A stretch of 64,000 nucleotides of DNA from Nymphaea colorata (Eukaryota > Streptophyta > Magnoliopsida > Nymphaeales > Nymphaeaceae), in assembly GCF_008831285.2 (NCBI RefSeq), contig NC_045150.1:15747362-15811361 (forward strand). Direction: 5' to 3'. Position numbers and translations under genes: made by a program. This document shows positions 1-64,000 of the stretch, in pieces (position 1 is the stretch's first letter; every line of letters begins with the position of its first letter). The notes below the pieces were generated by a model, which ran no database searches, had not been told where the DNA came from, and saw only the letters and a list, made by a program, of their open reading frames with translations.

Positions 1-59
1 TGATGAACGCAACTGGGACAGTCCAATACCGATGATGATTACAACTGGTATAGATCTCT

Positions 60-245
60 AACGAGGAGGTAGTTTGCAGTCATATATACTTATACCGGTG
101 AAATGTCTCGCCGCTACGCCGCTAAGGTATTTATACCGGTGTTCTCTAGCACCAGTAGAAATTTCACCGCTGTAAACCTATAACAGCGATTACCACCGCT
201 ATATTACCAGAACCCATAAGGTAACCACCACTGTTATTTGAATCA
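60..245. repeat. GC-rich short-motif cluster, possible CACTA-type transposon end
   Basis: A short region unlike its AT-rich surroundings contains several copies of ACCGGTG/CACCGCT-type motifs in both orientations: two TTATACCGGTG-like copies near 90-142, then CACCGCTGTA and TACCACCGCTATA near 165-215. Dense subterminal repeats of this kind are typical of plant CACTA (En/Spm) ends. The element would run off the left edge of the window, so neither terminus nor target duplication can be checked. The family call is an inference. Confidence 0.3.
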
Positions 246-870
246 CACAACTCAACGCACGAAATGTGCACCTCGAGTGCCTACCTATCGCTCATGTCTA
301 TCTCTCCCTCTACCTCTGTTTTGTAATTAATGCTTGTATTTTTTTTTTCATTTTTCTATTTCACATTGTTTTTGTTTAATTTTTTTCTCAGCCGCATGGT
401 AGAATTAGATAAAAGCGATAAGTGTTAATTTATTGAAGGTTGTTTGTTGAATGAAATAGTGTAAGTTAATAAATGTTGGATAAAAATCATAGAGTTTAGT
501 GAATTTATTGAACTTATAACCATTTGACCAAACCGGTGCTCTCATGAGTTTGTTGTTTAAATAAACCAAAGTAATGTTTTTTTTCATCCGCAGTACTTGT
601 AAGGAATTAAATATTTTACAAACTTTTATGTATAATTGTTGATAACAACTAATTAAACTTTCTCGCAAATAGCAAATCAGAGCCATCCTTCATGTCTGAT
701 TTTGGCACCAGAAAAAAAATGGTTTTTTTGCTCTTGTTTTTAATTTCTGACATGATTTTTGTTGATATAATATGTTAGATTATTTTTGCCATGAAACTTA
801 AGCTTCACTATGCATCGCTTAGCTACACATTGCATCACCAACTTAGTGCATCGCTTTGCCTTGTTGTACT
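246..870. other. non-coding AT-rich stretch
   Basis: No gene is supported here. The open frames are short, unconserved by eye and full of low-complexity A/T runs. The stretch joins the GC-rich repeat on the left to the broken 3' side of the SEC16 fragment on the right. Confidence 0.5.
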
Positions 871-1644
871 TCACAACAAATCAGCAGTTTCACCAATTAG
901 GCCCTTCTCAACGATTTCCTCTTGGGGATCTAGAACAAAAGAACTATCAAAGACAGAAGATGAAGACGACTGCAGGCCATCATTGATTGCATCAGTTTGC
1001 TGTGTTCTCCCTTGAACAAAACCAGCTTGATTTTGCGATTGAGATTGCAAAGACGTTGAAGAGAATGTGGTGCCATGCTCCCCTGTAGTCTGTCTAGATG
1101 TATTTTCATCCATTCTGCAAATAAATCTGAATGAGAACTAAAACCACCAGAATCATTATCGCCCATACCTGTATGAAAGCTACTCCACTGCACCTCCTTC
1201 ATGCTCGCCCGGGTCTGCTTAGAACCCTTAACAGACGGAAAATCTGCTTCCAAATTGTTCAGATGGGCATTGGCACCCGCACCATGTGCAACCAACTCTA
1301 CTGGTATGGCAGACTCGTTGGACTCAACAAGCACATCGGAACTACTCCCTTCTGCAACCTGATTTACTTTCTCTGGTTTGAATTCGACCGAGTTACTGAC
1401 ACTAAAGGAGCCAGCTTTTCTGGCAACAGCCTCGTCCACCTGAACCTGTGAATGGTACTCCAATTCACTCAAGGAAAGTTTCGCTAGAGAAGTGTCAGCA
1501 GGGAGCTCAGTTGATCCCATCCGAATCATTACCCTCCTGTAACTCAGCTGCAGAAGAACCAACAATCCGAAACTCATCATCCACAAGCTTGTCAAAGAAA
1601 CCTTCATCCGTCTGATCCTGCATAAGAAATGGAGAAGCCGCCAT
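871..1644 (-). pseudogene. SEC16: SEC16-like N-terminal fragment, frame-shifted
   Basis: Plant SEC16 (MAIGO5 in Arabidopsis) is a scaffold that organises COPII coat assembly at ER exit sites. Reading down from the ATG at 1,644-1,642 gives a start followed by QDQTDEGFFDKLVDDEF, the hallmark acidic N-terminus of plant SEC16. This frame stops at 1,507. The next frame carries the conserved VKEVQWSSFH...SHSDLF block (about 1,230-1,115), then the frame changes again to a Ser/Gln-rich stretch ending at 871. The motif expected next in the family (WENLYPGWKYD) and the large central and C-terminal domains are absent. Two frame changes plus 3' truncation indicate a dead fragment, although sequencing error could explain the shifts. 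Recognition rests on remembered family motifs, not on an alignment. Confidence 0.72.
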
Positions 1645-2160
1645 TGATATAACAGAAAGCAGAAAGAAATGCTCAAAATGTCAGATCGAAACACCCAACT
1701 TCCTTGTGAACGATAATTCGAATGGTCTTCACTGGAATCCACCTTGACTAACAAAATTAACAGCAACCAAGACCTTAATAGTCCTGGACCACATACCCAA
1801 AAGCGATGAATCACAAATCAAACCATCAACAAACCAAAATGAGCAACGAGAATAAATTTCAAAAAAAAAAAAAAACTTGGTCGAAAAGGGGAGTCATGAC
1901 CGTTGTTACACATGTAGATGAAATTATATCAGAAACCAACTGGATGGCACAAGGAAGACCCTTCTCCCTCCTCCAGAAAACCAGTCGTGGTTCGGAAAAA
2001 CAAGAAATGGATAGAGAAATGGCTGGAAAAAAAATAAACAAAAAAAGAGAGGAGAGAGTGATCGATCTTACCGGAAACCAGCCATCGCTGTGCTACCTTC
2101 AAGCTCCCCCTCCTTGATGAGGGCAGATCGTAAGAGGCAACCTCTAGAGGTAGACAGGAT
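1645..2160 (-). other. probable 5' leader of the SEC16 fragment with a candidate 5'-UTR intron
   Basis: Upstream of the SEC16 ATG a good donor-like site (CCG|GTAAGAT) lies on the minus strand at about 2,072/2,071. It is followed by the pyrimidine- and purine-rich sequence typical of a leader intron. A 5'-UTR intron between roughly 2,071 and the coding exon is plausible, but I could not find a convincing acceptor close to the ATG. If right, the fragment arose by DNA-level duplication rather than retroposition. Confidence 0.35.
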
Positions 2161-3600
2161 GATGGGCTAGAAATCCTTCCCCTGTTTCTTGGATTTTTAC
2201 ATGGTAAAAATGTGATGCATTTCAGAAAAACCGTTTAAAACCCTGATACTTATCATCTGCATCAAACATGCACTTGGGAAGCGGACTTTCCTCTTACGTT
2301 CTTCAAACATTTTATCGGGGTCAAAGAAAAAAAAGATCCAAATCCATGTTCACATGTAATTCCCTATCCGATCCGAAACAAATAGGAACTTAAGAAAACT
2401 GCATCCGCCTCATAATATTTCACGAACGAGGTGATAGCTGATGTTTTTTTAGTTTTTTTCTTTAACAAAAAGCTAATCTACACCTACCGGTTTGGTTGAT
2501 GAAGCGCATCCAATCTGTCATGCTTGTAATAGCTGTTATTAAAATAAAAATATTTTTTAATTTTCAAAGCATTTTTAAATTTTAAATTGATTTTTTTATT
2601 ATTTGAAAAAACACTTCTCTTTTGCGCCGTAAAGTCTTTTAGGTTAGTGCTAACATAAATTCAAAATATGACTGTAACAAAAAAATAAAACATGTCCCGC
2701 AGTTCTTATAGCCCTTTTAAGCTATATCAAATGATATTATTGATCAATCTCTATATGCAAATAGAAATTATGTCATAAGAAGGACCAAACACTCTTATCA
2801 AATTACATAGGGTTGTAAAGCATCTCATTCAACTTAAGATCGCGATGACAAAAAAAAAATGCTGATCCGGAAAAAAAAAAATTTAAACTTAAAACTTTTC
2901 TTAGCGACAACTATAATATCAAAAGTGGTCACAGTGAAAAGTATGGGAGACCTTCTTATTTGCTAAACAACCCCTTAGTTAGCTTCAAACCTTGTCCCCA
3001 TCAAGTCTCACCTCTCTTATTCTACTATTTGTCCTCATAAGATGAGAATTTACCCACATGTATCATTCGAGAAAAAAAAATCCATTTTGCACAATGATTT
3101 TTTTTTAAAAAAAAAAACAAAAAGGTTAGCCATCTCTACATTGGGTAGGAAGAAGACATGTTTCGCTTGCTTTGCAAAGTAACTAAGAAATTATTTGTCA
3201 ATAGTTTGTCACCATTTACTTAAAGGATGGATCCATTAGGAATTTATTTTTTCTTATAAATCGAATATAAAAGAGAGAGATCTTATAATTCTCTCAAGTA
3301 TAGTACCTTTGTTTTCAAAAAATTCAGGCTCTACCATTATAAACTGATCATATCACTATTTTCTTTTTTCAATTTTGCACTGCATTGATTTTACATCACT
3401 CTTTCCAAGAGAACACCCCGACACAGTTGCACCAGCAACATAGTAGCACAATCGTCTTTCTGTAGGCGGCAGATGAGTTCTATCAGTGATTATTTAATGC
3501 AACATTAAAGAAAAAAAGCATTCATACAACATTCACAACTATATAACAAAACTAAGAGATTAACTTAGAGATGAAGCCCATCAACTCAGTAGATGCCTCT
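2161..3600. other. intergenic, no feature recognised
   Basis: AT-rich DNA with many A and T runs and no coding signal on either strand. I see no terminal repeats or tandem structure that would let me classify it. Confidence 0.5.
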
Positions 3601-3602
3601 TC

Positions 3603-3960
3603 CTAGGGGCTGTGCACATAGAAGGCATGCTCCTCTTCCGAGAAGACGTGCAACTTCACCACCATCCTTCCCAACTTCTTCAGCTCCTCCACTAATATCA
3701 TGCCCCGGTCCCTAGAACGTTTCGAACTCTCATCACCACCATCGTCGCGATGTCCGGCAGCCCCTCCACTGGTGGTTTACATAAGAGGAGCTCCCTGGTA
3801 CCAACCCCTTGAGGCCTGATAGATCAGGCACCTGGCTGGAGGCGAGGACATTGTGGATGATCTTCCCACCGACAGCGTCGCCAATGATGGAAAGCTGAGA
3901 AAGGTAAGCTGAGTCAAGGAGGTGGTGGCAAGCATACGAGGAGGAAAGCCATGGAACTAA
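3603..3960 (-). pseudogene. carboxylesterase (CXE/GID1-like alpha/beta hydrolase) C-terminal fragment
   Basis: Two blocks on the minus strand match the plant carboxylesterase family. Around 3,895-3,830 the reading LSIIGDAVGGKIIHNV aligns with the nucleophile elbow, normally GDSAGGNI/H. The catalytic Ser is replaced and the order reads GDAVGG. In a different frame, RDRGMILVEELKKLGRMV followed by KLHVFSEEEHAFYVHSP and a stop at 3,605-3,603 matches the family C-terminus, with the catalytic His in EHAFY. At least one frame change lies between the blocks. The 5' half with the oxyanion HGGG motif is missing. Loss of the nucleophile and the frame break make it non-functional. The domain assignment is from motif memory. 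Confidence 0.68.
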
Positions 3961-4135
3961 TTACAAGATTTTTTGTATTGCATTGTTGAAAAGTAATGCT
4001 TGTTGTTTTGTGAATTATGAAATTTTTATCAATATATGATTATTTTAAAGTGGTTTCTATCATATTGTACATTTGTATTTGTGTTCATTCTCATCGATGT
4101 GCTAATGAACAGATAGCAGAGAACAAATGCATGCT

Positions 4136-4597
4136 TAGGCTCAGTGTTTGTGGGATCAACCCCTCAAAATTGTTTTTTATTATAGAAAGATTTTCTATCT
4201 GAGGGTAGTAACTAAAATTAATGGGAAGATGACCATGGAAACTGTCATTTGTAAGATCAAGAACCTGTAAGAGGGAGAGATTCCTAATGTATGGATAGAG
4301 TGTACCTTCAAGTACTGTGTTGCTAAGGTTCAGACCATCGACCCTTTGTGAACCAGGACTGCATGAAGCTCCATTCCACACATAGAAGGAGATATTGGAA
4401 TTCCAATTTGATTACACATTATAAGGGTCTTTAGTGACAAGAGATTTGAAAGACAGCAATCCGAATTGATCAGTCACGTTGCTCAGAGAAAGAAGGGCTG
4501 AGGGCACCTCCCCTTGGCCGAGAACCACAATCAAGGTGAAGGAAGAAAAACATAAAAGAAAGACAAGCGCCTGAGGTGACCAACCGGTGGTTGCCAT
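4136..4597 (-). pseudogene. LRR-XII receptor kinase, 5' fragment
   Basis: The ATG at 4,597-4,595 opens a signal peptide (hydrophobic LVFLLCFSSFTLIVVLG) followed by the LRR N-terminal cap (SNVTDQFGLLSFKSLVTKDP) and, after a frame break near 4,410, WNGASCSPGSQRVDGLNLSN and the first two or three leucine-rich repeats. It is a close paralogue of the 5' end of the gene at 56,358-61,001, aligning through the SQRV and GLIPQTLS segments. Similarity ends near 4,136, where the coding sequence is cut. The truncated repeat domain, missing kinase and broken frame make it a relic. It lies in the same strand orientation as the long copy, as expected for a former tandem array. Confidence 0.8.
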
Positions 4598-4800
4598 GCC
4601 TGTCCAATTTGTTATGCAGAACATGCATGAACAGGAATTCAATGTCTTCAATTTATGTATAGATTCTCTTCTAGAAAATTTGTCTTTTTCTTTTTTCAAG
4701 TGGTAGAAGGCTCGGTTCTTACTGCTTTGGAACACATTGTTTCATATTTCCAAATTGAGGGGCAGGGCTCATAATTACATCAATGAGACTCTTTCTTGTT
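4598..4800 (-). promoter_or_regulatory. degenerate promoter/leader of the LRR-XII fragment
   Basis: This segment upstream of the 4,597 ATG aligns with the proximal promoter of the long LRR-XII copy (GAGAATCTATA...). The TATAAAAGG box of that gene is here the weaker TATACATAAA. The same upstream sequence recurs alone at 22,085-22,255. Confidence 0.4.
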
Positions 4801-5374
4801 TCCCTTTACCACTTTCAATTCTATTCAATCCCAAATCAAAGTTCTCAATTGAGCTTATTTTTTCCCTAGATATCCCAAACTGGTTTCAACCATAGCCACA
4901 GATATGCTGTCCACCTTTTAAATGGTGAGGTTTTTCTATCACATAATATGGTAACATGGAGAAAACAGGAAAAATGTGGTAAATTTTAAAAAAATTGAGT
5001 AAAACTTAAAAGTTAAGGGAAAATAAGTTGAATGGTAGGCAATTTAAAAACATAAATAGATGAGAAACAAATAAAAATTAGAAGTTGGAAACGAACAGTT
5101 TAGCACTAAAAAAGTATGAAAAAATGTCTAAAATAAAAAAATGGGAAAAAAACGAAAAAAATTGTAAAAAAGTGTATCCTTGTTGTGGCATTTTTTTTTC
5201 AAAAAGTTACTTGAATCGGCTGGTTTGTTCAAATTTATGCTAAATCAATTTGATCTAGTCTTTTGTCTTTAAAAAACTTATTGTTTTCTATTATCTTTTA
5301 CAGGTTGTTTATTCATTTTTCAAAAGAACATAATTTTCATATTTTGTGCTGATTAACAACCAAATCGTTTAGTA
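4801..5374. other. intergenic, AT-rich
   Basis: No gene or structured repeat seen. The stretch is rich in A runs and ends where the first copy of the 5.4/7.2-kb direct repeat begins. Confidence 0.5.
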
Positions 5375-5790
5375 CAGCCATCATGGTCAGATTGTGACGC
5401 TGTGAAAATCATCATTTAAAATGAGTGGATGAAGTTGCCTAGCAACTTCCATGTTGTCAGCCGATTTGGTGATTTAAATGACTTCTTTATCAATAAGCAT
5501 AAAATATGAAAAATTATATTCTTTTTGAAAAATAAATAAACAGCATAAAAAACTAATTAAAAATCTTTTTTTTAAACAAGTGGACTGGATCAAATTGACT
5601 TAGCGAAGGCTCGAAGCAACCGGCTGATTCAAGCCAATAATATTTCTAGCTAATCTGATTCAGTCGTGCTAGCAAAAAGTTGAAGCAACTATGCCATTCG
5701 TGCTATCATGGCTCCCCATATTGAAACTAATCAAGCAACATTTTCATGAATGATGAGAACCACCACTTACATATAGGTTGTAAGAGATGA
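5375..5790. repeat. direct repeat, copy 1 (pairs with 7,210-7,880)
   Basis: Begins with AGCCATCATGGTCAGATTG and ends with the ATTTTCATGAATGATGAGAA...GATGACAACCAA block. The same blocks occur in the same order at 7,210-7,880. The second copy has extra sequence (about 7,560-7,800) rich in GAGTC/CTCG motifs between the two shared parts. No coding potential was recognised. Confidence 0.75.
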
Positions 5791-6129
5791 CAACCAAAAT
5801 TAGGTAGTAAATATAATCATAAAAAAACTCTCCTTGGTTTTTTTTTTTTTTAAAAAAAACAGTGATAAAACATGAAAAATAAGTCCGCTGAATAAAACGG
5901 CAAACAGATAATGTTTTTTGAAAAGAATGCCATAACAAAAAACGTGGTTTTCCTTCATTTTCATATTTTTTCAATCTTTTTAAAAAATTACCATACTTTT
6001 TTGTTGCATTTTTTTATTCAAATACAGTTTAAATAAATGTCTTATATCCAATATTCACATAAAACAAAAGTCAGTCTTCAACTTATCATAGCGTGGTTTG
6101 GATTCGGTTGTGTGTTTAAAAGTTAGATT

Positions 6130-6350
6130 CAGATTTAGTTGGCATTTAAAAGTCAAGCCGGCTCGAAGGAGATGAGACATGCATTTCCAGCATATTAAAT
6201 GCCTATGTTCAGTGGTCAAACTCGACGTAATTCTTTTCTTATCAGATGTTTCTTACTAGTTACCAAGCTTTTTATTGTTAATTAATTTTTATATTCTTCA
6301 ATTCATTTTTGTGAAAGGGAATTTAGATTTTTAATTTTTTTTCTTTATCC
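6130..6350. repeat. dispersed repeat shared with 22,895-23,090
   Basis: The run from the GTGGTCAA motif through TTTTTATTGTTAATTAATTT to the T-rich tail is similar in order and composition to 22,935-23,090. The relation is diverged and non-coding. Confidence 0.45.
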
Positions 6351-6507
6351 ATAGATGCAATCATATTCAAAAGTCAGGTTCAGACCTAAGGCTTATCTCG
6401 GATCCAAATATGATGAGGATTAAGTAGAATTTCCTACCAAAGACCTCCAAAGAATCAACTCATATTGAGTGAGTCAGCTGCATCTCGAATGCCAAAGGTT
6501 TAAGTAA

Positions 6508-6791
6508 ACTGTGGCTGAAAATGCAACAGCCACAGTCATATTTGGATCATTTACTTAAATGCGCTGTGCAGCGCATAGCCATTATACTCGACAGGCATTT
6601 AATATCCTATTTAAATAAATTGTCAAAACCATAGTAAGTGGTCTAAGTAAACTGTGGCTGAAAGATGCAACAGCCACAGTCAAAACCATGGCAAAAGGTT
6701 AGTTGCCACAAGGGTTATTACCACAACTACTTTAGTTAACAGCCATGAGCAAGACCAGTTTTTGGGTGTATTTGCCATGGTTTTGATTGTG
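6508..6791. repeat. nested palindromes (MITE-like foldback)
   Basis: ACTGTGGCTG and CAGCCACAGT form a 10-bp perfect stem with a 9-base loop at 6,508-6,536. The same stem recurs at 6,651-6,680. A larger inverted pair overlaps it: 6,675-6,695 (CACAGTCAAAACCATGGCAAA) pairs with 6,771-6,791 with one mismatch and about 75 bases between. Such structure suits a small non-autonomous inverted-repeat element. No target duplication was identified. Confidence 0.55.
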
Positions 6792-7209
6792 CTTAGTAAC
6801 ATTTTTTTTTGTGTGTTCTATGACTTAAGGGATCATTTGATGGTAGAGACACTTTCTAAGTATCCCATGAATTTGCCCTAAAGATCAAGAGAGATTCATT
6901 GAACACTATAACTACTGTTTTACAAACCTGCTTCAATTGTTGGTGTAGATTTGTGAGACATTCAAAATTTAAATTATTCCTAAGGACGATTAGTTTAAAT
7001 TCAGCAAAAAGTCAAAATTTAAAAATTCAAATTTTCTTTCAGAAAAAGAACTGAAGAATATAAAAATTGATTAAGAAGAAAGAAAAAAAAGTTTTTTATA
7101 ACTAGTAATAAATGCATAACGAAACAACAGGTCGAGTTGACCACCTTCGATCTCATTCATCAGCCATTAATTTCATGTCCAATTATTGAATCAATGGACA
7201 CTCAACACA

Positions 7210-7880
7210 GCTAGCCATCATGGTCAGATTGCGACGTTGTGAAAATCAGCTTTTGGAACGAGTGGATGAAGTTGCCTAGCAACTTCCATGTTGTTGGCCG
7301 ATCCGGAGATTTAAAAGACTTCTTTGTGAATCATCATAAAATATGAAAATTATATTCCTTTTGAGAAATAAATAAACAGTATAAAAAGCTAATTAAAACA
7401 TTTTTTTTTTTAAAAAGCAGGTAGACTGGGTCAAATTGACTTAGCGAAGACTTGAAGGAACCAGCCGATTCAAGCCAATAATATTTCTAGCTAATCTGAT
7501 CCAGTTCTTGCTCAACTATTCAATTATGCTATTCGTGCTATCGTGGCTTTTGCCATTCAAATTGAGTTCCTGAAACTTGAACTCGACTCATTTATTTTTC
7601 AATTATATTTGTAAGCTCAAACTCGGCTTGTTTATAAATGAGTCGAGCACAAGCCGAGTTTTTTCAAGCAAGTTCAAGTCGAACCCGAGTTGACTCGCTC
7701 ATTGTACAGACCTACCTGTTGAACATTTACAATAGAGTTATTGCCACAAATCAGAGGATTGATTTAGTGTTACCAGAATCAGCCCGAATCGGTTGGTGGC
7801 TATCCATATTGAAACTAATCATGCAACATTTTCATGAATGATGAGAACCACCCCTTACATATAGGTTGTGATAGATGACA
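7210..7880. repeat. direct repeat, copy 2 (pairs with 5,375-5,790)
   Basis: Second copy of the 5.4-kb repeat, interrupted at about 7,560-7,800 by a GAGTC/CTCGA-rich dispersed repeat. Its right edge adjoins the module starting at 7,880. Confidence 0.75.
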
Positions 7881-9430
7881 ACCAAGAAACAAGCATTCAA
7901 CAGTCGATGGCAGAATCACCACCAAATTTCTGAAAACAGAAGTGAAAGAATTGCTCTCTGTCATTTGATTGTGTTATCTTGTTAGTCAAAGGCAGAATTT
8001 ATCTTGCATGAACAGCTTGCAGTGCAATGGAGAAAGATCAGCAGAACTGCAATTAATGCTGATATACATGGTGATGTTTGCCAAGAATTGACTCAACTCT
8101 TCAAAAGCGCACAAAAGCAAACAAGCCAAAACACACAGATACACATTAGCAGTTAAACTGCACAAAAAGAGAGATTAATTTCTACGTAAGACTGAAGGAG
8201 CCAAAAAGCATATTATTTGACAATCATTTCATAGGCGACTTATAGCATACCCAACTCTAGTTTCAAAATTTTAACGGAGGCCAAAATACGATTTTTCAAT
8301 TTTTTTATATAAGTTAAACTAAAGTTTAAGAAATTTACATATCAATGTTTGAATTTTTTTTAAATTTGATGGTGGGGGGCCAAGGCCCCTGCCTCCGTCC
8401 CTGGTGTGTGTAGTAATTGTGACTTACTACTAACAATTTTGGCTTGATATATAATATCTTGTTAGATATTGTGGAATTTTAAGTCACTGGTGTCATATCT
8501 CAAAGCATTAACGTAGTTTATTGATTTAGGCAAAATCCAAAAAACCAACAATCGAAAATCATAGCAACAAAAGAACATGAACTTAATGAGCTTTCTTTTG
8601 GCAATGTTTCGTAACATATTTTATTATGTTTTAATCAATTAAATGGATTTCAATTTTATGAAAGTGCTTCCTAAATGTTGTTTGTCACATTCAGGTCTCT
8701 ACATGAGTATAAAAATTCAATCACGCAATTAGTATGCTTCACATATAGTTCTGATGCTCATATCTTGCTTCAAGCGAGTAACCAAACCTGGTGATTGGTC
8801 ATACAGATTATAGATGATAATTACTCACTGAGTTGATCTGACCATCACATACAGATTCTAGTATTTGGATCCCTATGTTACTGGAATGACAAAAATCCAG
8901 CATCCATAAGTTAAAGCACACAAATAAGCCAACAACCACCAACATCTAGCTCCAAAAAAAAAATCAAAATATCATCAAAGATAATCACAACATGACATTA
9001 TTGTTATGCATGGAATGTTGTAACATAATATTACATAAATTTGCTTAATATTTGGGACAGATATGTGAAACAGTTACATACTGTTAGTGTTGCCAAATGG
9101 AACCAATATGCAGAGGCAAGTTACAATGAACGTAGCTTCACCCAGCTCTGTTGGTGGTGAAAAAAGGCCCCGTCAGAGGTAAGGGGTTTTCTTGTAGTGG
9201 CCACTATCACCATCTCTGATATCTTTGGCCGAGTAAAGGCCGCTCAAGCCATGATAGTTCCAAGAAAATGATCAAATAAGATTATTCTGTGTGCTAAACA
9301 AAATCAAGTTAGAAAAAATGGAGAATTAAAATGAAAAATTAACCTGTGAATGTCCAACAAAGAGAACTTTAGAATTTGTCATTGAGTGGATGTGGCCAAT
9401 CATAGCCGAAAGGTCATATAGAGCCAATTC
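7880..9430. repeat. segmental-duplication module A, copy 1
   Basis: Starting with ACCAAGAAACAAGCATTCA, the sequence matches 37,895 onward and, more briefly, 49,080-49,500 in the same orientation. The match to the 38-kb copy resumes after an indel at about 8,900-9,330, including the CTTCACCCAGC...GGTGGTGAAAAAA block. No reading frame is preserved, so it is probably a non-coding duplicated segment. Confidence 0.7.
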
Positions 9431-9800
9431 CTTCAAAATTAGGGTTGTCAATATATTTGATTTTAATTGGATATCCAACCAAACCAGTTCAAAAAATATC
9501 GGATATGGAAAGAAATTTAACATCCAATTAAGAAATTGGATCGGATTCAGGTTTAATAAAGGACATCTGACTGGATCCTGATTCTGTTTTGGATGTACAT
9601 ATATATCCAACTAGATTTGGATTTAGATTCAGACACGGATTGGATTGAATTTTAAATAAAAATCTTATATTCAAATGCTCTTACATTTTGAAAATCAGCT
9701 AGAATTGATTCAAAATTTGAATTCAGATTTTGATATTGGATTTTAGATCCATTGTTTGTATTTTGGATTTGATCGCATTCCCAGTTAGCACTAAAGGGAA
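9430..9800 (+). repeat. GATTCAGAT/GGATATCC dispersed repeat, single copy
   Basis: Begins GGGTTGTCAATATATTTGAT and contains the family landmarks ATTGGATATCCAA, many GATTCAGAT/GATTTGGAT steps and the core CAAATGCTCTTACATTTTG. Other copies lie near 25,400, 39,030, 40,690 and 44,590, in the inverted pairs at 44.6-45.6 and 49.9-51.1 kb, and near 52.7 kb. The ORFs across it are low-complexity artefacts. Confidence 0.65.
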
Positions 9801-9889
9801 TCGATTTACAACAAAGCTTGATCACATCCTTATGAAGACTATGGTACTGGCTCAGAGCATTAGCCTGAAAACCCACAACCTTGCGCTAA

Positions 9890-10450
9890 ATTTAAATTTC
9901 AATCTTTAAGGGGCACTCATATGCAAATAAGATAAACTTGATGAGCCCGGGTGCCCACACCAACTACAACATTGCCACTGGATCAGAGCCCAATTGGAAG
10001 TCCTATCTATAATTTGGTACTCTATTATAGCTTTCGTGGATGAATGGTCCCAAAATGCAACTTTGAGACACTTTTGTCCAGCATATGAGGGTGCAAGCAA
10101 ACACCAAAATGAACGTCTGTGACACTCAACTCTCTTATCTTTTTCCGTTTTATTCAATTTTTGACATACCAATATGGATCAGACCAAAGTTCTTACGTAC
10201 GCTAATACCTTGTCCTTTATAGGGTGTTATAGACACCCAATCCAACCCAAACAAATAATAGATGGAATGGATGAAGTTCAGAAAAAATAATTACATCTCC
10301 TCAAACAAACAAGTGACCAAGTCTAAATTTTGTTTTTAAAACATCCGGTGTAAACAAACACTCGAAGAACCTACTGTTACAAGCCATAATGTTTTTATAA
10401 ATGTTTACAGAAGCCAAAGTGATTTTTTTAAAAAAAAATTGCCAACGATT
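9890..10450. repeat. segmental-duplication module B, copy 1
   Basis: The sequence from TTTAAATTTCAATCTTTAAG through the CATCCGGTGTAAACAAACACTC block matches 41,805-42,250 in order and orientation. A minus-strand frame (SYAGQKCLK.AFWDHSS, SNWALIQW) is partly conserved between the copies. It may be a fragment of an unidentified gene, but I recognise no domain. Confidence 0.6.
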
Positions 10451-10910
10451 AAGTTAACATTTCTCTACATCTGGGACGGTACTACTGAACTCATGATCAC
10501 CAGGTGAGCCACATTTTTTTTTTCTCTAATTCTTAAGGGCATTTTTTTGTCTTTTAACTTGGGTCATTTGGCACCCCACCCCAACCATTGACTTGAGTGT
10601 TAGGGGGCTAAGCATGCCATCTATTACCTTAGCATGTGGAAGAACAACTTGAGCAAGACAAGTTCCAGAGGGATAGTTTGTCTGCATTTTGAGGTCAGTT
10701 GGATGAAGGGAACATCTTTTAGGAGAAAGATCTCATTTCGACAGAAAAACCCATCCTAGGGTTTAAGCATTCAGCATGATACAGTGATGGGGGCGAAACA
10801 TTCAATACGAGTGCTGTCAATATTAAAACTAAGAAGTGAATCATTAACACTTGCTCATGCCGTGTGAACTCTCACTATACAGGAACCTCACACCACTTCA
10901 GCACACACTT

Positions 10911-11095
10911 GACCCACTTGTAGGGCTATATAGGAGCGAGTCAAAATTAAGCTCGTTCAGCTTGGCTCGAGCTCGTGTTTAGCTATACAAGGTCATCTAG
11001 AACTCAATTCAATAGACCAAGCCACACCTCGAGCATGACTCTTTTAAGTTCGCTTACCAACTCCCCATTTGACCAAATTTCTTTCTTTGGTTTTA
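10911..11095. repeat. GAGCTCG-rich dispersed repeat
   Basis: A roughly 180-bp unit starting CCACTTGTAGGGCTATAT and rich in GCTCGAGCTCG motifs. It recurs in the right arm (about 32,190-32,355, reversed) and alone at 49,509-49,690. Related motif-rich stretches lie at 13,690-13,850, 16,895-17,090, 17,910-18,050, 18,240-18,370, 29,420-29,590 and 44,380-44,500. It looks like a small non-autonomous transposon family. Confidence 0.55.
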
Positions 11096-11116
11096 AGCTC
11101 TATCACCTGAGTCTGG

Positions 11117-11460
11117 GGTGCGGGTGCGGTTGCCGATGCAGGTGTGAGTGCCGGAGCAGCACATTATAAAAAATTTAAGTTCGGCGGTGCGGTAAGGGTA
11201 CTTTATTATTCTTATTTTTATTAATTTATAATATATATAACAGAATAAGCATGCATATATTATCATTATAACTTAGTTATCAATGTATATAACATACTTG
11301 AATAATTGTATTGCATAGTAAAATATCACAACAACATATATTATATAAGTCATTTAGTAATATGGCATTCTAATTGGGCTCGGGTATGAGTTGGAGCAGC
11401 GCCCATGTCTGGTGCGCACCCGACTCGATGTGACTCGGGTGCAGCAGTAAAATAGAAGAG
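11117..11460. repeat. GGTGCGGGTGCGG-ended short repeat
   Basis: GC-rich ends (GGGTGCGGGTGCGGTTGC on the left, CGACTCGATGTGACTCGGGTGC on the right) flank an AT-rich middle. The same unit is in the right arm at about 31,830-32,165. The layout suits a MITE-type element. No target duplication was resolved. Confidence 0.45.
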
Positions 11461-11497
11461 TCCGGGTGACTTAGGTTTTAAGTTTAAATATTTATTG

Positions 11498-11500
<3 letters not shown>

Positions 11501-11570
<70 letters not shown>
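11501..11570. repeat. (TA)n microsatellite, 70 bp
   Basis: Uninterrupted TA dinucleotide tract. The matching site in the right arm (31,661-31,690) is only 30 bp, so the tract changed length after the arms were duplicated. A second (TA)n lies at about 12,373-12,411. Confidence 0.95.
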
Positions 11571-11574
<4 letters not shown>

Positions 11575-11599
11575 CCAGATTTGAGTTTGTTTAAACAAG

Positions 11600-12188
11600 T
11601 GCCCTTCCATTCAATTTCTTTTGACTCCATCGGAGCTCAGCCAACTCTTGAAGGTGACTAAGCTCGATTTGAGCTTCAACAACATATCTATTGAGATTCC
11701 AGCATCACCATGGGAGCTAAAGGGCTTGGACCCATATGGGAGGGTTGGTCAGCCTCGATTTGGCCTACACTTGGCTCGTTGGCACTATCCCGGCTTCCAT
11801 GGCTCGCCTGTGCAACCTGACCTACCTGTCCCTAAACCACAACGGGCCCACTGAGGCCATACCATCTGGACTCGGTGGGCTTCCCTTGATTCACGACCTC
11901 GACCTCAACTACAACCGGCTCAGGGGGCAGGTGCCGTTCCGGAAGGAGGTGGTGGAGCGGTTGGGCCCCAAGCTCAAGCTCACCGGAAACGACGGCCTGT
12001 GTCTCGGCTCGGAGATTGTCGGCACCGGCTTGGTCAGGTTGGACGTCGATGGCTGCATCTCTGACAACGTTGCCCAGTCGTTGGCCCGTGATGGCTCAGT
12101 GGTGAGCTCGAGCGGGTCGAGTCTCAGATTGGATTCTTGGTACAGTGTGGCTCTGGCCCTGCTGCCTGCTAACCTCCTCACGTTATGA
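11600..12188 (+). pseudogene. LRR protein (PII-2-like) C-terminal fragment, left copy
   Basis: The first frame reads PSELSQLLKVTKLDLSFNNIS. After a frame break and a small insertion, a second frame from about 11,736 gives consecutive leucine-rich repeats (GLVSLDLAYTWLVGTIPASM, NLTYLSLNHN, LIHDLDLNYNRL) and the closing LGPKLKL.GNDGLCLGSE segment, then a hydrophobic tail (ALALLPANLL) before the stop at 12,188. The layout resembles plant Piriformospora indica-insensitive protein 2-type LRR proteins, which have no kinase domain. The N-terminal repeats are absent and the TA tract sits just upstream. The reading after the break is open in both arms, which suggests recent duplication. The family name is tentative; the LRR nature is clear. 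Confidence 0.65.
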
Positions 12189-12370
12189 CACTAGTGTACT
12201 TTTCCACTGCTTTTTCTTATTATCTTTTTGTCTTGCGTAAAGAACATGAACAAAGTGTACATTTTTTGCTTTTTGAGTATACAAGAGGAGTCTGTTTTCA
12301 CTTTTAATCTTCAGATGAGTAATTAGACACAATTTGAGATTCTGTGTTCGCTTCCTTTGATTATATGTTT

Positions 12371-12414
<44 letters not shown>

Positions 12415-12439
12415 ACATAGAGAGAGATAGAGATTGCAT

Positions 12440-13120
12440 ATTATAGAGGCCAATAGAAAGATCTACCTCGTTCAATGGGTCTGTTCATTTAGAGCAGGGG
12501 ATGGTTTCCTGGACTTGTCTTGATAATAAAAGGATGTTCTGAAATAAGTAGAATCAGTACCGTCCGACCAAGGAGTTCTGTATTTGATAGACTCCGTTTT
12601 ATACTGTTTGTGACCGATTCGGTACACCGATCCACGTTGAATACCAAAAGAGGGTTGTTTGAATTGGCAAGGGCGGTTCGCTACTGTTTTTTTTGTTGCT
12701 CACGGGACAACTATCCAAGTTCCGTGAATGGTTTTTGTTGGACGAACGAACAAAGAAAAAGGGAATTGTAGTCAAACACGGCACCTCTAGGCCCATGGAA
12801 CCATATGTGGAGTTGGAACACACTCTCTGCAAAGAGTGGGTACAGAGGCACCACCGAACTAATCCCCTTTGTTCCCTTTGTTTTGCTTATTTTGGATCTT
12901 GGATCTCGGGCTGTTTTACTTCGATACGAATGATATGCCTTACAATAATGCATGCAATGTCATCTGACGTGTTGATCAAAATACTTTCTATTACGTGTTC
13001 TTGTTTAGATAATCTAAAAAAGACCAAAATTTTATGTGTAATTTTTAAAAATTTTAAAATAACTAATATAAAAAATATGTAAAATTGTATTTCAACTCTG
13101 GTTCGACCCTTGCCTATATA
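12440..13120. repeat. conserved arm segment of unknown origin
   Basis: Several overlapping frames are partly kept between the arms (for example GIVVKHGTS, EPYVELEH and LCKEWVQR near 12,760-12,850, matching 30,296-30,571 reversed). No family was recognised. Similarity between the arms is equally high outside these frames, so coding function is not shown. Confidence 0.35.
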
Positions 13121-13559
13121 TACAATTGCAAATGGCAAGCAAGATTAATCTTGGTACTTCCACTTTCTAATCACGCTCAAATGTTTGATATTTATCATTT
13201 GTGGTGCATCTAATTTCTTCGAGCCTATGCATCACTTTGTTTTGTATTAATTCGAGATTATACATCTTGTTGACCTAAAGGAAGCTACAATTTCTTGAAA
13301 ATAATTAAATGGGGAATTAAGCTGGGATTTATGCCTGGTAGAATTTTCTAGTTGCGTTTTCTTTCTTAAGCACGTTTCTTGGAATGATTTTGATACATGA
13401 TCAATTGCTTCTAGAAAGGGGGATGTATCAACATGAAAATGTTGGTCAAACTAAGTTATGCCTCTAAACTACAAAAAAAAAACTCAAGAAAATGTGAAGT
13501 CATAGAGAAATTAGTCATTTACATGATTGAGTTAAAAAGTTGAGATACATGAATTAAAG

Positions 13560-13860
13560 GAACTTTTAGGGGTTATTTGGCAGTAGGGACGCTTTATAAG
13601 CATCCCATGAATCAACCAAAAAATTGAGGCAGATTCATGTAACAATAATTCAAGGTTCTATATCCTTCCAAATAAGGGTGAACAATGATCCAAGCAACTT
13701 GAACTCGGCTTGTTAAAGCTTGGCTCAAACTCAAGTTCGAGCTAGCTTTTCAACTCAATGAGCCGGGCTTTAGTTGGTCGTTCAGCTTATGTTATCGAGC
13801 CAAGTTCGAGTTTGTTTAAGCTTGCTCATCCAACTCGGCTCGTTAGCACGAGAAACCGAT
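13560..13860. repeat. hAT-MITE-like block plus GAGCTCG-rich repeat
   Basis: The segment around GGGGTTATTTGGCAGTAGGG...GCATCCCATGAATC resembles sequence at 6,830-6,900 (GGGATCATTTGATGGTAGAG...TATCCCATGAAT). It is followed by a GCTCGAG-rich stretch. Both also occur in the right arm at 29,410-29,710. Confidence 0.4.
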
Positions 13861-14009
13861 ATTTATTGTTTTACTTTTCCTCATTGATTTGCCATTTTTC
13901 ATTTTTTTTCTCTCCCTTCACACTCTTCCTCTTCCATCCTCCGATGCCATATTGCCATCGTCATTCGCTCAGTTCGCTGCAGCTAAGGCCTCTGCTCAGT
14001 AAGCGTTCT

Positions 14010-14321
14010 TCACTTTCCATTGACGTGTTTTATCAGCAATGATCGCCCCTGCTCGCCATCGCCATGGACTGCTTGCTCTTCATTGTTCCCAGTCACCATC
14101 GAGGTTGTCTGGTTAACGTTCGCCATGTTCCCTAGAATAGCAGGGACCTGTTCAGCTCATCGTCTCTGAAATAGCATGTGGGTGAGGTGCCTGCCCCAAA
14201 AGTAGCGAATGCCATCGCCTTCAAAGGAGGAAAATCAAGCCCTTCACTACTGCAGCTCATTCCTTTCATCAGTATTTTCTGAATTGTCTGAATGATGGAG
14301 TCCTTTGCCTCAAGCAAAACC

Positions 14322-14363
<42 letters not shown>

Positions 14364-14930
14364 AAATCAGAGAAAACAAGGTTTCTGAAACCCTCTCTCC
14401 CTCAAATGAGGGAGGGTCTCAAAAACCCAATGATCTCTGCTCGACCAAGGGTTTCAGTCGAGTTAAGGGTTCAGCCAAACCTGTGGTTGTCAAGATAGCA
14501 GGAGTCACCGGGCAGGGAGAGACCAGAGAGGCAATTAGGGTGCAAACCTGTGGAACTTCCGCTTTGGGTGGAATCGCTGTGCTTTCAGCCTGTTCTGAGT
14601 CTGCAATTACTGAAGCCTCGGTGGGTTGTAACCGACAACACCCTGTTGTTGTGCTGCTGGAGCACCCTTGCTCCCTTTCCACTGCATATCCATCTTCTTC
14701 GACTTCCAGCCTGCACGGCCAGACTGTGGATACCCACCAGCCACGCTCGTCCCACTGCTACCTCCACCGTGCCACCCTCCATAGGTTTGATTCATCATCT
14801 GGCCCTTATCGTTCATCCTTCAGCTTCAAGAGCCAAAGCGAACACAGCAAAACAGAATTACCCGTCGCCGAACTCCTCCCCAACACAAACCAACCAAATC
14901 CGTTACCTGAATCCCTCAATGTATGATCCC
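14010..14930 (-). pseudogene. unidentified multi-segment gene fragment, left copy
   Basis: Several coding-like segments lie in the same orientation and order in both arms. Going 5' to 3' on the minus strand here: a Gly-rich segment at 14,816-14,607 (TYGGWHGGGSSG, GYPQSG); an acidic segment with a Cys pair better seen in the right arm (CALC...DVFYHP); a segment at 14,317-14,132 (IIQTIQKILMKGMSCSSEGLDF, FATFGAGTSP); and an ATG-started 38-codon segment at 14,126-14,010 ending SLLIKHVNGK and a stop. A (CT)n tract at 14,322-14,363 separates parts. The segments may be exons or captured pieces of one gene. I do not recognise the protein. Confidence 0.4.
14322..14363. repeat. (CT)n microsatellite
   Basis: Nearly pure CT dinucleotide tract, matched by a GA tract at about 28,937-28,970 in the right arm. 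Confidence 0.9.
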
Positions 14931-14992
14931 CAATCTCAAAACGAAACGATGTGCTGCACTGAAAGCGGAATCTATCAAATTCCCTAATGCTC

Positions 14993-16211
14993 TGTTTGGT
15001 TGGAGGGAAAGGGAGGGAAAGGAAGGGAGGGAAAGGGAAGGGAAGAGAAAGGATAGGGAAAGGAATGGAATGGAAAGGAAAGGAAAGAGGTGATTAAAAA
15101 TCTTGTTTGGATAAGAATGAAATGAAAGGTTAAAATCACGTTTGTTTAGACTACATAAAGGAAAGGAAAGGATATAATTTACAATTCTTTACAATAATAC
15201 CCCAATCAAAATGTTTAAAAAATTAAGAATGCGATGAGCGTTTCTCAAGTAGGCATTAGGCAAGATCAAACCGAGAATGCCTCCCAAACTCACTCAATTG
15301 GTACTCAAACAAGAGACTGTTGGAGGCGACCGATCCTTTTCCAAGCGCGATAAAGTCAAGGTATGTGTGGGTGAAGAAGAAAACCATGCAGCTTCCTCAA
15401 GAACAGCCAATCATCGTTGTGAGATGGAGAGATTGATAGAGACAATGTAGCTGTTTATGAATCCATTCCCACTCATGGATTCCAATTGACTGTGGTGGCA
15501 GGAAGCTTGTGGACTCTAATGGGGAGGCCTTTGAGGAATTCGACAAAGGGGAAAGCAGTGGGGTGATCCTGCTCGAAGGGCTCCCATTGGAAGTTGAGCA
15601 CCATGTGGTGGAGGATGATCGCCATCTCCAGCTTCACCATCATCTTCATGCCATTGCTTCTTCCTTCCCCCACCCGCTGCTGCTCCTCATGAAAATCAAG
15701 TGACAGAGAAGAAAAAGGGCGGCCGGGCCCTCCCTGCTGCTGAAATAGGGGCAGCTGGTGGCCGCCCTCTTGGTGGTGACCACCTGCCTCCATCGCAGTG
15801 AAGAAGAGAGACAGGATGGGGAGGAGGTCCGGTCTCTGTCGCCACAAAAAAATAAATAAATAAATAAAAAACAAAACCAAAGAAGAAGAAGAAGAGGCCA
15901 GGGAGGAGGCCTCAAAGAAGAAGAAGAAGAAGAAAAGAACGTACCTTCAGAAAATGGGTGTTTAAAAAGGAGGAGGAGGTCCGGTAGGGACGAGCGGCCT
16001 GTTTCTCGCGCAGCAGGGGAGGAGGCCTTGGCTCTTCCTCCTCCTTTTTTTTGTTGAAGAAAAAAACATTGAAGGGGTATTGTGTGCAGTCAACACTTTT
16101 GCTACCTTCTCCCTTTCCTTTACTTCCCAATCCGTCCGATTTGAGAGGGATTGCATTTACACTACATAATCCCTCCCTTTCCTTCCCTTTCCCTCGAACC
16201 AAACAGGCTGT
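14993..16211. mobile_element. candidate TIR element carrying a P450 exon
   Basis: The left end TGCTCTGTTTGGTTGGAGGG and the right end, read in reverse as CAGCCTGTTTGGTTCGAGGG, form imperfect terminal inverted repeats that continue into GGGAAAGGG-rich subterminal sequence on both sides. TAA flanks both ends (14,990-14,992 and 16,212-16,214), as expected for a 3-bp PIF/Harbinger-type target duplication. The interior includes a P450 C-terminal fragment and purine-rich stretches. No transposase is present, so it would be non-autonomous and gene-capturing. The right arm of the inverted duplication holds only the left end, up to 28,125. Confidence 0.5.
15497..15634 (-). pseudogene. cytochrome P450 C-terminal exon fragment
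   Basis: Inside a 135-codon minus-strand frame (15,880-15,473), the last third reads KLEMAIILHHMVLNFQWE, then a PTAFPFVEF.KGLPIRVHKL segment. This matches the end of plant P450s: the helix after the heme loop, with its L(E/A)...LHH.(V/L) pattern, and the terminal beta strands ending KGLP(I/V)RV. The heme-binding FxxGxRxCxG motif that should lie just upstream is absent, replaced by unrelated Gln/Gly-rich sequence, so this is only a captured exon end. It lies within the candidate TIR element. The P450 subfamily is not assignable. Confidence 0.55.
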
Positions 16212-16214
16212 AAG

Positions 16215-17900
16215 AAACCTGCAAGAAAAGTCCTACAGAAAACGATAATCGAAAACCTTACCTAACTATGAGAGAGAGAGAGTTGTGGAGAAATCTAGGG
16301 TTTCGAGAATGGATCCCGAGCCCTGCAAAGTTCCGTTTCCAATGAAATCAACCCGCTGGTGAGATCAGTAACGGTAGAAACTAGGGCTCACAGAACCAGC
16401 AAGAGGGAGAAAGGGGAAAGATGGAATAAGGAAGAAGAAAAGAAAAGTGCAGGGATGATGTCGTCAGACCTAGCCACCAGGAAAGGAAAACGAGAACGGC
16501 TCAGGAAGAAAGTGAGGAGAAGCGACTGGTGAGGAAGCGACTGGTCATTTGAGCAAAACGAGGAAGGGTTTCTGAAACCCACCGAATGTCTGTTTTCTGT
16601 CTAACCTCTTCGAGTGAGCTTGTCCTCCCTCAAACCCTCGCTTGAGCAAAAAGGCCTGTATTCTCTCAACCCCTTGCTCTTAGAAAGGGTTCTTACCCAA
16701 ACCTCCAGGTGTTTTGGAGACTGAAACCCATTCTAGGTCTTCAGGCTGAAGATTGTTTTTTTTCTTTTTTTAGATTTTTGTAACTTATGATTGTTCCTTT
16801 TCCTTAGCAACCTTCTGCTACTGCTGTCTTCTTCCATATTTCATACATGAAGGAATGTCGCCCTTTCCCATGAAGCATATGGAAGACTAGAACAAGCAAT
16901 TAATCGATTTAAACAAGCCGGTCGAGTCAATCTCGTGCTCAAATACAATTGGTCGAGTCAAGCTCGAGCTACCATTGCAAAGCTCGACTCGAGTTTGAGC
17001 CGACCTCAAGCTGACCAAACCAAGAGTCAAGCCGAGCTCTAGCTGGTTGGACTTGGGCTCGGCTTGGCTCAACTCGTGTCAGCACTACTTCCAAATCGTT
17101 AGTGCAAGTTCTAGGTTGGAAGCCAAGCTGCCCCTTCAACCACTAAAAGCCCTTGACGTGTTTTGGATTCTTTTTTTTAGGAGTCAACAACAATACATTG
17201 TTATTATCCCATAAATCTGCTTGAAAAAATGGAGTATATTTATGCAACAATTGGGCAAGTTAGTGAAACAACAACGTGGTGTTACTTTTACCGAACAGCC
17301 CCTCAAGCTCACCCTTCTCCTAGTCTAAATTTAATCATGCACAGCCACATTTGGCACATACAAAAATACTAATTGCATTTTTGAACTAGAAGAATTGGTG
17401 CTATATTAAATTGTGCAATTTGAAATCATGAGTCCTATTTGTAAGCTTAATAATCTAAATTAAGTATGAAAAGTAATTACTATAATTCGACCAGAAAAAA
17501 AGTCACGACCAAAATAAAGATTTCAAAACAGATTGTAGAAACACTGACTCTAAGGCTAAGTACTTAATTATATATTCTAAATGATGCTGTACAGTCAAAT
17601 TTTGAGCGCAAATATAAACTGGAGACAAACACATTACAAGCACATAAATACACTTCATAAAAGTTAAAAAATTAATATCCAAGTACACCTTCTTCCATAT
17701 AAGTACACCACGTTTAAAAAGAAGAGAATCTTGATTTTTTAAACTGTAAAGCTCGCACGAACCCTCGGAACCAAGCAACTTCCACTTGTCACCCTGTTTG
17801 TTAGTGGTCTTTAAACATTAATTAGATTCGAACTTGAAGACGCTTTAAACAAGTCACTTTTAACAACTTTTTTCCTTTCAAAACAAAGGCACTGCAAAGA
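16215..17900. other. non-coding spacer with GAGCTCG-type repeat
   Basis: No gene recognised. 16,260-16,600 is purine-rich with a short GA run. 16,895-17,090 is a dispersed TCGAGC/GCTCGA-rich repeat. 17,150-17,300 resembles the MITE-like block at 13,560. Confidence 0.4.
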
Positions 17901-19690
17901 ATGGCAGGTTCGAGCCAAGGTGAGCCAGCTCCAATTTGTTCTTGTCTCAAAAGCCAAGATCGAACTTGGCTCGAACGCTCAAGACAAGTATGAGTGGACT
18001 AGCTCGAACTCAAACTGCCGATACTAAACTCAGGCAAAAATTGGGCTGGAGCTTAGCCGGACAATATTTAAAAAAAAATAAATAAAATTCAATTTGAACA
18101 TGAGTAGGAACAGCCAGATTAGAATTTGAGAGTTGGAACTTGCTAGCAAGGGGGGAATCCGATGTTGCTGTTTATTGTCGTGATGATATTGAAAATTATC
18201 TTTTACACGTTATCTTATTGATCTTGATCTTACTCAAGTTTATGTAAATGGAGCTTGCCAAGCTCGAACTCTACTCGTTTACTTAACTTTAACCCAGACA
18301 CGACTCATTTATTAGATGAGTCGAGCTCGATCTGAGTTTAACTAAGAGACGTCAAGAGTGAACCAGAGTAGGCTCAAATCATCAAGCATCCATAATACTG
18401 TGGTGGCGTCCTGCCATGGAGTAATTGAATATCCCGTATGTCACAGAAGAAGATACATCATGCCATGGATTGTTCAAGAATTGCTGCAATACTTCATGCA
18501 GTGAACAAATAATACCATCTAAACTGAGAAGGAAAGCATCAAATAGCTGACTGGTTATATGCGCCATACTGGTGCACAAATTTTCATGTGCAAGTATGGT
18601 TGATGATGACTAAAATACCCTTAATTCACACTGAAAAAAACTTTTGTCATAGTCACATTTCTTTTTTTAACAAATGACCAAAATGTCCTTCCATCGTTTA
18701 CCATGTAACGTGCACACTGCGCACACAACTTTCTCTCTCAAATGGCAGTCATTGGGGCAGCGAGTTTGGTATTTTCGTCTAAGAAAAAGGTACCAAACCC
18801 TTAGGTGCTGGACCCATAAGGATGCTCCTAGGGGCAGAGACAAGGGGGGCTTGCATGGGCCATTGCCCTACTTCAATTTTTTTGAAAAAAAAAATTATAT
18901 GTAAATTTAAAAAAAAATCACTTGTTCTATATAAAAATTTTGGAAAATAGTGTTTTGGTCCCAGTCAAAATTTAGAAACTTTAATTCAGACCCCCCTCAT
19001 GAAAAATTTTTGGATAAGCCCCTAGATGCTCCTATGTTAAGCTTGCTTTGACTAACATGATAGTCATGAGAGCTTAATGGTTTTTGTAAGCCCATCTGCA
19101 ATCTGTTCTTTGGATGATGTTCGTCTCACAACAATAATGCCTTGAGCAACTTTGTCCTTAACAAAATGAACATCCACTTCAATGTGCTGCCTTCTATTAT
19201 GAAAAAGTTGGAATGGCTGCTATGTTTTTTTGTTCTTATTCCAAGTTCAAGTATAAATATGTGTACCACGTTGCATCTTCTGCTATGTTGGCCACTGCAT
19301 GACATTCGATCGGCCTCTATGCTACATTGAGAAACAACTTGCTGTTTTTTTTAACTTTCTGCAACAAGATTTGGTCCCAAGAAGGCTGCATAAATGTTGA
19401 CCATCGATCAATCATTTGGGCTTTCAGCTCCGTTTGCATCGCCATATATATGGACTTCTTTGTTCTTGGATGGTTTGAACTTTGACGATTAGACCTAGTG
19501 AATGGTAGCTTTTAAGAATGCTAATATTCTCTTGACAGCTCCCCATTGAGATTCCGTAGGATCCGAAATAAATTGGCAGAACCTTGTAATTACCCCAAAA
19601 TTTTCAAGTTTCGTATATATCTAGCATTTTCACAATTATTTTCAACAATTTTGGGTCTCAAATACTTCAATTTATCGCAGTTCTGATCCA
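17901..19690. other. non-coding spacer
   Basis: GCTCGAA-rich repeat fragments lie at 17,910-18,050 and 18,240-18,370. The rest is unremarkable AT-rich DNA. Open frames are short and show no recognisable domain. Confidence 0.4.
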
Positions 19691-20200
19691 ATTACCCTCT
19701 AATTTGGTTATTGACTATATTTTCGAACTCATCTGAATTTAAATCTAAACATCCAACCCAAGCCCTACCTCAATCTAGGATGATAATTCATGACAAATCT
19801 AGATCTAAACCCCATCCAAAATCCCAAGTCAAGATCCGAAAACAAGCCTGAGATAAATGTTAGATTATGGATTTTGGATTTCATACTTTAGATTTTGGAT
19901 CCTGGATCCTAGGTATTGGATATCAGATCTTGGATTATAGATCTTAGATTTTGGATTTTAGATTTTGGATATCATATTTTGGATATGAAGCATTAGATTA
20001 TGGATTTTGTATCTCCAATTTTGGATATTGAATTTTGATCTCAAACCTTGGACTTTGGATAGTGAATTTTCATAACATGGTATATGACATCTTGTATCTT
20101 TATGTGTTCTCTGTTTGAAATTTAAAACAAGAATATCTCAGATCTTGATCTTAGTTTTTGCATTCAGATCTAAATTTTTTTTGTTACGTCCACGTTCTAC
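19690..20200. repeat. degenerate GATTTTGGAT-type tandem region
   Basis: Roughly 10-14-base steps built on TTAGATTTTGGAT/ATGGATTTTG follow each other, diverged and without fixed period. A complementary-looking stretch (GATCCAAA/ATCTAAATCC steps) is at 26,890-27,190. Confidence 0.55.
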
Positions 20201-20789
20201 AAGACTCCAGGTCTACGTAACCTAGTTCTATTCCTTTGGTATTATGCAAACTTTGCCGATGGCCATATCTATAAAATTATTTTCTGTAACAGTACGAAGT
20301 TCAAGGATGCTGTTTCATATTGAAATCGTGGAAGCATTGCAATATGTGGCCCATATCTTTTTGTTATTGCCTTCAGTGTGAATAGGGGAAAAGTGAATTC
20401 CTTGAAGCATTTTTAAGATTAATCTAATTAATGTTTAAAGAGCATTAACAAATAGGGTGACAAGTGCAAGTATGCTGGGTTCTTGGGGTTCATGCAAATT
20501 TTACAATTTTAAGATTCTCATTTCTAAACAAAGTGTACTTGGATACTATGTGAGGGATAAAGACTTTTTGACCTTTATCGGGTTTATTCATGTGCTTGGA
20601 ATATGTTACTATGCAAGATGAAACTTGGACTAGGAGAAGGATGAGAACTTAAGAAAATAATCCAAAACATGTCAAGGTTATTTTGTGATTGAACACTTGA
20701 GGTTAGTAAACTGGGCCTTTAGGCAATTCCGCTTACAATGGAACCTTGAATTTGACCTGGTTCGACCAAGAACCTGGCTTGGTTCTCAG

Positions 20790-21380
20790 GAGAGGAAGCA
20801 ACTATCTGAATTAACAACGTAGAAAGCCATACCGGCATTCTCACTCATTTTGTTGGCCAATTCATTCCCAAATGCCTTTACCAAGTAAAAAGCTCGTCAA
20901 AAGTTCGTTGACCATCTGGGTGAATGTAGTGGACCTATGATCCGGTAGAGAGCCGATGCTCCTACCCAATTTCTTGTCTCCCTAAGGTACAAGATCTGTT
21001 TTCAGTGCTTTAAAGGTACTATCATCTTGTTGTGCTCCAATTTGTGCATTGGTGACCCCTCTTTGTAGCACAGGACGTTGACACCCCTAACACTCAAAAT
21101 AAACGTAGTTGACATTGCTATCCTACATATATAAAAAAAAAAAAGCAAAGTTAGAATAATTATTCAAAGTAAAGCTCACCAAACATCATAGTGCTTAAGG
21201 CAATCACTTTTTCCATTTAAGTGTTAAAAAAACAGCATAAATCCACCAAAAATAAAAGATACAATTTGTACAACCAAAAGCCTCATTCAGTGGGTTGCAC
21301 ACATGAACATGAACATGTAGACACACATTTATATGCGTTGATAGAAGAAGAAAAACGATGGAATGTAACCTAAACATTCC
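20790..21380. repeat. direct repeat, copy 1 (pairs with 25,955-26,450)
   Basis: Two blocks are shared in order with 25,955-26,450. The first includes CATTTTGTTGGCCAATTCATT and GTAGTGGAC.TATGATC. The second runs from TAACACTCAAAATAAAC to the GTTGATAGAAGAA block. A minus-strand frame in the first block (NELANKM-like) is not kept open in both copies. No domain recognised. Confidence 0.7.
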
Positions 21381-21439
21381 CTTGGGCCACAAAGCAGGGT
21401 TATTTATTAATCATCTGATGTCTGCAGTTATTTCTTTTT

Positions 21440-21600
21440 ATGTAGATGAGCCCACTTCTAGTGGATTTATTGACTACTTGAGATGGACTAAGACCCATCT
21501 CCCAATAACTTGTTTGGGTATGCCTCTTTGTCAAGGGAACTTCAGAAGTGACTATTGTGCGGAATTTGAAGGGAAAGTTACAGAAAAATTATCATTCTAG
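21440..21600 (+). pseudogene. LINE reverse-transcriptase C-terminal scrap
   Basis: The frame contains SGFIDYLRWTKTHLPITCLG followed by MPLCQGNFRSDYCAEFEGKV and TEKLSF. This matches the plant LINE RT segment after the catalytic FADD box, which reads G...LP..YLG(V/I)PL....L...D(Y/F)..L...(V/I)..KL..W. A TAG replaces the codon of the expected Trp. About 160 bp remains, with no further LINE sequence recognised on either side. Confidence 0.6.
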
Positions 21601-21621
21601 AAGTGCCGCTCGCTCGATCTC

Positions 21622-21849
21622 TTATTGTTTTGATGATAAAAATCTGGAAAAAACCGTGAAAGACTCAACCTGTACCAAGGCTTCCTGTGTTGCGGGGGAT
21701 TGTCTCTTGCAGAATATCTTCTGATTATTATTTTTCTCCTCTGACAGACTTGTGTTCTCGATCGTTGCACTTATTTTCTCAAACTTGGAAGAATTAAGAT
21801 AATATTGTCTCAAACTTGGAAGAATTAAGATAATAAGATCGTTTTGCAT
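21622..21849 (-). other. conserved unidentified coding-like fragment, copy 1
   Basis: A minus-strand frame includes SKFEKISATIENTS and EEKNNNQKIFCKR. A plus-strand frame at 40,380-40,562 reads SKYETIRATIKNTSSSGEKNNN..ILYKR, so the two regions are inverted copies. A 28-bp unit is duplicated in tandem (21,777-21,804 and 21,808-21,835). I recognise no protein family. Confidence 0.45.
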
Positions 21850-22084
21850 TAGAACCTTTTCTATCAGTCTTTGAGATTTGAAAACTTTGGTGAATAAATT
21901 GGTTGGTTGTGTGAATATTTGGCAAAAAAATAGTGAAGATTTCTTAAAATCATTTGAAAAGTCGAATAATTTAGGTCTTTTACCTAGGTTCTTAAGTTTT
22001 CCAAATGTAACATTATTACCCCTCTCTCTCTATATATATATATACATGGTTGTACATTACATGTGGCTGAGGTAACCGAGTGGT

Positions 22085-22255
22085 AGCCATGCCTGCATGC
22101 ATGAACAGGAATTACAGGTCTTTAATTTATGTATATATTATCTTTTATAAAATTTCTCATTTACTTCCTGAAAATGTAGAAGACTCAACTCCTCCTCCGG
22201 CACACATTGCTTCACATTTCCAAATCCAGTGGCACGGTTCATGATTACATTTAAA
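22085..22255 (-). promoter_or_regulatory. orphan copy of the LRR-XII promoter/leader
   Basis: Matches in order the sequence upstream of the 4,597 ATG: CATGCATGAACAGGAATT, then TTTAATTTATGTATA, then the CACATTG.TTCACATTTCCAAAT and CATGATTACAT blocks. It begins at a CATGCCTG remnant of the start-codon region and has no receptor coding sequence attached. It is a relic of a third or fourth gene copy. Confidence 0.55.
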
Positions 22256-24120
22256 AAATATGAAAAAATGCAAGAAATGAAAAAACAGGAAAATAAGAGA
22301 AAAATGAGAACAAACATGTTTTTTGTTTTGGCATTTTTTTAAAATTTATTTTTCATGTTTTTAAAACGGATTTTATAAAAAAAATTGCATTTGTTGTGAC
22401 CATATTTACTAACTAATTTTGGTTGTCATCTATGGCAACCTGAGTGGTGGTTGTGGTCAGTAAGACAAACATGTGCAACAACTAAGAGAGAAAGTTGCAT
22501 GCATTTAGTGCACCATGCGCAATAAAAGAGGAAAAACATTTCTTAATTTATTAAAAAAAATGTCCTTTATAGCCTTTTTACTTCTTTCTATTTTCAATTT
22601 TCTCTTAACTAAAATTTTCTTTTTCAATGTGGACTAAAGGTATTTTAGTCATTAACCATGCTAGCACATGAAAATTAGTGCACCAATATAACGTACATAA
22701 CTAGATTGGGCAAAATATAGGGTGGTCCATGATAGCAGGAATTGTATAGTGGCAACCCACGTCATAAATTAAGCAACGACTGGATGGTGTTGAGTACGCT
22801 GTATTATGGGACAGGCATGAATTTATCAGGTTAGCTTAAAATATACGTTCTTCATTTATTTTTGAAAAGAATTGGACATGGTTGATGAATGGGCTTGAAG
22901 AAGACGAGACATTCATTCCAATAAATGTTTCCATTAAGTGGTCAACTTGGGACTCCGGGAGCGCTACGTGCTGTTTCCTTATGCATTTCTTAATAGTTAT
23001 AAATGCTTTTTATTCTTATACTAATTTTTATATTCATCGATTCATTTTTCTGAAAGAAATATTTAGTTTTTAATTTTTTTCTTTTTTTCTGATTTGCATT
23101 TAAATCATTTAGATTATTGGATTGGCCAGTTCACCAAATTGGCAGCATTGTTGACTCGATCCAGAAACCAATTTTCCTTATTAAGATAGACTTGGTGCTT
23201 GTCATTTACTCAAAATTAAAGCTCTACGAAGTCAATAACTCCATTTGAAGCTAGCTAACTTTTCGCGAACTGAAGAGCAATATCCAAAGATGCGATGATC
23301 AAAAGTGATAAGCGGTTGATCATGCAATGGCAAGAAAACTCATTCTAATTATATAGGTGTCTCCTCCTTAGAGGCATGAGAGTTTGGTAGCCAATCAGTG
23401 ACTCTTTATTGCAAGAACAAAGATATCTTTGTCCTTGTTGTGAAGAACGAAAGGGGTGAGGTTATCGGAACAAAGAGAAGTTTGGTCCGACCAGATCGTC
23501 GGTGGGAGGCTGAACAAAATTGCTATGAACAAAAGGGGTGAGGTTGTTATAAAACTTTTGTCTTACCTTTCTTTTTTTTGTGTATCCCTATGTATTCCTT
23601 CCTCTCTAATTTTTAGACAATAAAAGGGTTGGGGGCACAAGCAAGAAATTTTTCATAAGGGGGACTGAATTAAAGTTTCTAAATTTTGATTTAAGTCGAA
23701 CTATCATTTTTCAAAATTTTTATATAGGACAAGTGAAAATTTTACATGTAAATTTTAATTTTTTTTTTATTGAGGTACAGCCATACCTTGGCTCCGCCCT
23801 TGGTTGGAGGGGCCCTTTTCCCACATGTTTCATGTGAAATATGCAAGACGGCCCCAATGGCTTAATCCCTTTGTTGTAAAAACCGATGTTTGAATCAAAT
23901 AGACAATGCTGCCAATTTGGTGAATGGGCCAACCCAATAATCTAAATGATTTTAGATACAAATGAGGAAAAATTGAAATTTTGGGCAAAATGAGTGGAAG
24001 GATAGATATAAAATTAATTAAGAATAAAAATTTTATGTAGCTTATCTTTTTTTTTTTTTTTGGTAATTTTCAAACTCACAGTGAAGAAAACAAATCAGAT
24101 CAATTGGGGAGTTGGTAAAT
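22256..24120. other. non-coding spacer
   Basis: No gene seen. 22,935-23,090 resembles 6,220-6,350. The rest is AT-rich with scattered mononucleotide runs. Confidence 0.4.
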
Positions 24121-24158
24121 GAGATTGAACTAGTCGAACTCAGTACCGATCAAGGTAT

Positions 24159-24207
24159 GAGCTGACCTGAGCTCGGAGCTGACCTGAGCTCGGAGCTGAC
24201 CGAGCTC
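24159..24207. repeat. 17-bp tandem repeat, GAGCTGACCTGAGCTCG
   Basis: Two full copies and one partial copy of GAGCTGACCTGAGCTCG in tandem, inside a GAGCTC-rich dispersed repeat (about 24,120-24,235). Confidence 0.8.
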
Positions 24208-25029
24208 AAGCATGAGCTCTACTCGTGCGCAGCCCAAGAACTTGTCCCCATATATTCTAATACAAACAACATGCACCCAGATATTCCCTACCTTATTTTT
24301 GGAGCAATCAAAAATTCAAGGCTGCCTCATGGTCTGATCTCTAGTTGTAAGAACTGACTTCTTAATCGAGTCGGCAATGTATGCTGCAAATTTAGTTAAC
24401 CGGCCAATTCAATAATGTAAATGATTTACATGCAAATCACCAAAAAAAAAGGAAAAGTGAATGGAAGAATGTACAAAATAATTAAGAATACGAATATTTT
24501 TATATCTATTAAAAAATGCATAAGGAAACAGCAGGTCGAGTTGACATACCACTAAATGCAGTGTACTCAATTAAGAAGAAAAAAAAGGATAGAGTAGAAA
24601 CCTGGCAAAAAAGAGAACGTGATGATGTGTAAATAACAGGACCTACAAGTTAGAAAAGGTGCGGTTGGCACTGAGTGTGGAAATGACAAACGACATCGCT
24701 TTCTTTTAAAGAGCAGTAGACCTGAATCTTCTAACAATTTGAATTAAACCAAAAATGAAGGTGAAATTTTCCGGAAGAAGAAAATCTACAAAAGGACTTT
24801 GCTAATTGTTCATGATCATAAGATTGCTTGGCACCTCAATTAAATGATAGAATCGATGTACATCAACCATTTCCTATCCTCTTTTGAACCAACAGACGTT
24901 CTAGCCATCGTAGTCTGATTGCAAGATAAAAATCAGCAGCGCTATGTCCCGGCAAACTTGGATCGAAATCGAATGCATAAGTTGGCCTAATGAGACCATT
25001 AGTCAAAGGGATATTAACCAGTTTTATCA

Positions 25030-25700
25030 TTCAATAATTTTGGAATAAAACTTATTTTCTTGGTGAGTAGGAGAGACCACTGGAAAGACGGCTACCCAAA
25101 CTCGACCCACCTTAGACCCATATCTAGGCACTGTAGCTGGCCTGTCAGGCCCCAGACATGTCGAGCCGGGTAGTACCGCCCAACAACCTAACAGGCAAGG
25201 ACCAAGCATTATAGTCAACCCATCAGCATCCTGGCAGGCCCGACAATTTTTTTAAATTAAAAAGATTAAATACAACTCAAAACGTGAAAAGAAGGTTTGC
25301 TTCGTTCTCTCTTGCATGGATAAATTTAGCTTATTACAGTGGAATTGGCTAAAGGCTATGAAATTGAACCAGGCAAGTACTTGGATTTGAATTCTGATTC
25401 GAATACGAACGCGAAAAGTTCATACCCAAACTTTTCATCCCAAATCAGATTTCAAAGTCTAAATCCAGTCCGAATCTGATTTTTATATAAGCCTGTATCT
25501 AAAACAGAATTTTGAACCCAATCCAAACGATTTTCAAAATGTAAGAGCACTGAATGTAAGACTGTCATTTAAAACTAAATTTGACCTAAATCTGAATTTG
25601 AATCTGATTAGATATTTGTGTATATCTAAATCTCATCCGATCAAATGTCATTTTTTAAATCTGAATGTAGTCTAATTTCCTAATTAAATATTATTTTTTC
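25030..25700. repeat. GC-rich repeat followed by inverted GATTC-type repeat copy
   Basis: 25,040-25,250 is a GC-rich GGCCTG/GGCCCG-type dispersed repeat. 25,380-25,690 is a minus-oriented copy of the GATTCAGAT family, with TTTTCAAAATGTAAGAGCA marking the family core. No coding content. Confidence 0.5.
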
Positions 25701-25954
25701 CTCACATGTTGTTTTTTAAGGAACGGTTTGGGTGGATATCTGATGTAAATTGGAAGAAAAAAATGCCCTTGAAAATTAATAGAAAAAAAAAGTTACCCTT
25801 CACATGGTATGAATTTAGTGATCAAGCCCTCGAATACACAAAAGCAAAAGGCGTCATTGGGAGTGCACGGCAAAGCCAGTACTGGGCTGACAGGGAGACC
25901 TGAATTTGGGAGTTTAGACTCTAGAGGTCATGTAGATATGGTCATGTCATTGAT

Positions 25955-26450
25955 ATTGTTAGTAGAAAGCGATAGCAGCATTCTCATTCATTTTGTTGGC
26001 CAATTCATTGCCAAATGTCTTTACCAAATAAAAGCTCATCAAAAGTTTTGTCGACCATCTGAGATAGTGTAGTGGACTTATGATCTGCTAGAGAGCCAAA
26101 TTGCCTACCCAATCTCGTCTGCCTTGAGCCTGAACTGTACTATCACCCCTGCTTCAATTTGACACCCTAACACTCAAAATAAACATAGCTGACATTGTCA
26201 TCATGCATATATAAAAAATAATAGCAAAGTTAAAATAATTATTCAAACTAAAGCTCACCAAACATCATAGTGCTTAAGACAATCACTTTTTCCATTTAAG
26301 TAATAAAAAAAGCAGCATAAATCCACCAAAAATAAAAGATACAATTTGTACAACCAAAAGCCTCATTCAGTGGGTTGCACATATGAACATGAGCATGTAG
26401 ATAGACATTTATACGCATTGATAGAAGAAAAAAGACGGAATGTAGGTAGC
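25955..26450. repeat. direct repeat, copy 2 (pairs with 20,790-21,380)
   Basis: Same two blocks as the first copy, with a shorter middle. The copies lie about 5.1 kb apart in the same orientation. Confidence 0.7.
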
Positions 26451-28124
26451 TTGCGAGCTTTAGACACCTAGTAGTTGAGTGAATAAACTATAATAAATGC
26501 AGAAAAGTTTATCTAACTTAAATAAGGTCCAAACTTCGACAAGTTATGATATTTGGTAATCCATATACAAGAATTTTGAAAGTGGAATGGAGGGAGGAAG
26601 GGTGTTCGAAAAGGGCGGACCTTCTCGGGTTTCTGATGATGGATCCCCCCCTGGTAAATCCTCAACAACAAGATTGTGGGTGGAAATCTGTGGTTCTCAT
26701 CATCAAGATTCAGAAGTGGATGTTGAGCAACTCTCAATTCAGATGATATATGGAACACCAATATTCAAGATCTCTTCAAGGGTCTTGGAAAAATGAAGCA
26801 ACCCTTTCGTTGGACTGTGATTGGCTGTTTTATTGGAGACTTACAGAGGAAGAGCAATGTATATGCTTGCATTGCTAATGACCTGAGAAATCCCAACTTT
26901 AGATAAAAAATAGATCCCCAAATCCCAATCTGGATCTAAAGCTAAGCCTTCATCGCAAATTAAGATCCAAATTCAAAGTTTCAGATCCAAAGTGGAACCT
27001 CAGTTCCAGGCCCAAATCTAAATCCAAGGTCCAGATCCAAAATCGTGCCCTAGCTAAAAAAAAGGTTAAAAACTCATATAGACTCGAGAATCAAAATCAG
27101 GCCCAAAATAGGAAAATAGATTCAGAAAATGGCCCACAGGTCTAGATTAGATCAAAAAACCAAAAATCTAGATAAAAAAATATTTCAAATTCAAATGTTT
27201 GAAATTGAGTCCAAGAATCAATTGTCAACATCATTGCTGCCCCTCGCTTTTCAATTCGACTCAGATTCGTAAAATTCAAATCTGGATGTATAATCCATAT
27301 TTCAAGCCTAAGCACCTATCTAATCTCCCATCCAACCTTCGACATCGATCTGCGACCTTGAAGGAAATTAGATCCAGATCGAAAACCAACCTGTAATCAT
27401 AAAAAATGGAGCCGGACCTGCTTTATGAAAGGAATATTTTACATCTTAAAACAATTACATATTTTTGTGTTAAACTTTGATTATTTTTAGGGTGGGAACT
27501 ACCTGGGGATGGCAAGGGGCAAAGGCTACCCTCAATTTGCCCCCATGCATCAAGTTTTGGCAGTGCTTGGTGCACTGCCTAGAGCAATTGTCGCACTACT
27601 AAGTGCTCTGGCGTAGGGTGCAGGGCACTACCGTGCACGGTGCTATTGAGTGGTATGGTTGAGAGTGCACGGCCACACCAAATGCTCTGTCACCCCCCTC
27701 CAAGGGTGTTTGCAGGGCCAAGGGCTAATCTCCACAACCCATAAAAATAAAAATAAAAATAATTCAAAAAAATGAAAAATTCATAAGAAATCTTGAGAGA
27801 TTAAAACTCTTTCACATGTTGAATTTTAGCTTTATTTCTTTCTATAAATAGCCCACCTCTACATCTTGATCCTTGGGTATAAGCTGCTAACCTTTGAGGA
27901 ACTCCTTGAGCCCTCTAACTATGAGCATGGAAGTCGTTTTTGTCTCTATTCCTTCATCAATTCTTCTCTGGCTATTTCAACACTTTTTCGTCTTCAAACT
28001 TGGGATTCTCCTTCTTTTCCAACCTTCACCTTCAACTAGTAGAAAGGAGAGCACGTGGAGACCCTTGGAAAGCTTCTTCAACACGCCAGAGTTTTCATTT
28101 TGGACTCATCTCTTCTTAAACTAT
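26450..28124. other. non-coding spacer up to the right arm
   Basis: 26,890-27,400 is a degenerate GATCCAAAT-type low-complexity region. 27,480-27,740 holds a GC-richer stretch with repeated GTGCA/GCACT words. No gene is recognised. Confidence 0.4.
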
Positions 28125-28339
28125 ACTAATCCAAACAAGCTTTTTAATCACCTCTTTCTTTTCCTTTCCATTCCATTCCTTTCCCTTCCCTTTCTTTTCC
28201 CTTCCCTTCCCCTCCCTTCCTTTCCCTCCCTTTCCCTCCAACCAAACAGAGCGTTAGGGAAGTGTAGTTCAAAGAAGAGGGTTTTGATAGATTCCACTTT
28301 TAGCGAAGCACGTCGTTCCTTTTTTAGATTGGGGATCGT

Positions 28340-29283
28340 ACATTGAAGGATTCAGGTAATGGATTCGGTTGGTTTGTGTTGGGGAGGAGTTCGACGACGG
28401 GGAATTCTGTTTTGCTGTGTTCGCTTTGGCTCTTGAAGCTGAAGGAAGAATGATAGGGGCCACATGATGAATCGAACCTATGGAGGGTGGCACGGCGGAG
28501 GTAGCAGTGGGATGAGCATGGCTAGTGGGTATCCACAGTCTGGCCATGCAGGCTGGAAATCGAAGAAGATGGATATGCGGTGGAAGGGGAGCGAGGGTGT
28601 TCCATCAGGACAACAACAAGGTATTGTCGGTTACCACCCGCCAAGGCTTCAGTAATTGTAGACTCAGAACAGGCTGAAAGCACGGTGATTCTACCCGAAG
28701 CGGAAGTTCCACAGGTTTGCGCCCTATGCGCCATGGAATACGATGTCTTTTATCATCCGTGCGAAGAAGTCTGGGGGAATTGCCTCTCTGGTCTCTCCCT
28801 GCCCGGTGACTCCTGCTATTTTGACAACCACAGGTTTGGCTGCTGAAACCCTTGGTCGAGCAGAGATCATTGGTTTTTGAGACCCTCCCTCTTTTGAGGG
28901 AGAGAGGGTTTCAGAAACCTTGTTTTCTCTGATTTAGAGAGAAAGAGAGAGAGAGAAAGAGAGAGAGAGAGGGTTTCGCTTGAGGCAAAGGACTCCATCA
29001 TTCAGACAATGCAGAAAAAACTGATGAAAGGAATGAGCTGCAGTAGTGAAGGGCATGATTTTCCTCCCATGAAGGTGACGGCATTCCCTACTTTTGGGGC
29101 AGGCACTTCGCCAACCTCCTATTGCAGAGACGATGAGATGAACAGGTCCCTGCTATTCTAGGGAACAGGGCAAATGGCAACCAGACGACCTCGATGGTGA
29201 CTGGGAGCAATGAAGAGCAAGCAGTCCATGGCGATGGCGAGCAGGGGCAATCGTTGCTAATAAAACACATCAACGGAAAGTGA
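28340..29283 (+). pseudogene. unidentified multi-segment gene fragment, right copy
   Basis: Same segments as in the left arm, now on the plus strand: EEFDDGEF-like sequence near 28,390; the Gly-rich TYGGWHGGGSSG segment (28,464-28,655); VIVDSEQAEST...EVPQVCALC (about 28,655-28,730); the GMSCSSEG segment (about 29,025-29,060); and a final segment ending LLIKHINGK with a stop at 29,281-29,283. The ATG that starts the last segment in the left arm is AGG here. The CALC...FY pattern could be half of a zinc-binding site, but no family is assigned. Confidence 0.4.
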
Positions 29284-31060
29284 AGAACCCTTACTGAACG
29301 GAGGCCTTAGCTGCAGCGAACTTAGCGAAAGATGATGGCAATATGGCATCGGAGGATGGAAGAGGAAATGAAAAATGACAAATCAATGAGGAAAAGTAAA
29401 ACAATAAATATCAGTTTCTCGTGCTAACGAGCCTAGTTGGATAAGCGAGCTTAAACAAACTCGAACTTGGCTCGATAACATAAGCTGAACGATCAACTAA
29501 AGCCTGGCTCGTTGAGTAGAAAAGCTAGCTCGAACTCGAGTTTGAGCCGAGCATTAACTAGCCGAGTTCAAGTTGCTTGGCTCATTGTTCACCCTTATTT
29601 GGAAGGATATAGAACCTTGAATTATTGTTACATGAATCTGCCTCAATTTTTGGGTAGATTTATGGGATGCTTATAAAGCGTCCCTACTGCCAAATAACCC
29701 CTAAATGTTCCTTTAATTCATGTATCTCAACTTTTAACTCAATCATGTAAATGACTAATTTCTCTATGACTTCACATTTTCTTGAGTTTTTTTTGTAGTT
29801 TAGAGGCATAACTTAGTTTGACCAACATATGGATGTTGATACATCCCCCTTTCTAGAAGCAACTGATCATGTATCAAAATCATTCCAAGAGACGTGCTTA
29901 AGAAAGAAAACGCAACTAGAAAATTCTACCAGGCATAAATCCCAGCTTAATTCCCCATTTAATTATTTTCAAGAAATTGTAGCTTCCTTTAGGTCAACAA
30001 GATGTATAATCTTGAATTAATACAAAACAAAGTGATGCATAGACTCGAAGAAATTAGATGCACCACAAATGATAAATATCAAACATTTGAGCACGATTAG
30101 AAAGTGGAAGTATCAAGATTAATCTTGCTTGCTTTTTGCAATTGTATATCGGCAAGGGTCGAACCGTTGTTGAAATACAATTTTACATATTTTTTATATT
30201 GGTTATTTTAAAATTTTTAAAATTTACATAAAAATTTTGATTTTTTTATATTTTCTAAACAAGAACACGTAATAGAGAGCATTTTGATCTACACATCAGA
30301 TGGCCATTGCATGCATTGTTGTAGGGCATATCATTCGTAGTGAAGTAAAACAGTCCGAGATCCAAGATCCACAATAAGCAAAACAAAGGGGACGAAGGGG
30401 ATTAGTTCGGTGGTCCCTCTGTACCCACTCTTTGCAGAGAGCGTGTTCCAACTCCACATATGGCTCCATGGGCCCAGATGTGCCGTGTTTGACTACAATT
30501 CCCTTTTTCTTTGTTTGTTCATACCGACAAAACCTTTCACGGAACTCGGAGAGTTGTCCCGTGAGCAACAAAAAAAACAGTGGTGAACCGCCCTTCCCAA
30601 TTCAAACAACCCTCTTTCGGTATTCAACACGGATCGGTGTATCGAATCGGTCGCAAACAGTATAAAACGGAGTCTATCAAGTACAGAACTCCTTCGTCGG
30701 ATGGTACTGATACAACGTAGCTCAGAACGTCCTTTTATTATCTAGACAAGTTCAGGAAACCATCCCCTGCTCTAAATTGAACAGACCCATTGAGCGAGGT
30801 AGATCTCTCTATTGGCCTCTATAATATGCAATCTGTCTCTCTATCTTTCTATATATATATATATATATATATATATCAAAACATATAATCAAAAGAAGCG
30901 AACACAGAATCTCAAATTGTGTCTAGTTACTCAACTGAAGATGAAAAGTGAAAACAGACTCCTCTTGTATACTCAAAACGAGAAAAATGTACACTTTGTT
31001 CATGTTCTTTACGCAAGACAAAAAGATGATAAGAAAAAGCAGTGGAAAAGGACACTAGTG

Positions 31061-31640
31061 TCATAATAAGAAGAGGTTAGCAGGCAGCAGGGCCAGAGCC
31101 ACGCCGTACCAAGAATCCGATCCGAGACTCGACCCGCTCAAAATCACCGCTGAGCCATCATGGGCCAATGACTGCGCTACGTTGTCAGAGATGCAGCCAT
31201 CGACGTCCACCATGACCAAGCCGGTGCCGACGATCTCCGAGCCGAGACACAGGCCGTCGTTTCCGGCGAGCTTGAGCTTGGGGCCCAACCGCTCCACCAT
31301 CTCCTTCTGGAACGGCACCTGCCCGCTGAGCCGGTTGTAGCTGAGGTCGAGGTCGTGAATCAAGGGAAGCCCACTGAGTCCAGATGGTATGGCCCCGGTG
31401 AGCCCATTGTGGTTTAGGGACAGGTAGGTCAGGTTGCGCAGGCGAGCCATGGAAGCCGGGATAGTGCCGACGAGCCAAGTGTAGGCCAAGTCGAGGCTGA
31501 CCAACCCCGCCATATGGCCCTCGGTGATGCTGGAGTCTCAATAGATATGTTGTTGAAGCTCAAATCGAGCTAAGTCACCTTCGAGAGTTGGCTGAGCTCC
31601 GATCGAGTCAAAAGAAATTGAATGGAGGGGCACTTGTTTA
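31061..31640 (-). pseudogene. LRR protein (PII-2-like) C-terminal fragment, right copy
   Basis: Minus-strand counterpart of 11,600-12,188. The frame from 31,513 reads GLVSLDLAYTWLVGTIPASM and continues through the repeats to GNDGLCLGSE and ALALLPANLF. The upstream repeat (LDLSFNNIS) is again in another frame and follows a TAG, but this copy lacks the short insertion seen in the left arm. It therefore looks closer to the pre-duplication state. Confidence 0.65.
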
Positions 31641-31658
31641 AACAAACTCAAATCTGGT

Positions 31659-31694
<36 letters not shown>

Positions 31695-32393
31695 CAATAA
31701 ATATTTAAGACTTCACACAATCCACAATGTGGCTACGCTACTGGTTCCGGCTGAGGTCAAGAACGATGAGCTAGGTGTTCTTTTGAAATTTTCAAACATA
31801 AAACCCAGGACTCTTCTATTTTATTGCCGCACCCGAGTCACATCGAGTCGGGTGCGCACCGTGCATGGGCACAGCTCCAACTCATACCCGAGCCCAATTA
31901 GAATGCCATATTACTAAATGAATTATATAATATATGTTGTTGTGATCTTTTAGTATGCAATTCAATTATTCAAGTATGTTATATACATTGATAACTTAAT
32001 TATAATAATAATATATGCATGCTTATTCTCTTATATATATAATAAATTAATAAAAATAAAAATAATAAAATACCCTTACCGCACCGCCGCACTTAATTTT
32101 TTTATAATGTGCTGCTCCGGCACCCACACCCGCATCGGCAACGGCACCCGCACCCCGCGCTCAGGTGATAGAGCTTAAAACCAAAGAAAGAAATTAGGTC
32201 AAATGGGGAGTTGGTAAGCGACCTTAAAAGAGTCATGATCGAGGTGTGGCTTGGTCTATCGAATTGAGTTCATGCTGACCTTGTATTGCTAAACACGAGC
32301 TCGAGACAAGCTGAACGAGCTTAATTTTGACTTGGCTCCTATATAGCCCTACAAGTGGGTCAAGTGTGTGCTGAAGTGGTGTGAGGTTCCTGT

Positions 32394-33668
32394 AGGTATA
32401 CTATCTGCACCCTCAAATAACATTCCTTGCACTTCATCTGTATCTAACACCCTGCGAGAATAAGCAGTGCACACTTCAAGAATCTGTCTACTCTGTACAT
32501 ATTCAGTGCCATCATACTCTATACTTCTAATCTTTCGTTTAGCTTGTCTAGACTTAACCATCTCATGAAAAAAGGAGGTGTTCTTATCCCCCTCCACAAG
32601 CCAACGAATACGCGATCTTTGTTTCCACATTACCTCTTCCATGAGAAGGGCCTGAGATAGTTGCTTCCTCACTCTGTGTTCCTCATCAATCGCACCTTCC
32701 ACCCCTTGTTCCATATGCTCCCTGCATTCCTCTAGCCGGCTTTGAATGGCAGTGATGTTGTCACTAAGATTACCAAAAGAATGTCCGTTCCAAAGTAGAA
32801 GAGCCTGACGCAGGCGATTAAGCTTAAGAAGGAGGCACATCATTGGGCACCCCCGAGCCTCACCTCTCCAAGCTTGAAGCATCACTACCTTACCTTCCCT
32901 GTCCATCAACCAAGGCTTAAAGAATCTAAATGGCTTCTGACCCCGTGTTTCATCATTAATGTCCTTGGACTGATATAGATGCACACTATGATCGGATGTG
33001 GCTGACGTCTGGACCTTAAGCCTGCCTTCTCCACCAAAACCAGTTTTCCAGTCATTGTTAACCATGCACCAATCCAGATTATAATGCAGTAAGTCTTGCT
33101 TTTGTCTATGGTTCGACCATGTAAGCCTCTTTTTACTATCTTCAACGTCCTTTAACCTGAAAGCATAAACAAAGCGACTGAAAGATAGGCAGGAAGCAGG
33201 TAAAGGAGCAGAACCCGAGTTATTTCGGCTGTTGAGCATGGCATTGAAATCACCAATTAACATAACCGGTCCTTCGACTCTAGAAACAAGGGCCTCTAGT
33301 TTGTAAAAGCTTTGCAGCCTTTCTCCAAACCTAGGAGGCAGGTACACACCAAAAACTACAAAGACTTTGTCTTTTGCCAATCTTCGAAAAGAAATACCAA
33401 CCCAATTATGGTCAACAACCAGAGAAGTAGCTTCCATTTCCTCCTCTTTCTAAACACATAATATTCTCACCACACCGTCAGTACCTTCAACGTTAGACAC
33501 AAATCTATAGTTGTGGTATCTTTCCATAATTATCTTCATCCTATGATTGGTAATCATTGAATCAAGAACAAACCCAACAAAAGGATTAAACTTATTGAGA
33601 ATCAGACTTAATTCTTGCTGTGCAGGCCTCTTCACAAGGTCTCTAAGGTACCAGCTAAATACTTTCAT
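32394..33668 (-). pseudogene. LINE ORF2 endonuclease region, truncated before the RT
   Basis: The endonuclease region of a plant L1-type LINE runs from about 33,668 (MKVFSWYLRDL, a worn form of the usual ORF2 start) through an in-frame stop near 33,440. It continues with VVFGVYLPPRF, the motif MLIGDFNAML and the TSATSDHSVHL block, which are the catalytic GDFN and SDH boxes of APE-type endonucleases. The linker toward the reverse transcriptase follows (WLVEGDKNTSFFH, RKIRSIEYDG). At about 32,394 the coding sequence changes abruptly into the inverted-duplication arm, so the whole RT and 3' end are missing. Confidence 0.85.
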
Positions 33669-35403
33669 GATTTAAAATGTTGATAGCCTCTACCCTTGCT
33701 CCCTCAATTCTGAGAGCCCTGCCACTAGCATTCTCTTCATTATCTTCCACATTTGGAAGGTTTATAAGTGTCTGATTCATATTGTCAACCACCTTTTTCC
33801 GCTTCTTGGACCCATTATATCGGTGAACAATTGCATCTTCCAAACTAATCACAGTGGCTGATGGGCGACCTTTCTTGCCCTTGCTGGCAAACCTGGTTGA
33901 TTTTCTCATCCTCCTCTGCCTAGCATCAACTACTTCAATGTGGCTGCTCACAAGGTCATAACCCTGATCAGTGCCCTCCTTCATATTCAAACTATCATCT
34001 TTCTCCTTGCCGAAGTAAGAATCCTTAGCCCCAGCTGCGAACATGAATTTGATTGGAGGTACATGATCATCCAGGCTGTTAGTGGCGGTCTGTTGCAGAC
34101 AAAGGAAGGGATTGGGAATCCCTTCATCAGCGTTTTCAGTGTTTCCTTCCTCTGGCATGCTCTGTGAAGAGTCCCTCCCCCCCGTCATCCCTTATTTATT
34201 AAAGTTTTTCCTCACCTGGCTACCCTCTCTCTCTACCTTTTTCCACTTTAAGCCCCCATCTCCAATATCAAGAGCCAGCCTAGTTCTCAGACCTGGGCCA
34301 GTCTTATTACTATTCCCTGCATCATTCTCAAGCTGACTCCCAAGTGAGGCAAATCTGTTTCCTTGTGTGTCCCTTCTCCCAGAGCCATTTTTCTGCATCC
34401 CACATCTTTGTTTCTTAATGACCAGAACTTTACTCCAAACTTGCTCCTCAGCGCCAGACATTTCTGCTTTACCCTTATTCTTACATGCATCCTCGTAGTG
34501 TGAAATAGTGCCACAAACACAGCAGTAACGAACCCTAGATTCGTGTAACACTTCTTAACATATCCTGTTTCCCTTGGCTTCAATGATGATTTTGGGCAAC
34601 AGTCTGAAATCAAGCAGAACATCCATGCACACCCAAGCGAAACCTAGTTTGTCCCTGTGCATCGTGCATTCATCTGCTCTAATGAAGGAGGCACCCATCC
34701 CCCTAGCAATAGCTTTAAAGCTATACAAATTCCTAAACAAAACTGGAAGTTGAGGAAGACGAATCCACAAAGGGATCGATTCCTTTTCATTCAAGCGTAA
34801 TTCTATACCTGGCTTCCAATGATTGGTAATCAGAAGCCGACCCCCAACTACCCATTATCTGTACATACCTCTCTGAGCTCTTCCTCAGAACTTACCCGCA
34901 CCAAGAATCTCCCACTCCCAATAACAGAAAATGTTGGACAGTTTACATTAATCAAAAAGCTTACACAAGGCCTGGAAAACATACCTGTAGTCCATGCCAG
35001 TGCTCATTCTACCTCCATAAAAGCGTGCTACTTCCGCAAACCGATATTGCTCCTCCATTTTCTGGTACGCCTCAGCAGGGAAGACCACCATGGGTTCATC
35101 CCCAAATCTGTCCACAGTCGCCGCCGGGCACTCCTGAAAATCCGACTCCTGGCTACCAGCAACAACACCTGCCCACCCTTTTAACTTCCTCGTTTGAGTG
35201 GTGGTTGGAGCATCACCTTCGCCCTGCTGCATATCCTTGTCACCGCTATCTTCATCCATTCCGTGCAGGTTGGAGTTGTCGCACTTTGCTTCGCTCCTTT
35301 GGGTTGCTCCATCAATGCTCTCCAGGTCTGGAAACTGACCCCTATTGTCGAGATCCATCAGTCCGCCGATTCCCATCTCCCCAGCGAGCTTTCCCTTCCC
35401 CAC
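33669..35403 (-). pseudogene. LINE ORF1 (DUF4283-type, zinc knuckle), degenerate
   Basis: Nucleic-acid-binding ORF1 of the same LINE. In order: an acidic N-terminus (about 35,376-35,150) with LKGWAGVV; the DUF4283 core (RFLVRVSSEEELREV, then ITNHWKPGIELRLNEKE and IPLWIRLPQLPVLFRNLY at about 34,940-34,730); a CCHC knuckle (C.VCGTISHYEDAC, about 34,530-34,480, spacing CX2CX4HX4C); and a basic tail (RQRRMRKSTRFASKGKKGR). Stops and at least two frame changes interrupt it near 34,940-34,820, 34,552 and 34,190. Taken with the ORF2 part, it is one 5'-complete, 3'-truncated LINE. Confidence 0.8.
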
Positions 35404-35662
35404 TCAATGCTCTATGCTTCTCCCCTCAGAGGTTCTCTCTCCGTCAATTTCCATCCCCCCGGCGAGCACCGGGGGTTCCCCTCCAAGCTTTCCCTTCCCC
35501 ACACGATGCCCTAGCCTGCTCTCCCCTCAGAGCTTCTCTCTCACATCTCTAAGGGGGCCTTCTTCATCTAGTTGGAACAGTCCTTGCTGCTAATCATTGA
35601 GGCCTGTTGGTTTTGCTCGTCTACTAAGTTGCTGTCGAGCTCTCTCTTTACTTATTCTTTGA
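35404..35662 (-). other. probable LINE 5' UTR
   Basis: GC- and CT-richer sequence upstream of ORF1 with repeated CCTTCCCC/CTCCCCTCAG words, ending close to the start of the neighbouring LTR. The exact 5' boundary and target duplication are not visible. Confidence 0.4.
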
Positions 35663-36246
35663 TGTTCTTGAGAGAAGATGGACTCTCAATATATAGAGTG
35701 CAGGCCAGACCATTTTAGGTAAGCTAATCTCGCAAATCCAGCATGATAAACAAAGTGTCAAGAAAAAAGGGATCAGATCTGTTATTGTTATGAAGATTAC
35801 ATTTTAGGTGGTTCATGGATTGGGATGGAAATGATAAGAGTAAATCAGCAAAACGTGGTTTTACGGATATTCAAAATAAGAATATTTCTGAAGACGTTGA
35901 GGATCTTGATGTCAATGAAAAGATGACAATTAATGAAGATGTTGAGGATCTTGATATCAACTGAAATTACTTAAAAGTGAGACATGGCAGATTTGTTCCT
36001 TTATAACCTTCCTTTTTGTAATCCTTCATCCACTCCAAAAATTGTGGATCATGTAAATGTAAGTGAGAAATATTTTTTTAGTACTCTCAATTTTTCAAGA
36101 AATTGTGTATTATCATGATCTTGTATACCAAAAATCTTGTAAGCGATAACTTTTTTTTGTACTATATATATGTTTTTCAAAGGAATCAATAAAAACAAGT
36201 TCTCTCCAGCTTTATCTTTCGTTCTTCCTCTGAATAAGTTTTCTCA
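35663..36246 (+). mobile_element. copia-like LTR, copy 1
   Basis: Starts TGTTCTTGAGAGAAG and ends TCTCA, giving TG...CA termini. It is followed directly by a copia-type primer-binding site. A poly-A-like AATCAATAAAA lies about 60 bases before the 3' end. The LTR includes a short acidic reading with EDVEDLD repeats, two units here against three in the other copy. A matching LTR lies at 46,495-47,139 in the same orientation. The downstream sequences are also repeated, so these are two element copies rather than two ends of one element. Confidence 0.65.
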
Positions 36247-36258
36247 TGTTATCAGAGC
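36247..36258 (+). other. primer-binding site (tRNA-Met type)
   Basis: TGTTATCAGAGC directly abuts the CA end of the LTR and differs by one base from the usual plant copia PBS TGGTATCAGAGC. Confidence 0.7.
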
Positions 36259-37600
36259 AAAACGTGAGAGACAAATCGACTGCACCCTTCCGTTAATTCC
36301 AAAAAAATCCAAGCTTTTGTAGAGAGGTCCTTCAGACACCAGGAATTGGAATAATCTTCTGCTCGATATCTAGAATCACCTGAAGAATCAGTGTCGGCCT
36401 TCCTCTCTGCTGTCTGATACACCTTTGTCTCCAGCAAATTATTCCAGAGAACGGCGGGAAAGGAAGTCAGGGGAGGGCGCCTTTCTCGCCGGATTCTTCC
36501 TGTACTCTGGCTGCGGCCCCTACCGCTGGAATTTCTCAGGGTCAACTGAATTTCTCTCCTGCGGATGTCAGTGATGAGCCCATTGCAAATCTCCACTTGG
36601 CAGCTCCTGTTCTCAGCCTACAGGTTCAGCTCGACAGCAGGTTCTCTCAACCCTTCACTGAATCACAAACTCAGGCAGTCATATTTGCTTCAGTTCAAAG
36701 GCTTTAGTTTCTTCTCTGATTTAAGATGGCAAAAGAGCTTCTCCAGCAGACTTTGGCTTTGCAATGGGAGGACAATTTAATATTACTCACATAGTTGATT
36801 TCTTGAAGAATAATTCCTCCCTCTTCCATCGGTTCTCCCTATAGAGCTCTGGCAATAGCTTGGAATGTGCATCGATTCCATAAAAATACTGGCAATTTAG
36901 GAACCCTAATCCAGATTGGCACTCCCATATTCTCCTCAATTGATAAGGAGCATCTAGGATCCCATCTGCTTGCAGCCATCACTCTTCCACCCAGTTTCCA
37001 TTCTCCCCTTCTAAAAACTACCCTGAGTTCATCCTCACTGTGAACCCTTTGAAACCAGTCATTTCTTTCCTAGTTTTCATTCCATCCAAACAACAAGAAT
37101 CCTGCAAATTATTTTTTAATGGTGGAGAAAGAATCAAACCCGATGAGGACTCACGGTTCTCTCCTTCGATTCTTTTTGTTACCAATTGATTCTCCATCTC
37201 CGGCTCTATCTTCTAAGTCACTCACCAGCTGGTTGTCTTCAAGTTACTCCACAATTGCTGGTCTCCTGTAAATCAATCTCTGCATTCCAATCATTCTGGG
37301 TCTAACGTTCCTTTTCAACTTCCATCTGCCTATGGGGAAACCTAAACTTGTTATCCCCCAATTCTGGTTCTGCTTTTGATCTGGGTCTCTCCTTTATTAA
37401 CTCCTGGCATAATGATAGATCTCCAATTCCTTCCACCCATCTTTCTTTGCAACACCCTCTTGAGAAGAAACCACAAATTGATTAACTCTACACCGACTTG
37501 CCATATGAATATATATTTGCTTTGAGGAGTAATTGGCTATCGAGTTCTTCTTTGGTGTTCTTTGACCAGACTACCACACCTAACATCACATTAAAGAAGG
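36259..37600. mobile_element. element interior with antisense LINE ORF1 relic, copy 1
   Basis: After the PBS comes about 500 bp with no intact gag. Between roughly 36,790 and 37,200 the minus strand resembles the DUF4283 core of LINE ORF1 (the IWIR.P.LPVF..N pattern), heavily broken. The same arrangement is found downstream of the second LTR at 47,152-48,960. No 3' LTR was found, so each copy is truncated or a solo 5' portion. Confidence 0.5.
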
Positions 37601-37720
37601 TCTAATCTTTAGTTGGGTTCCTTGTTTGTTGATATATTAGGCAGCTAGTTATAGCCATGACTACTGTTTATGTTTCTCCAAAATTCAAAACTAAGATAAA
37701 AATAGAATTTCGTTGGCATT

Positions 37721-38340
37721 TGCATGGATCAAACATCTATTCTATGGAAATTTAACAGTTCAACCAAGTTTGTTAGATATGCATAGTACCTAGTTTAGAA
37801 ATGGTTGCTCGGTTATGCTGGAACTTTTGAATTCATGAAAGAACTTAGGGATTAATTTGAGGCAAGTAATGCATCCTGTTGCTACTTGATCAGGACCAAG
37901 AAACAAACATTCAGCAGTGGACGGCAGAATCACCATCAAATTTCTCAGAACAAAAGTGAAAGAAATGCTCTATGTCATTTGATTGTCTTTCCTTCTTAGT
38001 CAAAAGCAGAATTTATGTTCCATGAACAGCTTGCTGGGGATTAGGTTCCTTGCATTTGTTAAGCAAAATCAATCTGTGCAATGGAGAAAGATCAACAGAT
38101 TAATGCTGATATTCACAGTGATGTTTGCCAAGAATTGACTCAACCCTCAAAAGCACACAAAAAGAAAGAAGCCAAAACACACAGATACAGGTTAGCAGTT
38201 AAACTGCACAAAAAGAGAGATTAATTTCTACATAAGACTGAAGGAGCCATAAAGCATATTATTTGACAATAATTTCTTAGGTGACTTATAGCATAACCAG
38301 TACTCAAATATTTAATTCACAAGAAAAATAAGATCAACAT
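37721..38340. repeat. module A, copy 2
   Basis: 37,745-38,340 matches 48,955-49,500, and 37,895-38,300 matches 7,880-8,250, all in the same orientation. The blocks include CTATGGAAATTTAACAGTTC and CTGCACAAAAAGAGAGATTA. Confidence 0.75.
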
Positions 38341-39450
38341 TACTTACACAAGTTAAAGCACACAAATAAGCAATTAGTTCACGTAAGACTGTAAAAATAT
38401 CACAATCATATATACCTGTGGAAGATAAGTAGCTGATGCAAGCCAACAACAAACCAGCATCTAACTCCCAAAAAAAAAAAATCAAAATTCATTTAAATGT
38501 CTTGACATAAGCATCTTAAACATGTTATCCAGGTGAAAGCAGGAACTAGGGGTCGTCTGGAAATCACAACTAGATATTATTGTTATACTTATCTTCCATA
38601 ATATTTAGGACAGATTCATGGAATTTTGTAACATAATATTACATAACTCCGCCTAACATTTGGGACAGATATATGGAACAGTTACATACTGTTATTATTG
38701 GCATATGCAGAGCCAAGTTACGATGTATGTAGCTTCACCCAGCCCTGTTGGTGGTGAAAAAAAGCCCCATCAGAGGGAAGGGGTATTCTTGTACTGGCCG
38801 TATCACCATCTCTCATATCTTTGGCTGAGTAAAGGCTGCTCAAGCCATTATAGTTCCAAGAAAATGATCAAATAATATTATTTTGAGTGCTAAACAAAAT
38901 CAAGTTAGAAAACATGGAGAATTAAAATGAAAAATTAACATGTGAAAGTCTGCCAAAGAGAACATTAGAACTTGTCATTAAATGGATATGATCAATCATA
39001 GTCGAAAGGTCATATAGAGCCAATTCCGACCAAATTAGGCTTGTCATTTGTCAATGTATCTGATTTTAATTGGATATCCAACCAAACCAGTTCAAAAAAT
39101 ATCGGATATGGAAAAAAATTTAACATCCAATAAAGCAACTGGAGCGGATTCGGGTTTAGGAAATAACATCTGATTGGATCCTGATTCAGATTTGGATGTA
39201 CATATATATCCAACTGGATTCGGATTTAGATTCAGATATGGGTTGGATTTAGTTCTAAATAAAAATCTTATACTCAAATGCTCTTACATTTTGAAACTGA
39301 GCCAGAATTGACTCAAAATTCGAATCAGATTGTGATATTGGATTTTAGATCCACTGTTTGTAGTTAAATCAGAATTTGAATATGGATATGTGAATATAAA
39401 AAAAACAGATATAGTTCAAGATGTATCCTATTTGAATCTGATACATTAAC
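38340..39450 (+). repeat. module A continuation and GATTCAGAT-family copy
   Basis: 38,440-38,960 follows 8,900-9,340 (the CTTCACCCAGCCCTGTTGG block). 39,030-39,450 is a plus-oriented copy of the GATTCAGAT/GGATATCC repeat, as at 9,430. Insertions separate the shared parts. Confidence 0.65.
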
Positions 39451-40379
39451 ATCCCTATTCCCAACCCCAATCCCAGGACTCCAGAAAGACAATAAATAAC
39501 AAAGGATAGAAACCACTCAAATTATTCCCTACTGGCCTGCAAGTGTCATACACTGGAGATAGCTAATAAGAAACTTTGGTAGATAATCAAAATTAAAAAT
39601 TCTTATCATATATGTATGTGTGCATGTGTGTGTGTGTCTGTGTGTATAGGGCAGATTTTGTATGTAAAAAATAGCAAATTTTGTATTTAAAAAATAGCAG
39701 ATTATAAATTTTCAACAAACTCCTGGCAGAGGCTGTTAACAGTAGAAATGCTAGTTGTTTTTGATAAATCCTATTTCACTTCTTATTTGGCTTAATAATC
39801 AACTGATCAACATTGCTCAAAGCATGTAAATTTAAACAGTCGAAGGAAGGAACAAAAATTTGACAGAAGTCATTAAGAATGTCATATTTATTCATGCCAT
39901 CTCTTATTGTTAGATGTCATATGCAAAGTCTGGACGATGCAAAATGTACATGACCTTGAAATTTCACGACTTGGAGCTCCAATCTGACCACATTTTGTTT
40001 CACTAAAGAAAAAAGACTTCACTGCTTCAAGTAAAATAAGGACTTGTTCGAAAATTATAAGAAGAGCTAAGACACTAAATCTAAACTCTGAATTGATAGG
40101 CCACCAAAAGTTTCAAGGAAACCCATCAATTTGGAAACTCAGTCATAGTTATAACAGAAAAAAATATTAATTATCAAACTTTTTACTTACTAAACTTTCA
40201 AAACACCAATTTTTTCAACAATTGCTAATAATGTGACATTTGGAAAACTTGAGAATGTAGGAAAAAGGTCAAAATTTTGATTTTTCCATGGATTTGCAGG
40301 AATTTCCAGATTTTTCTTTTTTGAGAAAATATTGTCACAACCAATTTGTTGACCAAAGTTTTAAAATCTCAAAGACTGA
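39451..40379. other. non-coding spacer
   Basis: AT-rich, with a short (TG)n at about 39,617-39,645. No gene or structured repeat recognised. Confidence 0.45.
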
Positions 40380-40562
40380 TTGAGATGTTCCAATGCAAAA
40401 GTTCTTAATTTCTGTCTCCTATATATGGGCCTAGTTGTTTCCAAGTATGAGACAATAAGGGCAACGATCAAGAACACAAGTTCATCAGGGGAGAAAAACA
40501 ATAATCCAAACATACTCTATAAGAGAGACCCCCAAAACACAGGATGCACTGGTACAGGTTGA
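40380..40562 (+). other. conserved unidentified coding-like fragment, copy 2
   Basis: An open plus-strand frame with SKYETIRATIKNTSSSGEKN, matching the minus-strand fragment at 21,622-21,849. The match continues past the end of the frame into CACTGGTACAGGTTGAGTCTT. Protein family not recognised. Confidence 0.45.
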
Positions 40563-40679
40563 GTCTTTCGACTTCGACGATGGACACAGTACGGATGATG
40601 TAGGAAGAAGGAGAAGAGAGTATACAAAAGAATGAGGAATGAAATCTTAATCCAAGCGGACCCTGAAACAGAGCCTCAA

Positions 40680-40995
40680 ATTGTTGATCGCATTCCCAGT
40701 CAGCCTTAAAGGGAATCAATTTACAAAAAAGCTTGATTACATCCTTATGAAGACAATGGTGATCTCCTCTCATTGCATCAAATCTGTATCTTAATCTAAT
40801 TGGATATGAATATATCCCAATCCAAATTAAATCCCATCGGATGTCATTTTCTAAATCCGAATTTGATCCCATTTCTAAATCGAATATTAAGTTTTTTTTT
40901 TCATATCCGATTTTTTTCAAAAATGGTTCAGTCGGATATCCAATTCAAATCAGATATCCAATTTCAGTCGGATATATTGACATCCCTAGTTACAT
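40680..40995 (-). repeat. GATTCAGAT-family copy, minus orientation
   Basis: Reads in reverse from GGGATGTCAATATATCCGAC through GGATATC-type steps and ends with the GATCGCATTCCCAGTCAGCC block that also ends the copy near 9,770-9,850. Confidence 0.6.
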
Positions 40996-41094
40996 TCAAC
41001 ACCTCGACCGATCATGGGATTGAATTCGAAGACAAAACAAACCCCTTACAAGGACAAATATGTAGATGGATGATCAATGCGTTCCCAAGCTTTA

Positions 41095-41205
41095 CTAGAA
41101 ATTCAGAAAAGAAGTGAGCCACGTATTGTGCAAGAAGTTCCACGTTTACCAGAAATTCAAAAAAGAAGTGAGCCCCTTATTGTGCAAGAAGTTCCATGGA
41201 GTCTC
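41095..41205 (+). repeat. 54-bp in-frame tandem duplication
   Basis: Two copies of a 54-bp unit encode LLEIQKRSEPRIVQEVPR and LPEIQKRSEPLIVQEVPW when read on the plus strand. The period is exactly 18 codons and the differences do not open stops. The flanking frame closes soon on both sides, so no larger protein is supported. Confidence 0.6.
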
Positions 41206-41804
41206 CATCTCTAGCATAGTTTAGAAAAATGCTTAAATTTTGATGATAATTGAAGATAAGGTGTCGTGTTTTTTATTTTTTAATTTTAACCAGGCCAAAC
41301 TAAAGCTGTGCATTGCCAAATGCCAACTAAAGAAGCCTGATGTTAGGAGCAGTCCATCATCATGGTCCAGTAGTACCCACAACAAACCACCAAATTTATT
41401 TTATTTCTAATTGAACTATTTATTATTTTTATATATTGGAGGCCGTTAAGACATGAAAAAGTTTTATTAACAGGTCGGATGCCTACCCTCCAACAGATCC
41501 ATTTCTTGAGAGCAAAAAAAGGAATGGGGAGGCTTATATTTTCACTTGAGCATTGGGATTTAGCCTCCCACTTCTATTTACCCGAAAATTCTGTTTACAC
41601 AAAAAGATGGAAGACCAACCCGTGCAGTTACAGCATGACTGTCTAATTTCCTTCATTTAGCTGAACCTGTAGTCGAAACAACATCACCCAAAACATAGAA
41701 GCCACAAAAAACACAAGTTAGCACTCCATATCAAGGTGTTGAATCAGAGCAGTGGTGGAGTCAGATATTTTTGTCTTCAAACTTCAACCTTTAAAGAACA
41801 ATCT

Positions 41805-42250
41805 AAGTTTAAATTTCAATCTTTAAGGGGCACTCATATGCAAATAAAGTAAATTTTATGGGCCTGTGTGCCTATAACATTACTCCGCCACTGGATCAGA
41901 GCCCAATTGGAAGTCTTCTCTTTAATTTTGTAGTCTATTGTAGCTTCCATGGATGAATGGTCCCAAAATGCACCTTTGAGACACTTTTGTCCAGCATATG
42001 AGAGTGTACCTGTGACACTCAACATTCTTACTTTTTCCATTTTATTTAATTTTTGAAATACTAATACGGATCTGACCAAAGTTCTTACGTACGCTAATAC
42101 CTTGTCCTAGATGGGGAGTGGATGGAATGGATGGAATTCCAAGAATACAATATGTTGTCACAAAAGTACATCTTCACAAACAAACAGGTGACTAAGTTTA
42201 CATTATCTTTAGAACATCCGGTGTGAACAAACACTCCAGGACCGACTGTT
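41805..42250. repeat. module B, copy 2
   Basis: Collinear with 9,890-10,390: TTTCAATCTTTAAGGGGCAC, CCACTGGATCAGAGCCCAAT, TCCATGGATGAATGGTCCCA and CATCCGGTG blocks. A short (CT)n follows at about 42,264-42,290. Confidence 0.65.
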
Positions 42251-42559
42251 GTTAGAAACTTGGCTCTCTCTCTCTCTCTCTCTCCCTTTCTCAGCACACC
42301 AAGAAATCAAATCAGAAGAAAAGAAAGACATAGAAAAAACACACAAAGATTTTAAGTGGTTTGAAGACAACGTTTTCTTAGGTCCATGGCCACCACACAA
42401 ATCAGTTTCCACTATCAGAAAAAAATTACAAAGTACAAGCTAAAACAACAGCCTCTTAAACATGAGATTAGAGCAAAACACACAAAATAAAAAAATACAT
42501 AAATACCCTTACAAAAATTCAGGAACGCTATCAAGTATGGATCAGACTCAACACTCCAA

Positions 42560-44350
42560 CAGCAGTCACTGAAGGCATTATGTTTTTAAAAATTTTTGAA
42601 GGGGCCAAAGTGATCCATTCTGAGGTCAGTTGGATGATGGGAACATTTTATAGGAGAATGATCTCATTATATCCTTTTGAGAAGAAAAGCTTCCACTTCA
42701 TAAGATGCAATTTTTTTCATTATTTAACTCCAATTATGACAACCTTCCTCTTCTATTTCTCATCTTACAGCGGACACTGTTGTTTAGAGTAGAGAAACAT
42801 GCTTCCACATTTTTTTAATATGAAATAAAATAGTTTAGGATATAAAAGGCTCTTTTGGAAGGTACTCTTTGAAATGGGTCTGGAGATGGCATGAAGCCGG
42901 TAGCTTTATTAGAGGATTATTTGATCACCTATCTCTGGACTGCAATAAATTTCAAAACTTCTCCATCTTTTGTTGAAATCCGCCTTTTTTTTTTTCACGT
43001 ACGTAGTGTGCTTCTATAAAGGCGTACTATTGACTTCTGGTGACTATAATATCTTGTATAATTTGTTCACACAAATTACTTGCAAACAAGACTTCCACTC
43101 TTCTTTCTCCCATGAGGGTGGGAAAATATCATCTTTGTAAAAATAATTGCTATCATTGATATTTTTTTCTAATATGTTACATAAAGCTAGGCTATAATTC
43201 TATGCTTAAAAAAAAATCACCAGGTTTCATACTTAATTTGTGTACGTCCTCCTATCCTGTAACATTTACACTTGAAAATATGAAAATTATGAGTGCTATA
43301 ATAATGTAATTGATACAGACAATCAAATGGATTCATAAACTTGGCAAGGCTGGCAAAAAAATGTGTGTGCACTAGGAGGCTAGTTCCACCATAAACTGTG
43401 TAATCCGTATAATCAAACGGTAGTTAGCTGGGCTTTCCAAAGTATGTGAACGCACAATTGGAATGTGTACATTAGAAAATATGAGAATTATGAGTGTCGC
43501 AATGGGTCTAAAGTATTTATCAAATATTTAATGAACAATATAACATCCTCAATACTAGCTCAAATTTTAAAGTATATTATTTTGGTTACCATATAATGCA
43601 ACAAAAAGCCCTAGGGTTTGGCAGACCAACTTGGGGCAATGGTTGGTCTACATCTCCAACTGGCATAGGTTGCAATTTTTTGTGCAAGCTGAAGCAGCTT
43701 AAGACCTTGGAGGCAAAAGGGAAATAAGAGACGTCTCCAACAGGGTTGATGCAGATAGAGGCAAACAATTTCTCTTTCGAACCCCAAGGCATTGATTCTA
43801 TTTGCCCCTAAAGGGGAATCTAAATTAATCTGTCAAACTTAAAACTAAGAAGTGAATCATTGAAAAAAAATTGGGCTATTTCCACTATGAGAAAAAAATT
43901 ACAAAGTACAAGCTAAAACGCCGCACAAAGCTATTTCCACAAAATGAAAAATTACATAAATACCCTTACTGAAATTAGGGAAGGCTACCAAGTATGGATC
44001 AGACTCAACACTCCAACAGCTGGCTTCAGGCCATTATGTTTTTAAAAATTTTTGAAGGGGCTAAAGTGATTTTCTTTTTCTTTTTCTTGACTGCCAAAGA
44101 GTAAGTTAATTTACATTTCTCAAATCTGGGAGGGTACACTGAACTCATGATAACCATGTGAAGGGTATTTTTTTTTTCCCTAATTTTAAGGGCATCTTTT
44201 CGTCTTTCCAACTTGGGTAATTTGGCACCCGAACCATTGACTTGAATGCTGGGGTTCGGGTATTCGATCTATTGACTTAGCATGAGGAAGAACAACTTAT
44301 GCAAGACAAGTTCCACAAGGACAAATTGTCACCATTCTGAGGTCAGTTCT
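42560..44350. repeat. spacer with repeated GTTTTTAAAAATTTTTGAAG block
   Basis: 42,570-42,660 and 44,010-44,350 carry the same sequence (ATTATGTTTTTAAAAATTTT, then TCTGAGGTCAGTT), also seen near 10,390-10,700. The stretch between is AT-rich with no gene recognised. Confidence 0.45.
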
Positions 44351-44399
44351 TCAATGCATAAATGGTTTACTCAAGTTCAATCAAATCAACTTTATGAAA

Positions 44400-45640
44400 C
44401 TCGAACTTGACTTGTTTATAATCGTGAGTTGTGAGTTAAGCTTGAGCTTAACAGAGCAAATTTGAGTCCAGCTTCAGTTGGCTTGACTTGTTTTACAGCT
44501 CTATCCTCACGACACACACAAATGAACTCGTCCCCTGTTTATAATGGTGAAACAAGTCAGTTGGAGTGGGGAAGCTTCAACCTAAGGATGTCAATATGTC
44601 TGATTTGAATTGGATGTCCAAGCCAACTGCTCCAAAAACATTTGGATGAAGAAAAGAAATTGACTAATCAACTAAAAATATTAGATAGGATTTGAAAAGA
44701 AGAAATGATATCCAATAGATTCAGATTCAAATATGCATAAATATCGGATCCGATACGGATTCAGTTATACAAAATGTCCAATTGAATTCAGATTCAGAAA
44801 CACAAAAATATCCTATCAGACCCAGATCCGACTTAGTTTTAAATAATATTCTATATTCAATGCTCTTATATTTTGTAAATCAGTCAGATTCAGTTCAAAA
44901 TTTTGGATTCAGATTCAAATATAAAAATAGGATTCAGATCGGATTCTGATTGTGCCATCTGATTTCAGATTCAGATTAGGATGAGAAAATAATAGATTTA
45001 GATCAGATTCAAATTATGAAATCTGATTTTGGATGAGGAAAAAAATTACATTCGGATCAGATTCAGATTGTGGAATCTGATTTCGGATTCAAATTTGGAT
45101 TTGACTTTTTTTTCATTTGTTTTGGAGCTCAAAACCGACAGATGGTCAATAATATATTTTATTTCAAATATTTTTCATTTTTATTTTTGTATTTAGGTCC
45201 ATCGATTTTCAAGAAGAACAAGGTCAGTCGTTCTCTTGAGTCCTCCCAACTTCTCCAAGGGTGTGGGTGACGACTGTTCATGATGCTCTGAATGAGAAGG
45301 TTGCCGAATAACTTCAACTTTTGCCGGCAGCCCAGCAATACCCATTGCGTACGTACCAGCATGCTGGAGCTTGTGGACATTGAGAAACAGTTCCATATTT
45401 GGGTGGTAGACTTTTGGATATGAGTAATTACTTAAAACTAAATCTGAACTGAATCCGTATCTGATCTGATACTTATATATATCAGCATCAGAATCCGAAT
45501 CCAGTCGGATGTTATTTCTTAAATCCGAACACACCTATTTCTTAATCAGAGATTAATTTTTTTCATGTCTGTTTTTTTTTTTTTTTAACGGTTCAATTGG
45601 ACATGCGATCAAGATGGAAAATGACATTAAAAGTCTATCC
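44400..45640. mobile_element. foldback-like inverted-repeat unit 1
   Basis: The left part (about 44,588-45,100) is a plus-oriented copy of the GATTCAGAT family. The right part (about 45,400-45,620) is a minus-oriented copy, recognised by the reversed TAATTACTTAAAACTAAATC and CAATTGGACATGCGATC blocks. About 200 bp of GC-richer sequence lies between. The leading segment from 44,400 also precedes unit 2. The structure resembles long-TIR elements that capture gene pieces. No transposase or target duplication was identified. Confidence 0.5.
45190..45400 (-). pseudogene. unidentified gene fragment inside foldback unit 1
   Basis: The minus frame reads MELFLNVHKLQHAGTYAMGI then AGLPAKVEVIRQ and SEHHEQSSPTPLEKLGGL. 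Composition is coding-like and differs sharply from the AT-rich arms. Protein family not recognised. Confidence 0.35.
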
Positions 45641-45810
45641 ATCTTAACAAGTGAATGACAACACAGTTCCAATTCTTTTGCTTACGTTACATGGAAAGGC
45701 ATGATATCTAGATAAAGAGGTAGAAAGAGAGAGAGAACATATAATTTCGTGACAAATTGTCAATGATTTTGCAAAAATTGTCAAAAACAATAAAGGAATA
45801 CAGAAAACGT
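45590..45810. repeat. direct repeat, copy 1 (pairs with 52,910-53,135)
   Basis: From CAATTGGACATGCGATCAAG through TTTGCTTACGTTACATGGAA to GACAAATTGTCAATGATTTT, the sequence matches 52,910-53,135 closely. The first 60 bases are also present at 51,020-51,075. Confidence 0.8.
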
Positions 45811-45882
45811 ATAAGAGAAAGGGAGGAAGGGGTGGTGAGACTCAAAAGAAGAGTTCGAATTGGTAAGGTTATGTTGGTCAAG

Positions 45883-46311
45883 CTAATGATCCTGATAAGG
45901 CTCGGACACTCCTTTAAGCCAAAACTCCCTTCGAGTGGGATCCGTTAGAGCCACAAAGAAGGGTAGCCTTCGTTTGGTGCAGGCCACATCAGCATTGGGA
46001 TTGATAACTGCGTCCACCATGGCCTCAAATTCCTCCGTCTGAGGCATTATCTTCTTTTCCTCTTCACTTGGCATCACTCCCTAAGGTGTGCTTAATCCTT
46101 CAGCGCTAACCTTAGGCCTGCTGACCTGCCCAAATGCAGAAGACACGAACCAATTCCTTGAAAACGTCACCGGTTTCATAATTTGTTGCGAAGTGTGAAT
46201 GGTTATCATGCTTCAGTAGGCATAGAAACAACAGTGTTTTCTTAAGCCATACCTCATGCTTGTTCCTCTGAGGCATCAGCCGCAGCTCCTTCTTCCTGTG
46301 CACAAACTGCA
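45883..46311 (-). pseudogene. unidentified gene fragment with intron-like borders
   Basis: On the minus strand an acceptor-like TTGCAG precedes FVHRKKELRLMPQRNKHEVW and LKKTLLFLCLLKHDNHSHFA, ending at WAGQ followed by a donor-like GTCAGC (about 46,311-46,113). A second coding-like piece reads MPSEEEKKIMPQTEEFEAMV and NPNADVACTKRRLPFFVALT (46,077-45,883). A TAG lies between them if they are read straight through. The text looks like conserved protein, but I cannot name the family. It is probably a duplicated two-exon fragment. Confidence 0.45.
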
Positions 46312-46494
46312 ACCACATAGGCATGAGAATGAATTATTAGAACCACATATCACATATGCTAGTGCAGATATAACTAAGCAAATGCATGCACACTTTACCA
46401 GCCTCCTATGGAAGAAGTGTTAAAACATGAAAAAAAAAACCTGAAGCATGTACCAGGTTGTGGTTCGGCATCTTGATGCCTGTTCATTCTCTGA

Positions 46495-47139
46495 TGTTCT
46501 TGAGAGAAGATGGACTCTCAATATATAGGGTACAGGAGACCATTTTAGGTATGATAAACACGCAAATCCTGAGTGATAAACAAAGTGTCAAGAAAAAAGG
46601 GATCAGATCTCTTATCAAGATCTGTTATTGTTATGCAGACTACATTTTAGGTGGTTAATGGATTGGGATAGAAATGATAAGAGTAAATCAGCAAAAAGTG
46701 ATTTTATGGATATTCAAAATAAGCATATTGCTGAAGACGTTGAGGATCTTGATGTCAATGAAAAGACGAGAATTAAGGAAGACATTGAGGATCTTGATAT
46801 CAATAGAAAGACCAAAATTAAGGAAGACGTTGGGGAGATTGACAAAATCGAAATTACTAGAATTACTTAAAAGGGAGACACAGCAGATTTGTTCCATTAT
46901 AACCTTCCTTTTTGTAATCCTTCATCCTCTCCAAAAATTGTGGATCCTGTAAATGTAAGTGAGAAATATTCTTTAGTGCTCTCAATTTTTCAAGAATTGT
47001 GTATTATCATGATCTTCTATACCCAAAATCTTGTAAGCGATAACTTTTTTTGTACTATATATATGTTTTCCAAAGGAATCAATAAAAGCAAGTTTTCTCC
47101 AGCTTTATCTTTTGCTCTTCCTCTGAATAAGTTTTCTCA
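46495..47139 (+). mobile_element. copia-like LTR, copy 2
   Basis: Same TGTTCTTGAGAGAAG start and TCTCA end as the LTR at 35,663. It holds three 45-bp units encoding EDVEDLDVNEKTRIK-type repeats (46,733-46,850), one more than in the first copy, which explains most of the length difference. Confidence 0.65.
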
Positions 47140-47151
47140 TGTTATCAGAGC
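47140..47151 (+). other. primer-binding site (tRNA-Met type)
   Basis: TGTTATCAGAGC directly after the LTR end, identical to the site at 36,247. Confidence 0.7.
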
Positions 47152-47705
47152 AAAACGAGAGAGAGAAACCGACTGCACCCTTCCGTTAATTCCAAAAAAA
47201 TCCAAACTTTTGTAGAGAGGTCCTTCAGACACCTGGAATTGGAATAATCTTCTGCTCGACATCTAGAATCAGCGCTGGCCTTCCTCTTTGCCGCCTGATA
47301 CACCTTCATCTCCAGCAAATTATTCTAGAGAACAGCGGGAAAGGAAGTCAGCGAAGGGTGCCTTTCTCACCGGATTCTTCCTGTACTCTGGCAGCAACCC
47401 TTATCGCAGGAATTTCTCAGGGTCGACTGAATTTCTCTGCTGCGGATGTCAGTGACGAGCCATTGTAGATCCTCATGAATCATCCCCAGAAATATCCTCT
47501 CGGCAGCTCCTGTTCTCATCCTACAGGTTCAGCTCGCCAGCAGGTTCTCTCAACCCTTCACTGAGTCACAAACTCAGGCAGTCATATTTGCTTCTGTTCA
47601 AAGGCTTTGGCTTCTTCTCTGATTTAAGATGGCAAAAGAGCCTCTCCAGCGGAGGAAAGAGGAAAGAAACATAATTTGGGTCTATTAGGGAGGAAACAGA
47701 ATCAT

Positions 47706-48342
47706 CTACACCGACTTGTCATATGAGTATATATTCACTTTGCAATGGGAGGAAAATTTAATATTACTCACATAGTTGATTTCTTGAAGACCAATTCCTC
47801 CCTCTTCTAATTCCAATTCAACCTCGGATTTTGGATTGAAATCCAATGATACCTGCACACAGATTCTGCAAGCCCCATCTTGACATCCATGAGTATGGAT
47901 GTCATCTTCCATCGGTTCTCCCTAAGGCGCTCTGTTAATAGCTTGGAAAGTGCATCAATTCCATCAAAATACTGGCAAATTAGGAACCCCTAATCCAGAT
48001 TGGTACTCCCATATTCTGCTCAATCGATAAGGAGCATCTTGGATCCCATCTGCTGGCAACCATGACGCTTCCACCCAGTTTCCATTCTCTCCTTCTAAAA
48101 AGTACCCTGAGTTCGTCCTCACTGTGAACCCTTCCAAACCACTCATTTCTTTGCTAGTTTTCATTCCATCCAAACTCCTGAAAATTGGTTTTTTAATGGA
48201 GGAGAAGGAATCAAAACCTGATGAGGAGTCACGGTTCTCCACTTCAATTCTTTTGTTATCAATTGAAATCTCCTGCTCTATCTACTCGTCACCCACGAGC
48301 TGGTTGTCTTCAAGTTACTCCGCAATTGCTGGTCTCCTGTAA
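47706..48342 (-). pseudogene. antisense LINE ORF1 (DUF4283-like) relic, copy 2
   Basis: Minus-strand frames read GLEGFTVRTNSGYFLEGENG and IWEYQSGLGVPNLPVF (48,242-47,964), then GACRICVQVSLDFNP and VELELEEGG (47,912-47,750). Corrected for shifts, the pattern IWIR.P.LPVFLWN..TFQAIARALWGEP...D is the DUF4283 region of plant LINE ORF1, related to the one at 34,940-34,560. It sits in the interior of the LTR element in opposite orientation. Confidence 0.5.
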
Positions 48343-48599
48343 ATCAATCTCTGCATTCCAATCATTCTGGGACTAATGTTCCTTTTCAACTTCCATCTGC
48401 CTATGGAGAAACCGAAACTTGTTATCCCCCAATTCTGGTTCTGCTTTTGATCTGGGTTTCTCCTTTGTTAATTCCTTAGCTCTCCTGAGATCATGATAAT
48501 CTTCAATTCCTTCCACGCATCTTTCTTTGCCACACCCTCTTGAGAAGAAACCACCAATTGATCAACTCTACACCGACTTGTAATATGAGTATATATTCG

Positions 48600-48940
48600 T
48601 TTTGCAATGGGAGGAAAATTTAATGTTATTCACATAGTTGATTTCTTGAAGAACAATTCCTTCCTCTTCTAATTCCAATTCAATCACGGATTTTGGATTG
48701 AAATCCAATGCTACTTGAACACAGATTCTGCAAGCCCCAATCTTGACATCGATTGAGTATGGATGTCATCATCCATCGGTTCTCCCCATAGTGCTCTGGC
48801 AATAGATTGGAAAGTGCATCGATTCCATAAAAATACTGGCAAATTAGGAACCCTAATCCAGATTGGCACTCCCATATTCTCCTCAATCTATAAGAAGCAT
48901 CTTGGATCCCATCTGCTGCCAAACATCACTCTTCCACCCA
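48600..48940 (-). pseudogene. antisense LINE ORF1 relic, copy 3 (tandem)
   Basis: A second copy of the preceding DUF4283-like piece, in the same orientation about 0.85 kb away and with different frame breaks (FLICQYF for the LPVFLWN region). The flanking CACCGACTTG.(C/A)ATATGAGTATAT block is also duplicated, so the whole piece was tandemly duplicated. Confidence 0.5.
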
Positions 48941-48949
48941 GTTTCCATT

Positions 48950-49500
48950 CTACTCTATGGAAATTTAACAGTTCAACCAAGTATTTGGTTAAGCATACTA
49001 CTTAATTTAGAAATGGTTTCACAGTTATGCTGGAACTTTTGAATTCATGAAAGAACTTGGAAATTAATTTGAGGCAAGTAATCACCACCAAATTTCTCAA
49101 AACAGAAATGAAGGAAATGCTATGTATCATTTGATTGTGTTACTTGTTAGTCAAAAGCATAATTTATGTTGCATGAACAGCTTGCTGGGATTAGGCCCCC
49201 TATATTTTTTAAGCAAAATCAATTTGTGCAATGGAGAAAGATCAGCAGAGCTGCAATTAATGCTGACGTACACGGTGATGTTCGCCAAGAGTTGACTCAA
49301 CCCTTCAAAAGCACACAAAAGGAAGCAAACTAAAACCCACAGATACATGTTAGCAGTTAAAAAGCACAAAAAGAGAGCTTAATTTCTACGTAAGACTCAA
49401 GAAGCCAAAAGGCATATTATTTGACATTCATTTCTTGGGCAACTTATAGCATAACCAGTACTCAAATATTTAATTTACAAGAAAAATAAGATCAAAATCA
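48950..49500. repeat. module A, copy 3
   Basis: Collinear with 37,745-38,340, and from 49,080 with 7,915-8,250. It ends where the GAGCTCG-rich repeat begins at about 49,509. Confidence 0.75.
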
Positions 49501-49699
49501 CACAATTGATCCACTTGTAGGGCTATATTCGGGCCGAGTCAAAATTGAGCTCGTTCAGCTTGGCTCGAGCACGAGTTTAGCTATACAAGGTCAGCTTGAA
49601 CTCCATTTGATAGACCAAGCCACAGCTCGAGCATGACTCTTTTAAGTTCGTTTCCCATTTGACCTGATTTCTTTTTTTGGTTTGAAGTTTGAAAAAATT

Positions 49700-51070
49700 C
49701 AAAAGAATGCCTAGAGCTTGACTTGTTTACAATCGCGAGTTTTGAGTTAACCTTGAGCTTAACAGATCAAATTCGAGTTGAGCTTGAGTTGGCTCAACTC
49801 CTTTTACAGCTCTATCCACATGACATACACAATTGGACTCGTCCCATGTTTATAATGGTGAAACATGTCAGTTGGAGTGGGGAAGCTTCAACCTAAGGAT
49901 GTCAATATGTCTCATTTGAACTGAATGTCCAAGCCAATTCCTCCAAAAAGATTTGGATAAAGAAAAGAAATTTACTAATCAACTAAAAAATCACATAGGA
50001 TTTGAAATTAAGAAATGACATCCGATCAGATTTAGATTCATATATGCATAAATATATGAACGGATTCAGATTTAGTTATACTCAGTCGAATTCAGTGCAG
50101 ATTCAAATATACAAAAATATCCGATCAGATCCTGATGGGACTTAGGTTTAAATAAAAATTCTATATTCAATGCTCCTACAGCTTGTAAATCAGCCAGACT
50201 CAGTTCAAAATATGGATTCAGATTCAAATTTACATATGAATATAAAAATAGGATTCGGGTTGGATTTTGATTGTGACATCTGATTTCAGATTCAGATTAG
50301 GATGAAAAAGATGGATTTAGATCAGATTCAAATTATGAAAGTTGATTTTGGATTCAGTTTTGGATGAGGAAAAAAAATCTGATTCAGATTGTGGAATCTG
50401 ACTTCGGATTCAAATTTGGATATAACTTTTTTTAAAATCGTATCCAAACTCGAACCTGAGTATATAAGTATCCATCATCATCACCAACAGCTCGTTCCAA
50501 GCAGCAGGTCTTTCAGTTGCAGTACCACTGCTTTCTTTAAGAAGATGGCCATCAATGATGTCTGAGATTGGAACGAGAAGTGCTTCGGCCCCCACTTGCC
50601 TTTCTTTCTTTTTCTGTCTAAAGCAATGTTCTTTGCAAGTGGGGATGTCAATGGATTGGACTTAAATTGGGTATACTCTTCACCATATCCTTTTCTTTAG
50701 GTATTCACATACTAGTATTCAAATTCAGATTTTAATAGAATGGAGAGACATCATGTCTGAATCTGAATTCAAGATCTGGTTTCACAATCCGAATCTGAAT
50801 TTTGAACTGTATCTAGAAGATTTTCAAAGGTAAGAGCATTGGATATGAGTAATTACTTAAAACTAAATCAGATCTGAATCCATATCCGATCCGATACTTA
50901 TATATGTCAGAATCTGAATCCAAATCCACTCGGGTTATTTTTTAAATCCGAAGTGATCTATTTCTTAATCACAGATTAATTTTTTTCCCATATCTGATTT
51001 TTTTTTTTTTTTTTTGGAACAGTTCAATTGGACATGCGATCAAGATGGAAAATGTCATTTAAAGTCTACC
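49700..51070. mobile_element. foldback-like inverted-repeat unit 2, carrying a kinase scrap
   Basis: Left half 49,893-50,440 is a plus-oriented GATTCAGAT-family copy. Right half 50,640-51,055 is a minus-oriented copy. The leading segment 49,700-49,890 matches 44,400-44,588 of unit 1. The centre (about 50,470-50,605) is a receptor-kinase fragment. The shared outer sequence suggests units 1 and 2 are copies of one element that differ in their central cargo. Confidence 0.55.
50470..50605 (-). pseudogene. LRR-XII kinase C-terminal fragment in foldback unit 2
   Basis: The minus frame reads VPISDIIDGHLLKESSGTAT followed by ERPAAWNELLVMMMD. This aligns with AISNVIASHLLNESDTTPTE and RSAAMNELLVMIMEIG in the kinase end of the 56,358-61,001 gene. 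Homology stops where the dispersed-repeat arms start, so only about 45 codons are present. Confidence 0.75.
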
Positions 51071-51075
51071 CATTT

Positions 51076-51960
51076 GAGAGGAGATGGGCCCATGCCGTCA
51101 TGGTGCCAGGTGCTCTATCTCTCCCTCTTTCTTATGTGTGGTACACTTGACAGACCGCATCGTGCTTGGCTGGCATGACAACAGAATTCCCTGCAGGGAT
51201 TTGGTTCACCGAGTGCTCTTGGGATGTTAGGAGGACAGTCCACTATAGTTGAACTGGCAAGCTTCACATGATTATAGAAATCATAAGCTCGTCCAACTGG
51301 GACTCAAGAAACTATGGTTATACTCTGAAAAGAAATAACCGGTGACATGTCGTTGACCATTTAACCTTCCAAGTCTGAAAGCCGTATTCACTAGAACCTG
51401 CAGGTACCTTAGTTAGTACACGTGCTTTGTTGTTTGCCGGTGGAAACATAAAAATGAGCCAACAATAGCTGGGCGCAGCTAATATTCGTCAATCCCAGGT
51501 CAAACTGTAGATTATGAACATAACCTATACAACTTGCTAGCAGTTCCATTCAGATGATGAGCTGAGATTTGATCTGGCAAGCTGTTATCTCTTTTTACAA
51601 CCCATTAGTATAAATGAGTTCTTTGAACTTTAGCTTCCACAAGTTATTTTTAGTTTATCAACTTGTGCTTTTAATTAGTTTACACAGGAAGAAAATGTAG
51701 TCTCCCTTACACCCAAAAAGTGAATATAGTCTGACTCAACAGTTGGAAATTAGTGGACAATGTGTCATAACAGCAAAATAAGTGACGCAGAATTTGAAGT
51801 TATAAGTTATAAGCACAAGCAGAATGATGGGATCAATTAGCACGTCAGCTGTGCAGCTTCTTTGCTGATCATTTGTTTGACGAGTTATGTGTGATTCTAT
51901 GTCAGCAGTAACACATTATTACTGCCTTACTAATATGCCTTAAAAATTCCTATAACAAGT
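51076..51960. other. intergenic, no feature recognised
   Basis: Less repetitive than its surroundings, with no coding signal that I can support. Confidence 0.4.
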
Positions 51961-51967
51961 GTTCCAT

Positions 51968-52159
51968 GGTCTGGTAGCTTCAACTACCAGGCCAGCTTGG
52001 TTGGACCCATTTCTCTGCTGCTCTTTATTAAGGTTTGAGGTTGGACTGTCAATGTGTCCTTGGTAACAACGGAATCAGTTCAAGCCAGGGTCTGGTAGCT
52101 TCAACTACCAGGCCAGCTTGGTTGGACCCATTTCTCTGCTGCTCTTTATTAAGGTTTGA
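51968..52159. repeat. 71-bp perfect direct duplication with internal hairpin
   Basis: Positions 51,968-52,038 and 52,089-52,159 are identical by eye, offset by 121 bp. Each copy holds CTGGTAG-CTTCAA-CTACCAG, a 7-bp perfect stem with a six-base loop. The perfect identity implies a recent event. Confidence 0.85.
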
Positions 52160-52189
52160 TGTGGAACTAATGGATTTCTTCCTTATATA

Positions 52190-52960
52190 GCCTCACATCC
52201 AAATTTGGATACAACTTTTGTTAATTCGTATCCAAACTCGAATCAGAGTATATAAGTATCCGTACTGTCAAGAATATATTTTATATGAATCGTATCCATG
52301 GTCATTCGTATCCAAACTCGAATTGTATTCTAATATTTTACATTTCTATTTTCTGTATTTGGGTGGTGGCCTTTTGGTTTTGCGATAAAAGTTATTCTTA
52401 GACGATTCAAAAGCACCACAACCATGCCCAAGAGATGGGGATGGCATCATTGTTATGAAACAAAAGTTTTTCTGACAAGTCATTGGGAAAAGAAATGATC
52501 CGGGAGCAAAAATAACTAAACAACCCTATTCATTTTAGAAAAATGAAAAAGAAGTTGTTTATTTTTGTCATTTTTCAAAAGAAGAAGCTGTCATATCCTT
52601 TTAAGCCTGGCGACTACCTCCTTCATGTCTACTCTTACATTGGAGAGATATCATCTCTGAATTTGAATTCAAGATCTGGTTTCACAATCCGAATCCGAAT
52701 TTTGAACTTTATCTAGAAGATTTTCAAAAGGTAGCATTGGATATGAGTAATTACTTAAAACAAAATCTGATCTGAATCCGTATCCGATCCGATACTTATA
52801 TATATCAGAATTTGAATCTGAATCCAGTCGGATGTTATTTCTTAATTCCGAAGACAATCTATTCCATAATCAGAGATTAATTTTTTTCCCATATCTGTTT
52901 TTTTTTTTTTTTTTGGAACGGTTCAATTGGACATGTGATCAAGATGGAAAATGACATTTA
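52190..52960. mobile_element. foldback-like unit 3 (short left arm)
   Basis: A short plus-oriented piece of the repeat family (52,190-52,330) and a longer minus-oriented copy (52,650-52,945) flank about 320 bp. The end of the centre (about 52,600-52,645, minus) reads like the last codons of the LRR-XII kinase (the MKEVV.GL region). It is shorter than units 1 and 2 and may be a deletion derivative. Confidence 0.4.
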
Positions 52961-53135
52961 AAGTCTATCCATCTTACCACGTGAATGATGAGGCAGTTCC
53001 AATTCTTTTGCTTACGTTACATGGAAAGGCACGATATCTAGATAAAGGCAGAAAGAGAGAGAGAACATATAATTAAGTGACAAATTGTCAATGATTTTGC
53101 AAACATTGCCAAAAACAATAAAGGAATGCAGACAA
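52910..53135. repeat. direct repeat, copy 2 (pairs with 45,590-45,810)
   Basis: Close match to 45,590-45,810, including GATATCTAGATAAAG and the AGAGAGAGAACATATAATT block. Confidence 0.8.
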
Positions 53136-53570
53136 TAATATGCCAAAAGAAAAAGAAACACGGGCATCTTTGAAATTAGAGAAAAAGAACTGTCGTTTTG
53201 AGCCTTTTCACTTTTTTCAAATTCTTTTATCTGTAAAACAAATTTCTTTTTTCTATTTAAACAGAAACATATTTGTCATTAAGCATACTGACATACAAAA
53301 TTTTGGTGTACTAAAATACCATGTTTGGTGCAATGTGTTATTGCTTACAAGTATGAACTTGCATTCCACATCAAATCACAAATGCCCGGGCTTCTTAAAA
53401 AAAAAATGTAGGCTAGGCCCTGAGATGAACGCTTTTTTGTAGGTTCTATGTCAAAGTTTCTCCGGTATCTCAGACCGACCCAAATTTCCTAACTAAAATA
53501 CAAAAATAATGCCCACTCAAAAACCACTATCCTATAAAACACTGTCCTAATAGAGCTTGCTTGTGACATA

Positions 53571-54093
53571 CCCCAGCACATACTACAACGCCTTTAATGC
53601 TGCTAGTAGGGCTGTGCATCAGGTCGGGTGGGATTGGTCTGATGCTCAATAAAATCGGACTCTATGCATTCATGAAGGTCTTCTTATCAGTTTGAGTCTG
53701 GCCCATTTAGTTATTGGGCAGAGTCAGACCATCATGCTTCTGTCCGACATGCAGCCGGTCTGATGTCAACTTTTATTACTAAAAGGTTTCCTTTTCTAAT
53801 ATCTTCAAAATCTTCGGCGACACATCACTTGTTTTTAAGAAATGTTTGGGGATGCACCAAAGAGTTTTTAAAAAGAATCAACGTAATAAGGAAGCCAAAT
53901 GTCAGCGTTATGGCAAAAAAGATTTTAGAGAGAGAGAAAGAAAAAAAAAGTGGAGAGGTGGGGTTTAAATGTGTATATTGAACAGAATCCAGCCTCGAAT
54001 ACCCGACTCAAAGTCGGGCCAGCCTAGCCTAGCTTAGCTCAGCCCAGAAAGTTTGTTTTGTCAGGTTGGGTAATGTTTCACCCCAGCACATAC
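53571..54093. repeat. dispersed element flanked by a 13-bp direct repeat
   Basis: CCCCAGCACATAC occurs at 53,571-53,583 and again at 54,081-54,093. The DNA between begins near AGGGCTGTGCATCAGGTCGG and ends with a GTCGGGCCAGCC-type stretch, as in small GC-ended plant repeats. The 13-bp repeat is longer than a usual target duplication and may be incidental or part of a larger duplication. Confidence 0.35.
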
Positions 54094-54679
54094 CATCGCG
54101 AGGCATGTAGTCTCATTTTTTCTTTCTCTTCCCTTCATCATCTCCCCATGGCCATGTAAGAGAGCTCTTGAAATTTCTTATTTAGAGCCAACAGCCATGA
54201 GCAACTGAAGTCAAGTCTTGTTTATTTCATCAACTCAAATAGGCATGATATGTTTTTTCTTTTTCTTTTTTTTTTTCATTTTATTTTTTACCTTCCATTG
54301 AGTGTATGCCTTTGTTATATCTCTACAAATAGATAATGTGCATGTATGGCCAGTTGATTTTTCTATTGATAGATGGATGAACTATGATTATGAGAGCTTG
54401 TGGTGGGATTTTTTTTTCTTTTATATTGTTTTTTGAGGTTGGGGATAGTCCAAATCAGGAATGCTACAATTAGTTTTGACATCCTTCAAATCCTCATTCT
54501 CTTGATAGAATACCTATTGATCATCCTATTTGTAGTCTTAAAGAAGTGATCCACCTTTAAAAGAGTGTCTTCCTAATGGGATTGAAACACAAGTTCCTCT
54601 CTCGCTTGCAAAAAAATATTGAAGTTGAAAATTTTCAATATTATCTCATAAATTTAAATTTCGATATAAGAAAAACAGG

Positions 54680-55340
54680 GCTTAAAATATCTCGTTGTTA
54701 GATAATTTTTTCTTCCTTGTTTTCTTCACTCTTTCGCATTTTTTTATCTTAGAATCTTTATATCTTTCTTATTATTCCCTTAAAATCTATCTTCACAAAT
54801 TCTCCTTTCTCTATTTCTTTTCTCTCCCTTAAAAATCTTTAAATTTCTCTCTCTCTCATTTTTTCTTAAAATCTATTGCTATTCTACTATTTTTTCTCTC
54901 TTTATTTATTTTCTTTCTCTTCAAAATCTTTATCTTTCTCTCCCTCTTGCACTCATTTTCTCTTAAATTCCCTTGTTCTTCTACTAGTTTTTTTTCTCTT
55001 AAAAATATTTATCTCTTCCTCTCTATCTCTCTCTCTTTCACTCTCTCTCTCTCTCTCATGTTTATCTTAAAATCTCTTGCTCTTCTACTAGTTTTTCAAC
55101 TAAAATCTCCTTCTCTTCTACTAGTTTCTTGCTTTATTTCGTTCCACTCACTTATAAATTTTTGTTTCTCTCTCTCCCTTATTTTTCTCTTAAAATCTCT
55201 TGCTCTTTTATTAGGTTTTCTCCATCTTTATTTTTTCTCTCTTAAAAATCTTTCACTCTCTCTAAGTGTCTTGATAAAAGTTTTTGCAATACTTTCCCCT
55301 AAAAAGATTTTCTTTCCTTTGCCTCATAAAGTTTTAACTT
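54680..55340. repeat. pyrimidine-rich degenerate tandem array
   Basis: The plus strand is almost wholly C/T/A with very few G. It is built from variants of CTTAAAATCTCTTGCTCTTC-TACTAGTTTTT (for example near 54,960, 55,070, 55,100 and 55,200) and CT dinucleotide runs. The open frames across it are Leu/Ser/Phe-rich artefacts of composition. It is not a gene. Confidence 0.7.
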
Positions 55341-55423
55341 TTTTACCAAATGCCACACCACATATAGGTTGAAGATAATGTTTGGGTGAATATGAAATGC
55401 GTGGAGAATGAACACAACCTGCC

Positions 55424-55685
55424 TTAAACAAATTTTAGTGTGCAAACAACCTTATTTGCACAGAAGGCAATGTCAAGCTGGGCGAGGGACACATATTTCA
55501 ATGATCCCACAATACTTGAATATAAAGGAGCATCCTTGAACTTCGAACTGTGACCAGCAAATAATTTTATGAATGTGGCCATCGGCGTGTTCATGGGTTT
55601 GGCTTCATGCATTTTTGTATGCTTGAAAAGATTAAATATATTACTTTCTTTGAGACAACACCAAGCTTCCTTTTAACAGTGGTGG
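55424..55685 (-). pseudogene. Ty1/copia pol fragment (RT-RNase H junction)
   Basis: The minus frame reads MHEAKPMNTPMATFIKLFAG and YSSIVGSLKYVSLAQLDIAF followed by CANKV. This matches the copia pol segment between RT and RNase H (M...KP..TPM...., Y.S.VG.L.Y....PDIA..V...). One frame break upstream, near 55,640, precedes a KLGVVS-like start. About 80 codons remain, with no LTR or integrase nearby. Confidence 0.75.
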
Positions 55686-55689
55686 ATTC

Positions 55690-56357
55690 ACTTCCTAGGA
55701 AATAGAATGAAGATTTTCAAAGTTTCACTTGTACTTGTAGGGGGAGGGGTCTTCTATTTAACTAACTGGGTAATTTGGTCCTTTTTATCATTTTAAGTCC
55801 ATAACACATGGTCCTTTGTTAGAGGGCCATCACATATAGCATGCTCCAATAACACATGATGCTCACAACATAAAATTCTCATCTTCCTCATTCAAGGGCT
55901 CTTCTTTTGATAAAATTGAATTCAGTCCAAAACTTACTGGAATTATGTATTTTTGTTCATTCTTCTTGTTGTGTATTTTTTTGATAGGTTTGAGAAATGG
56001 TGCTGAGGATTTATCTAAACTCCGGCTATTGAGGTGACCTTACTTAGAATAAGGCACAAACGGCAATAATGGACAAAGTTCCAAGCATCTTACACGTAAC
56101 TTGCACTGGAAATGTACGAGTTGTTCTACAAGATTGATCACCCAAATGCCATAGGAATAGAACACACAAGCATATTAAGAATATCTTTATTAAATCTTAT
56201 ATGCAACTGTAATTGAGCAATGCAAGTGAGAGCTCTCAATGAAAGCAATCAAACTACATTTCGCCTCCAACTATTTTTGCCAATGGCTGGTGCCCTGGAA
56301 TTAAATCTCATTGTATCTATGAATATATTTCAATTATCCTTCTATCATTCTTATCTT
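55690..56357. other. intergenic, downstream of the receptor pseudogene
   Basis: No gene recognised. This includes whatever 3' UTR belongs to the minus-strand LRR-XII copy. No clear poly-A signal could be singled out. Confidence 0.4.
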
Positions 56358-56904
56358 CTATCGTATCCTTCTCAGCCCTACAACCACTTCCTTCATGTCC
56401 ATTCTCTCATTTGGAGACACCCTTGAACATGACATGCCTATCTCCATGATCATCACCAGCAGTTCATTCATAGCAGCTGATCTTTCAGTTGGAGTAGTGT
56501 CACTTTCGTTCAAAAGATGGCTGGCAATGACATTTGAAATTGCAACAGGAAATGCTTCAGCCACCCATTGCCTCAAGCTAAAATCCCCATCAAACTGTTC
56601 TTCAGTAGCCTTTCTTCTTGTAAACACCTCAAGGAGGAGAATTCCAAAGCTGTAGACATCAGCTTTGGTTGACACCTTTGCAGCCATCCCAAATTCTAAT
56701 TCAACCATCCAACAATATTAGACATGATTAGCAAGTATAATATAATTGGCTAATGCTCATCTATGACACAATAGCACTAATTGATTTTGGGCAAGAGGCC
56801 TGGAAATTAATGGACTTAAGCAATTGAACCTCCAATCCTGCCTTTCTCTTGCTGTATTCTCATATATACATCTAAAAATGAATACAAGATTATGATCTAG
56901 AACT

Positions 56905-57210
56905 AGACGTAGTTATCGGCCAGGTACCCAACGGGTACCCCGCTAGACCGGGCCCAGGTTTGAGCCCGCCCGATAATGTATCGGGCCAACCCGGGTTAGC
57001 CCGACGGGGGTCTGATCCATCCCAATAACTTTTAAATATTAATTTTATTTTATTAATAATATATTTTATATCCAAAAAAATTATTTTATATTTAAAAATA
57101 ATTTTTATGTAACCGCACCGGTCCTAGGCTCGGATTTCGGACATCAGGCCGGCCCGAACCCAGTTCTTATCAAGCCGGGCTGGCCATTGCCCAAGTCTAT
57201 TTTGAACTGC
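56905..57210. repeat. GC-ended dispersed repeat in the intron
   Basis: GC-rich ends (CGGGCCCAGGTTTGAGCCCG on the left, GGCCGGCCCGAACCC on the right) enclose an AT-rich centre (about 57,025-57,105). The composition is typical of small non-autonomous plant repeats and sharply unlike the intron around it. Confidence 0.45.
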
Positions 57211-58040
57211 TATGATATTCTAGTGCTCATAAAAGAATTCAAACACATATCCAGATGTTTTCTATGGGGCATGTGAGATTTGTTGACCTTCATTAATTGG
57301 TTGGCGCAATGATTTCACAACATGAAGGCCTAATTAAGCTCATCTTACTTCTAATTCTCCTGTGACCTTTGTCAATGTTCTCTTAAATGGCTCCTAAATC
57401 AAGTAAATTATTCAATAGTGCCAATTGTTAGCCAGTCTTAAACCATTAGGTAGAGAGGTATTTACGATTACGATTCTTTTATACAAGAAAGGAAAAAAAA
57501 ATTATAACTTCTGTTGAAAGAAGAAGATCAATTGAAGATTCCTGTCTGTTTAGGACATGAAAATAACACGTGTACATGAGCATAAAACAATGTAAAGACT
57601 AGCATGCAACACCACAAGCCAAATGAACAACGAATGCATTGTCCTTGTAAAAGATTTTGTCAATGACCTTTACATTATTGAGCTAGGAACCACTTGTGTG
57701 TGTCTTCATGCGTGAACTACCAAATCATGATGATTAGAAGGATCATGGGTGTTGTACATCAATTAATATATTTATTGATATTATATTGCAAACCACAAAA
57801 GAGTAAATTAGCTAAACCATGTAAGTCAAGACCAAATTTTATATATATATATATATATATAGTTGAAATCAGTGGGCTACCTATGTTACGGATGACTCCT
57901 TTTCTTATTTTGTGACCCTAAAAGTGGTCTCAATGCTAAAAAGGGTTGCCAAAACATTGACTATCATCAATGCATTTTTTGCAATGTTTTAAACAATACA
58001 AAATTAAAAAAAAAAGCTTAGCCAGCTGATTTCAATATAA

Positions 58041-58060
58041 ATAAATGAATGAATGAATGA

Positions 58061-58093
<33 letters not shown>

Positions 58094-58121
58094 GAGAGAG
58101 AGAGAGAGAGGGAGAGAGAGA
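58041..58121. repeat. compound microsatellite (GAAT)n-(TA)n-(GA)n
   Basis: Adjacent GAAT, TA and GA tracts within the intron. Another (TA)n lies at about 57,840-57,862. Confidence 0.9.
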
Positions 58122-61060
58122 CGACTATAACTGGCAAACCCACCCACTCTCTCTTTGTCTTTTCTATCTCACCTTATGACCTCTCCAGCCCCTCCCATGT
58201 GATCCCACCCTCTCTTCCACTTTCTCTGTGAGAGCATTATTGAAGAGAAAGAGAATGTGTTCACATGCACATACACATATAAGAACTCAAAGTGAGGTCA
58301 CGTTGACTCAAGAAATGGTTCAGGCAATTATACTCACACTTCGTGAAACACAAAATTTATAAAAAGACAAAAAAAATAAGAGATACATACCTGGTGCAAT
58401 GTACCCTGTGGTTCCCAGAGTGGCTGTAAGAGTAGAATAGTTCTGACCAACTAGAATCTTTACAATGCCAAAATCGCTGACGTATGTTGTCATGTTCTCA
58501 TCTAGAAGCACATTACTTGGCTTCAGATCACAAAGAACTATAGTCTCCGAGTAACCATGGTGAAGATATTCTAGAGCACAAGCCACATATATCATGATAT
58601 CCAATCTCTGAACGAGATTCAAGTGATGGCCATCTGAATCTAGATAGACTTCTAGGCCGCCAAGGGGCATGTATTGGAGAACTGACGCCTTGAAATCTCT
58701 ACTAGAGCAAGACGTAATGACTTTAAGGAGATTTCGGTGCCTGATTTGGCGCATGACAGTGCACTCGATGTCAAAACTTTTAGATGCTCCCTCAAATAAC
58801 AAATTAAGGACCTTAACAGCCACTGTCGTTCGATCTGCTAGAATTCCTTTGTACACTGAACCAAAGCTTTCCCAAGAAAATTTGCATTACTGAAGTTGCT
58901 CGTTGCATGCACTAACTCTCTGTGAGAAATCATCGGAAGTGTAATTTCTCGTAATCTTTCAATGTCATCGGGATGTTTCAACAACCGCTTCTTTCTATAG
59001 CATGAGATACCGATGAGTGTGCAAACAATGACCAAAAGTGCTGAGCCTCCAATTGTGCAAGCGACAATGACTTTAGCTGCATTGCTCTTACTTTGTCTCT
59101 CTGTTTTGTGTAAGCACAATTCCCTAGGAATGACTCGACATAAAGGTTTGCAAACTTTCCACCACTTGGAATCTCTCCTTCCAATAGATTGAAGGACAAG
59201 TCCAAGACCTGGATGTATTGAAGTTTCTCCAATGATTTTGTATCTCACCGGAAAGCTTGTTATGGGAAAGGTCAATTTTGCTAAGGCTTAGCATGTGATG
59301 AAGTTGTTCAGGAATGCGACCATCAAATGTGTTCTGAGAGAGATTCAAATACTCTAGCATTTGGAGCTTTGATAATGATGCAGTCAATTTTCCACTCAGC
59401 TTGTTTGCAGAGATATCCATGTGGTCCATGATGATAAAATTCCCGATACCCAATGGCAGGTGACCAGTGAAGGAGTTGTCCTGCAAGTATAGCTCCCACA
59501 AGTCCTTCAACTCACAAAGACCAGGTGGTAGTGTTGATGACAAATTGTTTGAACTTAGATACAGCCTCTACAAACTACGGAGATTGTTTATAGAGCTTAA
59601 AATTGACCCAATTAGCATGTTGTGTCCAATATCAAGAGCATACATGTGGACCAACTGGTAGAATGATAGTGGGATTGGGCCTTCTAATGCATTGTTGTCA
59701 GAAGCAACACCTGTAAGCTGTGCATCTGTCCTATATTTGGAGGAATGAGCCCTTTTATTTTGTTGGAACTCAACTTTAAGGAAATTAACTTGGTCAAGTT
59801 GGATAGGGCTAATGGGATAGTACCTTCAATCTGATTAGAGGAAAGGTCAAGTTTCGACAAGGTGGCTGTCAGGTTTCCAACAAAGGCAGGAAGAATGCCG
59901 TTCAAAAGGTTTTTTGATAGATAAAGTTCCTCTAGCATCCGACACCTAGTGAAGGATGTGAGAATGGAGAGCTCTCGGTTGCCAGGGACATTGGTCAACA
60001 TATTTCCCCCAAGTGAAAGGTACTTGAGTTGTGACAAACTACCTATTCTAATGGTATCGGACCACTAAATTTATTGCTTTCTGCACTAAGAACTTGAAGT
60101 CTTGTAGCATTAGAAAGAGAAGCTGGGAGAGGGCCATCAAAATTGTTTATATGCATATAGAGTCGTCGGAGATTGGGCAGGAAGCGGCCAACATCTTTTG
60201 GGAGATGCCCTGTTAGTTGATTGGTCATGAAACTCAAACCCCAAAGCGCGGATAGGTAAACAAGCTCTCAGGTAGTGTACCAGTGAGATTGTTCCTTTCC
60301 ATGCTAAAGGCCATCAAGTGGGTTAGGCTTCCAAACATAGAAGGAATGTTCCCCTGTATCTGATTTTCACTGACAAAAAACCACTCCAGTTTTGAGATAT
60401 TACCCAAAGCAACTGGAATGGTGCCAGTGAGCCTATTACCACCAATGTTTAAGTACTTGAGTTCTGACAAACTGCCTAGAAACTTTGGGATGCTTCCATA
60501 GAATTGGTTGCCCCCTGCTGATAGAGTTTGGAGACCTTGACAATGGCTCAGTGTTTGTGGAATTAACCCTTTAAAATGGTTTCCCCATATGGAAAGTATT
60601 TTCAATGAAGGGAGGTGGGTAAAATCAACGAGAAGGTGACCATGGAAACTGTTGTTTGAGAGATGAAGAACTTGCAAGAAGGAGAGATTGCTGATGTATG
60701 GGGAGAGGGTACCTTCAAGTGCCTTGTTGGTGAGGTTCAGAGCAACAACCCTTTGTGAACTACGGCTGCATGAAACTCCATTCCATTGGCAGAAGGAAAT
60801 GTTTGAGTTCCAGTTTGAGAGTACATTGTAGGGGTCTCTGGTGACCTGGGATTTGAAGGATAGCAATGCAAATTCATCGGTCACATTGCTTAGAGAAACA
60901 AAAGCTGGTGATACCTCTTCCTCGCCAAGCACTATAGTCAAGGTAAGGAAGCAACACAGAAGAAAGCTTATGGGAAAAGGTGACAAACTGGCTGCAGCCA
61001 TACCAGCCGAAGTTGTTGGTGGTAATTCTGTGCCTGCATAACCATGATAAGGAATCAAAG

Positions 61061-61070
61061 CCCTTTTATA
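61061..61070 (-). promoter_or_regulatory. TATA box of the LRR-XII gene
   Basis: TATAAAAGGG on the minus strand lies about 60 bp upstream of the ATG at 61,001. The surrounding GAGAATCTATA sequence is conserved upstream of the 4,597 fragment, where the box has decayed. Confidence 0.6.
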
Positions 61071-64000
61071 GATTCTCTTTGAGAAACGGTGTCTTTTTAA
61101 AAAAAAAAAATTGTTAATCTTGCACAACCGTGACATGGCTGATCACATTAATGGCGTTCTCATGGCCACGTAGCCCTTACTTCATTAATATATTTCCACT
61201 ATCATGTTTTCTTTATGCCAGTTTTCAACTCTTTCTTCCATTTTTCTATTTCCTCCCTTAAATCATCCAATGGAAAAGACGTCAAGATTCAAATGTTGGA
61301 TCAGACTTATGGTTTGAGTTAGATCTGAAGATGATAAAAATCAATTAATGAATCTTGTGAGCTCCCCATCAAAAACCTGCCAAGAATTGACTCAACTATC
61401 AGGGCAACTTGAATAATGTAGAACGGTTCAAGATAGGACAGGGAATGCTTGACGTGTATTAACTCTATATTTGGTGGCAGTTAGTAGGGGGCCCAAGAAA
61501 TTTTAATCACTCAACTACTAGCAAAAATACCATTATTAGGGGGGCGTCAATTTATCAATTAATGTTCTAGCCCATCAATATTTAGATGGTCTAGGCCGAT
61601 GACAAGGAAATGTTTAAAGTAGCATATTTTGGCACCACAAGATCTGGATTGATCTCTCATTTTCCTTCTGGTTGTCACACTTGATTAGGTAGCATTCGAT
61701 AGCCTCTCTTCTGAGTCTGCATTGTAAGATCTTCAGTATAAGTAAATTAAGGATCTTAGTAATATGGATTTTATATCAGGTAACATGTAAAAAACTATGG
61801 ATATAAAGTCGGATGGGGGGTATTCAAGCTTAAATTCATATATTTAAAATCCTAGTGATCTCAGAACATTGTGGGCCTCAAATCTGTGGTGAAGGAAATG
61901 CACCCTTAGTTCCAACGGCATTTAATGTGAGGAACAATAAGCATCTCTCTATCTGATCAAGGGACAAGTTATCATAGTAAAAATTAAGTTCTTCCCCCGT
62001 TAATTTATACATACTTCCACATCCCAAAGCTTTTCCAGTAAGATGGTAAGAACTTCTTTGTGTCTATATATATGTATGTGTGTGTGTGTGTGTAGTATGT
62101 AGTTGTCCATAACCAAAAAGCATACAAACGTTTTGCATTTAGTCGTTGTAAATTTGTTTCAAACTCCACACATATTTTATTGATAATGAGCACTGCATGC
62201 CCTACATTAATTCAAAATAAGACTATTTTCTAGTGTTCTAATTATTTAAATAACATGCCAATTACAAGCCGAATCAGTAGCACTGACCGATGCATTTTGT
62301 ACAGTTGATACAATTAGTCCGTCGGATCAGCTGATTCCAGGACTAGCATTAATATAACAGGTTTGAAGATCCTTTGCTGCATTAGTTCTTGTCTGGATCC
62401 ACCTCCTCATCAAGCTTGCCATCAATCAGGATTATTTCATAAATGAACACTACTGACTTCCTTAAGCTTCACATTTCTATGGTGAAGCTTGTTCTTGTAT
62501 TTTGACTGCACTCACTAAATTTGTATTTGGACTGCACTCACTCAGATGTCAATTTTTTACATTGCTCTTCTTCTTTTGAAATTCCATTTAAATGAACGTA
62601 ACATTTCCAACATTTTTTATAACTCAATTTCGTGTGGTTTTAGAAATGGAAAATTTGGAGTGCCTACAACCATGTTTCCTCATTCCAGAGATAAGAGTAA
62701 ATACCAAAGTAGTTGTTGCATGAGTTTTTACAAAATCTACATGGACCTGCTCCCTTCCTTTCCATTGTTAGTTAATTATTGCCACTCAGGTACATTGGTC
62801 CAAAAAATTATCTATGCAGAGTTCTTGTTGAACCGAGCAGCTCATGATTTGAATTGATTTAGTTTGTGCCATGCTTGTTTAATTAGTTTGAGTTTAATGA
62901 GTTATTGAACTAACCTCCTTCAAATAGCACTTGGCCCAAGTGAAATCAAGCGTTCATATTATCTAGCAGTGTTTAATTTGGCACTGTTATTTAATGCTTA
63001 CTTATCATTTTAATTAGTTGTTCTTCTTAAGTTTTTGTCTTTATGTTAAATACATATTTCACCAATTTCATGTTGAAGCTTACAATTCACTCATGATAGG
63101 CTCAAGCCTTGCCTCTTGCCTTAAACGCCTATATCAGCCAATTAAAGTTTTTTGGTTTTTTTTATATTTTTTTAATACTGAAAAGATGGGAAAAAAGTGT
63201 CCAAAGATGTCATGATCAAAAATAGGTTCATGACTAAGGTTCAAATTTAAATATATTGATATGTAATTAAGGGACCTCTTGAAAACTTCCGAAGAATTGA
63301 CTCGTGCTGAGTACGTTGCAATTGCTGCAGATGGGTCATGGACGTTTATGACTCAGTTACTCTGACATCTTCGATGTCAAAACTTGAAGCTTCATTGAAT
63401 TGGAAATGCTTGACATATATTGACTCACATGCGTATTGCTGATCGTCCCCCAACTACTCACATTTGAAGACCAGGAAAGGGATTGAAGAATGAAGAGATT
63501 ATTTAAGTAGTTTATTTGGGCTACACAAGCTTTGAACAATCTCTCATGTTCCTTGTATAGTAGTTTGTTCACATTTAACTACTTATAACCAACATTTGAT
63601 TTCATGTTGACAGAATGCACTGGATTCAAGCACCATTCCTTCAATTTGATGAAATGGTGAGAAAACCATTTTTATGGCTGCTCTACTCAAGTTATAACAC
63701 CTACAAATGCCCCTATGTGTGGAGAATTATTTCATTCTATCTCCTGGTTTGCGCTATCGGCCTGTAAACCCAATTTTGTGAAATTAATTCTTTATTCATG
63801 GGACAAGTTGAATCCATGATCAAGCAATATCTCATTCAAAATGTTTATTGTTGAGACCTTAGCATGAGACTACACAGTTAAATGTATGTAAATTTTACAA
63901 AAATACTTTCATTCTTTGATGGATGACAAATACATGGTACTGTTAAAGCTTCAGTTCCTTACTTTTAAGGTGCCACGTCTAAGTTGATGATGTTGTTGGT
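61071..64000. other. upstream/intergenic DNA, no gene recognised
   Basis: The first few hundred bases hold the remaining promoter of the receptor gene. Beyond that the DNA is AT-rich with a short (GT)n at about 62,075-62,092. None of the open frames shows a recognisable domain or a repeat elsewhere in the window. Confidence 0.5.

Follow-up and report, generated by a model that had tools for sequence, protein, structure and literature searches.

A diverged inverted duplication of about 4.2 kb flanking a 13-kb repeat-rich spacer in Nymphaea colorata

The window, a stretch of 64,000 nucleotides from Nymphaea colorata (NC_045150.1, positions 15,747,362 to 15,811,361), contains two long arms in opposite orientation. 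The left arm (10,878–15,118, plus strand; 4,241 bp) and the reverse complement of the right arm (28,123–32,394, minus strand; 4,272 bp) were alignable along their full length, and BLASTN of the window against itself recovered them as two adjoining minus-strand matches with E = 0 each, pairing 10,878–11,493 with 32,394–31,786 and 11,525–15,118 with 31,707–28,123. Global alignment revealed 93.5% identity over 4,116 aligned columns (K2P 0.068); the substitutions were 163 transitions and 104 transversions, and gaps numbered 24. When gap columns were included, the BLAST blocks showed 89.3% and 92.1% identity, the larger block lying just under 90% by this count. A previous sequence-only reading had proposed collinear inverted arms around a spacer of about 13 kb, with scattered differences that marked divergence since duplication, and the alignments agreed with it: its edges moved by only 1–2 bp (10,879 to 10,878, 28,125 to 28,123 and 32,393 to 32,394), the distance between the arms was 13,004 bp, and divergence amounted to about 6.5%, with the 24 gaps. 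Likewise, the TA tract for which lengths of 70 and 30 bp had been given measured 71 bp in the left arm (11,501–11,571), and its AT counterpart in the right arm 31 bp (31,661–31,691). That reading had regarded an assembly artefact as more likely if self-alignment showed the arms to be nearly 100% identical; the 93.5% obtained is not near that level. Because the arms differ by about 6.5% and by 24 gaps, an artefact behind the inverted arrangement seems unlikely from the alignment, and the structure looks real and old. Eight other repeat pairs gave K2P values of 0.078–0.133, not counting two comparisons of short tips (0.109 and 0.120); the arms were slightly less diverged, consistent with a later event.

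The arms carry decayed remains, among them a 3' terminal piece of a leucine-rich-repeat (LRR) receptor-like gene, in a repeat-rich region that holds remnants of receptor-kinase genes and whose genes and mobile elements point to a plant. This LRR fragment, present in both arms, bears out the earlier mention of gene fragments. In the left arm it occupies 11,721–12,185 on the plus strand (155-codon open frame; LRR_1, E 2.7e-7), with PDB matches to the GSO1 and FLS2 ectodomains, and in the right arm 31,064–31,537 on the minus strand (158-codon open frame; LRR_1, E 6.7e-10). Comparison of the right with the left fragment showed 8 synonymous and 21 non-synonymous codons among 150; with 21 of the 29 changed codons non-synonymous, a dN/dS of 0.58–0.63 and so short a fragment, purifying selection was unconvincing. 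A scan of the other open pieces in the arms gave no Pfam match above the cut-off, and weak sub-threshold matches were taken as noise. One piece, at 28,526–28,843, we presume to resemble a Pcf11-type zinc finger; its comparison with PDB gave no match up to E 1. Apart from short matches, only the outer tip of the arms recurs at length elsewhere in the window, as a repeat of about 195 bp (10,902–11,097, plus strand) with a third copy at 49,499–49,687 (85.8% BLAST identity).

The spacer (15,119–28,122; 13,004 bp) contains further diverged repeats, such as 21,078–21,367 with 26,159–26,444. Among its open pieces, the 15 that were scanned, one of which extends into the right arm, gave no Pfam match above the cut-off. 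Rfam returned nothing at gathering scores, and a tRNA search found none. Among contigs of bacteria and archaea, a 40-base sequence had 0 exact matches, and a protein scan of viral contigs gave 2 pattern matches, 0 of which were confirmed; since these collections, going by their descriptions, contain no plant genomes, such absence says little.

Of the 163 transitions between the arms, 88, more than half, fell at CG sites. Counted by context, 88 of 544 CG, 12 of 556 CHG and 63 of 2,446 CHH sites were changed, the CHG proportion being no higher than that of CHH. One tract (13,175–13,677; 500 columns) had only 11 differences, against a mean shuffle minimum of 21.2, and none of 2,000 shuffles was as low. 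The tract is CpG-poor, with 5 CpG in 503 bp. When transversions alone were counted, the lowest window lay elsewhere (p 0.35); after removal of CG sites, the lowest windows still fell in the tract but lacked significance, at p 0.44 (window of 300), 0.17 (400) and 0.12 (500). Gene conversion between the arms is thus unsupported, since the tract loses its significance without CG sites.

The inner edge of the left arm is straddled by a terminal-inverted-repeat element of 1,223 bp (14,988–16,210). Its termini form a 37-bp inverted match at 92% (alignment score 59, compared with a maximum of 33 among 500 dinucleotide shuffles), and TAA stands on each flank (14,985–14,987 and 16,211–16,213). With up to 8 mismatches allowed in 37, the element end was found at three sites in the window (0, 1 and 7 mismatches). 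Inside the element lies the match nearest to a transposase among the spacer pieces, a sub-threshold DDE_Tnp_4 (E 0.11). At the left inner edge, which falls 125–131 bp inside the element, the sequence continues unbroken into the remainder of it; the right arm has only its first 125–131 bp. Because the element is whole beside the left arm and cut in the right arm, the left inner junction looks ancestral or older. For the left outer junction, a partial paralogue at 42.6–44.4 kb was considered as an empty site of the left arm and rejected: its similarity ends at 43,830–43,861, 32 bp short of the edge, and so it does not show this junction to be ancestral, which counts against the copy reading given below.

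The outer edge of the right arm interrupts a LINE-type ORF2 frame (endonuclease part; 32,352–33,449, minus strand), whose 366 open codons pass 14 codons beyond the edge at 32,394 into arm sequence. The frame matched PF03372 at E 2.2e-4 and PF14529 at E 0.0012, neither of which reached its curated cut-off or extended outside residues 18–155, and DUF4283 was found upstream of it at 34,558–34,854 (Pfam, E 3e-12); for the final 590 bp or so before the edge, the LINE identity comes from the open frame and not from a family match. A simple insertion predicts that the LINE resumes below 28,122. Since no LINE or reverse-transcriptase match was found there on the minus strand in six short pieces of the 16 listed, a deletion or an older junction is needed. 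The heptamer TATACTA occurs at the inner edge of the right arm (28,122–28,128) and again 2 bp beyond its outer edge (32,397–32,403), both on the plus strand. The chance of a common 7-mer around the right arm was 0.0025–0.006 with an uncertain edge allowed and 0.04–0.07 anywhere within 10 bp, which makes the pair suggestive only as a possible target-site duplication; if it is one, the right inner edge lies nearer 28,129. No exact 6-mer flanked the left arm within 10 bp of its edges. The outer ends of the 21.5-kb unit, 10,878 and 32,394, likewise had no exact 6-mer direct repeat in the 10 bp around them, although an old, mutated one could escape such a search. No poly-A tail was seen at the arm edges.

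Because the right arm carries a truncated element and cuts the LINE-type frame, it is best read as a derived, inverted copy of the left locus, the source, inserted at a nearby break; we assign a probability of about 0.6 to such a repair-type segmental duplication of 4.2 kb. The breakage or repair event raised by the sequence-only reading is accordingly the best fit to the junctions, with the element whole at left and the LINE-type frame interrupted. A break would have arisen within or next to the LINE, some 13 kb away from the donor sequence. Repair via strand invasion or template switching, with the left locus of that chromatid or of its sister as template, would have placed a DNA copy of 10,878–15,118 there in reversed orientation. 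The copy would start 24 bp outside a repeat and end at an arbitrary point within a mobile element, and both arms would later have decayed as unconstrained DNA with CG methylation.

Several described systems resemble the locus. PMC2671141 defines segmental duplications by a length above 1 kb and an identity above 90%; like intrachromosomal inverted segmental duplications, the present arms exceed 1 kb (4,116 columns) and 90% (93.5% of aligned columns), lie close together on one sequence, have arbitrary ends and contain a gene fragment and repeats, and we see no basic difference. The same source describes repair-mediated duplication of nearby DNA by strand annealing in vertebrates. Shared with those cases are a donor close by (13,004 bp), an adjoining broken repeat element, the lack of a poly-A tail, a filler of 2 bp and, possibly, a short repeat on either side. 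Length counts against the copy model: 4.2 kb is long for the strand-annealing route, for which the vertebrate survey has no unequivocal case above 619 bp. An ordinary duplication of the repair type, and not a new kind of element, is the preferred reading of the locus.

A micro-inversion through staggered breaks is an unlikely, though still serious, competitor of this reading. It would leave one fragment, inverted, on both flanks of a segment, as observed here and as described in PMC5080602 for Drosophila subobscura inversions, and would not require a long copy into a distant break. Such an inversion requires one ancestral inner junction and an ancestral outer junction at the opposite arm; as the left inner junction looks ancestral, the right outer one should be so too, and the LINE-type frame cut there would be a coincidence, which speaks against the inversion but is not decisive. 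Moreover, no repeat within the window links the left flank with the far end of the spacer, and the junction pattern, unlike that of the Drosophila duplications as described there, better suits an inserted copy. Two separate insertions of one mobile element carrying a gene fragment (Pack-MULE, Helitron or similar) are improbable: the mixture of receptor gene fragment and other sequence and the possible 7-bp target-site duplication of the right arm would be expected, but the left inner edge is no element end, the left arm has no flanking exact 6-mer within 10 bp, and the arm ends are not mutual inverted copies, with a score of 11 in both arms that was matched by more than 90% of 1,000 random 80-bp pairs. 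Hardly credible is a single foldback-type transposon spanning all 21.5 kb, with the 4.2-kb arms as its terminal inverted repeats; long inverted termini do enclose the spacer, but the arm edges lie within other elements, the whole unit has no exact 6-mer target-site duplication within 10 bp, and the 15 spacer pieces gave no transposase above the cut-off, DDE_Tnp_4 at E 0.11 being the nearest.

For a further alternative, a working long-hairpin small-RNA locus retained for silencing relatives of the receptor fragment, we see very little probability. The arms share 69 perfect runs of at least 21 bases, the longest of 121, and 985 of the 4,252 right-arm 21-mers are present in the left arm, so hairpin small RNAs are possible from the pairing. 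PMC12825306 describes IR71 of Arabidopsis as an inverted repeat whose transcription gives about 3 kb of double-stranded RNA, cut chiefly by DCL2 and DCL3 and also by DCL4; its inverted arms, like those here, are complementary enough for a hairpin, but the present arms stand 13 kb apart. A transcript spanning both arms would measure 21.5 kb and run through this repeat-rich spacer. The inverted-duplication model reportedly put forward for the origin of microRNA genes likewise involves hairpin-capable complementary arms and differs from the present case in the 13-kb spacer. Also against a retained hairpin, no part of either arm was significantly conserved when divergence was measured outside CG sites. 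Nor did change at CHG sites outpace that at CHH sites, where RNA-directed methylation over a long time might have increased the two alike.

The locus thus offers a worked example in which a truncated element hints at the direction of copying, and in which uneven, methylation-linked and CG-biased mutation can mimic gene conversion between arms. It is very doubtful that the pair is transcribed as long double-stranded RNA, or forms it in trans, with small RNAs acting on LRR receptor genes related to the arms; if it were so, an accidental repair duplication would have turned into a regulator of immune-type receptors, and the importance of the locus would be higher only if small RNAs exist at the arms.

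Self-comparison of the window revealed the inverted arms proposed by the sequence-only reading, in opposite orientation and where it had placed them (left arm, 10,878–15,118, plus strand, 4,241 bp; right arm, 28,123–32,394, minus strand, 4,272 bp), separated by a 13,004-bp spacer. Global alignment of the arms yielded 4,116 aligned columns that were 93.5% identical (K2P 0.068), with 267 substitutions (163 transitions and 104 transversions) scattered as that reading had described, and 24 gaps, 11 of which were at least 5 bp long. Among these longer gaps, the left arm lacked 78 bp in three pieces near 11,467–11,475 and 52 bp at 14,536, and the right arm lacked 40 bp of the TA tract; the claimed inequality of the tracts thus held, at 71 bp (left) versus 31 bp (right). 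Because the 267 scattered substitutions separate the arms, a mirrored assembly error is very unlikely as their origin. We read the pair as a real, old and ordinary inverted segmental duplication. Both arms carry a 3′-terminal fragment of an LRR receptor-like gene, which we take to resemble a PII-2 type receptor-like protein.

The window has a G+C content of 38%; no tRNA was found in it, nor any Rfam match at gathering scores. Judged by the types of gene it contains, it would be of plant origin. Older direct repeat blocks (7,881–10,737, 37,895–45,112 and 46,486–53,135; BLAST pieces of roughly 76–96% identity) form a broken tandem arrangement flanking the inverted pair on both sides. Pfam matches marked the kinase (58,323–58,886) and LRR (60,237–61,142) parts of an LRR receptor-kinase gene remnant spanning 58,323–61,142 on the minus strand; a second fragment lies at 4,094–4,741 (minus), where 4,138–4,613 matches 60,545–61,017 at 75% identity. 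A pyrimidine-rich 91-bp unit forms a three-copy tandem array at 54,808–55,097, overlapped by a 179-codon open frame (54,833–55,369).

Between the arms, 88 of the 163 transitions were at CG sites; transitions had changed 88/544 CG (16.2%), 12/556 CHG (2.2%) and 63/2,446 CHH (2.6%) positions. Eight further repeat pairs in the window, some with only 8–10 CG positions, likewise had CG rates 2.3–6.8 times their CHH rates, so this decay is read as the effect of CG methylation and would be no special mark of the arms. With the arms included and two tip comparisons left out, all nine pairs fell within this range, and CHG rates scattered about CHH rates (0.2–1.6 times). The two tip comparisons, with a third copy at 49,499–49,687, exhibited CG changes at 0/26 and 2/26 positions. 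An apparent gene conversion tract at 13,175–13,677 was not significant without CG sites. Constraint on the receptor fragment appears at most weak.

At the left inner edge (about 15,112–15,118), the sequence continues unbroken into a 1,223-bp element (14,988–16,210) that is flanked on each side by TAA and has inverted termini of about 37 bp (92% identity when locally aligned without gaps); the right arm retains only the first 125–131 bp of this element. The inverted alignment of the termini scored 59, against at most 33 in 500 shuffles, and the 37-bp terminus occurs at three places in the window, both element ends and the right arm (0, 7 and 1 mismatches; 8/37 allowed). These termini and the TAA presumably resemble those of PIF/Harbinger elements; one internal piece gave a sub-threshold match to DDE_Tnp_4 (E 0.11). 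The left inner edge appears to mark the older junction, and a model in which the right arm was inserted as an inverted copy at a nearby break then predicts that both right junctions would be new.

We favor this inserted-copy model, with a probability of roughly 0.6, since it fits the LINE-type frame cut at the right outer edge (32,394), where a 366-codon frame reaches the edge and continues 14 codons beyond; its family match covers only residues 18–155, so LINE identity next to 32,394 rests on the open frame. LINE-type remnants extend over 32,352–37,069 (DUF4283, E 3e-12 and 2e-14, presumably a mark of plant LINE-like proteins; endonuclease matches below cut-off). Inversion through staggered breaks, as modeled in PMC5080602, is the main rival but a less likely origin: it predicts an old right outer junction, which would leave the cut frame there a coincidence. 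Against insertion of a copy, the LINE was not recognised on the far side of the right arm (6 of 16 listed minus-strand pieces scanned), and the arm, at 4.2 kb, exceeds the 619-bp maximum among repair duplications surveyed in PMC2671141.

TATACTA occurs at the right inner edge (28,122–28,128) and again at 32,397–32,403, separated from the right arm by GG. The chance of a shared 7-mer was 0.0006–0.0023 with edges taken as fixed, 0.0025–0.006 with the real inner-edge uncertainty included and 0.04–0.07 when the match may fall anywhere up to 10 bp from the two edges; as evidence, this repeat would be suggestive only. Within 10 bp, no exact 6-mer was shared by the two flanks of the left arm, nor by those of the complete unit, and the two ends of each arm, compared in inverted orientation, were not inverted copies of one another. 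At the left outer edge (10,878), the similarity of a partial paralogue (43,830–43,861) stops 32 bp short.

Inverted repeats of kilobase size, at known loci such as IR71, can supply Dicer enzymes, according to PMC12825306. The present pair has a 13-kb spacer. CHG decay not above CHH would speak weakly against long-lasting RNA-directed methylation. Because 985 of 4,252 right-arm 21-mers are present in the left arm and 69 perfect runs of at least 21 bases join the arms (TA-tract words included), any read-through transcript could pair between them.
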